Shown: piece by piece, positions 1 to 48,237 of the stretch | Position numbering within the stretch: the stretch's first letter is position 1 | Layout: the number at the start of each line of letters is the position of its first letter | Source: Rhodanobacter denitrificans | GTDB lineage: Bacteria > Pseudomonadota > Gammaproteobacteria > Xanthomonadales > Rhodanobacteraceae | Reading direction: 5' to 3' | Length of the DNA: 48,237 nt | NCBI GenBank assembly: GCA_017848855.1 | Contig: JAFIHF010000007.1 | Location: forward strand, 1-48,237 | The notes under the pieces: generated by a model | The model's database searches: none | Told to the model about the DNA's origin: nothing | What the model saw: only the letters and a program-made list of their open reading frames with translations | Program-made: the position numbers and the translations under genes

Positions 1-19
1 AAGCGACGCCGCGGGGTGT

Positions 20-180
20 CGTTTTCTCTTGGCTACTTCTCTTTGACTCCGGGCATCCTGCCCTACGCCCTTCGGGCCGGCTTCGCCGTTCGCACGCGCT
101 CCTGCGCGTGCGTGGACAAGCAAAAGAGAAGTAGCTCGGGCCGCGGCAGCGGCTCGAAACCGCTTTGTTTCTTGCGACAG
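20..180 (+). repeat. Dispersed imperfect repeat, copy 1
   Basis: The block holds TACTTCTCTTT and about 100 bp later AAAGAGAAGTA, so its ends can pair. Between them are GACTCCGGGCATCCTGCCCT and CTTCGGGCCGGCTTCGCCGT. An inverted, diverged copy lies at 48054-48204. The block can be read as a short open frame, but the same amino acids appear at both places with no start context, so I treat it as non-coding. From about 181 to the first gene at 301 I see only C-rich sequence with a second partial GAAACCGCTCTG motif and no convincing promoter. Confidence 0.75.
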
Positions 181-300
181 CAGCCCGAAACCGCTCTGCC
201 CCTCGCATCAAACCTTGTCTGCCAAAGACAACACCCGTTCCCACTACCGCGAATCTGCGAAAATCCGCCCCCTCGCCCCAGCGAAACACCCCCTCCCCCG

Positions 301-1944
301 ATGCTGCGCCTAACCGACATCAAGCTCCCGCTCGATCACGCGGACGACGCCCTGCCCGCGGCGATCTGCGCGAAGCTCGGCATCCGGCCCGCGGCGTTGC
401 GCGGCTTCACCGTGTTCCGCCGCGGCTACGACGCGCGCAAGCGCGGCGCGATCGCGCTGATCTACACGCTGGACGTGGACGTGGCCGACGAGGCCGCGCT
501 GCTGGCACGCCACGCCGGCGACCGCCACGTGCAGATGACGCCCGACACCCGCTATCACGCGGTGGCGCAGGCGCCGGCAAAACTCGAACACCGTCCGCTG
601 GTGATCGGCTTCGGCCCCTGCGGCCTGTTCGCGGCGCTGATCCTCGCCGAGATGGGTTTCCGCCCGATCGTGCTGGAGCGCGGCAAGGCGGTGCGCGAGC
701 GCACCAAGGACACCTGGGACCTGTGGCGCAAGCGCGAGCTGCATCCCGATTCCAACGTGCAGTTCGGCGAGGGCGGCGCGGGCACGTTCTCGGACGGCAA
801 GCTGCACAGCCAGATCTCCGACCCGCGCCATCACGGCCGCAAGGTGCTCGCCGAGTTCGTCAAGGCCGGCGCGCCGGAGGAGATCCTCTACGTCAGCAAG
901 CCGCACATCGGCACGTTCCGGCTGGTGACGATGGTGGAGAACATGCGCGCCAGCATCGAGCAGCTCGGCGGCGAGATCCGCTTCGGCGCGCGCGTGGACG
1001 ATCTGGTGATCGACACCGATGCGCACGGCGAACGCCATGTGCGCGGCGTGCGGCTGGCCGACGACGGCGAGCTGCGCAGCGACCACGTGGTGCTGGCGCT
1101 GGGCCACAGCGCGCGCGACACTTTCGAGATGCTGCACGCGCGCGGCGTGTACGTGGAGGCGAAGCCGTTCTCGATCGGCTTCCGCATCGAGCACCCGCAA
1201 TCGCTGATCGACCAGGCGCGCTTCGGCCCGCAGGCCGGCCATCCGATCCTCGGCGCGGCGGACTACAAACTCGTGCACCACGGCAAGGACGGCCGCTCGG
1301 TCTACAGCTTCTGCATGTGCCCCGGCGGCACCGTGGTGGCGGCCACCAGCGAACCGGGCCGCGTGGTCACCAACGGCATGAGCCAGTATTCGCGCAACGA
1401 GCGCAACGCGAACGCGGCGATCGTCTGCGGCATCGACCCGCGCGATTTCACACCTTATGGCGAAGGCCCGCTGGCCGGCATCGCGCTGCAGCGGCACTGG
1501 GAATCGCACGCCTACGTGCTCGGCGGCCGCGACTACAGCGCGCCCGCGCAGCGCGTGGGCGACTTCCTTGCCGGGCGCGCGACGAAGGCGCTGGGCGACG
1601 TGCTGCCCTCGTACCAACCCGGCGTGCGCCTCACCGACCTCTCCACCGCGCTGCCCGATTACGCGGTGGCCGCGATCCGCGCCGCGATCCCCGCGTTCGA
1701 GCGCCAGCTGCGCGGCTACGCGCTGCCCGACGCGGTGCTCACCGGCGTGGAAACGCGCACCTCCTCGCCCGTGCGCATCAAGCGCAACGACGGCGACCTG
1801 CAGAGCCTCAACACCCGCGGCCTGTACCCCGCCGGCGAAGGCGCGGGCTACGCGGGTGGCATTCTCTCCGCAGCGGTGGACGGCATCCGCGTAGCGGAAG
1901 CGGTGGCGCTGGCGATCACCGGCGGGCTGGCAATAACGCCGTAG
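301..1944 (+). CDS. NAD(P)/FAD-dependent oxidoreductase (COG2509-like)
   Basis: A 547-residue protein. The N-terminal ~90 residues form a small domain starting MLRLTDIKLPLDH, the usual start of this family. A Rossmann FAD-binding motif (GFGPCG, residues ~103-108) follows, then a family-typical glycine-rich stretch NVQFGEGGAGTFSDGKL near residue 152 and a C-terminal dinucleotide-fold segment (YPAGEGAGYAGG) just before the end. The reading frame is open upstream to base 16, but that part is the dispersed repeat, so I start at ATG 301. Family members are described only as uncharacterised FAD dehydrogenases and the substrate is unknown. The gene stands alone, and its stop codon TAG at 1942-1944 lies inside the left arm of a REP pair, so the final residues may have been set by that insertion. 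Confidence 0.9.
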   Translation: MLRLTDIKLPLDHADDALPAAICAKLGIRPAALRGFTVFRRGYDARKRGAIALIYTLDVDVADEAALLARHAGDRHVQMTPDTRYHAVAQAPAKLEHRPLVIGFGPCGLFAALILAEMGFRPIVLERGKAVRERTKDTWDLWRKRELHPDSNVQFGEGGAGTFSDGKLHSQISDPRHHGRKVLAEFVKAGAPEEILYVSKPHIGTFRLVTMVENMRASIEQLGGEIRFGARVDDLVIDTDAHGERHVRGVRLADDGELRSDHVVLALGHSARDTFEMLHARGVYVEAKPFSIGFRIEHPQSLIDQARFGPQAGHPILGAADYKLVHHGKDGRSVYSFCMCPGGTVVAATSEPGRVVTNGMSQYSRNERNANAAIVCGIDPRDFTPYGEGPLAGIALQRHWESHAYVLGGRDYSAPAQRVGDFLAGRATKALGDVLPSYQPGVRLTDLSTALPDYAVAAIRAAIPAFERQLRGYALPDAVLTGVETRTSSPVRIKRNDGDLQSLNTRGLYPAGEGAGYAGGILSAAVDGIRVAEAVALAITGGLAITP

Positions 1945-2088
1945 GAGCGCACCCTGTGCGCGACAACGAGAAGCGAGTGAAGAGAAGTGAGTAGAGAGAA
2001 AGCATGAGCGGCGACACGCTGCTCCTCTCTCACTTCTCGCTCCTCTTCACTCACTCCTGCCCCATTCGCGCACAGGGTGCGCTCCTAC
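1941..2088. repeat. REP pair (inverted), copy A
   Basis: The left arm begins TAGGAGCGCACCCTGTGCGC and the right arm, ending at 2088, is its reverse complement. The inner parts (AGCGAGTGAAGAGAAGTGAG and its counterpart) are also roughly inverted, so the whole 148 bp can fold into one long hairpin. Related pairs lie at 21560-21708 and 37754-37832. The element sits between the convergent ends of the oxidoreductase and the HAD phosphatase gene, a common place for REP elements. Confidence 0.85.
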
Positions 2089-2099
2089 AGGGCAAAGCC

Positions 2100-2804
2100 T
2101 CAGCGCCACTCCACCCGCGCGGCCACGCGGCCCAGCGCGGCGTCCATCTTCTTGCACAGCTTGGGCGTGCCGTTGACCAGCACCGGCTCGGCGGCCTGCT
2201 TCAGCATGTCCGCGTCGTACATCGAATCGCCGTAGGCGATCTGCCACGCGCTTACGCCGTGCCCGGCCAGCGCCTTGAGCTTGTTCGCGCCGATGTTGTG
2301 GAAGCCGGTGCGCATGCCTGTCCAGCCGGGGTGCAGGCGCGAGGCGAGCAGCTCGATGTCGTCCAGGCCCAGCTGTTCGAGGATGCCGCCGACCAGCGCC
2401 TGTTCGCAGCCGGTGACCACGATCACGCGGTCGCCGGCCTGCTGGTGGCGGCGCAGCGTGCGCAGGGCGTCGCGGTTGAACAGGCGCGAGCGCTGCACCA
2501 GTTCGGCGGCAAAGGCCCGCGCCTGCGCGCGGTAGCGCGGCTCGCCGGTGCCGAACAGCGCGGCATGCACCAGGGTGCGCGCCGCGCGCCGGCGCGAGAA
2601 CGGCAGCTGCAGCAGCAGCCACGGCAGGCAGGGCAGCACCAGCAGCTTGCGCAGCCACGAGCGCGCGTAGCGGCTGCGGATGAAGAGGTAGAACGCGTCG
2701 CCGTGCAGCAGCACGCCGTCGAAGTCGAACAGCACCACGCGCCGCGCCGGCACGTCGTCGCGCGCCGCAACGGGCGGCGCCATGTCCCCGATGTCCATGC
2801 GCAT
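2100..2804 (-). CDS. HAD-family phosphatase (HAD-IB-like)
   Basis: A 234-residue protein with the haloacid-dehalogenase motifs in order. Motif I is DFDGVLL (residues ~24-30), where the first Asp is the expected nucleophile. Motif II is VVTGCEQ, and motif III is GDSMYDADML near residue 190, giving the Mg-binding aspartates. A hydrophobic, basic cap (LLVLPCLPWLLLQLP) follows motif I, as in phosphoserine-phosphatase-like HAD-IB proteins. The substrate cannot be told. The start ATG at 2804 shares one base with the trpC stop (TGATG on the minus strand), which indicates translational coupling and membership of the trp operon. A role in the pathway itself is only suggested by that position. Confidence 0.88.
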   Translation of the reverse strand: MRMDIGDMAPPVAARDDVPARRVVLFDFDGVLLHGDAFYLFIRSRYARSWLRKLLVLPCLPWLLLQLPFSRRRAARTLVHAALFGTGEPRYRAQARAFAAELVQRSRLFNRDALRTLRRHQQAGDRVIVVTGCEQALVGGILEQLGLDDIELLASRLHPGWTGMRTGFHNIGANKLKALAGHGVSAWQIAYGDSMYDADMLKQAAEPVLVNGTPKLCKKMDAALGRVAARVEWR

Positions 2805-3598
2805 CACTTCGTGCCGAACAACCGCTTCAGTTCGCTGCCCGGGTCCTCGGCACGCATGAACGCCTCGCCGACCAGGAACGCGTTGATGCCGCCCGCGCGC
2901 AGCCGCGCCACGTCCTCGGGCGTGCGGATGCCGGATTCGGCGACCAGGATGCGGTCGTATTCCATCCGCTCCTGCAGCGCCAGCGAGGTTTCCAGCGAGG
3001 TCTCGAAGTTGCGCAGGTTGCGGTTGTTGACGCCGATCAGCGGCACCGGCAGCGCCAGCGCGCGCTCCAGCTCCTCCTCGTCGTGCACTTCGCACAGCAC
3101 GTCGAGGTCCAGCTCGGCCGCCTGCAGCGAAAGCTGCAGCAGCACGTCGTCGTCCAGCGCGGCCACGATCAGCAGCACGCAGTCGGCGCCGATCGCGCGC
3201 GCCTCGTGCACCTGGTAGCTGTCGATGATGAAGTCCTTGCGCAACACCGGCAGCGCGCAGGCGTCGCGCGCCTGGCGCAGGAAATCCTCGCTGCCCTGGA
3301 AGAAGTCGCTGTCGGTGAGCACCGAGAGGCAGGCCGCGCCGGCCTTCGCGTAGCTCCTGGCGATCGCCGCCGGGTCGAAGTCGGCGCGGATCACGCCCTT
3401 GCTCGGGCTGGCCTTCTTCACCTCGGCGATCACCGCGGGCTTGCCGGCGTTGATCTTCGCCTCGATCGCCGCGGCGAAACCGCGCGTCTCGGGCAGGTCG
3501 GGGATGCGCGCCGCCAGTTCGGCCAACGGCAGCCGCGACTGGCGTTCGGCCACTTCTTCCGCCTTGCGGGCGAGGATGCGGTTGAGGATGTCGGTCAT
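2804..3598 (-). CDS. trpC: Indole-3-glycerol phosphate synthase
   Basis: 264 residues, a single (beta/alpha)8 barrel and the usual length of stand-alone TrpC. It closes the ring of carboxyphenylamino-deoxyribulose phosphate to give indole-3-glycerol phosphate in tryptophan synthesis. Typical segments are visible: [13 protein letters not shown] at the N-terminus, [15 protein letters not shown] (residues ~54-68, catalytic Lys of the EVKKASPS motif), LRKDFIID, and [12 protein letters not shown] near the C-terminus. It is not fused to trpF, unlike in enteric bacteria. It lies 66 bp after trpD in the same direction, and its stop overlaps the start of the following HAD gene. Confidence 0.97.
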
Positions 3599-3664
3599 GG
3601 GCGTGGGGTCGGGGCTGGGGCCGGGGCATCGTGACGGCGCAAATGTCGCCGCGCCGTCAAGCTA

Positions 3665-4720
3665 TCACAGCCCGCCGGCCAGCCGTTTCGTCGCCGCCAC
3701 GAAGGCCTGCATTTTCGCACGGGCCGCGCCGCTGGCAATCGCCGCGCGCGCCAGCGCGATGCCGGCCTGGATCGAGTCGGCCACGTTCGCCGCGTACAGC
3801 GCGGCGCCCGCATTGAGGCAGACGATGTCGTGCGGCACGCCGTACTCGCCGGCCAGCACCTGCTCCAGCATCGCCTTCGACTCGGCCACGTCGGCCACGC
3901 GCAGGTTGCGGCTGGAGGCCATCGCGAGGCCGAAATCCTCCGGCTCGATCTCGTACTCGCGCACCACGCCGTCGCGCAGTTCGCCGACCAGGGTGGCGGC
4001 GCCCAGCGAGATCTCGTCCATGCCGTCGCGGCCCCATACCACCAGCGCGCGCGTGGCGCCGAGCTGCTGCAGCACGCGCACCTGGATGCCCACGAGGTCG
4101 GGGTGGAACACGCCCATCAGGATGTTCGGCGCGCCGGCCGGGTTGGTCAGCGGCCCGAGGATGTTGAACAGCGTGCGCACGCCCATTTCCTTGCGCACCG
4201 GCGCCACCACCTTCATCGCCGGATGATGGTTCGGCGCGTACATGAAACCGATGCCGGTTTCGTCGAGGCACGCGGCCACCTGCGCAGGTGCGAGGTCGAT
4301 GCGCGCGCCCAGCGCCTCCAGCACGTCGGCACTGCCGGATTTGGACGACACGCTGCGCCCGCCGTGCTTGGCGATGCGCGCGCCCGCCGCCGCAGCCACG
4401 AACATCGAGGCGGTGGAGATGTTGAAGCTGCTGGCGCCGTCGCCGCCGGTGCCGACGATGTCGAGCAGATGCGTGGCGTCGCCCGCCACCGGCACCTTCT
4501 GCGCCAGCTCGCGCATCACCCGCGCCGCGCCGGTGATCTCGCCCACGGTTTCCTTCTTCACGCGCAGGCCGGTGATGATCGCCGCGGTCATCAGCGGGCT
4601 CACTTCGCCGGCCATGATCTGGCGCATCAGCGCGATCATCTCGTCGTGGAAGATCTCGCGGTGCTCGATCGTGCGCTGCAGGGCCTCCTGCGGCGTGATG
4701 GTGATCGCGCGCGCGCTCAT
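3665..4720 (-). CDS. trpD: Anthranilate phosphoribosyltransferase
   Basis: 351 residues. It transfers phosphoribosyl from PRPP to anthranilate. The PRPP-binding [14 protein letters not shown] segment (residues ~88-101), [21 protein letters not shown] (the anthranilate/PRPP region) and the HHPAMK / [17 protein letters not shown] region are all present, so the enzyme looks intact. The start ATG 4720 overlaps the trpG stop in an ATGA arrangement, so the two are coupled but separate proteins. An open frame joining them on paper is out of frame with trpG. The length is normal for the stand-alone bacterial enzyme. Confidence 0.97.
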
Positions 4721-5316
4721 GCCGCCAGCTTCCGCCGCGGCAGGCCGAGGAAGTTCGCCAGCATGGCGTGGCCGTGCTGGGTGAGGATGGATTCGGGGTG
4801 GAACTGCACGCCCTCGACCGGCAGCGTCTTGTGGCGCAGGCCCATGATCTCGTCGAGGCTGCCGTCCGCGTGCTCCGTCCACGCGGTCACTTCGAGGCAA
4901 TCCGGCAGCGAGCTTTGTTCCACCACCAGCGAGTGGTAGCGCGTGGCCTCGAACGGATCGGGCAGGCCCGCGAACACGCCCTCGCCGCGATGGCGCACCG
5001 GCGAGGTCTTGCCGTGCATGATCTGCTTGGCGCGGATCACCTTGCCGCCGAACGCCTGGCCGATCGCCTGGTGGCCGAGGCAAACGCCGAAGATCGGCAC
5101 CTCGCCCGCCAACTCGCGCAGCACGGCCAGCGACACGCCCGCATCGTCCGGCGTGCCCGGCCCCGGCGAGATCATGATGTGCGCGGGTTTCAGCGCGCGG
5201 ATGCCCGCCACGTCCAGCGCGTCGTTGCGCACCACCTTCACCTCCTGTCCCAGCTCGCCCAGGTACTGCACGAGGTTGAAGGTGAAGCTGTCGTAGTTGT
5301 CGATCATCAGCAGCAT
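4717..5316 (-). CDS. trpG: Anthranilate synthase glutamine amidotransferase subunit
   Basis: 199 residues, a class I glutamine amidotransferase that supplies ammonia to TrpE. The start [14 protein letters not shown] is typical, so I begin at ATG 5316 rather than at an upstream in-frame ATG at 5376. The oxyanion-loop motif [11 protein letters not shown], the nucleophile Cys79 in GVCLGHQ and the His-Glu pair in FHPES are present. The first gene of trpG-trpD-trpC-HAD, it is about 20.5 kb from trpE. In pathways of this kind the same subunit can also serve PabB, which cannot be decided here. Confidence 0.96.
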
Positions 5317-5361
5317 GGCGGGCCTGCAGGCAGGCGGCGCAACCGGCGCCGCGAGCCTCGC

Positions 5362-5367
5362 AGTATA
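5362..5367 (-). promoter_or_regulatory. Possible -10 element of the trpGDC operon
   Basis: TATACT on the minus strand lies 46 nt upstream of the trpG start, in a short AT-rich patch of an otherwise GC-rich gap. No good -35 hexamer is found at the right distance, so this is only a candidate. Confidence 0.35.
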
Positions 5368-5410
5368 GCCGGCCAAATGCCCGCGCCCGCCACGCGATAT
5401 TCCACAAGCG

Positions 5411-6673
5411 CTACGGTTCGCCGGCCGCCTCCGGCGCGCTCGCCGCGTCGCGCCGCGACTGCCGCGCCACCACGCTGGCCACGGTGAGGTCGGCGGTGAC
5501 GTTGCCCAGCGTGGCGAACACGTCGGGCAGGGTGTCCACCGCGAGCATCAGGCCCAGCGGCGCCACCGGCACGCCCATCGCCTGCGCCACCGGCAGGTTC
5601 GTCGCCATGAAGGTGACCTGGCCGGGCAGGCCCACCGAGCCGAGGCTGATCACCACCGCCAGCGCCGCGCCGGCGGCGAGCGGCGCCGGCCCCAGCGGGA
5701 TGCCGCTGGCCCAGGCGATGAAGCAGGCGGAGGCGATGTACTGCACCGGGCTGGTGAGCCGGCACAGCGACACCGCCATCGGCAGTACCAGCGCGTTGAC
5801 CTGCGGCGGATAGCCCAGCCGCCGCTCCGCGCTTTCCAGCATCGCCGGCAGCGAGGCCAACGAGGACTGCGTGCTGGCCGCCACCGCCTGCGCCGGCGCC
5901 AGTGCGGCCACGAAGCGGCGCAGCCGCTCGCCGCCCCACAGCACCGCCACCGGCAGCATCAGCGCGGTGACCGCGAGGTACAGCAGGATCTCGGTCAGCA
6001 CGTACACGCCCAGCGCGCGCACCATGCCCAGGCCGGCGCGCGCGCAGACGGCGAGGATCAGCGCGAACACGCCCAGCGGTGCCAGCCACAGCACCCAGCG
6101 CACGATCGCGATCATCGCGTCGGCGATCGCCTGGAAGAACTCCACCAGCAGCGCGCGCCGCGACGGCTGCAGCCGGGTCAGCGCGAAGCCGAGGCACAGC
6201 GCGAACACCACCAGCGGCAGCATCGCGCTCTGCGCCGCCGCCATCAGCGCGTTGCTGGGCACGATGCCGGCGAACCAGTCGGCCCAGCCCGGCGCGGCGG
6301 TGGCCGGCACCTGCGCGCCCGGCCCGTTCAGCGCCGCGCCCAGCGCGGGATCGTGCGGGAACAGCGCCAGCAGCGGCGGCGCCAGCAGCGCGGCGACGGC
6401 CGCGCCGAGCATGAGCAGCACGATGATGACGACCAGCGTGCGCCGCGCGATGCGCCCGGAAGCCGCCGCGTCGCTGGCGCTGTTCACGCCCACTACCACC
6501 AGCGCCAGCACCAGCGGCACCACGGTCATCTGCAGTGCGTTGAGCCAGAGGCGGCCGATCGGCTGGGCCACGTCCGCCGCATGCGCGGCCCAGTCAGGTG
6601 CCCAGGCGGCCAGCGCCAGCCCCGCCAGCGCGCCGGCGGCCAGGCCCAGCAGCACGCGGCTGGTGGCGCTCAT
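5411..6673 (-). CDS. Dicarboxylate/amino acid:cation symporter (DAACS family)
   Basis: 420 residues with about eight hydrophobic helices and two re-entrant regions typical of the GltP/DctA family. Segments that place it there are [11 protein letters not shown] (the serine-rich hairpin 1), [17 protein letters not shown] and [27 protein letters not shown] (the substrate/Na site with the TLPDVF and NVTAD residues). The canonical NMDGT motif of glutamate carriers is not present; the equivalent stretch reads [13 protein letters not shown], so the ion coupling or substrate may differ. The start ATG 6673 overlaps the stop of the L,D-transpeptidase-like gene (ATGA), so it is the last gene of a minus-strand unit. 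Import of glutamate or a related product of murein peptide breakdown would fit, but is inference. Confidence 0.88.
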
Positions 6674-7440
6674 CGGCCGCCCTGCACGGCCGGCAAGTGC
6701 CAGGTGTTGTGCAGGCGCGCGTACTCGTCCTGCGGCAGCAGCACGAACACCGGGTGCGCCTGCGGCTTCAGCCAGGCCAGCAGGCGCTGCATGACGGCAG
6801 GCGTCATCGCGGTGCAGCCGGTGGTGCCGGTGGTCGGCGACGCCCACAGGTGGGCGAAGATGCAGCTGCCGCCGTGCGCCACGCCGTCCGGGTTGTGCTC
6901 GATCACGAAGCCGAGCCGGTAGGCCTGGTCGCCATGCACGTGCAGGTCGCGCCGCATCGGCTCGCTGGAACCCGCGAGCGCCGCCGCGCCGACCTTGGCC
7001 GTATCGGCGATGCGGTTGTACAGCGGCGTACCGCTGACATCCATGCACCAGTCGGTGGCGGTGAGCGCACGGTAGGGCATCGCCGTGTCCGCATGCGCGG
7101 CGTAGCCGAACGCTTCGCCGATGCGGAACACGCCGGCCGGGCTGCGGCCGTCGCCTTCGCGCTTCTGCGGGCCGTCGTGCTGCGGCGGACTGAGGCCGAT
7201 GCCCCAAGCCGCGCCGCCGTGGCCGATCACCACCGGCTGCGCCGTGCCCACTTCGTGCCACGCGTCGCCGTGCTCGCGTTGGTAAGTGCGCAGCGTGCCT
7301 TCGATCGTGTTCCAGTCGGGCACGGTGACCAGCACCATCTGGTTGGCATTGGACCAGGCGGCGGAGGGGTCGTTGGCGGCGATGGCGCTGCCTGCGAGGG
7401 CCAGGCCGGCGGTCAACAGGATCGTGAGGCGGTTACGCAT
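6670..7440 (-). CDS. L,D-transpeptidase-fold (YkuD-like) exported protein
   Basis: 256 residues from ATG 7440 (an in-frame ATG at 7458 is possible). The N-terminus MRNRLTILLTAGLALAGSA is a signal peptide, so it acts outside the cytoplasm. The catalytic region is CIFAHLWASPTTGTTGCTAM with Cys209 as the expected nucleophile in a TTGCTAM version of the usual SHGC motif, and an upstream GIGLSPP / GDGRSPAGVFRIGEAFG stretch is typical of COG3786 proteins. Such proteins form or cleave bonds at the meso-DAP of peptidoglycan stem peptides; whether this one is a transpeptidase or a carboxypeptidase cannot be seen. It is coupled to the symporter downstream and separated from rpiR by a repeat-filled 326-bp gap. 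Confidence 0.87.
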   Translation of the reverse strand: MRNRLTILLTAGLALAGSAIAANDPSAAWSNANQMVLVTVPDWNTIEGTLRTYQREHGDAWHEVGTAQPVVIGHGGAAWGIGLSPPQHDGPQKREGDGRSPAGVFRIGEAFGYAAHADTAMPYRALTATDWCMDVSGTPLYNRIADTAKVGAAALAGSSEPMRRDLHVHGDQAYRLGFVIEHNPDGVAHGGSCIFAHLWASPTTGTTGCTAMTPAVMQRLLAWLKPQAHPVFVLLPQDEYARLHNTWHLPAVQGGR

Positions 7441-7766
7441 GGCGATGGAAACCTCCAACGAAGGAATCCCTCTCCCTTCGGACGCGGGGAAGGGCCATGG
7501 ATGGCCCTGCTTTGAGGAGCGAGGAAGAGGGTGCCGACCTGCAGGTGCGGATGCGCCTGCGGAACAGCGAAGCTAGCCCCGGCTGGGGTGAGCGCCATGG
7601 AAGGCGCGAATCCAGGCGGGTGAGGGTTCGGGCGAAGATGAGCGCCGAGGCAAATCCGAACCCTCACCCCAACCCCTCTCCCGGAGGGAGAGGGGCTCAA
7701 GGGCGCCGCCAGCCCGGAGGGAGAGGGGCCAAGTGGCGCGGCGCGGATGGACGTCCGGACGGCCAT
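7441..7766. other. Gap of 326 bp filled with palindromic repeats
   Basis: No coding sequence is supported here. The gap lies between the RpiR regulator and the L,D-transpeptidase-like gene. It contains small palindromes such as GGGCCATGGATGGCCC near 7492, GGACGTCC near 7750 and the larger element at 7618-7701. Any promoter for the downstream pair would have to lie close to 7441-7500, but none is convincing. Confidence 0.6.
7618..7701. repeat. Dispersed double-hairpin repeat, copy A
   Basis: GGGTGAGGGTTCGG is followed after a spacer by CCGAACCCTCACCC, and then CCCCTCTCCC pairs with GGGAGAGGGG, ending GCTCAAG. The same order and spacing recur at 22484-22567, and a shortened relative is at 19940-19976. 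A further GGAGGGAGAGGGGCC follows directly at about 7715. Confidence 0.8.
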
Positions 7767-8624
7767 TCACGGCTCCAGCATCTGCTGGATGCGGTCCAGG
7801 TTGGCGACCAGCTGCGCGTGGCGCGCGTCGTCGCCTTCGCACAGGCGCACGAAGATCACGTCCAGCAGGTGCTGCAACGCGGACTGGTAGAGCAGCGACT
7901 GGATGTACGGGCGTTCGTCGTGCGCCGACACCAGCAGCGCCACGTCCGCCAGCGTGCGCAGCGGGTTGGCGGTGTGCCGGGTCACGCTGATCACCTGCCC
8001 GCGCCGCTCGCGGAAGTAGCGGCTGATCTTGCACAGCGCCGGATGGTTGCCGTGCTCGGAGAACACCACCAGCACGTCGCCGGGGCCGGCGGCGGAAACG
8101 TTCGCGGTCATCCGTGCGGTGTCGAAGTTGTGCACGGTGAGGATGCCCAGCAGCGACAGCTTCAGCGCGAGGCCGCGCGCGTGGATGTCGTCCTCGCCGA
8201 GGCCGATGATGAACACCTTGCCGCTGCGCCCGGCGGTGCCAATCGCCGCGGCCACCGCGGCCAGCGTCTGCGGCGGGTTGATCAGCCGGGTCGCCTCCTC
8301 CGCCTCGGACTTGCGCCGCCACAGGCTGCCGGCCAGTGCGTCGTCGGTCTCGCCGCCGACCTGCGCGGCGGCGGCCTCGTCGTCGCCGTTGTCGGCGCGG
8401 GCGATCGCCTCGCCCACCGAGTACTTGAGGTCGGGGTAGCCCTTGAAACCGAGCTTCTGGGTGAACTTGACCACGCTGGACTGGCTGATGCCCAGCGCGT
8501 TGGCGAGCTGCTGCGAGGAGTAGTCGCGCAGCAGCTGCGCGTTGTCCAGGATGAAGTCGGCGATGCGGCGCTCCACTGCCGACATCTGGTCGCGCTCGGA
8601 GCGGATTTTCACCAGGGGCGACAT
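7767..8624 (-). CDS. MurR/RpiR-family transcriptional regulator
   Basis: 285 residues. The N-terminal ~77 residues form an HTH_6 domain (MSAVERRIADFILDN ... ANALGISQSSVVKFTQKLGFKGYPDLK), and the middle to C-terminal part is a SIS sugar-phosphate-binding domain (GRSGKVFIIGLGEDD, DVLVVFSEHGNHPAL). Members sense phosphosugars; MurR of E. coli responds to MurNAc-6-phosphate. The ligand here is unknown, but its place among murein-processing genes makes a peptidoglycan-derived signal plausible. A 262-bp element with terminal inverted repeats lies directly upstream, and its end supplies the AACAGG ribosome-site-like sequence 7 nt before the ATG. It may be co-transcribed with the epimerase. Confidence 0.93.
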   Translation of the reverse strand: MSPLVKIRSERDQMSAVERRIADFILDNAQLLRDYSSQQLANALGISQSSVVKFTQKLGFKGYPDLKYSVGEAIARADNGDDEAAAAQVGGETDDALAGSLWRRKSEAEEATRLINPPQTLAAVAAAIGTAGRSGKVFIIGLGEDDIHARGLALKLSLLGILTVHNFDTARMTANVSAAGPGDVLVVFSEHGNHPALCKISRYFRERRGQVISVTRHTANPLRTLADVALLVSAHDERPYIQSLLYQSALQHLLDVIFVRLCEGDDARHAQLVANLDRIQQMLEP

Positions 8625-8630
8625 GGCAGA

Positions 8631-8892
8631 GCCTGTTTATGATCTCCGCATGGCCCGCGCCGGGAGCTGTTTGCGCGCAGACCAAGGAAGAAGGAGGGAG
8701 TGGACGTCCGTCCACGACCGAGTGATGACGCAGGGATGTGGGCAAACAGCCCCGGCCCTGCGGGTTGTCTTGCCGTGGCCGCCATGCGGCAGCGCGCGGC
8801 TTGACCTGCCAGCCAGGCAGGCGCTGCGCCACGCGCCACCACCTGACGACCACGGCAAGGCAACGCGGGCCATGTGGGGATCATAAACAGGC
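8631..8892. repeat. 262-bp element with ~29-bp terminal inverted repeats (MITE-like)
   Basis: The left end reads GCCTGTTTATGATCTCCGCA and then TGGCCCGCG. The right end is its inverted copy with two differences (GATCCCC and ACATGG). Inside are further nested palindromes: CTGTTTGCGCGCAG with GCAAACAGCCCC, GTGGACGTCCGTCCAC, and TGTCTTGCCGTGGCC with CCACGGCAAGGCAACG. It exactly fills the gap between the epimerase stop (8895) and the regulator start (8624). No transposase gene and no clear target duplication are seen, so it is either a non-autonomous element or a compound REP structure. Confidence 0.7.
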
Positions 8893-8894
8893 CC

Positions 8895-9992
8895 TCAGCT
8901 TTCCAACGGTTCCAGCCCGTGGATCGCGCGGATGCCCAAGCCGGGCGCATCCGTCACCGAGATCTCGGACTCGTTGAAGATCACGCCGCCGTCCACCGGG
9001 TTGAACGCGCACAGCGAGGGGCCGTCCAGGTCGACCTTGGTGATCGCGTCGGCCTTGGCCACCGCCACGTGCACCGCGGCCGCCACGCTGATCGAGGTTT
9101 CCAGCATGCAGCCGATCATGCAGTCCACGCCGTGCAGCGCGGCGATGTCGGCGATCTTGATCGCGTTGGAGATGCCGCCGGTCTTCATCAGCTTGATGTT
9201 GATGATGTCGGCGGCGCGCAGGCGGATCAGCTCGATCACCTCCATCGGCCCGAACACGCTCTCGTCGGCCATGATCGGCGTGTGCACGCGTTCGGTGACG
9301 TAGCGCATGCCGTCGAGGTCGCGCGCCTTCACCGGCTGCTCGACCAGCTCCAGCTTGATGCCGGCGTCCTCCAGCGTCTGCAGCGCGTACACCGCCTGCT
9401 TCGCGGTCCAGCCCTGGTTCGCGTCCAGGCGCAGCAGCGCGCGGCCCTCGACCGCGGCGTAGATCGCCTTGACCCGCTCGATGTCCACGCCGATGTCCTT
9501 GCCCACCTTGATCTTCAGCGATTCGAAGCCGCGCTCCACCGCGGCGACGGAGTCGGCCACCATCTTGTCGATGTAGTCCACGCTGATCGTGATGTCGGTG
9601 GTGATGACGGGGTCGCCGCCGCCCAGGAGCTTGTACAGCGGCGCGCCGTAGAGCTGGCCCCACAGGTCGTACAGCGCGATCTCCACCGCCGCCTTGGCGC
9701 TGGTGTTCTTCTCCACCGAGCCCTGGATCGCGCGGGTCAGCCGGTTGAGCTCGGCCACGTCCTGCCCGATCAGCCGCGGCGCGATGTAGTGGCGGATCGC
9801 GTCGACGATGGAGCCGTGCGTGTCGCCGGTGATCACCGCGGTGGCCGGCGCCTCGCCGTAGCCCACGTGGCCGCTGTCGGTGTGCACCATCACCACGATG
9901 TCCTCGACCTGGTTGACGGTGCGCAGCGCGGTCTTGAACGGGGTCTTCAGCGGCACCTTGAGCATGCCGAAGCGGATGTCCGTGATCTTCAT
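8895..9992 (-). CDS. Dipeptide epimerase (L-Ala-D/L-Glu epimerase type, enolase superfamily)
   Basis: 365 residues. The N-terminal capping domain (residues ~1-125) is followed by the barrel with the acid-base lysines K160/K162 in LKIKVG and K267/K270 in INIKLMKTGG. The metal ligands lie in LLRLDANQGW, ELVEQPV and IMADESVFG, and a C-terminal DLDGPS (the DxD-type motif of dipeptide epimerases that binds the substrate amino group) is present. The catalytic numbering is very close to the known L-Ala-D/L-Glu epimerase of Bacillus. There is no signal peptide, so it is cytoplasmic. The known family reaction converts L-Ala-D-Glu from murein into L-Ala-L-Glu. It follows the NlpC/P60 gene by 27 bp, the same pairing as ykfB-ykfC. 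Confidence 0.92.
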   Translation of the reverse strand: MKITDIRFGMLKVPLKTPFKTALRTVNQVEDIVVMVHTDSGHVGYGEAPATAVITGDTHGSIVDAIRHYIAPRLIGQDVAELNRLTRAIQGSVEKNTSAKAAVEIALYDLWGQLYGAPLYKLLGGGDPVITTDITISVDYIDKMVADSVAAVERGFESLKIKVGKDIGVDIERVKAIYAAVEGRALLRLDANQGWTAKQAVYALQTLEDAGIKLELVEQPVKARDLDGMRYVTERVHTPIMADESVFGPMEVIELIRLRAADIINIKLMKTGGISNAIKIADIAALHGVDCMIGCMLETSISVAAAVHVAVAKADAITKVDLDGPSLCAFNPVDGGVIFNESEISVTDAPGLGIRAIHGLEPLES

Positions 9993-10019
9993 GGGTCTCC
10001 TTGCTTCCGTATTCGTGGG

Positions 10020-11417
10020 TCAGCGGCGGATGCGCACGATGCTGGTCATGCGCTCCACGTAGCTTTCGCGGTCGTTGAACATCAGCGGCAGCAGCGGCGT
10101 GACCGATACCGCGTTGAGCTTGACCCGGCGCATCGCGCCGTCCGGGCCGCGGTAGCTGATGCCGGTGGTGTCGTGGATCACCCACGGCTGGCCGTCGATG
10201 CGGCCGATCACCATCATCACGTGGCCGGGAATGTAGACGAGGTCGCCCACCTCCAGCGCGGCGACCGCGCGCAGGCGCGCCGCGCGGTCGTCGGCGGCGC
10301 CGAACGCGGTGTGCGACAGCGCCGGGCTCACCGCCTGCGCGCTGGTGTCGCGCGGCATCAGCACGCCCATCGAGCGGTAGACGTCGGAGACGAAGCCCGA
10401 GCAGTCGCGTGCGTCGTAGGCGTGGCCCCAGCCGTAGCGTTCGCCGAGCAGCTTGAACGCCTGGCGCAGCAGGTTGGCGCGGGTCAGCGGCAGGTAGTCG
10501 GCGGCGCTGTCGGCGGTCTTCGGCAGCAGCGCGGGGCCGAACGACAGCGCGCCATCCGCGCCGCGCAGCGGCAGCTCCAGCGTCCACGAGCTGTACGGGC
10601 CTTCGCCGTTCACCGGCTCGCCGGGCGGCAGCTTGGCCAGCGGCAGGCGCGTGCCCATGTCCAGCTGCAGCTGCGACAGCGCCGGGTTTTCCGGCGTGTA
10701 CACCGTGCGCACCACGCCGCCGGTGACGACGCGGTACGGCGCCTGGTCCGCGTAGCCGAACACCTGCGCCGCGCTGCCGATGGCGATGGCCTGCTTGCGC
10801 ACCCAGGCGCCGTAGCGCGGGCTCAGCACGAACAGCCATTCGCCGTCGCGGCTGGCGTGCAGCACCGCCACCGGCGTGCCGGGAAACTCCGCGGTTTCCT
10901 GGAAGCGGTCGATGTCGGTGTCGCCCTTGCTGCTGAACACACGCAGCTCGGTGGGGAAGGCGCGCAGGGCGGCGCGCGCGACCACCAGGCCGTAGCGCGG
11001 CGCGACGTGGGCCGGAATGGCGTCCAGCGCGAGGTTCGCCACCAGCGCATCCAGCGTGGCGGCGGGCACCGCCGCGCCGTGCACGTCGTACAGCGTGTGC
11101 GCGGGGCGCTGCGAAACCGCCTCGATCCGGCCCGCCACCGCGGCGCGGTCCAGCTCGGCCGGCAACTGGCGCAGGTCGTGCATGCTGGGATCGAGTTGCA
11201 GCACACGGGCGTTCAGCGCGGCGATCGCGCTGCGGTCGAGGATCACCTGGTCCGGCTGCGCGAGCCGATCGATCCAGAACTGCGGACTGAGTTGCGCGTC
11301 GGTCACCCCGATCACGCCCGAGGGCGGGATCGGCAAACTCGCCTCGCGCGCATGCAGTGGCGCGCAGCACAAACCCAGCGCCAGGGCGGTTGCGAGCAGC
11401 AGGGGATGTTGTCGCAT
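10020..11417 (-). CDS. SH3 + NlpC/P60 murein endopeptidase (YkfC-like), exported
   Basis: 465 residues with a signal peptide (MRQHPLLLATALALGLCCAPLHA). Two SH3-like segments cover roughly residues 130-300, with the wording FPGTPVAVLHASRDGEWLFV and SPRYGAWVRKQAIA. The C-terminal NlpC/P60 domain has Cys339 in RDCSGF, His399 in PGHVMMVIG and His415 in VIHDTTG, forming the Cys-His-His set of the family. YkfC-type enzymes cut the gamma-D-glutamyl-diaminopimelate bond, releasing L-Ala-D-Glu, which is the substrate of the adjacent epimerase. It lies 15 bp after the DUF819 gene in one operon. The signal peptide implies a periplasmic site, so its product would need import before epimerisation. Confidence 0.92.
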   Translation of the reverse strand: MRQHPLLLATALALGLCCAPLHAREASLPIPPSGVIGVTDAQLSPQFWIDRLAQPDQVILDRSAIAALNARVLQLDPSMHDLRQLPAELDRAAVAGRIEAVSQRPAHTLYDVHGAAVPAATLDALVANLALDAIPAHVAPRYGLVVARAALRAFPTELRVFSSKGDTDIDRFQETAEFPGTPVAVLHASRDGEWLFVLSPRYGAWVRKQAIAIGSAAQVFGYADQAPYRVVTGGVVRTVYTPENPALSQLQLDMGTRLPLAKLPPGEPVNGEGPYSSWTLELPLRGADGALSFGPALLPKTADSAADYLPLTRANLLRQAFKLLGERYGWGHAYDARDCSGFVSDVYRSMGVLMPRDTSAQAVSPALSHTAFGAADDRAARLRAVAALEVGDLVYIPGHVMMVIGRIDGQPWVIHDTTGISYRGPDGAMRRVKLNAVSVTPLLPLMFNDRESYVERMTSIVRIRR

Positions 11418-11432
11418 GGTCGGGCTCCCGGA

Positions 11433-12584
11433 TCAGGGCGACGCCAGCGTCGCCAGCACGGAGGACACCAGCAGGCCGAAGCCGGTGCCGAGGATATAGC
11501 CCAGCAGCGCCAGCAGGATGCCCACCGGCACCAGCGAGCGCGCGTAGGTGGCGGCCAGCACCGGCGTGGCGGCCACGCCGCCGATGTGCGCCAGCGAGGA
11601 GATGCCGCACAGGTACAGGTCGAAGTGGAACAGCCGTGCGAAGCCCACCAGCAGCACGGCGTGGATCGCGATGATGGTGACGCCGCACAACAGGTACAGC
11701 GGTGCCGCGCCGATGTTCTCGAAGTTGCTCTGCGAGGCCAGCACCGCCACCACCGCGATCAGCAGCGCGCCGGAGATACGCGCGGCGCCCGGAAAGCGCG
11801 CCAGCGGCGTATGCGCCGCCACCAGGCCGGCGAGCGTGGCGAGCAGAATCGTCCAGGTGGTGGCGCTGACCATGCCCGAGCGCGGCAGGTGCTGCGCCAG
11901 CACGGCCGAACCTGCGGCCGCCATCAGCGCCAGGCCCAGCCACAGCAGCACGCTGTCGGTGGTGGGCGCGCCGCTGTCGCGCGCCTCGGCGGTGGCGATC
12001 TCCGCGCTGGAGCGCGCCCGCGTCCAGCGGTTGAACGCCGGCGCCAGCCGCGCCACCGAGAACAGCACCACCACCCACATCGAGTAGCACAGCGCATCGG
12101 TGAGCAGCGACATCGCCAGGTGCGCGTCGGACATGCCGATCGCCTGCTTCACCGCGATCATGTTCGCGGTGCCGCCCACCCAGCTGCCCGACAGCGCGCC
12201 CAGCGGATGCCAGGCGTCGCCCGGCAGCCAGCTGCGGTAGATCAGGAAGGTGGCGACGAAGGCCACGAACAGACTCGCCGAGGTGCAGGCAAACACCGCC
12301 AGCACGCGCGGCCCCAGCGCGAGGATCGCGCGCAGGTCGCAGTTGATCATCAGCAGGAACAGCAGCGCCGGCACCAGCTGCGTCACCAGGGTGGACTGCG
12401 CGGCGCGGATCGGCTCGTTGTTCTGCCACAGCCCCGCCACCGCCATCGCGGTGACCAGCAGGTAGGTGAGCACGATCGGCGGCAGCACGTTGAAGATGCG
12501 CCAGCCGTAGTAGCGCTCCAGCGCGGGAAACAGCCCGGCCGCCAGCAGCATCAAGGCCAGGTATGGCCAGACCGTGTGGATCAT
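11433..12584 (-). CDS. DUF819-family integral membrane protein
   Basis: 383 residues with roughly ten to twelve hydrophobic segments. Two internal repeats each carry a glycine-rich re-entrant-like motif: GSWVGGTANMIAVKQAIG (residues ~134-151) and SLAHIGGVAATPVLAA (residues ~330-345). This pairing is typical of DUF819 (YjcL-like) proteins and resembles two-fold symmetric carriers. The family has no firm biochemical role that I know. It is the first gene of the minus-strand unit with an AT-rich promoter region upstream, and it precedes the NlpC/P60 and epimerase genes. Import of murein-derived peptides such as L-Ala-D-Glu is a reasonable guess from context only. Confidence 0.88.
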   Translation of the reverse strand: MIHTVWPYLALMLLAAGLFPALERYYGWRIFNVLPPIVLTYLLVTAMAVAGLWQNNEPIRAAQSTLVTQLVPALLFLLMINCDLRAILALGPRVLAVFACTSASLFVAFVATFLIYRSWLPGDAWHPLGALSGSWVGGTANMIAVKQAIGMSDAHLAMSLLTDALCYSMWVVVLFSVARLAPAFNRWTRARSSAEIATAEARDSGAPTTDSVLLWLGLALMAAAGSAVLAQHLPRSGMVSATTWTILLATLAGLVAAHTPLARFPGAARISGALLIAVVAVLASQSNFENIGAAPLYLLCGVTIIAIHAVLLVGFARLFHFDLYLCGISSLAHIGGVAATPVLAATYARSLVPVGILLALLGYILGTGFGLLVSSVLATLASP

Positions 12585-12649
12585 CGCCCCGTTGCCTCCC
12601 CGGCGGACCAGCGTGGCCGGCGGGGCCGGTCGGCTGGTTTGGAATAGTT

Positions 12650-12672
12650 AATTTCAAAAAATTCGATTCGAA
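12650..12672. promoter_or_regulatory. AT-rich palindromes in the divergent control region
   Basis: AATTTCAAAAAATT (12650-12663, arms AATTT/AAATT) is directly followed by TTCGATTCGAA (12662-12672). They lie just downstream of the minus-strand -10 and upstream of the plus-strand -35, a good place for an operator. They are the most AT-rich bases in the first 27 kb. The nearby RpiR-type regulator is the obvious candidate to bind here, but this is inference. Confidence 0.4.
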
Positions 12673-12699
12673 GCATAAATTATTGACCGTCGATTGCAA
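12672..12699 (-). promoter_or_regulatory. Candidate sigma-70 promoter for the DUF819-NlpC-epimerase operon
   Basis: On the minus strand, TTGCAA (12699-12694), a 16-bp spacer and TATGCT (12677-12672) form a reasonable -35/-10 pair about 90 nt upstream of the DUF819 start. The -35 is within the spacer of the opposing promoter, so the two directions would compete. Confidence 0.5.
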
Positions 12700-12711
12700 G
12701 CGTGCTACACA
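12683..12711 (+). promoter_or_regulatory. Candidate sigma-70 promoter for the transglutaminase-TonB receptor operon
   Basis: TTGACC (12683-12688), a 17-bp spacer and TACACA (12706-12711) lie 35 bp before the ATG at 12747. The -35 is close to consensus and the spacing is ideal. Confidence 0.5.
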
Positions 12712-12746
12712 GCGAACACGGCAAAAACTTGCGGTGAGTTTTCGCG

Positions 12747-14279
12747 ATGAATCCGGCACGCTGCCAACTTGCCCCGCACCACGCCCGACGTCTGGCCGCC
12801 GTCGTGCTGGCGCTCGGCCTCGCGCTGCCGCTGGCCCGTGCCGGCGACGCCGCACCGGCCACGCTCGCACAAACCGTCGCGAGCATCGATGCCGGGCAGT
12901 TCAAGGCCGCCGGCGCCGCGATCGACCGCGCGCTGGCGCAGCCGGGGCTCGGCCCGCAGGAACGCGCGGACTGGCTGTTCCAGCGCGAGCGCATGCGCCG
13001 CATCCGGCTGGACTTCACGCTCGACGCCGCCGAAGTGCAGGCGCGCGTGCGCAAGCTGATCCCCGACCTCAGCCAGGCCGAATTCGACCGCTGGGACGCC
13101 GCCGGCCTGTTCGAACAGATGACGATCGACGGCCAGCGGCGGTACTTCAAGCGCGCGCCGGGCAACCTGTTCCGGCTCAGCCCGGAAGCGGTGGCGCGCC
13201 GTGCGCTGCAGGCGCCGATCACCGACGGCCCGATGGCGACGCTGAACCAGGATCACCGCGACATCCGCGCCGCCGCGCTGGCGGAACACGCCAGCAGCGT
13301 GCTGCCGCGCCGCGTGCGCATGACCCAGCGGCTCACGGTGAAGGCGGACGCGGTGCCGGCCGGCGAAATGGTGAGCGCGTGGATTCCCTACCCGCGCGCG
13401 ATCCCCGGCCAGCAGGACGACATCCGCTACGTGGACAGCACGCCGGCCGCGCACGCGATCGCGCCGGACAGCGCGCTGCAGCGCACCGTGCACCTCCAGC
13501 AGCGCGCGCGGGCCGGCCAGCCGGTGGAGTTCTCGGTGACCTACGAGCTCACACTCGCCGCGCAATACCACGCCATCGACCCGGCCAGGGTGCAGGCCGA
13601 GCCGGCCACCGCGGCGCTGGCGCCATTCGTGGCCGAGCGGCCGCCGCACATCGTGTTCACCCCGGCCATGCGCGCGTTCTCGCGGCGCGTCGTGGGCGAC
13701 GAGAAGAATCCCTACCGCATCGCGCAGAAGCTGTTCGCCGCGGTGGACGCAATCCCCTGGGCCGGCGCGCGCGAGTACTCCACCCTCAGCAACATCAGCG
13801 ACTACGCGCTGCACGCCGGCCACGCCGACTGCGGCCAGCAGACCCTGCTGCTGATAACCCTGCTGCGGCTCAACGGCATCCCGGCGCGCTGGCAGTCCGG
13901 CATGGTGTTCTCCGGCGACGGCAGCGGCTACAGCAACATCCACGACTGGGGCCTGCTCTACCTGCCGCCCTACGGCTGGGTGCCGATGGACGTCACCACC
14001 GGCCGCCTGCACGGCACGCAGCCCGGCGACGCGCAGATGGAATGGTTCTACCTCGGCGGCCTCGACGCCTGGCGCATCGCGTTCAACGACGACTACGCGC
14101 AGCCGTTCGCGCCGCCGAAGCGCTTCTTCCGCTCCGACAACGTCGACTCGCAGCGCGGCGAGGCCGAGTGGCGCGGCGGCAACCTCTATTTCGATCAACT
14201 GGATTACGACTTCGTCTGGCAGGTCCTGCCGGCGGTGCACGGACGCGGCGGCAAGCAACGGCAGCTTTTCACGAACTAG
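12747..14279 (+). CDS. Exported transglutaminase-like cysteine protease/amidase family protein
   Basis: 510 residues with an N-terminal signal peptide (hydrophobic core LAAVVLALGLALPLARA). The first ~180 residues are helical with no family I recognise. A beta-rich segment (RRVRMTQRLTVKADAVPAG, residues ~190-290) follows, then a transglutaminase core with the triad Cys362 (HADCGQQT), His399 (NIHDWGLLY) and Asp415 (PMDVTTG). In bacteria such domains are usually peptidases or amidases rather than cross-linking enzymes. It is the first gene of the plus-strand unit, sharing a divergent promoter with the DUF819 operon. A role on stem peptides or cross-bridges would fit the neighbourhood, but the substrate is unknown. 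Confidence 0.88.
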   Translation: MNPARCQLAPHHARRLAAVVLALGLALPLARAGDAAPATLAQTVASIDAGQFKAAGAAIDRALAQPGLGPQERADWLFQRERMRRIRLDFTLDAAEVQARVRKLIPDLSQAEFDRWDAAGLFEQMTIDGQRRYFKRAPGNLFRLSPEAVARRALQAPITDGPMATLNQDHRDIRAAALAEHASSVLPRRVRMTQRLTVKADAVPAGEMVSAWIPYPRAIPGQQDDIRYVDSTPAAHAIAPDSALQRTVHLQQRARAGQPVEFSVTYELTLAAQYHAIDPARVQAEPATAALAPFVAERPPHIVFTPAMRAFSRRVVGDEKNPYRIAQKLFAAVDAIPWAGAREYSTLSNISDYALHAGHADCGQQTLLLITLLRLNGIPARWQSGMVFSGDGSGYSNIHDWGLLYLPPYGWVPMDVTTGRLHGTQPGDAQMEWFYLGGLDAWRIAFNDDYAQPFAPPKRFFRSDNVDSQRGEAEWRGGNLYFDQLDYDFVWQVLPAVHGRGGKQRQLFTN

Positions 14280-14312
14280 GCATCGACGAGGTCGATGGGG
14301 GGAGATGGGGAA

Positions 14313-17300
14313 ATGAGCAACGCCCGGATATTGCGCAGGACCGTACTTTGCATGGCGCTCGGCCTCGGCCTGGCATCGGTGGCCGGGGATCCCGCGCTGG
14401 CGCAGGCCGTCACCGGCGCCGTGGCGGGCCACGCCGACGCCGGCACGCAGATCGTCGTCACCCAGACCGCGACCGGGCAGACCCGCTCGGTCACGGTCGG
14501 CGCCGACGGCAGCTACCGCGTGGCGCAGTTGCCGGTGGGCAATTACAGCCTGCAGGTTCTGCGCGACGGGCAGCAGGTCGGCGCGCCGATCGCGGTGGCC
14601 GTTTCCCTGGGCGGCACGACCACCGTCAACCTGGGCAGCCGCGGCAACGTGGTCAACCTGGAAGCGATCCAGGTGGTGGGCTCGCGGGTGGTCAACCGCG
14701 TCGACGTGTTTTCCACCGAATCGGCCACCAACATCACCCGCGAGGAACTGGCGCGCCTGCCGGTGGACCAGAACCTGGCTTCGGTCGCGCTGCTGGCGCC
14801 GGGCGTGATCGCCTCGGGCGCCACCTTCGGCGGCCTCACCTTCGGCGGTTCGTCGGTGGCCGAGAACGTCGTCTACATCAATGGCCTCGACGTGACCGAC
14901 CCGTATCGCCGCCAGGGCTACTCCACGGTGCCGTTCGCGTTCTTCCAGGAATTCCAGGTCAAGACCGGCGGCTATTCGGCCGAGTTCGGCCGCAGCACCG
15001 GCGGCGTCATCAACGCCGTGACGCGCTCCGGCGGCAACGAATTCCATGCCGGCGCGGAGCTGACGATGGAGCCGGCGGCGTGGGCGTCGGCGAAGAAGGA
15101 CCATTTCCATACCGACGGCACCATCGACGAGCGCGACCGCACCAGCCGCGACGAGGATCCGTTCTACAAGGCCAACGTCTGGGCCTCCGGCCCGCTCATC
15201 AAAGACAAGCTGTTCTTCTTCGCGATGTACGAGCGGCGCGACTCGCGGCCGCTGGACATCGACACCACCCAGGCCTGGAAAACCCGCGACGCCAACGACT
15301 TCTGGGGCCTCAAGCTCGACTGGCACATCAGCGACAGGCACCTGCTGGAACTGCTGGCGTTCTCCGACAAGGCCGACGCGACCACCCGCAACTACGACTA
15401 CACCTGGAACAGCGCCAGCTTCGGCCGCAAGCGCGGCGAAAGCAGCGCCGGCTCCGGCGGCGACAACGGTGCGCTCACCTACACCGGCCACTTCGGCGAC
15501 AGCTTCGTCGCCAAGGCGATGTACGGCGTGAACAAGCGCAGCGCCACCGGCAGCAGCCCGTGGGATGCCGGTTGCAGCAAGGTGTACCGCGACAGCAGCT
15601 ACACCGCCCTGTTCGGGCCGCGCACCGTGCAGGAAGGCTGCCACCCGACCAACAACAGCATCAGCAGCCGCCACGACAAGCGCATCGAGACCCGCCTGGA
15701 TTTCGAATGGACGCTCGGCGACCACCTGCTGCGCTTCGGCGCCGACCAGGAAGTGATGGATTCCAGGAGTTCGACGGTGTACCCCGGCGACGGCGTGAGC
15801 TACACCGTGCTCGGCATGCCTGCCTCGCGGGTCGACCGCGTGCTGCCCGGCGGCGGGGTCGTGCCGCCCGGCGACACGGCCTACGTCGATGCGCGCCGCT
15901 ACATCACCGGCGCCCCGGTCTCGACCACGGCCCAGGCGCTCTACGTGGAAGACAACTGGAACGTCACGCCCACCCTGCTGCTGAACCTGGGCGTGCGCGG
16001 CGACAAGTTCGAGAACAAGCTCGCGTCGGGGGCGACCTTCGCCAAGGCGGCGTTCAGCGACATGATCTCCCCGCGCGTCGGCTTCAGCTGGGACGTGAAG
16101 GGCGACGGCACGACGAAGGTGTTCGGCAACGCCGGCCGCTACTACATCCCGCTGACCAACAAGATCACCGACTACTTCGGCGGCGGCACCACCGACGAGC
16201 ACACCTACTACGTGCTCGACGGCTGGCTCCAGAAGACCGACCCGGTCACCGGCGGCACGTATCTGTTCCCCAAGGTCGGCGCGCAGCTGGGCCCGGTCAA
16301 TACCGAGGGGAACGCGGCCGCGCCCGACGACGTCCGCACCGCGGTCGACCGCAAGCTGAAGCAGGTGTTCCAGGACGAGTACATCCTGGGCTTCCAGCAG
16401 GCGATCGACCAGACCTGGTCGTACGGCGCGAACCTCACCTACCGCAAGATGACCCGCTCGGTGGAAGACGTGCGCATCAACCATGTCGCCGGCTGCCCCT
16501 GGTATTCCGGCGACTGGCCGATCCTCAACCCGGGCGACCAGGCCACCTTGTGGTGCCCCGACACCAACAGCTGGGTCACGTTCGACAGTTCGAAGGACGG
16601 CTACCAGGCGCTGGGCAGCAACATCGTCATGGGCTACAAGAAGCCGCGCCGCACCTACAAGGCGGTCGAGCTGCAGCTCGATCGCGCCTGGGACGGCAAG
16701 TGGGCCTTCAATGCCAGCTACATCTGGTCCAAGTCCGAAGGCAACATCGAGGGCCCGGTGAACTCGGACACGGGCTACAACGACACCAACCTGGTGCAGT
16801 ACTACGACCACCCGGCCGTCAACGAGCGCTACGGCGTGCTGTTCAACGACCATCGCCACCAGATCAAGCTGCGCGGCAGCTACAAGTTCAACGACATGTG
16901 GAGCATGGGCGCCACGTTCTCCGCGTATTCCGGCGGCCCGATCACCGCGTTCGGCGTGCGCTGGCCCAACGACAACCGCAGCGCCGGCGGCCCCGGCGAG
17001 TTCAGCGGCGGCGGCTCGGGCTGGCTGTGCGTGGCGAACTGTTCCGACTGGAAAACGCGCCAGCTGGTCTACACGGGGCGCGGCGCGTTCGGCCGCATGC
17101 CGTGGGTGAAGGACCTGGGCGTCAATGTGACCTGGACGCTGCCGGTGAAGGACATCGACCTGAAGGCGCGTTTCTCCATCTACAACCTGCTCAACAGCCA
17201 GACCGTCGTCAACGTGCATTCCCGCTACGAGAGCACGCCCGGCAACAAGATGCCCTACTTCGGGCAGGGCACCGTCTGGCAAGCGCCGCGCTACATGCAG

Positions 17301-17324
17301 TTGGTCGTGACCTACACCTACTGA
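14313..17324 (+). CDS. TonB-dependent receptor, Oar-like with carboxypeptidase-regulatory-like domain
   Basis: 1003 residues from ATG 14313, which has a GGGGA ribosome site; an in-frame GTG/ATG region from 14295 is less likely. A signal peptide (LRRTVLCMALGLGLASVAG) precedes a beta-sandwich domain (AVTGAVAGHADAGTQIVV ... GNYSLQVLRDG, residues ~30-100). The plug domain follows (LARLPVDQNLASVALLAPG, VVYINGLDVTDPY, GYSAEFGRSTGGVINAVTRSG), then a long beta-barrel with paired cysteines in extracellular-type loops (for example CPWY ... LWCP). It ends in alternating aromatic residues (QLVVTYTY). Such receptors import large or peptide-like ligands across the outer membrane. Being second in a murein-enzyme operon, it is a candidate muropeptide importer. 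Confidence 0.93.
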   Translation: MSNARILRRTVLCMALGLGLASVAGDPALAQAVTGAVAGHADAGTQIVVTQTATGQTRSVTVGADGSYRVAQLPVGNYSLQVLRDGQQVGAPIAVAVSLGGTTTVNLGSRGNVVNLEAIQVVGSRVVNRVDVFSTESATNITREELARLPVDQNLASVALLAPGVIASGATFGGLTFGGSSVAENVVYINGLDVTDPYRRQGYSTVPFAFFQEFQVKTGGYSAEFGRSTGGVINAVTRSGGNEFHAGAELTMEPAAWASAKKDHFHTDGTIDERDRTSRDEDPFYKANVWASGPLIKDKLFFFAMYERRDSRPLDIDTTQAWKTRDANDFWGLKLDWHISDRHLLELLAFSDKADATTRNYDYTWNSASFGRKRGESSAGSGGDNGALTYTGHFGDSFVAKAMYGVNKRSATGSSPWDAGCSKVYRDSSYTALFGPRTVQEGCHPTNNSISSRHDKRIETRLDFEWTLGDHLLRFGADQEVMDSRSSTVYPGDGVSYTVLGMPASRVDRVLPGGGVVPPGDTAYVDARRYITGAPVSTTAQALYVEDNWNVTPTLLLNLGVRGDKFENKLASGATFAKAAFSDMISPRVGFSWDVKGDGTTKVFGNAGRYYIPLTNKITDYFGGGTTDEHTYYVLDGWLQKTDPVTGGTYLFPKVGAQLGPVNTEGNAAAPDDVRTAVDRKLKQVFQDEYILGFQQAIDQTWSYGANLTYRKMTRSVEDVRINHVAGCPWYSGDWPILNPGDQATLWCPDTNSWVTFDSSKDGYQALGSNIVMGYKKPRRTYKAVELQLDRAWDGKWAFNASYIWSKSEGNIEGPVNSDTGYNDTNLVQYYDHPAVNERYGVLFNDHRHQIKLRGSYKFNDMWSMGATFSAYSGGPITAFGVRWPNDNRSAGGPGEFSGGGSGWLCVANCSDWKTRQLVYTGRGAFGRMPWVKDLGVNVTWTLPVKDIDLKARFSIYNLLNSQTVVNVHSRYESTPGNKMPYFGQGTVWQAPRYMQLVVTYTY

Positions 17325-17344
17325 CCAGGGTTCTCTCCCCCAAC

Positions 17345-17374
17345 GGCGGCCCGCTGCTCGGGCCGCCGGTTTTT
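17345..17374 (+). terminator. Rho-independent terminator after the TonB receptor gene
   Basis: GGCGGCCCG, a 5-nt loop CTGCT, CGGGCCGCC, then GG and five T. It ends only 12 nt before lysA, so part of the transcripts would stop here while lysA and the genes after it depend on read-through or a separate start. This could set a high receptor-to-enzyme ratio. Confidence 0.85.
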
Positions 17375-17386
17375 CAGGGAAGCGAC

Positions 17387-18652
17387 ATGCAGGAACATCA
17401 GGCCGCCACCGTTGGCGGAAGGTTCGAGGGCGTCGATCTGGCGGCCCTCGCGCAACGCGAAGGCACGCCCCTGCACGCTTATTCCGCCAACGCGATCCGC
17501 GGGCGGATCGGCGAACTCGAGGCCGCGCTGGCCGGGCTCGACGCCACGATCTGCTACGCGGTGAAGGCCAACCCCAACCACGCCATCCTGCAGCTGATGG
17601 CCGCGGCCGGGCTCGGCGCCGACGTGGTTTCCGCCGGCGAGATGTGGCGCAGCCTGCGCGCCGGCATCCCCGCCGCGCGCATCGTGTTCTCCGGCGTGGG
17701 CAAGAGCGCGCACGAGATCGCCGAGGCGCTCGCCGCCGGCATCGCCCGCTTCAACGTGGAATCGGCCGACGAGCTGCAGCTGCTGCAGCTGCTGGCCGCC
17801 GAGCTGGACGTGGTGGCGCATGCCGCGGTGCGCATCAACCCCGACGTGGACGCGCCTACCCACGCGAAGATCGCCACCGGCAAGTCGGAGAACAAGTTCG
17901 GCGTGGACATCGACGAAGCGCGCCGCTGGTTCGCCGCGCGCGAGCAGCTGACCCACGTGCGGCTCGACGGCCTGCACGTGCACATCGGTTCGCAGATCCT
18001 CGCGCTGGAACCGTTCCGCCTCGCGCTGCAGCGCGTCGCCGCGTTCTGGCGCGAGCTGCGCGACGCCGGCCACGCGATCGCCAGCATCGACGTGGGCGGC
18101 GGCCTCGGCGTGCGCTACCGCGAAGGCGAACGGGCGGTCGCCGCCGCCGACTACGCGGCCGTGGTCCGCGCGGCGCTGGCCGGCTTCGACGGCCGCCTGC
18201 TGCTGGAGCCGGGCCGCTGGCTGGTGGCCGAGGCCGGCGTGCTGCTGACCCGCGTGCTGCGCGTCAAGGAGGGCGCCGGGCGCCGCTTCCTGGTGCTGGA
18301 CGCGGCGATGAACGACCTGCTGCGCCCCAGCCTGTACGATGCCTGGCACGAGATCGTGCCGCTGGTGGAGGGTGGGCGCCGCATGACACGCTACGACATC
18401 GTGGGCCCGGTCTGCGAAACCGGCGACACCTTCGCCCGCGACCGCCCGCTGCCCGAGTGCGAAGCCGGCGACCTGGTGCTGATCCGCACCACCGGCGCCT
18501 ACGGCGCCTCGATGGCCTCCACCTACAACTCGCGGCCGCTGGCCGCCGAAGTGCTGCTCGACCGCGGCCGTTACGCCGTGGTGCGCCGCCGGCAGACGCT
18601 GGAGGAGATGATCGCCGGCGAGCAACCGGCCAGCCACTGGGAAACGCCATGA
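17387..18652 (+). CDS. lysA: Diaminopimelate decarboxylase (stand-alone LysA)
   Basis: 421 residues, a fold-type III PLP enzyme. Lys60 in CYAVKANPN binds PLP, HVHIGSQI lies near residue 200, DVGGGLGV and LEPGR give the phosphate-binding segments, and Cys343 in GPVCETGD is the catalytic Cys from the partner subunit. The GTPLHAYS start and the CETGD motif favour meso-DAP as substrate over ornithine or arginine. It converts meso-DAP to L-lysine in the cytoplasm. It overlaps the following dipeptidase (ATGA at 18649). In a murein-degrading operon it could turn salvaged DAP into lysine rather than serve only biosynthesis; that is inference. Confidence 0.9.
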   Translation: MQEHQAATVGGRFEGVDLAALAQREGTPLHAYSANAIRGRIGELEAALAGLDATICYAVKANPNHAILQLMAAAGLGADVVSAGEMWRSLRAGIPAARIVFSGVGKSAHEIAEALAAGIARFNVESADELQLLQLLAAELDVVAHAAVRINPDVDAPTHAKIATGKSENKFGVDIDEARRWFAAREQLTHVRLDGLHVHIGSQILALEPFRLALQRVAAFWRELRDAGHAIASIDVGGGLGVRYREGERAVAAADYAAVVRAALAGFDGRLLLEPGRWLVAEAGVLLTRVLRVKEGAGRRFLVLDAAMNDLLRPSLYDAWHEIVPLVEGGRRMTRYDIVGPVCETGDTFARDRPLPECEAGDLVLIRTTGAYGASMASTYNSRPLAAEVLLDRGRYAVVRRRQTLEEMIAGEQPASHWETP

Positions 18653-19887
18653 ACCGCACCGCGCCCCGCCCGCCCGCCCTCGTCCGCCTCGCGCTCGGCC
18701 TGACCACGCTCGCCGCCATCCCCGCCGCCGCAATGCAGGCGGCGCCGCACGACCCGCCGCTCACCATCGACACCCACGTCGACATCCCGTTCGCCTACAT
18801 GCGCGAGCCGCGCTTCGACGTGGGCAGGGACACGCCGCTCAAGGTCGATCTGGGCAAGATGGAACGCGGCGGCCTCGATGCGGCGTTCTTCGTGATCTGG
18901 GTGCCGCAGGGGCCGCTCACGCCCGCCGGCTACGCCAGGGCCGTCGAGCAGGCCGGGCAGAAGTACGACGGCATCGGCCGCATGCTGATGCAGTACCCCG
19001 ACCGCATCCGCCTCGCCGCCACGCCCGAGCAACTCGTCGCCAACCGCCAGGCCGGCCTGCTCTCGGCCACGATCGAGATCGAGAACGCCTACTCGCTCGG
19101 CCACGACCTCCGCCGCCTCGACGCCGCGTTCGACCGCGGCGCCCGCTCGGTCGGCTTGGTCCACGTCGGCAACAACGACCTGTGCAGCAGCTCGCTGCCC
19201 GACACCGAACACGGCGAACCGGCGATGAACAGCCAGGGCGACGCCGGCATGAGCGCGTTCGGCCGCGCGGTGGTGCAGCGCGCGAACCGGCTCGGCATGC
19301 TGGTCGACATCTCGCACGCCTCCGACCGCTGCGTGCGCGACGCGCTCGCGGTGTCCGCCGCGCCGATCATCGCCTCGCACTCCGGCGCGCGCGCCGTGCT
19401 CGACCATCCGCGCAACCTGCCCGACGAGCTGCTGCGCGCGATCGCCACCAAGGGCGGCGTGGTGCAGGCGGTGGCGTTCAAGGAATTCCTGAAACGCGAC
19501 CCCGGCCGCGAAGCCGCCGAGAAGAAGCTGCAGGACGCCGTGGCCAAGGCCAACGGCGACGCGAAGTACGACAGCGACCGCGACGACTACCTGCCCGCGA
19601 TGGCGCAGGGCATGGCCGCGATCCAGCAGCAGTACCCGCTGCCCACGCTGGACGACTACGTCAAGCAGATCCGGCACATGGTGCAGGTGGCCGGCATCGA
19701 CCACGTGGGCATCGCCTCCGACTTCGACGGCGGCGGCGGCATTACCGGCTGGAACGACGCCGGCGAAACCCGCAACCTCACCGCCGCGCTGCGCCATGCC
19801 GGCTTCAGCGACGCCGACATCGCCAAGCTGTGGGGCGGCAACCTGCTGCGCGTGTGGCGCGAGGTGGAGCGTCATGCGCAGCCGTGA
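18649..19887 (+). CDS. Membrane (renal-type) dipeptidase, peptidase family M19, exported
   Basis: 412 residues with a signal peptide (LVRLALGLTTLAAIPAAAM). The zinc site residues are visible: His43 and Asp45 in DTHVDIP, a bridging Glu in ATIEIENAYSLG (residue 143), His in VDISHASD and His in IIASHSGARAV, with the later IASDFDGGGG segment. M19 enzymes are metal-dependent dipeptidases that often accept a D-amino acid in the second position, so L-Ala-D-Glu or related murein dipeptides are possible substrates. Its start overlaps the lysA stop. The catalytic residues seem complete and the length is normal. Confidence 0.93.
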   Translation: MNRTAPRPPALVRLALGLTTLAAIPAAAMQAAPHDPPLTIDTHVDIPFAYMREPRFDVGRDTPLKVDLGKMERGGLDAAFFVIWVPQGPLTPAGYARAVEQAGQKYDGIGRMLMQYPDRIRLAATPEQLVANRQAGLLSATIEIENAYSLGHDLRRLDAAFDRGARSVGLVHVGNNDLCSSSLPDTEHGEPAMNSQGDAGMSAFGRAVVQRANRLGMLVDISHASDRCVRDALAVSAAPIIASHSGARAVLDHPRNLPDELLRAIATKGGVVQAVAFKEFLKRDPGREAAEKKLQDAVAKANGDAKYDSDRDDYLPAMAQGMAAIQQQYPLPTLDDYVKQIRHMVQVAGIDHVGIASDFDGGGGITGWNDAGETRNLTAALRHAGFSDADIAKLWGGNLLRVWREVERHAQP

Positions 19888-19939
19888 ACCAGCCTCGCCG
19901 GCGGCAAGCCGGGCACGAGCTCGCCGCGCGCTTGAAGCT

Positions 19940-19976
19940 CCCTCTCCCCCAGCGGCGGTGCCGCCGGGGGAGAGGG
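19940..19976. repeat. Palindromic repeat at the dipeptidase/serine-hydrolase junction
   Basis: CCCTCTCCCCC and GGGGGAGAGGG enclose an inner GCGGC-GGT-GCCGC hairpin, followed by TCGGGGTGAGGG. It is a relative of the 7618-7701 and 22450-22567 repeats. Its purine-rich right half would act as the ribosome site of the GTG start at 19982. Confidence 0.75.
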
Positions 19977-19981
19977 TCGGG

Positions 19982-21544
19982 GTGAGGGGACGCCTTGGCC
20001 TCGCCCTGTTCGCCGTCCTCGCCTTCGCCGGCTCCGCGCACGCCGCCACGCCCGCGACGCAGGACTACGACCGCATCCTCGACGCCGTAGTCGCCCGCTA
20101 CCGCCTGCCCGGCATCGCGCTCGGCGTGATCGAGCACGGCCAGGTGGTCTACGTCGCCACGCGCGGCGAGACCGTCGCCGGTTCGGGCCAACCGATCACG
20201 CCGCACACGCTGTTCAAGATCGCCTCCAACAGCAAGGCGATGACCACCGCCCTGCTCGGCCGATTGGTCGACCAAGGCAGGCTGCGCTGGGACGACCCGG
20301 TGACGAAGTACCTGCCGGACTTCCAGATGCACGACTCGTGGGTCACGCGGAACATGCGCGTGGCCGACCTGCTCACCCACTCCAGCGGTCTGCCCGAGGG
20401 CGGCGGCGACCTGATGCTGTGGCCGGAGCCGAACGCGTTCACCCGCGCCGACATCGTCCACGGCCTGCGCTACATCCAGCCCGGCTACAGCTTCCGCGCG
20501 AAGTACCAGTACGACAACCTGCTCTACGTGGTGGCCGGTGAAGTCGCCGCCGCCGCGGGCGGCGCGCCGTACGAGACGCTGATGCATCGCGAGCTGTTCC
20601 AGCCGCTCGGTCTTTCGCGCTGCCAGGTCGGCGCATGGAACCGCGACGCGGTGGGCGACGTGGCCGAACCGCACTCGCGCGAGGGCGGGCGCAACGTGCC
20701 GATGCGCGAGGACGGCCCGGCGATCCCCGCGATCGCCTCCGCCCCGGCCGGCGGCATCCGCTGCGATCTCGACGACATGCTCGCCTGGGCGCGCAACTGG
20801 CTGGCGCCCACGCCGGCGCAGCTCGAGTGGCTGTCGGCCGAGCAGCGCCGCGTGCTGCAGTCGCCGCACATGCTGATCCCGGTCTCCGCGCAGCGCCGCG
20901 AGTGGGACCGCAGCCACGTCATGGCCTACGGCTACGGCTGGCGCATGGCCGATGCGGACGGCCACTGGACGGTGTGGCACACCGGCACGCTGGGCGGCAT
21001 GTATTCCGAGCTGATGCTGCTGCCCGACATGCAGAGCGGCTTCGTGTTCATGATCAACGGCGAGGCCGAGGATGCGCGCAGCGTGCTCGGCGAAGTGCTG
21101 CTCAAGCACTTCACCGCGCCGGACGACACGCGCGGCGTCGCGTGGTATGCCGATGCGCTGGAGCGCGCGCACAGGCAAGCGACGGCCCGCGCCGCCGCGC
21201 CCGACATCTCTGCCGCCACGCCGGTCGCACCCGCCGCATTGGCCGCATGGACGGGACGCTACCGCGATCCGTGGCTGGGCGAACTCGCGCTGTGCCCGCG
21301 AGGCGGCCGCGTGCATTTCGCCGTCGCCAAGTCGCCCAAACTCAGCGGCGAGGTGCTGCGCCTGGGCCGACGCGAGCTGGTGCGCTGGAGCGACCGCAGC
21401 GTGGCGCCCGATGCCTGGCTGGATTTCCATCCCGCGCAAGCCGGCCAAGCCGCCACGCTGACCATGGCCAAGCTCGATCCGCTCGGCGACTTCAGCTCCG
21501 ACTACGAAGACCTGCACTTCGTGCGCACCGGGGACTGCCCATGA
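19982..21544 (+). CDS. Exported serine hydrolase (beta-lactamase class C / DD-peptidase fold), 1
   Basis: 520 residues from GTG 19982. An ATG at 19874 is in frame, overlaps the dipeptidase end and has a GGAG ribosome site, but it would add 36 Pro/Arg-rich residues translated from a dispersed repeat, so the GTG directly before the signal peptide (LGLALFAVLAFAGSAHA) is preferred. Catalytic motifs are Ser82-x-x-Lys85 in IASNSKAM, YDN in KYQYDNLLYV, and HTGTLGG near the C-terminal side. A C-terminal ~100-residue beta domain follows (LAAWTGRYRDPWLGELAL). Such proteins may be DD-carboxypeptidases, D-amino-acid amidases or esterases. Its context suggests peptidoglycan peptides. Confidence 0.9.
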   Translation: MRGRLGLALFAVLAFAGSAHAATPATQDYDRILDAVVARYRLPGIALGVIEHGQVVYVATRGETVAGSGQPITPHTLFKIASNSKAMTTALLGRLVDQGRLRWDDPVTKYLPDFQMHDSWVTRNMRVADLLTHSSGLPEGGGDLMLWPEPNAFTRADIVHGLRYIQPGYSFRAKYQYDNLLYVVAGEVAAAAGGAPYETLMHRELFQPLGLSRCQVGAWNRDAVGDVAEPHSREGGRNVPMREDGPAIPAIASAPAGGIRCDLDDMLAWARNWLAPTPAQLEWLSAEQRRVLQSPHMLIPVSAQRREWDRSHVMAYGYGWRMADADGHWTVWHTGTLGGMYSELMLLPDMQSGFVFMINGEAEDARSVLGEVLLKHFTAPDDTRGVAWYADALERAHRQATARAAAPDISAATPVAPAALAAWTGRYRDPWLGELALCPRGGRVHFAVAKSPKLSGEVLRLGRRELVRWSDRSVAPDAWLDFHPAQAGQAATLTMAKLDPLGDFSSDYEDLHFVRTGDCP

Positions 21545-22416
21545 AGCATCATCTCTCCATAGGAGCGCACCCTGTGCGCGAATGGAGCAGGAGTGAGTGC
21601 AGAGGAGTGAGAAGTGAGAGGGGAACTGCACACCGCCGCTCATGCTTTCTCTATCTCCTCACTCCTCTGCACTCACTTCTCGCTTTCGCGCACAGGGTGC
21701 GCTCCTACGGCATCGCGGCCATCATGGCGTTGGCGGCATGCATGCAAACCGCACAAGCCGACGAACCGTCGCCGCAACTCTCGCCCGCGAAAACCGCGGC
21801 GCAGGCGGGCCTGGTCGACATCCGCAGCCTGGTGCCCGACATCGCCGAGGACATCAAGTACGCCGGCAGCGACAACTTCGTCGGCCGACCGGTGCACGGC
21901 TACCTCGCGCCCAAGTGCCTGCTGCTGCGCCCCGCCGCCGAGGCGCTGGCGCGGGTCGAACATGAGCTGCACGCCGAGCACTACCGGCTGAAGCTGTGGG
22001 ACTGCTACCGTCCCGCCCGCGCGGTGGCGGATTTCGTGCGCTGGGCGCACGACCTTTCCGACCAGCGCACCAAGCCGCAGCACTACCCGGACCTCGACAA
22101 GTCGCAACTGCTGGGCGACTACATCGCCCCCGTCTCCGGCCACAGCCGCGGCGCCACCGTGGACCTCACCCTGGAGCGCTGCGCCGCCGACGGCACGCAT
22201 TGCGCGCCGCTGGACATGGGTACCGGCTTCGACTGGTTCGGCGTGCGCGCCCACACCGACGCGCCCGATATTGGCGCCGCGCAACTCGCCAACCGCCATC
22301 GCCTGCGCGCGGCGATGGAACGCGAGGGTTTCCGGAACTACCCGCTGGAGTGGTGGCACTACACCCTCACGCCCGAACCCGCGCCGCACATGATTTATGA
22401 CGTGCCGGTGCAATGA
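21541..22416 (+). CDS. D-Ala-D-Ala dipeptidase, VanX/DdpX type
   Basis: 291 residues if it starts at ATG 21541, which overlaps the previous stop (ATGA). Residues ~7-56 are then translated from a REP pair lying in frame. A GTG at 21697 would give 239 residues beginning just before GIAAIMALAACM, a lipoprotein-like signal with an LAAC box. The catalytic domain has zinc ligands His201 and Asp208 in SGHSRGATVDL and His273 in EWWHY with catalytic Glu270 (numbering from 21541), plus the conserved Arg of DCYRPARA. VanX enzymes hydrolyse D-Ala-D-Ala; in a bacterium without a van cluster this is usually a salvage enzyme. No other vancomycin-resistance genes are near. Confidence 0.9.
   Translation: MKHHLSIGAHPVREWSRSECRGVRSERGTAHRRSCFLYLLTPLHSLLAFAHRVRSYGIAAIMALAACMQTAQADEPSPQLSPAKTAAQAGLVDIRSLVPDIAEDIKYAGSDNFVGRPVHGYLAPKCLLLRPAAEALARVEHELHAEHYRLKLWDCYRPARAVADFVRWAHDLSDQRTKPQHYPDLDKSQLLGDYIAPVSGHSRGATVDLTLERCAADGTHCAPLDMGTGFDWFGVRAHTDAPDIGAAQLANRHRLRAAMEREGFRNYPLEWWHYTLTPEPAPHMIYDVPVQ
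21560..21708. repeat. REP pair, copy B, inside the 5' end of the VanX-like gene
   Basis: The left arm TAGGAGCGCACCCTGTGCGC starts at 21560 and its reverse complement ends at 21708. The inner GAGTGAGTGCAGAGGAGTGA block is inverted as ACTCCTCTGCACTCAC. It is the same structure and nearly the same length as copy A (1941-2088). It contains no stop codon in the VanX frame. Confidence 0.9.
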
Positions 22417-22449
22417 GCGCCTCATCACTGCCGGACTCTGCACGCCCGA

Positions 22450-22567
22450 ATCCCTCTCCCGTCGGGAGAGGGTGGCAGCAGCCGGGTGAGGGTTCGGGCG
22501 AAGCCGGGCGTTGCGGCGCTACCGAACCCTCACCCCAGCCCCTCTCCCACAGGGAGAGGGGCTCAAG
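22450..22567. repeat. Dispersed multi-hairpin repeat, copy B
   Basis: CCCTCTCCC-GTC-GGGAGAGGG (22452-22472) is followed by GGGTGAGGGTTCGG pairing with CCGAACCCTCACCC, and by CCCCTCTCCC-ACA-GGGAGAGGGG ending GCTCAAG. From 22484 on it matches 7618-7701 in order and spacing. It occupies the gap between the VanX-like gene and the next serine hydrolase. Confidence 0.85.
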
Positions 22568-22589
22568 CTCACGCGCACGGAGAACGCCC

Positions 22590-23645
22590 ATGCGTCTTGC
22601 CACCACCTTGGCCTTGCTGCTTATCGCCAGCGCCGCAAACGCAGCCTCCACCGCCGACGCCATCCAGAACGCCAACCGCCTGATGCAGCCCTACACCGGC
22701 AACGTTCCCGGCGCCGCGCTGCTGGTGATCAAAGACGGCAAGCCGCTGCTTGATCGCGGCTATGGCATGGCCGACCTGGAGCACCACGTCGCCGCGACTT
22801 CCGCCACCGACTACCGCCTCGCCTCGGTCACCAAGCAGTTCACCGCCGCGGCAATCCTGCTGCTGGCGCAGGACGGCAAGCTCAGGCTCGACGATTCGAT
22901 CCGCCACTGGCTGCCCTCGCTGCCCGCGTTCACCGACGAGGTGACGCTGCGCGAACTGCTCTGCCACACCGGCGGCCTGCTCGACTACGAGGACCTGATT
23001 CCGCCCGGCGCCACGAAGCAGCTTGACGACGGCGACGTGCTGCACATGATCGCCGCCACCACGCACGGCTACTTCCCGTCCGGCAGCGCCTACCGCTACA
23101 GCAACACCGGCTACGTGCTGCTCGGCCTGGTGGTGGAGAAGGCTTCCGGCATGCCGCTGCAGGACTTCCTCGCGCGGCGCATCTTCCAGCCGCTGCACAT
23201 GGACCACACCCTGCTCTACGTGCACGACGACAAGACGGTGCCCAACCGCGCCTACGGTTACAGCGAAACGAACGGCCGCTGGCAGCGCACCGACCAGGAC
23301 CTCACCAGCGCCACCCGCGGCGACGGCGGCATCTATTCGAACCTCGACGATCTCGCGAAATGGGACGCCGCGCTCTACGACGACCGCCTGCTCAGCGACG
23401 CCTCGCGCAAGCTCGCCTTCAGCCCCCACGCGAAGGTCGTGGGCGAGCCCTACCAGGCCGACTACGGCTACGGCTGGCGCATCACCGGCGACACGCTGTG
23501 GCATTCGGGCGAGAGCATCGGCTTCCGCAACGTGATCGTGCGCTGGCCGAAGCAGCATCTCACGGTGATCCTGCTCAGCAACCGCAACGATCCGGAGCCC
23601 TATCGCACTGTGCTGGCGATTGCCGAGCCGTTCCTGCATCCATGA
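22590..23645 (+). CDS. Exported serine hydrolase (beta-lactamase class C / DD-peptidase fold), 2
   Basis: 351 residues from ATG 22590 with a GGAGA ribosome site. The frame is open further upstream only through the repeat. A signal peptide (LATTLALLLIASAANA) precedes the catalytic domain with Ser79-x-x-Lys82 in LASVTKQF, Tyr170-Ser-Asn172 in YRYSNTGY, and His305-Ser-Gly in LWHSGES. It lacks the extra C-terminal domain of the first serine hydrolase. The substrate is uncertain within this large family; D-amino-acid peptide hydrolysis would fit its neighbours. Its stop overlaps an in-frame upstream ATG of the amidase gene. Confidence 0.92.
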   Translation: MRLATTLALLLIASAANAASTADAIQNANRLMQPYTGNVPGAALLVIKDGKPLLDRGYGMADLEHHVAATSATDYRLASVTKQFTAAAILLLAQDGKLRLDDSIRHWLPSLPAFTDEVTLRELLCHTGGLLDYEDLIPPGATKQLDDGDVLHMIAATTHGYFPSGSAYRYSNTGYVLLGLVVEKASGMPLQDFLARRIFQPLHMDHTLLYVHDDKTVPNRAYGYSETNGRWQRTDQDLTSATRGDGGIYSNLDDLAKWDAALYDDRLLSDASRKLAFSPHAKVVGEPYQADYGYGWRITGDTLWHSGESIGFRNVIVRWPKQHLTVILLSNRNDPEPYRTVLAIAEPFLHP

Positions 23646-23674
23646 TTACCATCGACGCCCCGAATCTTCCCCAC

Positions 23675-23702
23675 CGTCATTCCAGCGAAAGCTGGAATGA
23701 CG
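23675..23702. repeat. Perfect 12-bp palindrome with GAAA loop
   Basis: CGTCATTCCAGC-GAAA-GCTGGAATGACG: two perfect 12-bp arms around a four-base loop that would form a GNRA tetraloop in RNA. It is of the CGTCATTCC intergenic repeat type seen in many proteobacteria. It lies between the second serine hydrolase and the amidase, just ahead of the chosen amidase start. Confidence 0.85.
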
Positions 23703-23719
23703 AGCAAGAAGCAAAAGCC

Positions 23720-24571
23720 ATGAAGCCCACCGCCATGCGCCAGACATTCCCGAACACCCACCGCCTGCGCACCGCCGTCCTGCTGCTCCCACTTGTGCTG
23801 CTCGCCGCCTGCGCGCCGCTGCCGCCACGCAATCCGCTGGCCACCTGGGTGCCGTCGCCGAACCACGACGTGCGCCGGCCGGTGCTGATCGTGCTGCACT
23901 TCACCGAGCAGCAGTCCGTCGCACAGAGCCTGGACACCTTGCGCACGAGGAACAGCGGCGGCCCGGTGAGCGCGCATTACCTGATCGGCAGCGACGGCCG
24001 CATCTACCAGCTGGTGCCGGACCAGTGGCGCGCGTGGCAGGCGGGGCCGGGGCGCTGGGGCACCATCACCGACCTCAATTCCGCCTCGATCGGCATCGAG
24101 CTGGACAACGACGGCCGCTCGCCGTTCGCCCAGCCGCAGATCGACAGCCTGCTGCGCCTGCTCGCGGACCTGACCACGCGCCTGCACATCCCGCCCACCC
24201 AGGTCATCGGCCACGAGGATCTCGCGCCCGGCCGCAAGAACGACCCCGGCCCGCTGTTCCCGTGGCAGCAACTCGCCGAGGCCGGCTACGGCCGCTGGCC
24301 GCGCGGCCCGCTGTGCGATCCGCCGCCCGGCTTCGATCCATGGATGGCGCTGGCCGTGGTCGGCTACGCGCTGGACGACCGCACCGCCGCGGTGCGCTCG
24401 TTCCACCACCACTTCCGCGGCATGCAGGGCGACACGCTGGACGCCGAGGACCTGCGTATCCTCTACAACCTCGCGCAGCAGATCGAGCCGGCGACCAACA
24501 CCTGCATCGCGCCCGCGCCAGGCTCCCTCGACGGCCCGGTTGCCCAGTCGCCGCGTCAGGGCCGTCAGTAG
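23720..24571 (+). CDS. N-acetylmuramoyl-L-alanine amidase, AmiD-like lipoprotein
   Basis: 283 residues from ATG 23720; an in-frame ATG at 23642 would read through the palindrome. The signal LRTAVLLLPLVLLAAC is a lipobox, so the protein is probably an outer-membrane lipoprotein as AmiD is. The amidase_2 zinc site is His60 (IVLHFTEQ), His165 (VIGHEDLAPG) and Asp175 (RKNDPGPLFPW). The last ~90 residues (WMALAVVGYALDD ... FHHHFRGMQGDTLDAEDL) look like the peptidoglycan-binding domain found in AmiD. The enzyme cleaves between MurNAc and L-Ala, freeing the stem peptide, the first step expected of a murein-peptide utilisation route. It ends the operon and overlaps the globin gene tail to tail by 7 bp. 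Confidence 0.93.
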   Translation: MKPTAMRQTFPNTHRLRTAVLLLPLVLLAACAPLPPRNPLATWVPSPNHDVRRPVLIVLHFTEQQSVAQSLDTLRTRNSGGPVSAHYLIGSDGRIYQLVPDQWRAWQAGPGRWGTITDLNSASIGIELDNDGRSPFAQPQIDSLLRLLADLTTRLHIPPTQVIGHEDLAPGRKNDPGPLFPWQQLAEAGYGRWPRGPLCDPPPGFDPWMALAVVGYALDDRTAAVRSFHHHFRGMQGDTLDAEDLRILYNLAQQIEPATNTCIAPAPGSLDGPVAQSPRQGRQ

Positions 24572-24969
24572 CGCGTCGAGAAGTTCCCGATCGTCACGCG
24601 CATCGCTTCGCGCCAGCGCGCGAGCAGTTCGGGCGAGGCTTCCGGGTCGCGCTCGGAAATCGCCTGGATCAGGCTGTCCACCCAGTGCACGTACAGCTCG
24701 GGCCGCACCGGTGAGCGGCCGGCGCGCGAGTGCACCTTCGCCATGTCCTCGATGTTGCGGCCGACCATGGCCATGCCGTCCGCGTGCGAGATCGCGATGG
24801 AGATGCCGCGCCGCAGGGCCAGCCGCTGGCGGAGGAAGTCGGTCTTCTCGAACATCGCCGCGATCTCGGGATCGGTGGCGAGGAAGATCTCGTAGAAGCG
24901 CTCGATGAAACCGTTCGTGCGCAGGCAGCGGCCATAGCTGGCCTGCAAGTCGTTGTAGGGACCGGACAT
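24565..24969 (-). CDS. Single-domain globin-like protein
   Basis: 134 residues from ATG 24969. It reads as a bacterial globin: NGFIERFYEIFLATDPEIAAMFEKTDFLRQR in helices A-D, GRNIEDMAKVHSR where the His is the expected proximal haem ligand, and RPELYVHWVDSLIQAI toward the G helix. No reductase or signalling domain is attached. Oxygen or nitric-oxide binding is the family role; the actual function is unknown. It points toward the amidase gene and overlaps its end by 7 bp, so it is not part of that operon. Upstream lies a trpE fragment. Confidence 0.8.
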   Translation of the reverse strand: MSGPYNDLQASYGRCLRTNGFIERFYEIFLATDPEIAAMFEKTDFLRQRLALRRGISIAISHADGMAMVGRNIEDMAKVHSRAGRSPVRPELYVHWVDSLIQAISERDPEASPELLARWREAMRVTIGNFSTRY

Positions 24970-25092
24970 GCGTTGTTTCCAGGGCGGCCGCGTACGCCGC
25001 GGCCTGCGGCAAGCGTTCCGCGGGGACGGCCTATCGTGGCAGCCGGTGCCGGCACCGTCGCGCGGCATGCCGCCGCAGCCGCACGACTCCCG

Positions 25093-25221
25093 TCACGAGT
25101 CCTGTGCCGTGCGGTAACGCAAGCGGCCGTCCCGGATCGCCGCGGCGCGGATCGCGATGGCGGTGACGGCGTCGTCCCACCCGCCGATCCGGCCGATCGC
25201 GCCGGCGCCGCAGGCGCCCAT
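25093..25221 (-). pseudogene. Duplicated trpE fragment (85 bp at 92% identity) in a 42-codon frame
   Basis: Bases 25123-25207 align without gaps to 26002-26086 inside trpE, with 78 of 85 bases identical by my count. The short frame reads GAIGRIGGWDDAVTAIAIR where TrpE has GAIGWIGWWGDADTAIAIR. Both aromatic pairs at the conserved turn are damaged (W to R, W to G), and the frame ends after 42 codons. It lies beyond the neighbouring chorismate-lyase-like gene, in the same orientation as trpE. It is a fragment, not a working gene. The rest of 24970-25224 holds nothing else that I can identify. Confidence 0.8.
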
Positions 25222-25224
25222 CGA

Positions 25225-25875
25225 CTAGGGGCGAGTCAGCACGCTCGCGGTGTAACTCTCCACCACCAGGCTGAAGGGCTGGTTGCCTTGCGTGTACAGC
25301 AGGGCGCGGTGCTGCAACACGTGGGGTGGAATCGCCAGCGGCTGGCTGCTCGCCGGTGGCAGCGCGGCACCGCTGTCCCAACCCTGCGGCAACGGCGACC
25401 ACAGCAGGTCGGCGGAGAGCGTCTGGCGGCGGAAGTGCAGCGCGTGCACCACCTTGCCGAACGGCATGTCGCTGGTGTCGAGTTGCCGGTTCATCGCCGC
25501 CGTCAGTCGCGCCGGCACGTACCAGTTGTCGGCATCGGACAGCACCGTGTCGCCGCAGGCCAGTTGCACGCGGCGATAGCGCACCGGCTCCTGCGGGCCG
25601 ATGCCGAGCAGCGTGCGCCCATCCGGCGGCAGTGGCTTGTTCGCGCCCTGCACGCGATGCGCCACGACCTTTGCCGGCGCCGCCAGATGGTGCGCGCCGC
25701 ACCAGTGTTCCAGCGTCAGCGTGGCACTGGGATGGCTCAGCAGCTCGGCGTTCAGCGTCTGCAGTTCGGCCAAGGCTTGCGTGCGGGCGAGCGGCGTGTC
25801 CGGCCAGCCATCGCGCGCCGAAGCCATCGGCGCAATCGCCAGCAGTGTCGCGACGCACGCCACGAAATTGCGCAT
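25225..25875 (-). CDS. Secreted chorismate-lyase-like (UbiC fold) protein
   Basis: 216 residues with a signal peptide (MRNFVACVATLLAIAPMASA). The mature part resembles the chorismate pyruvate-lyase/UTRA fold: VRYRRVQLACGDTVLSDADNWYVPARL, then DTSDMPFGKVVHALHF, then HRALLYTQGNQPFSLVVESYTASVL. Key features of that fold (the Arg-rich strand, the L-P/S-F-G loop and the C-terminal ESY segment) can be seen. UbiC proteins are cytoplasmic, so an exported version is unusual and may have another ligand. It is transcribed after trpE, which also uses chorismate, with only a 3-bp gap. The link to chorismate metabolism is suggestive, not shown. Confidence 0.75.
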   Translation of the reverse strand: MRNFVACVATLLAIAPMASARDGWPDTPLARTQALAELQTLNAELLSHPSATLTLEHWCGAHHLAAPAKVVAHRVQGANKPLPPDGRTLLGIGPQEPVRYRRVQLACGDTVLSDADNWYVPARLTAAMNRQLDTSDMPFGKVVHALHFRRQTLSADLLWSPLPQGWDSGAALPPASSQPLAIPPHVLQHRALLYTQGNQPFSLVVESYTASVLTRP

Positions 25876-25878
25876 GCG

Positions 25879-27354
25879 CTACAAGCCTTTCGCCGCCTGC
25901 GCTACCGCGCGGAACAGCGCGCGGCCCTTGTTCATCGTCTCCTCCCACTCGGCGGCGGGGTCGGAGTCGTAGACGATGCCGGCGCCGGCCTGCACGTGCA
26001 GGCGGCCGTCCTGGATCACCGCGGTGCGGATCGCGATGGCGGTGTCGGCGTCGCCCCACCAGCCGATCCAGCCGATCGCGCCGGCGTAGATGTTGCGCTT
26101 GTACGGCTCCAGCTCCTGGATGATCTCCAGCGCGCGGATCTTCGGCGCGCCGCTGAGCGTGCCGGCGGGGAAAGTGGCCTTGAGCACGTCCATGTAGCTG
26201 AGCCCCGGCTTCGCGGTGCCCTGCACCTGCGAGACGATGTGCATCACGTGCGAGTAGCGCTCCACCACGAAGGACTCGCTCACCTCCACCGTGCCGGTCT
26301 CGCTGATGCGGCCGATGTCGTTGCGGCCGAGGTCGATCAGCATCACGTGCTCGGCGCGCTCCTTGGGGTCGGCCAGCAGCTCGGCCTCCAGCGCCTTGTC
26401 CTCCTCCTCGGTGGCGCCGCGCTTGCGCGTGCCGGCCAGCGGGCGCACCAGCACCTTGCCGTCCTTGAGCCGCGCGAGGATCTCGGGCGAGGAGCCCACG
26501 ATCTGCGTGCCGCCGAGGTCGACGAAGTACATGTACGGCGAGGGGTTCAGCGCGCGCAGCGCGCGGTACACGTCCACCGGCCGCGCGTTGAAGCGCACGG
26601 ACAGCCGCTGCGAGGGCACCACCTGGAAGATGTCGCCGGCGCGGATGTATTCCTTCGCCTTCTCCACCATCGCCTCGAACTCGGGCTTGGTGAAGGAGGA
26701 TTTGAAATCGCCCTCGTCCAGCGCGACCGACTGGGTGAGCTGCGGATACGCCGCGCCGCCCTGGCGCAGGCGATGCACCAGCGCGTCGAGCCGGCGCTGC
26801 GCGCGCGCATAGGCCTGCGGCTGCGACGGATCGGCGTGCACGATCAGGTACAGCCGGCCCTTGAGGTTGTCGAACACCGCGACTTCCTCGGCCAGCATCA
26901 GCAGCACGTCGGGCGTGCCCAGCTCGTCGGCGCGATCCCACTGCGCCAGCCGCGGCTCGATGTAGCCGATGGTCTCGAAACCGAAGTAGCCGACCAGTCC
27001 GCCCGAGAACGCGGGCAGCTCGGGCAGACGCGGCACCTCAAATTGCGCGCGCAGCTTTTCGATCTCGCCCAGCGGGTCGTCGAGGTGGCGGCGCTCGGTG
27101 ACCTCGCCCGAGTCCTCCACTTCCAGTTCGTGCCCGCGCAGCCGGTACACGCGCCGCGCCGGCAGGCCGATGATCGAGTAGCGACCCCAGGTGGCGCCGC
27201 CCTCGACCGACTCGAACAGGAAGGTGTACGGGCCATCGGCCAGCTTCAGGTACACCGACAGCGGGGTGTCGAGGTCGGAAAACACCTCGCGCACCAGCGG
27301 GATGCGGGTGTGGCCCTGCGCGGCCAGCGCGTCGAAGTCGCTACGGGAGATCAC
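25879..27354 (-). CDS. trpE: Anthranilate synthase component I
   Basis: 491 residues from GTG 27354 (VISRSDFDALAAQGH, the usual start). No ATG is suitably placed. The N-terminal domain has YTFLFESVEGG, the position of the LLES tryptophan-feedback motif. The chorismate-binding domain (residues ~220-490) has IRAGDIFQVVPSQR, PSPYMYFVDLGG, AGTRKRGATEEED, DLGRNDIGRI, FPAGTLSGAPKIRALEII and GAIGWIGWWGD, all typical and intact. It forms anthranilate from chorismate with ammonia from TrpG. In this window it is about 20.5 kb from trpG, separated by the murein locus. No tryptophan-rich leader peptide or attenuator was found upstream. Confidence 0.97.
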   Translation of the reverse strand: MISRSDFDALAAQGHTRIPLVREVFSDLDTPLSVYLKLADGPYTFLFESVEGGATWGRYSIIGLPARRVYRLRGHELEVEDSGEVTERRHLDDPLGEIEKLRAQFEVPRLPELPAFSGGLVGYFGFETIGYIEPRLAQWDRADELGTPDVLLMLAEEVAVFDNLKGRLYLIVHADPSQPQAYARAQRRLDALVHRLRQGGAAYPQLTQSVALDEGDFKSSFTKPEFEAMVEKAKEYIRAGDIFQVVPSQRLSVRFNARPVDVYRALRALNPSPYMYFVDLGGTQIVGSSPEILARLKDGKVLVRPLAGTRKRGATEEEDKALEAELLADPKERAEHVMLIDLGRNDIGRISETGTVEVSESFVVERYSHVMHIVSQVQGTAKPGLSYMDVLKATFPAGTLSGAPKIRALEIIQELEPYKRNIYAGAIGWIGWWGDADTAIAIRTAVIQDGRLHVQAGAGIVYDSDPAAEWEETMNKGRALFRAVAQAAKGL

Positions 27355-27715
27355 GGGGGAACGATCCGGACGGGGACGGATTGCACACGATAGCAGGGCC
27401 GCGCGGTTTTCCGTATGGACGTCCAAAACCTCGGCACGCATTCCGCGCACGCCCGGGGAGGCCTGACGACACCCGAATCCCGGCGAGCACGGCGGCCTCC
27501 TTCTCCAACAGGCAGCCATTGACGGGAGGGCAGTTCCTACCGTGCGGAATTGCAATTTCCACACGCATGCCCGCAAGTTCCAGCGTCTCACAGCGGCATG
27601 AATCCGCTGCCTGCCTCCCGCAAAATTATGCTAATTTCGGAAGTTGACGCAGTGAGCCCGGCGAATTTGCAAAAACAAGCCGGAACCATGGATCCAAGGG
27701 GAGAGTAACGGACAC
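27355..27715. other. Divergent intergenic region between trpE and the S9 peptidase
   Basis: 361 bp. On the minus strand TGCTATCGT near 27390 is a weak extended -10 for trpE. On the plus strand TATGCT (27627-27632) in an AT-rich patch and TTGACG (27644-27649) are weak promoter parts for the peptidase gene, but no well-spaced pair was found. A GGGGAG lies about 13 nt before the ATG at 27716. No gene, terminator or attenuator is seen. Confidence 0.5.
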
Positions 27716-29758
27716 ATGCGCAACACACTCTATCGGTCTCTTTTTGCCGCCATGCTGGCGGCGGGCTTGGCGCCAGGCTTGGCCCTGGCAACTCAGTCCA
27801 CGGCCATCCAACCCATTTCCATCGAGACGCTGGCACGCTTGCCCGCCTTGCAGTCGGTCTCGATGAGCCCGGACGGCAAGCATCTCGTGGCCTTGATTCC
27901 CTCGCCCAAGAACCCGGACGAAACCGCACTGGCAACCTGGGATACCAGCACGCTGGGCAAGGGGCCGACCGTGGTCACGCCTTCCGGCGAACACATGAAA
28001 TTCATCGCCGCCTCGGCGCTGAAGGCAGGCAAGATCCTCGCCGTCGCGCGGCAGGAGTGGACCGGCCAGCTCGGCGGCTGCGGCGAAGGCAAGGTTACCG
28101 GCGCCACCAAGACCTTCGTCACCAAGGCCTACATGACCGGCGACGATCAGAAGGACTTCAAGGAAGCCTTCGCGCAGGATACCCGCGCGACCGGCATCAG
28201 CAAGCAGACCCAGGAGTGCCTGCAACTGGCCGGCACCGCGTCCCTCGTCGACATGCTGCCGCTGAACCCGGACAAGGTCATCATCCGGCAGCTCAGCGGC
28301 GTCAGCCTCACGTCGAACTATTACCTCTACAACCTGAAGACGGGCGAATCCGAGCTGCTGTTCCGGGACAACATGCGCGCCTCGCCGTCGCTGTTCGATT
28401 CGCGCACCGGCAAGGTGCTGGCCAAGGCCGAAATCGAGCCGAAGGACGGCGACTACGAGCGCAAGGTGCTGTTTCTCAACCCCAAGACCGGCCAATTCGA
28501 GCCGCAGCCGGCGCTGACCACCAAGCTGTCCGACCGTTACACCGTGGATCCGGCGGGCGTCGACGACGCCACCGGCAAGTACTACGTGCTCACCGACCAG
28601 TTCTCGGACTTGGTGCAGGTGCGCTTGTACGACGCGGCCAAGCGCCAATACGACCCCGAGCCCGTGGTCGCCGACGCCAACTATTCCATCGCCCGCCTGC
28701 TGTTCAGCACGCGCCCGGCGAACTTCAACCAGGTGATCGGTTTCGTCGTCGACGGCCCGCAGCGCGAAACGGTCTACGTCGATCCGGCGCTCAAATCCAT
28801 CCAGGCCGGTATCAAGCAGGCCTTTCCCGACCAGCACGTGAGCCTGGTCGACTACACCGACGACTTCTCCAAGGTGCTGTTCGTCACCGAGAGCGCCAAC
28901 GTGCCGCCGGCCTACCATCTGCTGCTGGACAAGAAGCAGGTGGTGAACCTCGGCAGCGCGCGCAGCGGTATCGCCACCGAGCAGACCGGCGCCGAAAGCT
29001 GGGTGAACTACAAGGCACGCGACGGCCGCGAAATTCCCGCCATCCTCGACCTGCCCGCCGGCTGGAAGCAGGGCGATGCCCCCGCTCGTGCCATCGTGCT
29101 GCCGCATGGCGGCCCGTGGGCGCGCGACTACATGGGCTGGGACGCCTCGGGCTGGGTGCCGCTGCTCACCTCGCGCGGCTACGCGGTACTGCGCCCGCAG
29201 TACCGCGGCTCCGAAGGCCTGGGCCGTGGCCTGTGGTTGGCCGGCGACGCCCAATGGGGCCTGAAGATGTCCGACGACCTCGACGACGGCGCTGCCTGGC
29301 TGGTGTCCCAGGGCATCGCCGCCAAGAACCGCATCGCGATCTTCGGCTACTCCTACGGCGGATTCGCGGCCATCGCCGCCGACGTGCGCTCGCCCTCGCC
29401 GTTCCAGTGCGCCATTGCCGGCGCCCCGGTGGCCAATCTGGGCCGGCTGGGCACCTCGTGGAGCGACAACCGCCTGCAACGCATCATGCAGGGGCGCACG
29501 GTCAAGGGCATGGATCCCATGCGCAACACGGACAAGGCCCATCTGCCGATCATGCTGTTCGGCGGCGACCGCGATGTACGCGTCCCGCCTTTCCACCCGC
29601 ACGACTACTACGAAGCCGTCAAGGGCAAGGTGCCGGCGCAGTACCACGTGATCCCGGACATGCCGCACAGCATGCCGTGGTACCCGCGCCAGCAGCGCGA
29701 AACCCTCAACCTGATCGTGAACTATCTCGACAAGGATTGCGGCTCGCTCAATCCTTGA
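27716..29758 (+). CDS. S9 family prolyl oligopeptidase-type serine peptidase, exported
   Basis: 680 residues with a signal peptide (FAAMLAAGLAPGLALA). Residues ~40-420 form a propeller-like region with repeated SPDG/YYLYNLKTGE-type strands. The C-terminal alpha/beta hydrolase has Ser546 in GYSYGG, Asp620 in GGDRDVRVP and His651 in DMPHSMPW. The oxyanion region PHGGPW is present near residue 460. It cleaves peptides in the periplasm, probably after small or proline residues, though the exact preference cannot be seen. It lies upstream of a TonB receptor gene with its own terminator between them, so the two form a possible peptide uptake pair but not one simple operon. Confidence 0.93.
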   Translation: MRNTLYRSLFAAMLAAGLAPGLALATQSTAIQPISIETLARLPALQSVSMSPDGKHLVALIPSPKNPDETALATWDTSTLGKGPTVVTPSGEHMKFIAASALKAGKILAVARQEWTGQLGGCGEGKVTGATKTFVTKAYMTGDDQKDFKEAFAQDTRATGISKQTQECLQLAGTASLVDMLPLNPDKVIIRQLSGVSLTSNYYLYNLKTGESELLFRDNMRASPSLFDSRTGKVLAKAEIEPKDGDYERKVLFLNPKTGQFEPQPALTTKLSDRYTVDPAGVDDATGKYYVLTDQFSDLVQVRLYDAAKRQYDPEPVVADANYSIARLLFSTRPANFNQVIGFVVDGPQRETVYVDPALKSIQAGIKQAFPDQHVSLVDYTDDFSKVLFVTESANVPPAYHLLLDKKQVVNLGSARSGIATEQTGAESWVNYKARDGREIPAILDLPAGWKQGDAPARAIVLPHGGPWARDYMGWDASGWVPLLTSRGYAVLRPQYRGSEGLGRGLWLAGDAQWGLKMSDDLDDGAAWLVSQGIAAKNRIAIFGYSYGGFAAIAADVRSPSPFQCAIAGAPVANLGRLGTSWSDNRLQRIMQGRTVKGMDPMRNTDKAHLPIMLFGGDRDVRVPPFHPHDYYEAVKGKVPAQYHVIPDMPHSMPWYPRQQRETLNLIVNYLDKDCGSLNP

Positions 29759-29797
29759 GCGAGATCCCGGAGCCGCCTGCACGGCGGTTCCGGACCT

Positions 29798-29832
29798 GCG
29801 GGCCCGGCACACGGCCAGGCCCGCTTTTTTTT
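29798..29832 (+). terminator. Rho-independent terminator after the S9 peptidase gene
   Basis: GCGGGCC, a 13-nt loop, GGCCCGC and a run of eight T. Strong and single-stranded in direction. Confidence 0.9.
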
Positions 29833-29934
29833 GTCGCCGAAACCGGGCGCCAGTCCCGGCATTCCATTTGCTGCCGCATGGGCATGCGACACTCTCGGCG
29901 CCAACCGAAGAATTTGCGCCACCGGTCAGGCGGG

Positions 29935-29963
29935 TTGCGCAGGGTATTGCGCGCAGTTACATT
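29935..29963 (+). promoter_or_regulatory. Candidate sigma-70 promoter of the second TonB receptor
   Basis: TTGCGC (29935-29940), a 17-bp spacer, and TACATT (29958-29963), giving a leader of about 60 nt before ATG 30029. The patch is clearly more AT-rich than its surroundings. Confidence 0.5.
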
Positions 29964-29968
29964 CGCTT

Positions 29969-29988
29969 AACCGCAACGTAATGCGGTT
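29969..29988. promoter_or_regulatory. Inverted repeat in the receptor leader
   Basis: AACCGCA-ACGTAA-TGCGGTT, 7-bp arms, directly downstream of the -10 TACATT. It could be an operator at the transcription start or a short 5' hairpin. Confidence 0.35.
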
Positions 29989-30028
29989 GCAACGATTTGC
30001 ATCGCACTCAAAGGGGAGTGAATCCAGC

Positions 30029-32941
30029 ATGTCCAAGTTTGTCCAAAAGGGAATTCAGCGCCTGCCGCTCGCCATTGCGGTCATCGCCGCACTGCAGGCC
30101 GTGCCGGCCTTCGCGCAGGATCAAACGTCTGCCGCCGCGCCGAGCAGCCAGGCAGCCGGCAGCACCGACACGTCGAAGCCGGCCGACAAGAACGCCGACA
30201 AGGTCAAGCAGCTCGAAGCAGTCAGCGTCACCGGCTCTCTGCTGAAGCGCCCGGAATATGAAACGACTTCGCCGGTGCAGGTGATCGACATCAAGACCAG
30301 CGTCGCCGCCGGTCAGTTCGATACCGCCAACATCCTGCAGACCACCACTGCCGCAGCCGGCTCCACGCAGATCAACGGCCAGTTCGGCGGCTACGTCGTG
30401 GAAGGCGGTACCGGCGTGCAGACGGTCAACCTGCGCGGCTTGGGCGCCAACCGCACCCTGGTGCTGCTCGACGGCCAACGTCCCGGCCCGGCCGGTACCC
30501 GCGGCCAGGTAGGCGCGTTCGACCTCAACGTCATCCCGCAGGTCATCCTTTCGCGTATCGAAATCGTGAAGGACGGTTCCTCCTCGATCTATGGTTCGGA
30601 CGCACTGACAGGCGCGGTCAACCTGATCACCAAGAAGAGCATGACCCGGCCGGAGATGACTTTCGCCACCAGCCTGCCGCAGCACGGCGGCGGCGAGCAG
30701 TACACCTTCTCCTTCGGCAACGGCTGGAGCTTCGACCGCGGCAGCATCGTGGCCGCCGTGCAGTTCGACAAGCTCAAGGCGCTGCACGTGGGCGACCGCG
30801 ATTTCCTCGGCTGCAACCAGGACATGGTCTGGGGCAAGGATGGCCAGCGCATCGACCGCGCCGATCACTCCATCCTGCAAGGCACCGACCTGGCCGGTTG
30901 CAACAACCTGTACGCAAACACGATCATCAAGTACACCAACTCCAAGATCCGCTACGTACCGTCCAAGGACGGCAGCACGGTCGGCCCGTTCCCCGGCTAC
31001 CATCCGCGCCCCTACCCCACGCCGAGCTATGCGAACGGCGGCCAGGCCTATTACGAGGACGTGCTGAACTTCCCGTTCTACGGCGACAGCGACGCCATCA
31101 GCGCGCGCCAGCGCGCCAGCGCCTACCTGGCCTCCGATTTCAGCTTCGGCAGCGTGAACTGGAAGACGCAGTTCCTGTTCAACCATCGCACCACCAAGAC
31201 CCACTCGTATCGCCAGTTCTTCCCGCTGGTTTCCGATGGCCCGATCAAACGTGACCTCTCCAACGTCTACGAGCCCATCATGCCGTTCCCGAGCGACGGC
31301 ACGGAATCGGTGAATTACCTGTACGGCAGCACCAAGCTGGGAGGCCTGTTCACCTCCACCGACAGCTGGGCATGGGAGGTCAACGCCGGCTTCAGCCGCT
31401 CGGACGGCGACTACCGCCGCCTGAGCATCGACACCTCGAAGACGGGCGACCTCAGCCTCGACGGCTCCGGCGACCCCTTGGTCAACTACTTCGACCCGGG
31501 TTTCCTGAGCGGCGCACGCATGAAGGAGCTGGTCAACACCATCGGCGTATGGAACACCGGCAACACGATCTACACGCAGGCCACCGCGAACGCCGTGGTC
31601 ACCGGCAACCTGTTCACCCTGCCTGCGGGTGACGTCGCTTCCGCGTTTGGCGCCGAATACCGCCACTACAAGATCGACGACCGGCCCAGCCAGCTCGCGC
31701 TGAACAAGATGCAGTGGGGTTCCAGTTCGGCCGGCCGCACTTACGGCACCGACAACGTCAGGGAGGCCTTCGCCGAAATCAGCGTGCCCCTGCTGAAAGG
31801 TATTCCGGCCATCGAGTCGTTGACGGCCGACGTGTCCGGTCGCGTATTCAAGTACGGCAGCGTGGACGGCCACGATGAGGTCTGGAAGGCTGGCCTCAAC
31901 TGGCAGGTCACTCCCACGTTCCGCTTCCGCGGCACGCTGGGCACCTCGTACCGCGCACCGGGCCTGTATGAGCTGTATCTGGGCGACCAGACCGGCTTCC
32001 AGTCGCAGACGACGATCGATCCCTGTGTCCTGTGGGGCGACAGCACCAATGACCGTATCCGCGCGAACTGTGCAGCCGCTGGCATTCCGGCCGATTACAG
32101 CGGCACCGGCCCATCCGCCACAATCCACTCCGGCGGCGGCAAGGGGCACCTGAAGCCCGAAACCTCCAGGGCCAAGAGCCTGGGCCTTGTCTGGACGCCC
32201 AGCTTCGCCAACCTGAACGTGGCGCTGGACTACTTCGACTACAACGTGCATGGCGAGATCGACGAGCTCAGCGCAGGCGACGTGATCGCCGGCTGCTACA
32301 GGAGCGCGATCTACCCGAATGCCTTCTGCGACCAGATCAAGCGCAAGCCGGGCAACGATCCGGGCAATCCCTACATGATCACGGACGTCTACGGTTCCTA
32401 CATCAACATCAACCGCGAACGCACCCGTGGCTACGACCTGCAGCTCAACTACGACCGCGATTTCTCGTTCGGCAAACTGTCGGCCGACGCGCAGGTGACC
32501 TATACCATCGAGGACACCAGACTGCTGTTCAGCAGCGCGCAAGCCAGTGGCTTCACCAAGGAAAACCAGGTGGGCTTCATCGGCCGTCCCAAGACGGTCG
32601 GCGTCGCCGACCTCAGTCTGAAGCGCGGCGACTGGACCTTCGCCTGGCAGGGACGCTACGTCAGCAGCACGCAGAACGACTACAGCCGCACCTTCACCTA
32701 CTCGGGCTACGCTGATGCCGTACGCGACATCAAGGCCGGCTGGCAGTTCCTGCACAATGTGTCGGCAACCTACGAGAAGGGGAACTGGGGCGTGATGGTC
32801 GGCATCCGCAATCTGTTCGACAAGCAGCCGGACCTGATCTCCGCAGGCACAGGCACCACCGTCGGCAACACGCCGCTGTACGCCTCGCAGTACGACTGGT
32901 ACGGCCGCACGCTCTTTGCCCGCATGAACTACAAGTTCTGA
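30029..32941 (+). CDS. TonB-dependent receptor
   Basis: 970 residues from ATG 30029, which has an AAGGGGAG ribosome site. A signal peptide (RLPLAIAVIAALQAVPAFA) is followed by a Ser/Ala/Lys-rich linker and a possible TonB box (LEAVSVTG). The plug domain has QTVNLRGLGANRTLVLLDGQR and RIEIVKDGSSSIYGSDALTGAVNLITKK. A barrel of the expected size ends in a terminal Phe (LFARMNYKF), the usual signal for outer-membrane insertion. Paired cysteines appear in several loops. The ligand is unknown; the S9 peptidase gene upstream hints at peptides or another host-derived nutrient. Confidence 0.95.
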   Translation: MSKFVQKGIQRLPLAIAVIAALQAVPAFAQDQTSAAAPSSQAAGSTDTSKPADKNADKVKQLEAVSVTGSLLKRPEYETTSPVQVIDIKTSVAAGQFDTANILQTTTAAAGSTQINGQFGGYVVEGGTGVQTVNLRGLGANRTLVLLDGQRPGPAGTRGQVGAFDLNVIPQVILSRIEIVKDGSSSIYGSDALTGAVNLITKKSMTRPEMTFATSLPQHGGGEQYTFSFGNGWSFDRGSIVAAVQFDKLKALHVGDRDFLGCNQDMVWGKDGQRIDRADHSILQGTDLAGCNNLYANTIIKYTNSKIRYVPSKDGSTVGPFPGYHPRPYPTPSYANGGQAYYEDVLNFPFYGDSDAISARQRASAYLASDFSFGSVNWKTQFLFNHRTTKTHSYRQFFPLVSDGPIKRDLSNVYEPIMPFPSDGTESVNYLYGSTKLGGLFTSTDSWAWEVNAGFSRSDGDYRRLSIDTSKTGDLSLDGSGDPLVNYFDPGFLSGARMKELVNTIGVWNTGNTIYTQATANAVVTGNLFTLPAGDVASAFGAEYRHYKIDDRPSQLALNKMQWGSSSAGRTYGTDNVREAFAEISVPLLKGIPAIESLTADVSGRVFKYGSVDGHDEVWKAGLNWQVTPTFRFRGTLGTSYRAPGLYELYLGDQTGFQSQTTIDPCVLWGDSTNDRIRANCAAAGIPADYSGTGPSATIHSGGGKGHLKPETSRAKSLGLVWTPSFANLNVALDYFDYNVHGEIDELSAGDVIAGCYRSAIYPNAFCDQIKRKPGNDPGNPYMITDVYGSYININRERTRGYDLQLNYDRDFSFGKLSADAQVTYTIEDTRLLFSSAQASGFTKENQVGFIGRPKTVGVADLSLKRGDWTFAWQGRYVSSTQNDYSRTFTYSGYADAVRDIKAGWQFLHNVSATYEKGNWGVMVGIRNLFDKQPDLISAGTGTTVGNTPLYASQYDWYGRTLFARMNYKF

Positions 32942-32967
32942 CGGGAAACGGGCATTGCGGAAACCAA

Positions 32968-32995
32968 GGGGGCGGCGTCATGTCGCCCCCTTTTT
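32968..32995 (+). terminator. Rho-independent terminator after the second TonB receptor
   Basis: GGGGGCG, a 9-nt loop, CGCCCCC and five T, 27 bp after the stop codon. Confidence 0.9.
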
Positions 32996-33047
32996 CGTGC
33001 CTTCATTCAGCCATGACGCGCTTGCGTTGCGGGTGGAGAAGAAAGGC

Positions 33048-35060
33048 TCACAGCCGCTGCCGCGGCATCGCGTGCAGCCGCAGGCGGAACGCCACGCCGC
33101 TGCCGTCGTCGAGGTTGCGTGCGCTGGCTTCGCCGCCGTGGCGTTCGGCCACCAGGCGCACCACGTACAGGCCCAGGCCCAGGTGCGGCGCGTCGCCGGG
33201 GGTGGCCTTGTCGCGCAGGCTGACCAGCGAGTCGAACAGCCGGCCGGCCATCGCCGCGGGCAGCGGCGGGCCCTGGTTGGCCAGTTCGATCTCGGCGCCG
33301 CCGTCCACCGCGCGCAGGCTGAGCCGCAGCCAGCCATCGGGCGGGGTGAACGAGAGCGCATTGTCGAACAGCTTGTCCAGCGCCTGCGCGATCGGTTCGG
33401 GTGCGCAGTGCAGGTGCAGCGGTGCGTCGGGCAGCACGCAGTCCAGCCGGCGCGCGCCGGCCAGCGGGCGGTAGGCTTCGGCGCAGCCGCGCACCACCTC
33501 GCGCAGGTCCACGTCCTCCGGTTCGGCGGCGGCGATCGCGCGCTCCATCCGGCTGGCCTCGCTCATCGCGCGCACCAGCGCGCCGAGGCGCGCCACGCCG
33601 TCGCGGGCGCGGGCGAGGTAGGGCTGGGCGTCGGGCGGGAGTTCGGCGTGCTCCAAGTTGTCCAGCGAGGACTTCACGATGGCCAGCGGCGTGTTGAGTT
33701 CGTGCGAGAGCTTGGAGGCCAGCGTGCGCAGGTAGTCGGTGTAGCCGCCCACCGCCTCGAACAAGCGCTCGAAGCTGCGCGCGAGGTCGCCGATCTCGTC
33801 GGGCGCGTCGGTCATCGGGAAGCGGCCGCACTCGAACAGGCCGTCCAGACGTCCATCCGACAGTTGCGCGCGCTCGGCCGCGTTGCGCAGGCGTCCCAGT
33901 CGCAGGCTGAGGCGAGTAGCGAACAGCAGCAGAATCGCGCCGGCCACCAGCAGCACGCCGAAGCTGGTGAGCAGCAGGCCGAGCAGCGCGCGGTTCGCCA
34001 GCAGCGGCACCGCGCGGCTGGCCTGTTCCAGCAGCAGCACGCCGGCGAGCTGGCCGTTCTGTTCGATCGGCACCGCGGCGGAGAGCACCACGCTGCCGCG
34101 TTCCTCGCCGCTGCGCCACACGCTCACCGGCTGGCCGGCACGGGCGCGCAGCACCTCGGGCGTGTCCAGCCGCGGCACGTCCTCCGCCCACAGGTTCGCA
34201 TCCTCCAGCCGCGTGGCCAGCAGCGAGCGGTAGACCAGCGAAGCAAACCAGCCGGGCTGGCCATGCGCGCCGGGCGCGGTGTCCAGCCGGCCGCTGCGCG
34301 CCAGCAGCCAGCCCTGCGGCGACAGCACGCGCGCCTGCACGTGGTCGGGCGCCAGGCTTTCCAGCTCGCGGGAAAGCCCGTTCGAATACGCCAGCAGCGG
34401 CCGCGTTTCCGCCGCCATGCGGTCGCCGCCGGCCTCCGCGACATAGGCGCCGATGCCCAGCGTCTGCAAGCGCAGGCTGCGCGGCAGGCGCAGCTCGACG
34501 CGGAAGCCGCTGCCGTCTTCCTGCCACTGCGCGGGAAATTCCGCGGGCAGGCCGGCCACCGCCGGCCCCAGCGCGCGGGCGGTGATCGCGCCGGGCGCGT
34601 CGCTTTCCAGCAGGTAGCGCTGCGTGCCGGCCGCGTTGCCCAGCACCAGGTTGAGATGGTCGGCGGCCTGCGCGTTCGCACCATCCTGCGCGTCGGCGCG
34701 GGTGCGCCGGGTGTCGCGCACCTCGGCGTACAGGTACAGGCCGCTCGCGTCCTCGGCCAGCAGCAGCTTGCCGCGCGTGCCGAACGGCTGGCTCCACGGC
34801 GTCAGCGGCGCCCAGTCGTCGCCGTAGCCATCCACGGTGATCGGGTTGAGCACCTGCTCCGCGTACCACGCCGCGCCGCCCTGCGGCAGGCCGGCGTGCG
34901 TCACCACCAGGCTGCGCGCCACCGCGCGCGCCGAGGCGATCAGCGCCTGCGCCTGGCCTTCGCGCAGCAGCGCCTCCATCTGCCGCACGTACAGCCAGCC
35001 GGCCACCGGCAGCGCCAGCGTGCACAGCGCGACCAGCAGCAGCTTGTGGCGCAGGGTCAT
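33048..35060 (-). CDS. Sensor histidine kinase, PdsS-like (dedicated sortase system type)
   Basis: 670 residues. An N-terminal membrane segment (LRHKLLLVALCTLALPVAGWLYV) precedes a large periplasmic domain (residues ~30-370) with a beta-sandwich resembling a carbohydrate-binding fold (ITVDGYGDDW ... DASGLYLYAEVRD). A second membrane helix (LLGLLLTSFGVLLVAGAILLL), a HAMP-like linker, an H-box with His453 (SKLSHELNTPL) and an ATPase domain (LFDNALSFTPPDG, NQGPPLP, LGLGLYVVRLVAERHGG) follow. From memory it resembles the kinases named for a proteobacterial dedicated sortase system, but no sortase gene is in the window. Last gene of a three-gene operon with the regulator. Confidence 0.9.
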   Translation of the reverse strand: MTLRHKLLLVALCTLALPVAGWLYVRQMEALLREGQAQALIASARAVARSLVVTHAGLPQGGAAWYAEQVLNPITVDGYGDDWAPLTPWSQPFGTRGKLLLAEDASGLYLYAEVRDTRRTRADAQDGANAQAADHLNLVLGNAAGTQRYLLESDAPGAITARALGPAVAGLPAEFPAQWQEDGSGFRVELRLPRSLRLQTLGIGAYVAEAGGDRMAAETRPLLAYSNGLSRELESLAPDHVQARVLSPQGWLLARSGRLDTAPGAHGQPGWFASLVYRSLLATRLEDANLWAEDVPRLDTPEVLRARAGQPVSVWRSGEERGSVVLSAAVPIEQNGQLAGVLLLEQASRAVPLLANRALLGLLLTSFGVLLVAGAILLLFATRLSLRLGRLRNAAERAQLSDGRLDGLFECGRFPMTDAPDEIGDLARSFERLFEAVGGYTDYLRTLASKLSHELNTPLAIVKSSLDNLEHAELPPDAQPYLARARDGVARLGALVRAMSEASRMERAIAAAEPEDVDLREVVRGCAEAYRPLAGARRLDCVLPDAPLHLHCAPEPIAQALDKLFDNALSFTPPDGWLRLSLRAVDGGAEIELANQGPPLPAAMAGRLFDSLVSLRDKATPGDAPHLGLGLYVVRLVAERHGGEASARNLDDGSGVAFRLRLHAMPRQRL

Positions 35061-35067
35061 CGCGGCG

Positions 35068-35646
35068 TCAGGGCGTCTTCGCCGCCGGCGGTTCGACGTA
35101 GCGCCGGTAGCGCGCGTTCGTCGCCACCTGCATGAAGGCGTCGAGCAGCGCGCGCTGCGTGGCGTCGCCGTCGGCGAAGCTCATCGACCAGCTGAGGCGG
35201 ATGCCGCTGACCGCGCCGGGATCGCAGAACACCACCGCGTCGTCGACGTGGTCGCTGCCTTCGTACACCACGCCCGCGCACGGCATGTGCGGGTTGCGGA
35301 TGCGGATGTCGGTGGCCTTGCCCTTGGCGTCGCGCTGCAGGTAGTGCTTGCGGTCGGCGGCCAGTTCGTCGGCCAGCGTCGCGAGCTTGCGCGGCCACAC
35401 GTTGAGTACCATCACGCGCTCGGGCTTGCCGGTCCATTCGCCCTGGTAGAGCACGGCGTCGACGCCGATCGCCTTCGCATAGGTGCAGCAGTCGCGCGTC
35501 CAGCCAGCAGGGCTGGCCACCGCGATCGCCCAGGCCGGCGCCTTGCCGTCGCGCACGCCGTGGGCCAGCACCTCGTCGCCCGCCGCGGCGGCGGCCGCGC
35601 ACGGCGCCAGCAGGGCCAGCGCCAGGAAAATGTTCTTCATGCTCAT
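35068..35646 (-). CDS. Exported protein of unknown function between regulator and kinase
   Basis: 192 residues with a signal peptide (MKNIFLALALLAPCAAAAAA). The mature part has Cys-Cys in RDCCTYAKAIG, further cysteines in HMPCAGVVY and VVFCDPGAV, and a conserved-looking VMVLNVWPRKL strand; the cysteines could form disulfides in the periplasm. I do not recognise the family. ATG 35646 overlaps the regulator stop (ATGA) and the gene ends 7 bp before the kinase start, so the three are coupled. A periplasmic partner that modulates the kinase is an attractive guess. Confidence 0.82.
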   Translation of the reverse strand: MSMKNIFLALALLAPCAAAAAAGDEVLAHGVRDGKAPAWAIAVASPAGWTRDCCTYAKAIGVDAVLYQGEWTGKPERVMVLNVWPRKLATLADELAADRKHYLQRDAKGKATDIRIRNPHMPCAGVVYEGSDHVDDAVVFCDPGAVSGIRLSWSMSFADGDATQRALLDAFMQVATNARYRRYVEPPAAKTP

Positions 35647-36332
35647 GGCTTCCAACGATACCCCACGCCGTGCACCGTCTCGATCGCGTCGAACTCCGGC
35701 GCCACCGCGAGGAACTTCTTGCGGATGCGCTTGATGTGCGAGGTGATCGTGGCGTCGTCCACCACCAACTCGGCCTCGCGCATCAGCTGGTCGCGGTTCT
35801 TCACGTGGCCGGGGAAGCGGATCAGCGTGTGCACCATCCAGAACTCGGTGACGGTGAGCGGCACCTCCATGCCGTTCCAGGTGATCCGCATGCGCTCGGA
35901 TTCCATCTTCAGCGGGCCGTGCTCGATCACCGTCTCGCTGGCCGCCGGCGCCTTCAGCGACTCGATGCGGCGGAACAGCGCGGCGATGCGCGCGGCGAGC
36001 TGGTGCAGGCTGGTGTCCTTGCTGAGGTAGTCGTCCGCGCCCAGGCGCAGGCCGGAGATCACGTCGAAATCCGAATCGCGCGCGGTGAGGAAGATGATCG
36101 GCAGCGTGGCCGACTTCGCGCGCAGCTCGCGGCACAGGTCGAAGCCGCCTTCCGGCTCGTCGCCGAGGCCGATGTCGATGATCACCAGCTCGGGCAGCTT
36201 GATCGCGAACGCGTTCGACGCCTCCTGCCGCGAACCGTAGCCGCGGGTGTCGTAGCCGAAGCGGTTCAGTGCCTCGACGTAGTTGGCGCGGATCAGCGGT
36301 TCGTCTTCGACGATGGCGATGCTGCGGCCCAT
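35643..36332 (-). CDS. OmpR-family response regulator (PdsR-like)
   Basis: 229 residues. The receiver domain (residues ~1-120) has the acidic pair in VEDEP, phospho-acceptor Asp53 in VIIDIGLGDE, Thr in FLTARDSD and Lys in DYLSKDTS. The C-terminal winged helix (residues ~130-229) has TVTEFWMVHTLIRFPGHV, VDDATITSHIKRIRKKF and VHGVGYRW. It should bind DNA as a dimer after phosphorylation by the downstream kinase. The targets are unknown. No strong promoter is visible upstream, though a GGGAG ribosome site precedes the ATG. Confidence 0.94.
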   Translation of the reverse strand: MGRSIAIVEDEPLIRANYVEALNRFGYDTRGYGSRQEASNAFAIKLPELVIIDIGLGDEPEGGFDLCRELRAKSATLPIIFLTARDSDFDVISGLRLGADDYLSKDTSLHQLAARIAALFRRIESLKAPAASETVIEHGPLKMESERMRITWNGMEVPLTVTEFWMVHTLIRFPGHVKNRDQLMREAELVVDDATITSHIKRIRKKFLAVAPEFDAIETVHGVGYRWKP

Positions 36333-36523
36333 GGGCGGCTCCCGGTTCTGCGATGCTGCGATGCGATGGCGCGCAGCGTGCTATGCGCGCGCCGATGGCG
36401 CAAGCCGCACGCCGCCGCTGCCCGCGTTTTGCCACAAACCGGCAGCAAGCGGCCCTTGCCGCGCCGCCCGTGCGGCCGCGCGGGGCGCTGAGATGCAGTC
36501 AACGCCTACCGAACAGTACCGCC

Positions 36524-36643
36524 ATGACCCGCCACGATGCCGCCGACCGCGACCCCAACGCCGAACTGCGCAGCTTCGAGCCGCTGCGGGTGACGCTGGC
36601 GCTCGGCGCGCTGCTGCTCGGCCTGCTGCTGGGCCTGCACTGA
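36524..36643 (+). CDS. Possible 39-residue membrane small protein
   Basis: A short frame from ATG 36524 reading RHDAADRDPNAELRSFEPL and then a hydrophobic helix LRVTLALGALLLGLLLGLH. The charged N-terminus and single helix look like a genuine small membrane protein. There is no clear ribosome site, and the next plus-strand terminator is 118 bp downstream. I have no homologue in mind, so it is tentative. Confidence 0.35.
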   Translation: MTRHDAADRDPNAELRSFEPLRVTLALGALLLGLLLGLH

Positions 36644-36761
36644 ACCGTTCCCGTGGAAGGCCGGAGTGCGGCCGGCGCGCAGGGAAGCGCGCCGGCCGCG
36701 GGGCAAGACGCCCGGCACGATGGCCGTCCGCTTCCGATCCTCCTGCATGTGGTTCCTTCAT

Positions 36762-36787
36762 CCCCTCCGACGGAGGGGAATTTTTTT
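36762..36787 (+). terminator. Rho-independent terminator in the regulator-rpe gap
   Basis: CCCCTCC-GAC-GGAGGGG, AA, then seven T. A strong plus-strand terminator with no confidently called gene directly upstream apart from the 39-residue frame, which points to a short transcript ending here. Confidence 0.85.
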
Positions 36788-36983
36788 ACGGGAACCAATC
36801 CGGCCCGGCCCGGTCAGACTTCCTGACCGGCGCGTCTCCATTGCCGTGGATGGCGCCGATACGGCCGCGGACCTCCCCTCCGTGGCGGTCGTATCCGCGC
36901 CACGGCGCCGGTCAATGGTGTCTCCTCGCACGTCATGCAATGACGTTTGCCCCGGCGCGGCCGTCACCGTGCCGGGGCTTTTT
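36788..36983 (+). ncRNA. Candidate structured small RNA
   Basis: About 195 bp between two plus-strand terminators with no coding frame. It contains CCGGTCAG-ACTTC-CTGACCGG (36810-36830), an imperfect long hairpin from GATACGGCCGC to GGCGGTCGTATC (about 36857-36894), the palindrome CGTCATGCAATGACG (36931-36945), and the terminator 36949-36983. The density of hairpins and an orphan terminator suggest an independent RNA. The 5' end and promoter were not found, and the family is not recognised. Confidence 0.4.
36949..36983 (+). terminator. Rho-independent terminator before the rpe 3' end
   Basis: GCCCCGGC, a 14-nt loop, GCCGGGGC and five T on the plus strand. It faces the convergent rpe gene ending at 37067. 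Confidence 0.85.
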
Positions 36984-37066
36984 GCGGCACCATCCTTGGC
37001 GACCGCCCTTCGGACCATCGCTGACGCGATGTCATAGTCGCTCCAGGCGATTTTTGCGGGTCGGAC

Positions 37067-37735
37067 TCAGCCGATCGCCGCGCGCATCGCCGCGATCTCG
37101 GCGCGGTAGTCCTTCGCGTGGAAGATCGCCGAGCCGGCGACGAAGGTGTCGGCGCCCGCGGCGGCGATCGCGCCGATGTTGTCGGCGGTGACGCCGCCGT
37201 CCACTTCCAGCCGCACGGCGAGGCCGCGCTCGTCGATCATGCGGCGCACGCGGCGCAGTTTCTCCAGCGCCATCGGGATGAACTTCTGGCCGCCGAAGCC
37301 GGGGTTCACCGACATGATCAGCACCAGGTCGAGCTTGTCCAGCACGTAGTCGAGGCAGTCCAGCGAGGTGGCGGGATTGAACACCAGCCCGGCCTGGCAG
37401 CCGGAATCCTTGATCAGGCCGATCGTGCGGTCGATGTGCTCGCTGGCCTCGGGGTGGAAGCTGATCAGCGTGGCGCCGGCCTTGGCGAAGTCGGGCACGA
37501 TGCGGTCCACCGGCTTCACCATCAGGTGCACATCGATCGGCGCCGCGATGCCGTACTTGCGCAGCGCGGCCAGCACCATCGGACCCATCGTGAGGTTGGG
37601 CACGTAGTGGTTGTCCATCACGTCGAAGTGCACCCAGTCCGCGCCCGCGGCCAGCGCCGCGGCGGTGTCCTCGCCCAGCCGCGCGAAGTCGGCGGCGAGG
37701 ATGGAGGGGGCGATGATGGGGCTTTGCTTGCTCAT
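37067..37735 (-). CDS. rpe: Ribulose-phosphate 3-epimerase
   Basis: 222 residues, a full-length (beta/alpha)8 barrel. It interconverts ribulose-5-phosphate and xylulose-5-phosphate in the pentose phosphate pathway. The segments [36 protein letters not shown] (metal ligands and catalytic Asp), [24 protein letters not shown], and [12 protein letters not shown] (second catalytic Asp) and VAGSAIF (phosphate site) are all present. A REP-type element lies immediately upstream of it, between rpe and djlA. Confidence 0.97.
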
Positions 37736-37753
37736 GGCGTCGGATCTTCGATG

Positions 37754-37832
37754 AGGGGGCGCACCCTGTGCGCGATGGAATGTTACGGCGTCGCCGCTGC
37801 ATAGGCTTTTCGCGCACAGGGTGCGCTCCTAC
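37754..37832. repeat. REP pair, copy C (short form)
   Basis: GGGGGCGCACCCTGTGCGCGA at the left (first bases diverged) and TCGCGCACAGGGTGCGCTCC with TA at the right, separated by only ~35 bp. Same arms as at 1941 and 21560, but without the long inner inverted block. It lies between the djlA stop and the rpe start. Confidence 0.85.
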
Positions 37833-37839
37833 GCGTCGT

Positions 37840-38646
37840 TCATTTGAACCCGCGTTCGGCCTTGATCCGCTCGTAGGCGGCGTTGATCTCGCTGGCGCGG
37901 GCCTCGGCCTGCTTGCGCATCGCCTCGGGCAGGTCGCCGAGGCGGTCGGGGTGGTGTTCGGAAATCAGCTTGCGGTAGGCGCGCTTCACCGCGCGGTCGT
38001 CGGCGCTGCGCTCGATGCCGAGCACGGCGTAGGGGTCGGGGCCGCGGGTGGCGCGCTGCGGCGGCACGTAGCCGCCGTTGCCGTAGCCCCGCTCGCCGCG
38101 GCCGCGCGCGCCGCCCGCGTTCCAGGCGTAGCCCTTCATCGCCATCAGCGCCATCAGCTCCATGTCGCTGATGCGCAGCGCGAACGCGAGCTGGCGCAGG
38201 ATCGCCATCTTCTCCGGCGGCGGGTTGCCCTCGGCAAGCGCGGTGTCGATCACCACGTCCAGCACCGGGAACGCGTGGTCGCGGCGCAGGCCGGCCCAGC
38301 GGCGCAGCTCGTCGATGGCCTGCGCCACGTCGAATTCCGGCTGCTTGCCGGTGTTGAAGCTGGCGATCGCCCGCTGGCGCTGCGCGGCGTCCAGGCCCAT
38401 GCGCGACATCATGCGTTCGGCCACCGCGATCTCCGCCTCGGAGACGCGGCCGTCGGACTTCGCCACCGCGCCGAGCAGCGCGAACAGCGGCCCCACGAAG
38501 CCGCCGACCTCGGGCGTGGCCTGCTTGCGCTGGCTGTGGCGCAGGTTGTCGAACACGAAGCCGATGATGGCGCCGGTGATCGCGCCGGGCAGGTGGCCGA
38601 TCAGCAGGCCGAAGAAGCCGAACCAGAGCGTGTAGGTGAAGCTCAT
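37840..38646 (-). CDS. djlA: DjlA-like co-chaperone with TerB-like and J domains
   Basis: 268 residues. A single N-terminal membrane helix (YTLWFGFFGLLIGHLPGAITGAIIGFVF) is followed by a TerB-like helical domain (residues ~50-165, GAVAKSDGRVSEAEIAVAERMM) and a glycine-rich linker (NAGGARGRGERGYGNGG). The C-terminal J domain (residues ~205-268) has DPYAVLGIERSADD and the HPD motif in EHHPDRLG. The order is that of DjlA, a membrane-anchored partner of DnaK. The stop lies 8 bp from a REP arm. It is divergent from purC. Confidence 0.93.
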   Translation of the reverse strand: MSFTYTLWFGFFGLLIGHLPGAITGAIIGFVFDNLRHSQRKQATPEVGGFVGPLFALLGAVAKSDGRVSEAEIAVAERMMSRMGLDAAQRQRAIASFNTGKQPEFDVAQAIDELRRWAGLRRDHAFPVLDVVIDTALAEGNPPPEKMAILRQLAFALRISDMELMALMAMKGYAWNAGGARGRGERGYGNGGYVPPQRATRGPDPYAVLGIERSADDRAVKRAYRKLISEHHPDRLGDLPEAMRKQAEARASEINAAYERIKAERGFK

Positions 38647-38853
38647 GGCCGCACGGCCTTGCCGGCTTCGCCGGGACTGGGCGCGCGCAGGCCCGGCCGC
38701 GACGGCCGGGCGATGGCCGGCATCGGCGCTGGCGCGAAGCTCGTGGAAACGGCGGCGAGGCCGCGGGCTGCGGTCGGCAGGATGCGCATCGACTGGGAGC
38801 AGGTGGAAAGTGGCCGATTCTAGCAGCGGCGGGCGTCCCTGCCGGGCCGCCGC

Positions 38854-38859
38854 TACAAT
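38854..38859 (+). promoter_or_regulatory. -10 element of purC
   Basis: TACAAT, one mismatch from the consensus TATAAT, 34 bp before the GTG start. The -35 position (GGGCGT) is poor. The -10 lies next to an inverted repeat (AGCGGCGG with CCGCCGCT, 38824-38855) that could be an operator for an activator or repressor. Confidence 0.5.
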
Positions 38860-38892
38860 GCACGCTTCCCCTCCCGCCACGGAACCGCCGTC

Positions 38893-39789
38893 GTGCCCAC
38901 CACCTTGTCGCAATCGAACCTGCCCGGCCTCGAACTCGTCCACCGCGGCAAGGTGCGCGACGTCTACGCGCTGGACAGCAAGCGCCTGCTGATGGTGGCC
39001 ACCGACCGCCTCTCCGCGTTCGACGTGGTGTTGCCCAACCCGATCCCCGGCAAGGGCGAGATGCTGACCCAGATCTCCAACTTCTGGTTCGGCCAGACCG
39101 AGCACCTGGTGCCCAACCACCTGCTGCACACGCCGCTGGCCGAGGTGCTGCCGGCGGGCACCGACCTCAAGCTCTACGCAAAGCGCGCGGTGGTGACGCG
39201 CCGCCTGCAGCCGGTGCCGGTGGAATGCATCGCGCGCGGCTACATCATCGGCTCGGGCTGGAAGGATTACCAAAAGACCGGCGCGATCTGCGGCATCCCG
39301 CTGCCCGCCGGCCTGCAGCAGGCGCAGAAACTGCCCGAACCGATCTTCACCCCCTCGACCAAGGCCGCGGTGGGCGATCACGACGAGAACGTGAGCTTCG
39401 ACGCCGTGGTGAACCTGGTGGGCCGCGAGCTGGCCGAAAAGGTGCGCGACGCCACGCTCGCCATCTACAGCTGGGCCGCCGCCTACGCCGCCGAGCGCGG
39501 CATCATCCTCGCCGACACCAAGTTCGAGTTCGGCACCGACGAGGACGGCAAGCTCTACGTGATGGACGAGATGCTCACGCCCGATTCCTCGCGCTACTGG
39601 CCCGCCGACAGCTACCGCGTGGGCATCAGCCCGCCCAGCTACGACAAGCAGTTCGTGCGCGACTGGCTGGAAACCCAGCCCTGGAACAAGACCGCGCCCG
39701 GCCCGCAGATCCCCGCCGAGGTGATCGCGCGCACCGCCGCCAAGTACGCCGAGGCGCTGGAACGCCTCGCCGGCATTCGGCTGGACTGA
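38893..39789 (+). CDS. purC: Phosphoribosylaminoimidazole-succinocarboxamide synthase
   Basis: 298 residues from GTG 38893. It ligates aspartate to CAIR in purine synthesis using ATP. Family segments are [99 protein letters not shown] and [11 protein letters not shown]. The ~300-residue length is that of the yeast-like/betaproteobacterial form rather than the ~240-residue E. coli enzyme. It is followed 4 bp later by an SMR transporter gene. Confidence 0.96.
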
Positions 39790-39793
39790 TCCG

Positions 39794-40126
39794 GTGCGCG
39801 CCTGGCTGCCGCTCGCGCTGGCCATCCTCGCCGAGGTGATCGGCACCTCGGCGCTGAAGGCCAGCGCAGGCTTCAGCCGGCTGTGGCCCAGCGTGGTGGT
39901 GGTGGCCGGCTACGGCACCGCGTTCTACTTCCTCAGCCTCGCGCTGCGACAGATTCCCGTGGGCATCGCCTACGCGGTATGGTCGGGCGTCGGCACCGTG
40001 CTGATCACGTTGATCGGCGTGCTCGCGTTCCGGCAGAAGATCGACGCGGCCGGCATGCTCGGCATCGCGCTGATCGTGGCCGGCGTGCTGGTATTGAACC
40101 TCTGGTCGAAGAGCGGAGCGCACTGA
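39794..40126 (+). CDS. Small multidrug resistance (SMR) family transporter
   Basis: 110 residues from GTG 39794, four transmembrane helices, the exact size of EmrE. The essential membrane Glu is in [18 protein letters not shown] (helix 1), and [12 protein letters not shown] and [15 protein letters not shown] are typical of helices 3 and 4. It acts as a dimer exchanging protons for cationic drugs or polyamine-like compounds. It begins 4 bp after purC, and its stop overlaps the next start (TGATG). Confidence 0.93.
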
Positions 40127-40617
40127 TGCCCAACCCCGTCGCCAACCCCCGCAGCATGCAGGACTGGCTGGACAGCTACAGCGCCGACCACCGCAACCCG
40201 GTGAACCAGGTCTTCCACTGGTGCTGCGTGCCGCCGATCGTGTGGTCGGTGATCGCGCTGCTGTGGGCGATCCCGGTGCCGCAGGCGTACCTGCGTCCCG
40301 GCGCTTGGGCGGTGGCGGTGATGGTGCTGGCGTTCTACTGGTACTGGAAGCGCTCGCGCCCCTTGGCGCTGGCGCTGCTGATCTTCTTTGCCGTGCTGGG
40401 CCTGGTCACCAACATCCTGTACTGGAAGCTGGGCGCGGCCCACCTGTGCTGGCTCGCCGTGGGCGTGTTCGTGGTGGCGTGGATCGGCCAGTTCATCGGC
40501 CACAAGTTCGAAGGCCGCAAGCCCAGCTTCCTCACCGACCTCGCCTATCTCCTGGTCGGCCCGGCCTGGCTGATGGCCAAGCTGCTGCGCCGGCTCGGCT
40601 TCAAGCGCGTCGTATGA
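40126..40617 (+). CDS. Mpo1-like (DUF962) membrane protein
   Basis: 163 residues with four hydrophobic helices. The DUF962 signature is seen in WLDSYSADHRNPVNQVFHWCCVPP near the N-terminus and WIGQFIGHKFEGRKPSFLTDLAYLLVGPAWLMA near the C-terminus; the conserved His residues in these are metal-ligand candidates. In yeast, Mpo1 is an Fe-dependent dioxygenase of 2-hydroxy fatty acids, so a lipid role is possible. It is coupled to both neighbours by overlapping codons. Confidence 0.9.
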   Translation: MPNPVANPRSMQDWLDSYSADHRNPVNQVFHWCCVPPIVWSVIALLWAIPVPQAYLRPGAWAVAVMVLAFYWYWKRSRPLALALLIFFAVLGLVTNILYWKLGAAHLCWLAVGVFVVAWIGQFIGHKFEGRKPSFLTDLAYLLVGPAWLMAKLLRRLGFKRVV

Positions 40618-41021
40618 ACGCCCTGCTCACCCTCGTCAGCACCCTGGTGTGGTGGGTGCTCTACGGCAGCATCGGCGCCTTGCTCTGCGCGCTGATCGCC
40701 TGGGTCGTGCTGCGCTGGACCGAACGCTGCAACGTGGTGTTCAACCGCGTCTACCTCGCCTGCCTGCTGTGGACCTTGCTGGGCATGCTGCTGGTGGCCG
40801 GCGTGGCCGCGTGGGAAGGCCATCTGCACCCGCCGTTCCGGCCGTTGCTTGCGTCCGGGCTGCTGCGTTGGGCGTTGGTGGTGGACATGCTTGTCGGCGT
40901 GGCGCTGGTGTGGCGCCTGACGCCGCGGGTGGATGCGCATCGCGTGCGAGTGGGAAGTGCGTGCATCGCGGTGGCGGTGGTGATGGGGGTGGGGTTCGGG
41001 GTGGGGACGGTGTTGGTGTGA
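40614..41021 (+). CDS. Conserved-type membrane protein of unknown function
   Basis: 135 residues from ATG 40614, overlapping the previous stop (ATGA). Four predicted membrane helices: VWWVLYGSIGALLCALIAWVV, YLACLLWTLLGMLLVAGVAA, LLRWALVVDMLVGVALVW and ACIAVAVVMGVGFGVGTVLV. No motif is recognised. It is the last gene of the purC-SMR-Mpo1 unit. The final 60 bases are strongly G-rich, and a palindromic element follows at once. Confidence 0.78.
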   Translation: MNALLTLVSTLVWWVLYGSIGALLCALIAWVVLRWTERCNVVFNRVYLACLLWTLLGMLLVAGVAAWEGHLHPPFRPLLASGLLRWALVVDMLVGVALVWRLTPRVDAHRVRVGSACIAVAVVMGVGFGVGTVLV

Positions 41022-41030
41022 GGCAGGCTA

Positions 41031-41129
41031 TTGATCCGGCCCGCAAACATGTTGCACTCGCCGTTCGTCCTGAGCGTAGCGAAGCGGAGTCGAAGGACAA
41101 CCTCGGAAACTATTTGCGGGCCGGATCAA
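41031..41129. repeat. 99-bp element with perfect 17-bp terminal inverted repeats
   Basis: The ends are TTGATCCGGCCCGCAAA and its exact reverse complement. Inside is CGTTCGTCCTGAGCGTAGCG followed by AAGCGGAGTCGAAGGAC, a sequence type widely scattered in proteobacterial intergenic regions. It ends 13 bp before the higA start. No transposase is present. Confidence 0.8.
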
Positions 41130-41142
41130 CAAGGTCATCGCC

Positions 41143-41418
41143 ATGATGAAGAACCACCCGCATCCCGGCGAGCTGCTGCGCGAGGACCTGCTGCTGCCGC
41201 TGGGCATCGAAGTCACCGACGCCGCCCAGCGCCTCGGCATGTCGCGCACCACGCTGTCGCGCGTCATCAACGGTCGCACCGGCATCAGCCCTGACTTGGC
41301 GATCCGGCTGGAGCGCGCCGGAGTGAGCACCGCACGGTTCTGGATGACGCTGCAGGCCGACCACGAACTGTCGCTGGCGGAGCAGCGCAAGCAGCCGAAG
41401 GTGCGGAAGCTGCAGTGA
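41143..41418 (+). CDS. higA: HigA-family antitoxin (XRE helix-turn-helix), no partner toxin seen
   Basis: 91 residues. The helix-turn-helix VTDAAQRLGMSRTTLSRVINGRTGI (residues ~24-48) and the start HPGELLREDLLLPLGI are classic for HigA. The C-terminal ISPDLAIRLERAGVSTARFWMTLQADHEL is also standard, so the protein looks intact. HigB toxins are normally encoded directly upstream, but that position holds the 99-bp palindromic element and then a membrane protein gene. It may be an orphan regulator or a remnant of a toxin-antitoxin pair. Confidence 0.9.
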   Translation: MMKNHPHPGELLREDLLLPLGIEVTDAAQRLGMSRTTLSRVINGRTGISPDLAIRLERAGVSTARFWMTLQADHELSLAEQRKQPKVRKLQ

Positions 41419-41445
41419 GTGGATAGGAGCAGGGGGGATGGCAAC

Positions 41446-41763
41446 GTGCAACCGCGCGCAATAGGTCTGCTCACATGTGTCGTCCTCGCTGGCTGCGTCA
41501 CGCTCGGTCCTGCTGACGGGCAGTTTTACGTCACTGGTTCCACGCCCGGGAATGCCGGCTGTGTCCTGTCACTTTCGGCAGCGGGTACAACGACGCCCAA
41601 GTCTGAGCGCACGGTCTCTGGCAACTTCCGAGAGAGCTTCATCGTCGACTCGTCTACGCAGGGGTACGTCACATCCTTGACTTGCAATGGCTCCGTCGTT
41701 GTAACGCGAGCGTTCAAGTACGGTCGGGATGTTCATATCGGCAGAGATCTCGCCATTTTTTGA
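41446..41763 (+). CDS. Small lipoprotein-like protein of unknown function
   Basis: 105 residues from GTG 41446, which has an AGGGGGG ribosome site. The frame also opens at GTG 41419. The start QPRAIGLLTCVVLAGC is a lipobox signal, so it is probably a membrane-anchored lipoprotein. The mature part (FYVTGSTPGNAGCVLSLSA, ERTVSGNFRESFIVD, RAFKYGRDVHIGRDLAIF) looks beta-rich, with two further cysteines. The base composition is clearly less GC-rich than in neighbouring genes, which suggests transfer. No family is recognised. Confidence 0.6.
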   Translation: MQPRAIGLLTCVVLAGCVTLGPADGQFYVTGSTPGNAGCVLSLSAAGTTTPKSERTVSGNFRESFIVDSSTQGYVTSLTCNGSVVVTRAFKYGRDVHIGRDLAIF

Positions 41764-41807
41764 TGGCACAAGATTCGAGCCTTGGCGTTAATACGTGACC
41801 GGCAACT

Positions 41808-41950
41808 TGGGAGATTAGGATTGTTCGCCCCATCCATGGGGCTCACCCCTCCGCGCTACGCGCTACGGGGCCAGCGCTGGCGCGCTGTCCAATTTTGTTC
41901 CTGACAAAATTGTCGAACGAAGGTTCGAGTCCGGAAAGTCTCCCAGCCAA
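41808..41950 (+). pseudogene. Degenerate tRNA-Gln-like sequence mirroring the real tRNA gene
   Basis: The 3' part reads GGTTCGAGTCC, then AGTCTCCCAGCCA (41938-41950), the T-loop, acceptor strand and CCA of a tRNA-Gln with two extra bases in the T-arm. TGGGAGA at 41808 could pair as the 5' acceptor strand. No D-arm or anticodon arm can be formed in between; instead there are palindromes (CCCCATCCATGGGG, CCAGCGCTGG, and AATTTTG/CAAAATT at 41891-41911). Seen another way, TGGGAGATTAGGATT (41808-41822) is a direct copy of the end of the real tRNA at 41994-42008 with one mismatch, as left by site-specific integration. Confidence 0.5.
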
Positions 41951-41955
41951 CACGC

Positions 41956-41983
41956 AAAAAGCCCGCCTTTCGGCGGGCTTTTT
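41956..41983. terminator. Bidirectional terminator shared by tRNA-Gln and the mirrored copy
   Basis: AAAAA-GCCCGCC-TTTC-GGCGGGC-TTTTT. It works for the tRNA on the minus strand and for anything ending on the plus strand. It is the centre of a perfect 31-bp inverted repeat (41937-41967 and 41972-42002) with a four-base loop. Confidence 0.9.
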
Positions 41984-41989
41984 GCGTGT

Positions 41990-42063
41990 TGGCTGGGAGA
42001 CTAGGATTCGAACCTAGATAGGCAGAGTCAGAGTCTGCAGTCCTACCATTAGACGATCTCCCA
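41990..42063 (-). tRNA. tRNA-Gln (anticodon CTG)
   Basis: 74 nt including an encoded CCA. The acceptor stem TGGGAGA pairs with TCTCCCA, the discriminator is G, the anticodon stem-loop is GCAGA-CTCTGAC-TCTGC with anticodon CTG (positions 34-36), and the T-arm is CTAGG-TTCGAAT-CCTAG. The U1-A72 type acceptor end is normal for glutamine tRNA. A strong hairpin terminator follows directly. It is downstream of rplM-rpsI in the same direction. Confidence 0.97.
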
Positions 42064-42117
42064 AAACCCTTGCCGTGCGGCGCGCTCTGACCTGAAGCGC
42101 CGCACGTCGGAGCGCGG

Positions 42118-42510
42118 TTAGCGCTTCGAGAACTGGGTGGCGCGGCGGGCCTTGTGCAGGCCGACCTTCTTGCGCTCGACTTCGCGGGCGTCGCGGGTCA
42201 CGAAGCCGGCCTTGCGCAGCGGCGACTTCAAGGTTTCATCGTACTCGATCAGCGCACGGGCGATGCCGAGGCGGATCGCGCCGGCCTGACCGGTGATGCC
42301 GCCGCCTTCGACGGTGACCTTGATGTCGAACTTGTCGACGTTCTGGGTCAGTTCGAGCGGCTGGCGCACGATCATGCGCGAGGTCTCGCGACCGAAGAAC
42401 TGCTCAAGCGTCTTGCCGTTGACTTCGATCGCGCCGGTGCCCTTGCGCAGGAACACGCGGGCGGCGGAGGTCTTGCGGCGGCCGGTGCCGTAATTCTGCT
42501 GAATCGCCAT
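42118..42510 (-). CDS. rpsI: 30S ribosomal protein S9
   Basis: 130 residues, the same length as in E. coli. It has [22 protein letters not shown] at the start, the [19 protein letters not shown] core and the basic C-terminal tail ending [10 protein letters not shown], which reaches the P-site tRNA in the ribosome. It follows rplM by 9 bp, the standard L13-S9 operon order. Confidence 0.98.
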
Positions 42511-42519
42511 GATGGTTCC

Positions 42520-42948
42520 TTAAACTTCCAGCGCCTGGGGCTGCTGCGCAGCGTGCGGATGCTCGGCGCCGCCGTACACCTTGAGCTTGCGGTACATCTC
42601 GCGGCCCAACGCGTTCTTCGGCAGCATGCCCTTGACGGCGATCTCGATCACGCGCTCCGGGTGGGTGGCCAGCAGGTCCTTCAGACTGGTGGTCTTGAGA
42701 TTGCCGACGTAGCCGGTGAAGCGGTGGTACATCTTGTCGTCCAGCTTCGCGCCGGTGACCGCCACCTTCTGCGCGTTGACCACGACGATGTAGTCGCCGG
42801 TGTCGACGTGCGGGGTGAACTCCGGCTTGTGCTTGCCGCGCAGGCGACGCGCGATTTCGGTCGACAGGCGACCGAGCGTCTTGTTCGTGGCGTCGACCAC
42901 GAACCAGTCGCGCTTGACGCTTTCTGCCTTGGCGCTGAAAGTTTTCAT
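42520..42948 (-). CDS. rplM: 50S ribosomal protein L13
   Basis: 142 residues from ATG 42948 ([20 protein letters not shown], the usual start; frames opening upstream are not part of it). The segments [43 protein letters not shown] and [23 protein letters not shown] are diagnostic and intact. It is the first gene of the L13-S9 operon, with a candidate promoter about 65 nt upstream and a leader of roughly 60 nt. Confidence 0.98.
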
Positions 42949-43013
42949 TTCGAGATACCCGTATGCCGCCGGCGAGGGCGGTTGCACAATAATCGGTGAA
43001 GCAAAGGCGCGAG

Positions 43014-43043
43014 ATGATAGCGGAGCCGTCATCGCCTGCGCAA
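43014..43043 (-). promoter_or_regulatory. Candidate sigma-70 promoter of rplM-rpsI
   Basis: TTGCGC (43043-43038), an 18-bp spacer and TATCAT (43019-43014) on the minus strand. The transcript would begin near 43007, leaving a leader of about 60 nt before the L13 start. A second identical TATCAT lies 60 bp upstream (43079-43074) but lacks a good -35, and could be a tandem weaker start. Confidence 0.6.
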
Positions 43044-43146
43044 GTCCACCGACAGGTGGCCTGTGAGCTGGCAATGATAGCATGCGTCACGCGGCGCTTG
43101 CATAGTCCCCCCACCCTGGCCGCCGCATCCCACCGGAGGATCGCCC

Positions 43147-43788
43147 ATGAACGCACGCACGCTCGGCCCGCTGGATCGCCTGCTGGCCGGCATCGAACGC
43201 GCGCTGGAGACGGTGGCCGGCGCGCCGGCGGCGAACCGCGCCTCGCCCGCGCACGGCACGCCCCGCGCGGAGCTGGACGACGCCGAGCGCCGCCACGCCG
43301 CCGGCCTGATGCGCGTGAACCACACCGGCGAGGTCTGCGCGCAGGCGCTATACGACGGCCAGGCCGCGTTCGCGCGCCACGCGGAGAATCGCGAACACCT
43401 GCTGCACGCCGCCGCCGAGGAAACCGACCACCTCGCCTGGTGCGCCGAACGGCTGCAGGAGCTGGACAGCCGCCCCAGCCTGCTCAATCCGCTGTGGTAC
43501 GCGGGCAGCTACGCGATCGGCGCACTGGCCGCACTGGCCGGCGACCCGGTGAGCCTGGGCTTCGTGGTGGAAACCGAGCGCCAGGTGGAGGCGCACCTGG
43601 CCGAGCACCTGGAACGCCTGCCCGCGCAGGACGCACGCTCGCGCGCCGTGCTGGCGCAGATGCAGGCGGAGGAAGTGCGCCATGCGCAGGCCGCGCAGGC
43701 GCGCGGCGGCATCGCCTTGCCGTTCCCGATCCCGCAGCTGATGCACGCCAGCTCGATGGTGATGAAGACGGTGGCGTACCGCGTGTGA
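43147..43788 (+). CDS. coq7: Demethoxyubiquinone hydroxylase (Coq7 family)
   Basis: 213 residues with a CCGGAGGA ribosome site before ATG 43147. It is a di-iron carboxylate enzyme of ubiquinone synthesis that hydroxylates demethoxyubiquinone. The metal-binding Glu and His residues are visible in [36 protein letters not shown] and [10 protein letters not shown], in the expected order. The membrane-associated segment [16 protein letters not shown] lies between the second and third. It ends 98 bp before the convergent speD stop. No terminator of the usual form is seen between them. Confidence 0.95.
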
Positions 43789-43885
43789 GCGACGCTCACG
43801 CGCGGCGGGATTCGGATTCGCAAGAGCCGCAAGCTCGCGCCACCGCGCTTTTCCGAATCCCCAATCCCGTCATCCCGAATCCCGG

Positions 43886-44671
43886 CTACATCAGGTTGCG
43901 GCCGTGGAACAGCTCCTCGATCTCGCGGCGCAGCAGCGACTCGATGCGCTGGCGCTCCTTGAACGAGAGGTCGTCGGCGTGGGCGTCGAACAGGTAGGTG
44001 TCGAGGTCGAAGTCCTTCACGTGCATCTTCGTGTGGAAGATGTTTTCCTGGTACACGTTGACGTCGAACATCTCGTACTTCTGGCGGATGTGGCGCGCCA
44101 GGTAGTCCTGCACCGAGTTGATCTTGTGGTCGATGAAGTGCTTCTTGCCCTTCACGTCGCGGGTGAAGCCGCGCACGCGGTAGTCGCACACCACGATGTC
44201 CGACTCGAAGCTGTCGATCAGGTAGTTCAGCGCCTTCAGCGGCGAGATCACGCCGCAGGTGGCCACGTCGATGTCGGCGCGGAAGGTGGCGATGCCGTTG
44301 TGCGGGTGGGTTTCCGGATAGGTGTGGACAGTGATGTGGCTCTTGTCCATGTGCGCCACCACCGCGCCCGCGATCGAGTCGCGGCCCAGCTTCTCCACCA
44401 CCGGCTCCTCGGAGATCAGGATGGTCACCGAGGCGCCCTGCGGGTCGTAGTCCTGGCGGGCCACGTTGAGGATGTTCGCGCCGATGATCTCGGCCACGTC
44501 GGTGAGGATCTGGGTGAGGCGGTCGGCGTCGTACTGCTCGTCGATGTACTCGATGTAGCGCTGGCGCTGTTCTTCCGACACCGCGTAGCAGATGTCGTAG
44601 ATGTTGAAGCTCAGCGCCTTGGTGAGGTTGTTGAAGCCCTGCAGGCGCAGGCGCGGAAGCGGCTTGACCAC
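43886..44671 (-). CDS. speD: S-adenosylmethionine decarboxylase proenzyme
   Basis: 261 residues from GTG 44671, chosen because a GGAGA ribosome site lies 6 nt upstream and the protein then aligns with the enteric enzyme start ([23 protein letters not shown]). The autocatalytic cleavage site is Lys110-Ser111 in [14 protein letters not shown], which makes the pyruvoyl group. Other typical parts are [51 protein letters not shown] and [21 protein letters not shown]. It supplies decarboxylated AdoMet for spermidine. The leader holds a strong hairpin (44722-44760). Confidence 0.97.
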
Positions 44672-45103
44672 GGCGACTCTCCATGACCGGATCACGGTCA
44701 GCAGATGAGGCGGGTTAGCACCAAGGGTCCCCGCTGGGATTCGGAGCGCGGGGACCCTTGTCTCCCGCGACCCGGCGAACGACCCGCGACCGGCGGCCAC
44801 GAGTGAAAGACTGCGAAGTATGCGGCAAAATCGGGGAAAACTGAACCCGCGTCAATCTGTCCGGGTTTGCCATAATGGGCCGATCGGGGAAGGCCAGGGG
44901 CCGGGCCCGCGGCAAGCCGCGGCGCATCTCGTGCGCCAACCCCGTCCGCAACGACGACCTGCCGGACGTCGCGCAAGTTTCCACCGCTTGCGCGCGTCCC
45001 GCGTGAACCCGCCGCCGGCAACGGCGCGCGACCGACAGCCGATCGATGCAGCCCTCAGCCCCGGAAGGCACGCAGGGCCACAACACAAGGGGAACCAGAC
45101 ACC
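44672..45103. other. Divergent control region of speD and clp
   Basis: 432 bp without a gene. On the plus strand CATAAT (44871-44876) is a good -10 with a weak -35, implying a ~220-nt GC-rich leader for clp with several hairpins (for example GCCCGCGGC with GCCGCGGCGC near 44910). On the minus strand CATACT near 44818 with TTCAGT 17 bp before it is a possible speD promoter. I could not identify a clear CRP-type TGTGA-N6-TCACA site for autoregulation. Confidence 0.45.
44722..44760 (-). promoter_or_regulatory. 13-bp perfect stem in the speD leader
   Basis: CAAGGGTCCCCGC and GCGGGGACCCTTG with a 13-nt loop. There is no T run on either strand, so it is not a simple terminator. It lies about 50 nt upstream of the speD start, and if transcribed would form a very stable hairpin close to the ribosome site. 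Confidence 0.55.
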
Positions 45104-45799
45104 GTGGCGCTACTCAAATACCAGCTTCAGCAGGCCTTCGAACGCTCCCAGGCGCCGCTCGCCTTCGCACCGGACCCGGCCTCGATGGAGCGCTTCCTCG
45201 CGCTCTGCCACCGCCGCCGCTACCCGAGCAAGACCGCGATCATCCGCCCCGGCGACCCGGCCAACACGCTGTACTACGTGGTCGACGGCTCGCTCGCGGT
45301 GTGCACCGAGGACGAACAGGGCCGCGAGCTGATCCTCGCCTACATCAACCGCGGCCAGTTCATCGGCGAGATGGGGCTGTTCGTGGAGCAGTCCCAGCGC
45401 GAATCGGTGGTGCGCACGCGCAGCGTGTGCGAGATGGCCGAGGTCAGCTACGAGCGCCTGTTCCAGCTGATGAAGGGGCCGCTGCAGGAGGAATGCCCGA
45501 AGATCCTGTTCGCGATCGGCGCCCAGCTCACCAACCGCCTGCTGCGCACCTCGCGCCAGGTGAGCCGGATGGCCTTCATGGACGTCACCAGCCGCATCTC
45601 GCGCACCCTGCTCGACCTGTGCGAGGAGCCGGACGCGATGACCCACCCCGAAGGCACCCAGATCCGCATCTCGCGCCAGGAAGTGAGCCGCATCGTGGGC
45701 TGCTCGCGCGAGATGGTCGGCCGCGTGCTCAAGCAGCTGGAAGAGCAGCGCATGATCGACGTCTCCGGCAAGACCATCGTGGTGCGCGGCACGCGCTGA
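45104..45799 (+). CDS. clp: CRP-like global regulator (Clp)
   Basis: 231 residues from GTG 45104 with an AAGGGGA ribosome site. The N-terminal cNMP-binding fold (residues ~25-140) has IIRPGDPANTLYYVVDGSLAV, LAYINRGQFIGEMGLF and RTRSVCEMAEVSYERL. The long dimer helix and the C-terminal helix-turn-helix (RISRQEVSRIVGCSREMVGRVLKQLEEQ) follow. Neighbours speD and coq7 match the Xanthomonas clp locus. In Xanthomonas this protein is a global activator that is inhibited by cyclic di-GMP rather than activated by cAMP; whether the same holds here cannot be read from sequence alone. Confidence 0.94.
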   Translation: MALLKYQLQQAFERSQAPLAFAPDPASMERFLALCHRRRYPSKTAIIRPGDPANTLYYVVDGSLAVCTEDEQGRELILAYINRGQFIGEMGLFVEQSQRESVVRTRSVCEMAEVSYERLFQLMKGPLQEECPKILFAIGAQLTNRLLRTSRQVSRMAFMDVTSRISRTLLDLCEEPDAMTHPEGTQIRISRQEVSRIVGCSREMVGRVLKQLEEQRMIDVSGKTIVVRGTR

Positions 45800-45832
45800 T
45801 CCGCGGCGCCGGCCCTGTATCATGGCCGGCCC

Positions 45833-47944
45833 ATGCTTGCCGACACCACCAAGGACGCGATCCGCGCCGCTTACGCGCGCCTGAAGGACGGCCTGCCCGG
45901 CTTCCGCCCGCGCGCCGCGCAGGGAAGGATGATCGCCGAGGTGGCAAAGGCGCTGGCCTGCGCGGGCGGCGTCGCCGCGATCGAGGCGCCCACCGGCACC
46001 GGCAAGTCGATGGCCTACCTGATCGCCGGCCACGCGGTGGCGCGCGCGCAGAAGAAGAAGCTCCTGATCGCCACCGCCACCGTGGCGCTGCAGGAGCAGC
46101 TGGTGGAGCGCGACATCCCGCTCTACCTGCAGCTCTCCGGCCACCAGGCCAAGGTGGCGCTGGCCAAGGGCCGCGGCCGCTACCTGTGCCCGCGCAACCT
46201 GGCGATGGCGCGCAACAGCCTTGCCGGCTCGGCGCAGTCGAGCTTCGGTTTCGACGCCGACCTCGCGCTGTGGAGCAAGCCGCCCGCCGAGCGCGACAAG
46301 CAGGCGCTGTCGAAACTCGCCCAGGCCTTCGACGAAAACAAATGGAACGGCGACATGGACAGCGCGCCCGAGCCGGTGAGCGAGCTGCTGCGCCCCATGC
46401 TCACCACCAGCGCCGGCGGCTGCACCAACCGCAAGTGCGGCCAGTTCATGATCTGCCCGTTCTTCGCCGCGCGCCGCGCGGTGGACGACGCCGAGATCAT
46501 CGTGGCGAACCAGGACCTGGTGCTGGCCGACCTCACCATGCCGGGCGAGAGCGATGGAGGTCCCGAACCAGCCTGGGGCGGCGTGATCCTGCCGCGCCCG
46601 GACGAGACGCTGTACGTGTTCGACGAGGCCCACCACATCCCCGGCAAGGCGATCGACCGCGGCGCCGCCGAAGTGCCGCTGGCCGCCACCGTGCGCCAGC
46701 TGAGCCGGCTCGGCCGCCAGGTGCACGCGGCCTATTCGCTCACCGACAAGGAAAACCTCGGCAAGCTCACGCTCGACGCCGGCGACGCGAAGCTGCAGGC
46801 ATTGAGCGACGCGCTGGAAGCGCTGGAAAAGGAAATCCGCCTCGGCTGGCTGCCCGATCCCGCCGAGAACGAGCCGATGTACCGCGGCTCGCTGGGCCGC
46901 CTGCCCGAAGCCTGGATCGAACACGCGCGCCTGCTCGGCCTGCAGACCGGCGAAGTGCAGCGCTGGCTCGCCGCGGTGCGCCGCGCGGTGGTGGAGATGA
47001 CCGACGGCGGCCCCACCCAGGAAGCGCTGTCGCGCGAACTGGGCATCGCGCTGGAACGCATCGGCAAGCAGGCCGCCTGCTGGCAGGCCTGGTCGATGGA
47101 GGATCCGGAGCACGCGCCGCCGCTGGCGCGCTGGGTCACGCTCGGCAGCGACCAGCAACTGGTCTGCCATGCCTCGGCGGTGTCCGCCGCCGGCCTGCTG
47201 CGCAACGTGCTGTGGGGCAACGCCAGCGGCGTGGCGCTGACCTCGGCCACGCTGAGCGCGGGCGGCAACTTCCGCGGCTACGCCGACGCCGTGGGCCTGC
47301 CCGACGACGCGGTGACGCTGAGCCTGCCCTCGCCGTTCGACCTCACCGCGCAGGCACAACTGCAAGTGCCCGCCCTCGCCGCCCTGCCCGACGCGCGCGA
47401 GGAACACGCGCAGGCGATCAGCGACTGGCTGGCCGAACACCTCGACTGGAACGCCGGCAACCTCGTGCTGTTCACCTCGCGCGCCAAGCTCGACCGCGTG
47501 CTGCAGAAGCTGCCGATCGACAAGGTGCGCAAGGTGCGCGCGCAGGGCTCGCTGGGCAAGGCGCAGCTGATCGCCGAGCACGTCGCGGACATCGAAGCGG
47601 GCCGCGGCAGCACACTGTTCGGCCTCGCCAGCTTCGGCGAAGGCCTGGACCTGCCCGGCAAGCTGTGCGAGACCGTGGTCATCACCCAGCTGCCGTTCGC
47701 CGTGCCCACCGATCCGGTCGGCGCCACCTACGCGGAATGGCTGGAATCGCGCGGCCGCAACCCCTTCATCGAGGTCAGCATCCCCGAGGCCACGCGCCTG
47801 CTCACCCAGTACTGCGGCCGCCTGATCCGCAACGAGAGCGACAGCGGGCGCATCGTGTTGCTGGATCGCCGCGTGGTCACCAAGCGCTACGGCGCGGGGA
47901 TGCTGCGGGCGTTGCCGCCGTTTCGGCGGGTCATCGAAAGGTAG
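45833..47944 (+). CDS. dinG: ATP-dependent DNA helicase DinG
   Basis: 703 residues, an XPD/Rad3-like superfamily 2 helicase. Walker A is EAPTGTGKS with Lys58, and Walker B is the DEAHH box (Asp264-His267). Between them are four cysteines at 119, 197, 202 and 208 (RYLCPRN, GGCTNRKCGQ, MICPFF), the expected ligands of the 4Fe-4S cluster. The C-terminal motor has GVALTSATL, LVLFTSRAKL, ASFGEGLDLPG and QYCGRLIRNESDSG. It unwinds DNA 5' to 3' and resolves D-loops and R-loops. It follows clp by 33 bp and may share its transcript. Confidence 0.96.
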   Translation: MLADTTKDAIRAAYARLKDGLPGFRPRAAQGRMIAEVAKALACAGGVAAIEAPTGTGKSMAYLIAGHAVARAQKKKLLIATATVALQEQLVERDIPLYLQLSGHQAKVALAKGRGRYLCPRNLAMARNSLAGSAQSSFGFDADLALWSKPPAERDKQALSKLAQAFDENKWNGDMDSAPEPVSELLRPMLTTSAGGCTNRKCGQFMICPFFAARRAVDDAEIIVANQDLVLADLTMPGESDGGPEPAWGGVILPRPDETLYVFDEAHHIPGKAIDRGAAEVPLAATVRQLSRLGRQVHAAYSLTDKENLGKLTLDAGDAKLQALSDALEALEKEIRLGWLPDPAENEPMYRGSLGRLPEAWIEHARLLGLQTGEVQRWLAAVRRAVVEMTDGGPTQEALSRELGIALERIGKQAACWQAWSMEDPEHAPPLARWVTLGSDQQLVCHASAVSAAGLLRNVLWGNASGVALTSATLSAGGNFRGYADAVGLPDDAVTLSLPSPFDLTAQAQLQVPALAALPDAREEHAQAISDWLAEHLDWNAGNLVLFTSRAKLDRVLQKLPIDKVRKVRAQGSLGKAQLIAEHVADIEAGRGSTLFGLASFGEGLDLPGKLCETVVITQLPFAVPTDPVGATYAEWLESRGRNPFIEVSIPEATRLLTQYCGRLIRNESDSGRIVLLDRRVVTKRYGAGMLRALPPFRRVIER

Positions 47945-48053
47945 AAGGTGCCGCCTGCGGCGGGCTTTCGGGTGCTCGGCTCATGCGGGTTCGGCCCCGC
48001 TCTCACTTGTGCGAGAGGAGCGATTGCTTGCGTGCTTTTGCTCGCGTGCTTTC

Positions 48054-48204
48054 GCAAGGAACAGAGCGGTTTCGGTCGCCTGCCGACGCCCGAGTCACTT
48101 CTCTTTGCTGGCCCACGCCACCGCAGGAGCGGTGGCGAACGGCGAAGCCGGCCCGAAGGGCGGAGGGCAGGATGCCCGGAGTCAAGAGAAGTAACCAAGA
48201 GAAA
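48054..48204 (-). repeat. Dispersed imperfect repeat, copy 2 (inverted)
   Basis: The reverse complement of this block matches 20-180: TTCTCTTGGTTACTTCTCTT, GACTCCGGGCATCCTGCCCT, CTTCGGGCCGGCTTCGCCGT, then AAAGAGAAGTGACTCGGGC and CGAAACCGCTCTGTTCCTTG. The central arms differ (GCCACCGCTCCTGCGGTGGC here and GCACGCGCTCCTGCGCGTGC at copy 1) but both are self-complementary, which shows compensating change. The remaining bases to 48237 and those from 47945 hold no gene. Confidence 0.75.
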
Positions 48205-48237
48205 TGGCCTGTTCAATCCGCCGACCCTACAAGCCCG

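Follow-up and report, generated by a model that had tools for sequence, protein, structure and literature searches.

Bacterial cell walls store large amounts of nitrogen and D-amino acids, and clusters that bring together a regulator, a TonB-dependent receptor, exported hydrolases, an inner-membrane carrier and cytosolic catabolism are familiar as polysaccharide utilisation loci. Literature searches turned up few described loci for feeding on bacterial walls. In Bacillus cereus, the peptidase carries a signal peptide and the epimerase does not, and import of L-Ala-gamma-D-Glu was proposed; an Asp of YkfC binds the free amine and makes the enzyme specific for free L-Ala (PMC2954226). PnpA is reported to degrade the peptidoglycan of other species and to have gamma-D-Glu-DAP specificity (PMC7860986).

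Here, we analysed a 48,237-nt stretch of Rhodanobacter denitrificans (GCA_017848855.1, contig JAFIHF010000007.1, positions 1 to 48,237, forward strand), hereafter the window. Fourteen genes, A to N, occupy 5411-24571 in two divergent units (A-F on the minus strand, G-N on the plus strand), and Pfam and NCBIfam matches bear out this layout, its coordinates and the families named in an initial annotation of this DNA. In our best reading of the sequence, they would form a murein-peptide utilisation locus of Xanthomonadales that differs from the described ykf-type systems as a variant of them. The locus is probably a regulated catabolic system for murein (peptidoglycan) stem peptides, which are indicated by the combination of a YkfB-like epimerase, a gamma-D-Glu-DAP-type peptidase, an extra DAP decarboxylase and a VanX-like dipeptidase. 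Its features are as follows, the presence or absence of signal sequences having been judged from hydropathy alone.

A, 5411-6673, minus strand: DAACS/SDF symporter (Pfam SDF, 254.8 bits).
B, 6670-7440, minus strand: YkuD (L,D-transpeptidase-fold) protein, probably exported (YkuD 23.2 bits, slightly below the 23.4 cut-off).
C, 7767-8624, minus strand: RpiR-family regulator (HTH_6 and SIS domains).
MITE-like element, 8628-8895, unstranded: in the C-D gap of the source strain (32-nt terminal inverted repeats, 91%).
D, 8895-9992, minus strand: L-Ala-D/L-Glu-type dipeptide epimerase without signal sequence (closest structure B. subtilis YkfB, 1JPM).
E, 10020-11417, minus strand: SH3b1 and NlpC/P60 protein, probably exported (C339, H399, H415).
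F, 11433-12584, minus strand: DUF819 membrane protein (at or above the PF05684 gathering score).
Conserved block, 12641-12688, plus strand: candidate operator of C in the F|G divergent intergenic region.
G, 12747-14279, plus strand: transglutaminase-like cysteine peptidase, probably exported (Transglut_core).
H, 14313-17324, plus strand: Oar-like TonB-dependent outer-membrane receptor (family match).
I, 17387-18652, plus strand: diaminopimelate decarboxylase LysA (467.9 bits against a TIGR01048 equivalog cut-off of 297.9).
J, 18649-19887, plus strand: M19 dipeptidase, probably exported (M19 family match).
K, 19958-21544, plus strand: beta-lactamase-fold serine hydrolase, probably exported (SxxK/YxN/HTG motifs; start uncertain).
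L, 21697-22416, plus strand: M15 peptidase (VanX-like), probably exported (SGHxRGxxVD and EWWH motifs).
M, 22587-23645, plus strand: beta-lactamase-fold serine hydrolase, probably exported (best NCBIfam match D-aminopeptidase, 107.3 bits, cut-off 443).
N, 23720-24571, plus strand: Amidase_2 N-acetylmuramoyl-L-alanine amidase (lipobox LAAC; AmpD model 95.7 bits, cut-off 143).

The codons had been described as mostly overlapping, but with starts chosen by composition overlap is found at just two of 12 junctions (B/A at 6670-6673 and I/J at 18649-18652), the remaining ten being gaps of 15 to 326 bp with repeats within several. The right arm of the MITE-like element ends at 8895, the final base of the stop codon of D. 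The locus is flanked by trpGDC (2807-5316) and trpE (25879-27354, called from its translation and from matches adjoining the locus in relatives), a context absent from the initial annotation.

Neighbourhood conservation had been proposed as a check, and the gene set proved co-conserved across Rhodanobacteraceae and Lysobacteraceae. Gene order and strand are preserved in 71 of the 76 named loci that hold at least five locus genes, the named loci being the best 80 of 582 confirmed stretches, so the arrangement is not due to chance; as judged by these comparisons, the fourteen genes are one real conserved unit. The flanks vary, trpG occurring at 24 of the best 80 of 582 as a lower bound. Fourteen of the 80 named loci are shorter than 21 kb with limited flanks, and counts of L, M, N and the trp genes are therefore lower bounds. 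Of the 94 genomes with E, 44 supplied the 48 regions L042-L089, and the genomes behind these regions overlap with those of the 80 named loci; one comparison set comprised 14 regions chosen out of 121 genomes.

D has the enolase-superfamily domains, KxK, second catalytic Lys, D-x-D and Arg24 of YkfB/YcjG, and R24, K162, K267, D321 and D323, to which we presume the roles assigned in those enzymes, are invariant (10/10). It had been called an L-Ala-D/L-Glu epimerase; the likeness to YkfB and the retained residues uphold this, but D lies below the curated NCBIfam cut-offs (NF041118, 254.9 against 500; NF011708, 116.4 against 343) and is therefore named YkfB-like and no more. These low scores would suit a general scavenging of D-amino acids and peptides, in which other dipeptides are the substrates of the epimerase and peptidases and H imports protein peptides, as would the variable specificity of dipeptide epimerases and the generalist members of the M19 and DAACS families. 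Such a role nevertheless seems improbable, given that D keeps R24 and D-x-D and is nearest to the YkfB of B. subtilis, that the families of E, L, N and I are linked to the wall or to DAP, and that in one relative (L054/L113) the D-glutamate pair DgcN-DgcA is joined to E, G, I, K and L homologs. I is an extra LysA, the genome also carrying an aspartokinase-LysA fusion.

E is likely a gamma-D-Glu-diamino-acid endopeptidase resembling DvLysin and PnpA, its nearest solved relatives, both distant (3M1U, 100.6 bits; 6SQX, 39.2 bits). Residues Y328, W330, D338, C339, S340 and H399 are invariant (16/16), and E has the catalytic Cys/His and the Tyr/Trp/Asp/Ser gamma-D-Glu site residues given for the YkfC subfamily in PMC2954226. 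Its alignment to 3H41 takes in all of the invariant residues except H399 and spans the catalytic domain alone, leaving the equivalent of SH3b Tyr118 outside the match. At position 357, that of the amine-binding Asp, the window has Asp, and among 128 relatives 9 have Asp, 2 lack a match and 117 (of the 126 matched) have Asn. The earlier label of NlpC/P60, YkfC type, thus stands for the family and not for the type.

Among the other exported hydrolases, B, with Cys209 invariant (13/13), would be an LD-carboxypeptidase or LD-endopeptidase, and G has closest fold 3ISR with C362, H399 and D415 invariant (20/20). K reaches 93.8 bits for AmpH-like proteins against a cut-off of 266. L carries SGHxRGxxVD and EWWH, which we take to be VanX zinc-site motifs; its filing as a VanX dipeptidase was nonetheless rejected at 186.5 bits against an equivalog cut-off of 320, and L is kept as an M15 relative. 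The likeness of E to DvLysin and PnpA, the class C beta-lactamase fold of K and M and the VanX-like nature of L could also be read as a wall-attack or antibiotic-response locus, whose exported lysins and serine hydrolases would hit competitors or alter the cell's own wall under antibiotics. We hold this to be very improbable, as it leaves D, F and I unexplained and as K, M and L score far under beta-lactamase and VanX cut-offs.

Regulation of the proposed murein-peptide system likely involves C, which belongs to the RpiR family by its HTH and SIS domains. Its further designation as MurR, a MurNAc-6P sensor, finds no support: C scores 93.4 against a curated MurR cut-off of 408, and the Ser/Thr motifs of the SIS domain, presumably phosphosugar-binding, are replaced by GLGEDD and FSEHGNH in a comparison with 4IVN, 8TX9 and 8JU9. 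Since invariant acids (D145 and E190, 68/68) stand in their place, a sugar phosphate is unlikely to be the ligand. The conserved block comprises GGAATAGTTAATTTC at 12641-12655 and GCATAAATTATTGACC at 12673-12688, the latter occurring once only in the genome. The GCATAAATTATTGACC site tracks the RpiR gene of the locus (65 both, 11 neither, 4 mixed among the best 80 of 582); at L116 and L165, C is present and the conserved F|G site absent. Within the divergent F|G region, a promoter scan gave no match and no inverted repeats of at least 10 nt were found.

The claim that the locus has its own outer-membrane receptor gains weight from a locus-type receptor (at least 40% identity) at 59 of the 80 named loci (best 80 of 582). 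Literature searches turned up no TonB-dependent receptor for murein peptides. The receptor tree covered 53 of 95 rows, partly random-hash picks, and was made by a quick method with long-branch warnings. F, which has the CPA/AT-type transporter fold, is predicted to be an elevator-type transporter of CitS/AspT fold, and A, present at 62 of the 80 named loci (best 80 of 582), is a candidate importer of amino acids or of the acidic dipeptide. Among the 74 named loci with D (within the best 80 of 582, some contigs being short), F is absent from 16, A from 12 and both from 5; F and A are therefore both candidate carriers. A phylum sample of 299 genomes holds DUF819 in 21, the epimerase in 32 and both in 7; the two share a locus in just 2 of these 7, those of the source family.

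The receptor bears on whether the locus serves nutrition or the periplasmic scavenging and recycling of the cell's own murein turnover peptides, H then having another role or recapturing lost fragments. Four same-genus genomes (L053, L082, L084, L085) lack H, F and J and keep A-E, G, I and K-N, and small loci also lack H (L056 with B, E and L; L142, L147 and L161 with B, D, E, J and L), as recycling would allow. The frequency of the receptor, the extra LysA, the lipobox of amidase N and the Mpl and AmpG already encoded in the genome render this explanation unlikely. The cell's own turnover products may be a substrate, but receptor H, amidase N and the separate AmpG/Mpl route speak for wall debris from outside the cell.

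The proposed catabolic pathway would run in five steps. First, peptide-bearing wall fragments would cross the outer membrane via H. Second, periplasmic N would release stem peptides from MurNAc, K, M, G, B and L would strip cross-links and D-Ala, E would cleave gamma-D-Glu|DAP to yield L-Ala-D-Glu and DAP(-D-Ala), and J would split L,D-dipeptides such as DAP-D-Ala. Third, F and/or A would import L-Ala-D-Glu, DAP or amino acids. Fourth, cytosolic D would turn L-Ala-D-Glu into L-Ala-L-Glu, a substrate for a general dipeptidase, and I would convert DAP to lysine. Finally, C would sense a product that bears an amine, either DAP or L-Ala-D-Glu, and act at the divergent F|G site. Co-conservation, the regulator-linked site and the specific enzymes support the murein stem-peptide utilisation put forward in the initial annotation, but not its completeness, as the fourteen genes include no glycan enzyme, no cytosolic L-Ala-L-Glu dipeptidase and, unless it is B, no known LD-carboxypeptidase. 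Only tentatively do we propose the conjunction of a murein-peptide TonB receptor, a DUF819 elevator carrier for L-Ala-D-Glu, an RpiR acidic pocket reading the amine of DAP or a muropeptide, and a receptor slot swapped among lineages within an otherwise constant locus. If our reading of the locus is right, it would offer genetic handles in the form of a receptor for wall fragments, a carrier function for the uncharacterised DUF819, a new class of ligand for RpiR regulators, and a marker for the exploitation of bacterial remains by Rhodanobacter, Dyella, Lysobacter and their relatives.

The locus resembles polysaccharide utilisation loci, as had been suggested, in that a TonB-dependent receptor and exported hydrolases are clustered and co-conserved with a regulator, a carrier of the inner membrane and cytosolic catabolic enzymes, but it differs in its probable peptide substrate and Oar-type receptor; Pfam and NCBIfam gave no match to glycan enzymes or SusD-type families among the fourteen genes. 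With the DgcN-DgcA pathway it shares D-glutamate as the resource; judged by NCBIfam names, that pathway proceeds by N-acetylation and racemisation of D-Glu, whereas the window has a dipeptide epimerase. E shares SH3b and NlpC/P60 domains with DvLysin (3M1U) and PnpA (6SQX), yet PnpA is a secreted lysin and E sits in a catabolic-looking locus. As in Bacillus ykfABCD/ykfBC, a YkfB-type epimerase adjoins an SH3b-NlpC/P60 gamma-D-Glu-DAP peptidase, and import of L-Ala-gamma-D-Glu is proposed here as it was for B. cereus (PMC2954226). Unlike the Bacillus systems, the present locus is Gram-negative, with a TonB receptor, seven further exported hydrolases, its own RpiR regulator and LysA, a peptidase nearer to DvLysin and PnpA, and DUF819 and DAACS carriers in place of dipeptide ABC components.

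A list of ORFs, combined with a composition model and translated sequences, yielded fourteen genes within positions 5411-24571 (assembly of 73 contigs, 3.49 Mb). Family scans upheld the families named in the initial annotation and its two divergent units, F-E-D-C-B-A and G-H-I-J-K-L-M-N, which diverge from 12585-12746.

Genes of the locus, as assigned by family scans
A, minus: SDF/DAACS
B, minus: YkuD fold, marginal match
C, minus: RpiR, HTH and SIS
D, minus: dipeptide epimerase
E, minus: SH3b1 and NlpC/P60
F, minus: DUF819
G, plus: transglutaminase-like
H, 14313-17324, plus: Oar-like TonB receptor
I, plus: LysA
J, plus: M19
K and M, plus: two beta-lactamase-fold hydrolases
L, plus: M15/VanX-like
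N, plus: Amidase_2

Codons had been described as mostly overlapping; with the preferred starts, overlap occurs at only two of 12 junctions, the rest being gaps of 15-326 bp, some of which hold repeats. Between C and D (8628-8895) lies a MITE-like element bounded by 32-nt terminal inverted repeats; its end has 20 genome matches (at most two mismatches, including the two at this site), several of them paired at a spacing of about 250 bp. Repeat-like sequence containing strong inverted repeats fills parts of the K-L gap (21557-21710) and the L-M gap (22443-22563), and CCCTCTCCC in the J-K gap (19940-19975) looks similar to it. A tRNA-Glu called by ARAGORN within F (12016-12092, minus) is absent from the Rfam result and probably false. 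Judged by hydropathy and the presence of a lipobox, eight proteins (B, E, G, J, K, L, M and N) are probably exported, and C, D and I are probably cytosolic.

Gene order across relatives indicates that these genes form a unit. Of 197 family genomes sampled, 94 have E and 77 have F; all 73 F orthologs are separated from E by 9-170 bp, and the other four F matches, in genomes devoid of E, are distant (29-32% identity). The 14 proteins were mapped onto 48 regions and onto 80 named loci, the best 80 of 582 confirmed stretches. Rhodanobacter, Dyella, Luteibacter, Frateuria, Fulvimonas, Dokdonella, Lysobacter, Luteimonas, Pseudoxanthomonas and others share the gene order. Neighborhood conservation, the check proposed in the initial annotation, was found: among named loci that have five or more of the genes (76 of the best 80 of 582), 71 are collinear and strand-consistent, the exceptions being L113, L132, L156, L169 and L171. 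Order-wide, the epimerase is detected at an E-value of 1e-100 or better in 121 of 299 genomes (35 of 85 genera); D adjoins an E homolog (38-62% identity) in all 14 further regions picked from these genomes, among which the set of other locus genes differs. L189, from another order, retains D-E-B.

In four same-genus genomes (L053, L082, L084, L085) the locus lacks the candidate carrier F, the receptor H and the M19 dipeptidase J together, and nine regions (L048, L065, L072-L074, L078, L079, L081, L087) contain NlpC/P60 homologs without the remaining genes. The locus sits between trpE (25879-27354) and trpGDC (2807-5316), neighbors that are less constant: trpG occurs in at least 24 and trpE, often beyond the stretch, in at least 11 of the 80 named loci (best 80 of 582). 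In several relatives, as in the window, the locus comes between trpE and trpGDC; other relatives showed no trp gene next to it. Past trpE (27716-32941) lie, by eye, S9 peptidase-like and TonB receptor-like genes; in L172, L173, L198 and L200, DUF819 genes of another subfamily occur near homologs of that peptidase.

Of the 80 named loci (best 80 of 582), 59 include a receptor of the locus type, defined by an identity of 40% or more. In a quick tree of 53 of 95 rows, partly picked by random hash and carrying long-branch warnings, these receptors form two clades occupying the same slot, H clustering with receptors of R. lindaniclasticus and Lysobacteraceae. The other type, 44-49% identical to H, is the one found in most of the Rhodanobacteraceae sampled. 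The neighbor genes of H are not foreign-looking, and the pattern (14313-17324; L094) suggests that the receptor was exchanged on its own between lineages.

The F|G intergenic region holds GCATAAATTATTGACC, preceded at mostly fixed spacing by GGAATA..T.ATTC. One copy each (at most two mismatches) was found in 99 of 128 loci. Site and C occur together in 98 loci, neither in 26, C alone in three and the site alone in one; of these four mixed loci, L139 and L141 are incomplete contigs and L116 and L165 true exceptions. The counts for the 80 named loci (best 80 of 582) are 65, 11, three and one, respectively. Among the 14 further regions, six (L209, L215, L218-L221) keep C together with G or with the receptor slot, and all six contain GCATAAATTATTGACC; L214, another of the 14, has C, with neither a G match nor the site. 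The own genome contains a single match at up to three mismatches (reversed control, 0). This co-occurrence and uniqueness argue that C and the candidate site are probably a local switch. The proposed identity of C as MurR was not borne out: its SIS domain has GLGEDD and FSEHGNH in place of the GxG[AS]S- and SxSG-like motifs of the solved RpiR proteins 4IVN, 8TX9 and 8JU9. D145 and E190 are invariant (68 of 68 rows), and we infer that the ligand would be amine-bearing and not a sugar phosphate.

Among the enzymes, D is closest to Bacillus subtilis YkfB (344 bits), falls below curated epimerase cut-offs, and retains R24, K162, the second catalytic lysine and D-x-D. E, annotated as YkfC type, has the catalytic and gamma-D-Glu-site residues, yet is no plain YkfC, its closest solved relatives being DvLysin (3M1U) and PnpA (6SQX). 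Position 357, where YkfC uses Asp to bind the free amine of the substrate, is Asp in the window but Asn in 117 of 126 matched relatives, which argues that E may also act on larger fragments, as PMC7860986 reports for PnpA. I scores above the LysA cut-off, and a separate aspartokinase-LysA fusion is encoded elsewhere. Mpl and AmpG are likewise encoded outside the locus, which indicates that the genome has part of the ordinary recycling route and that the locus comes on top of it.

The reading that we favor, with somewhat better than even confidence, is a murein-peptide utilisation locus, whether for nutrient use or for recycling of the own wall. The initial annotation was mostly right, although calling the system complete is not justified. 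The literature searched yielded no published account of the locus.

A related cluster on the contig shared by L054 and L113 (L054:516-10285) joins homologs of E and G to an Oar-like receptor (about 29% identity), with an M61 peptidase, an amino-acid (APC) permease, a gene that by eye is LysR-like, and homologs of I (74%), K (57%) and L (65%). It also encodes DgcN (505.6 bits, cut-off 480) and a DgcA-like racemase (371.2, below the cut-off of 400). Its gene content points to the same wall-peptide front end placed, by independent re-use, on a different D-glutamate route, that of DgcN-DgcA, whereas the window locus has the dipeptide epimerase D.
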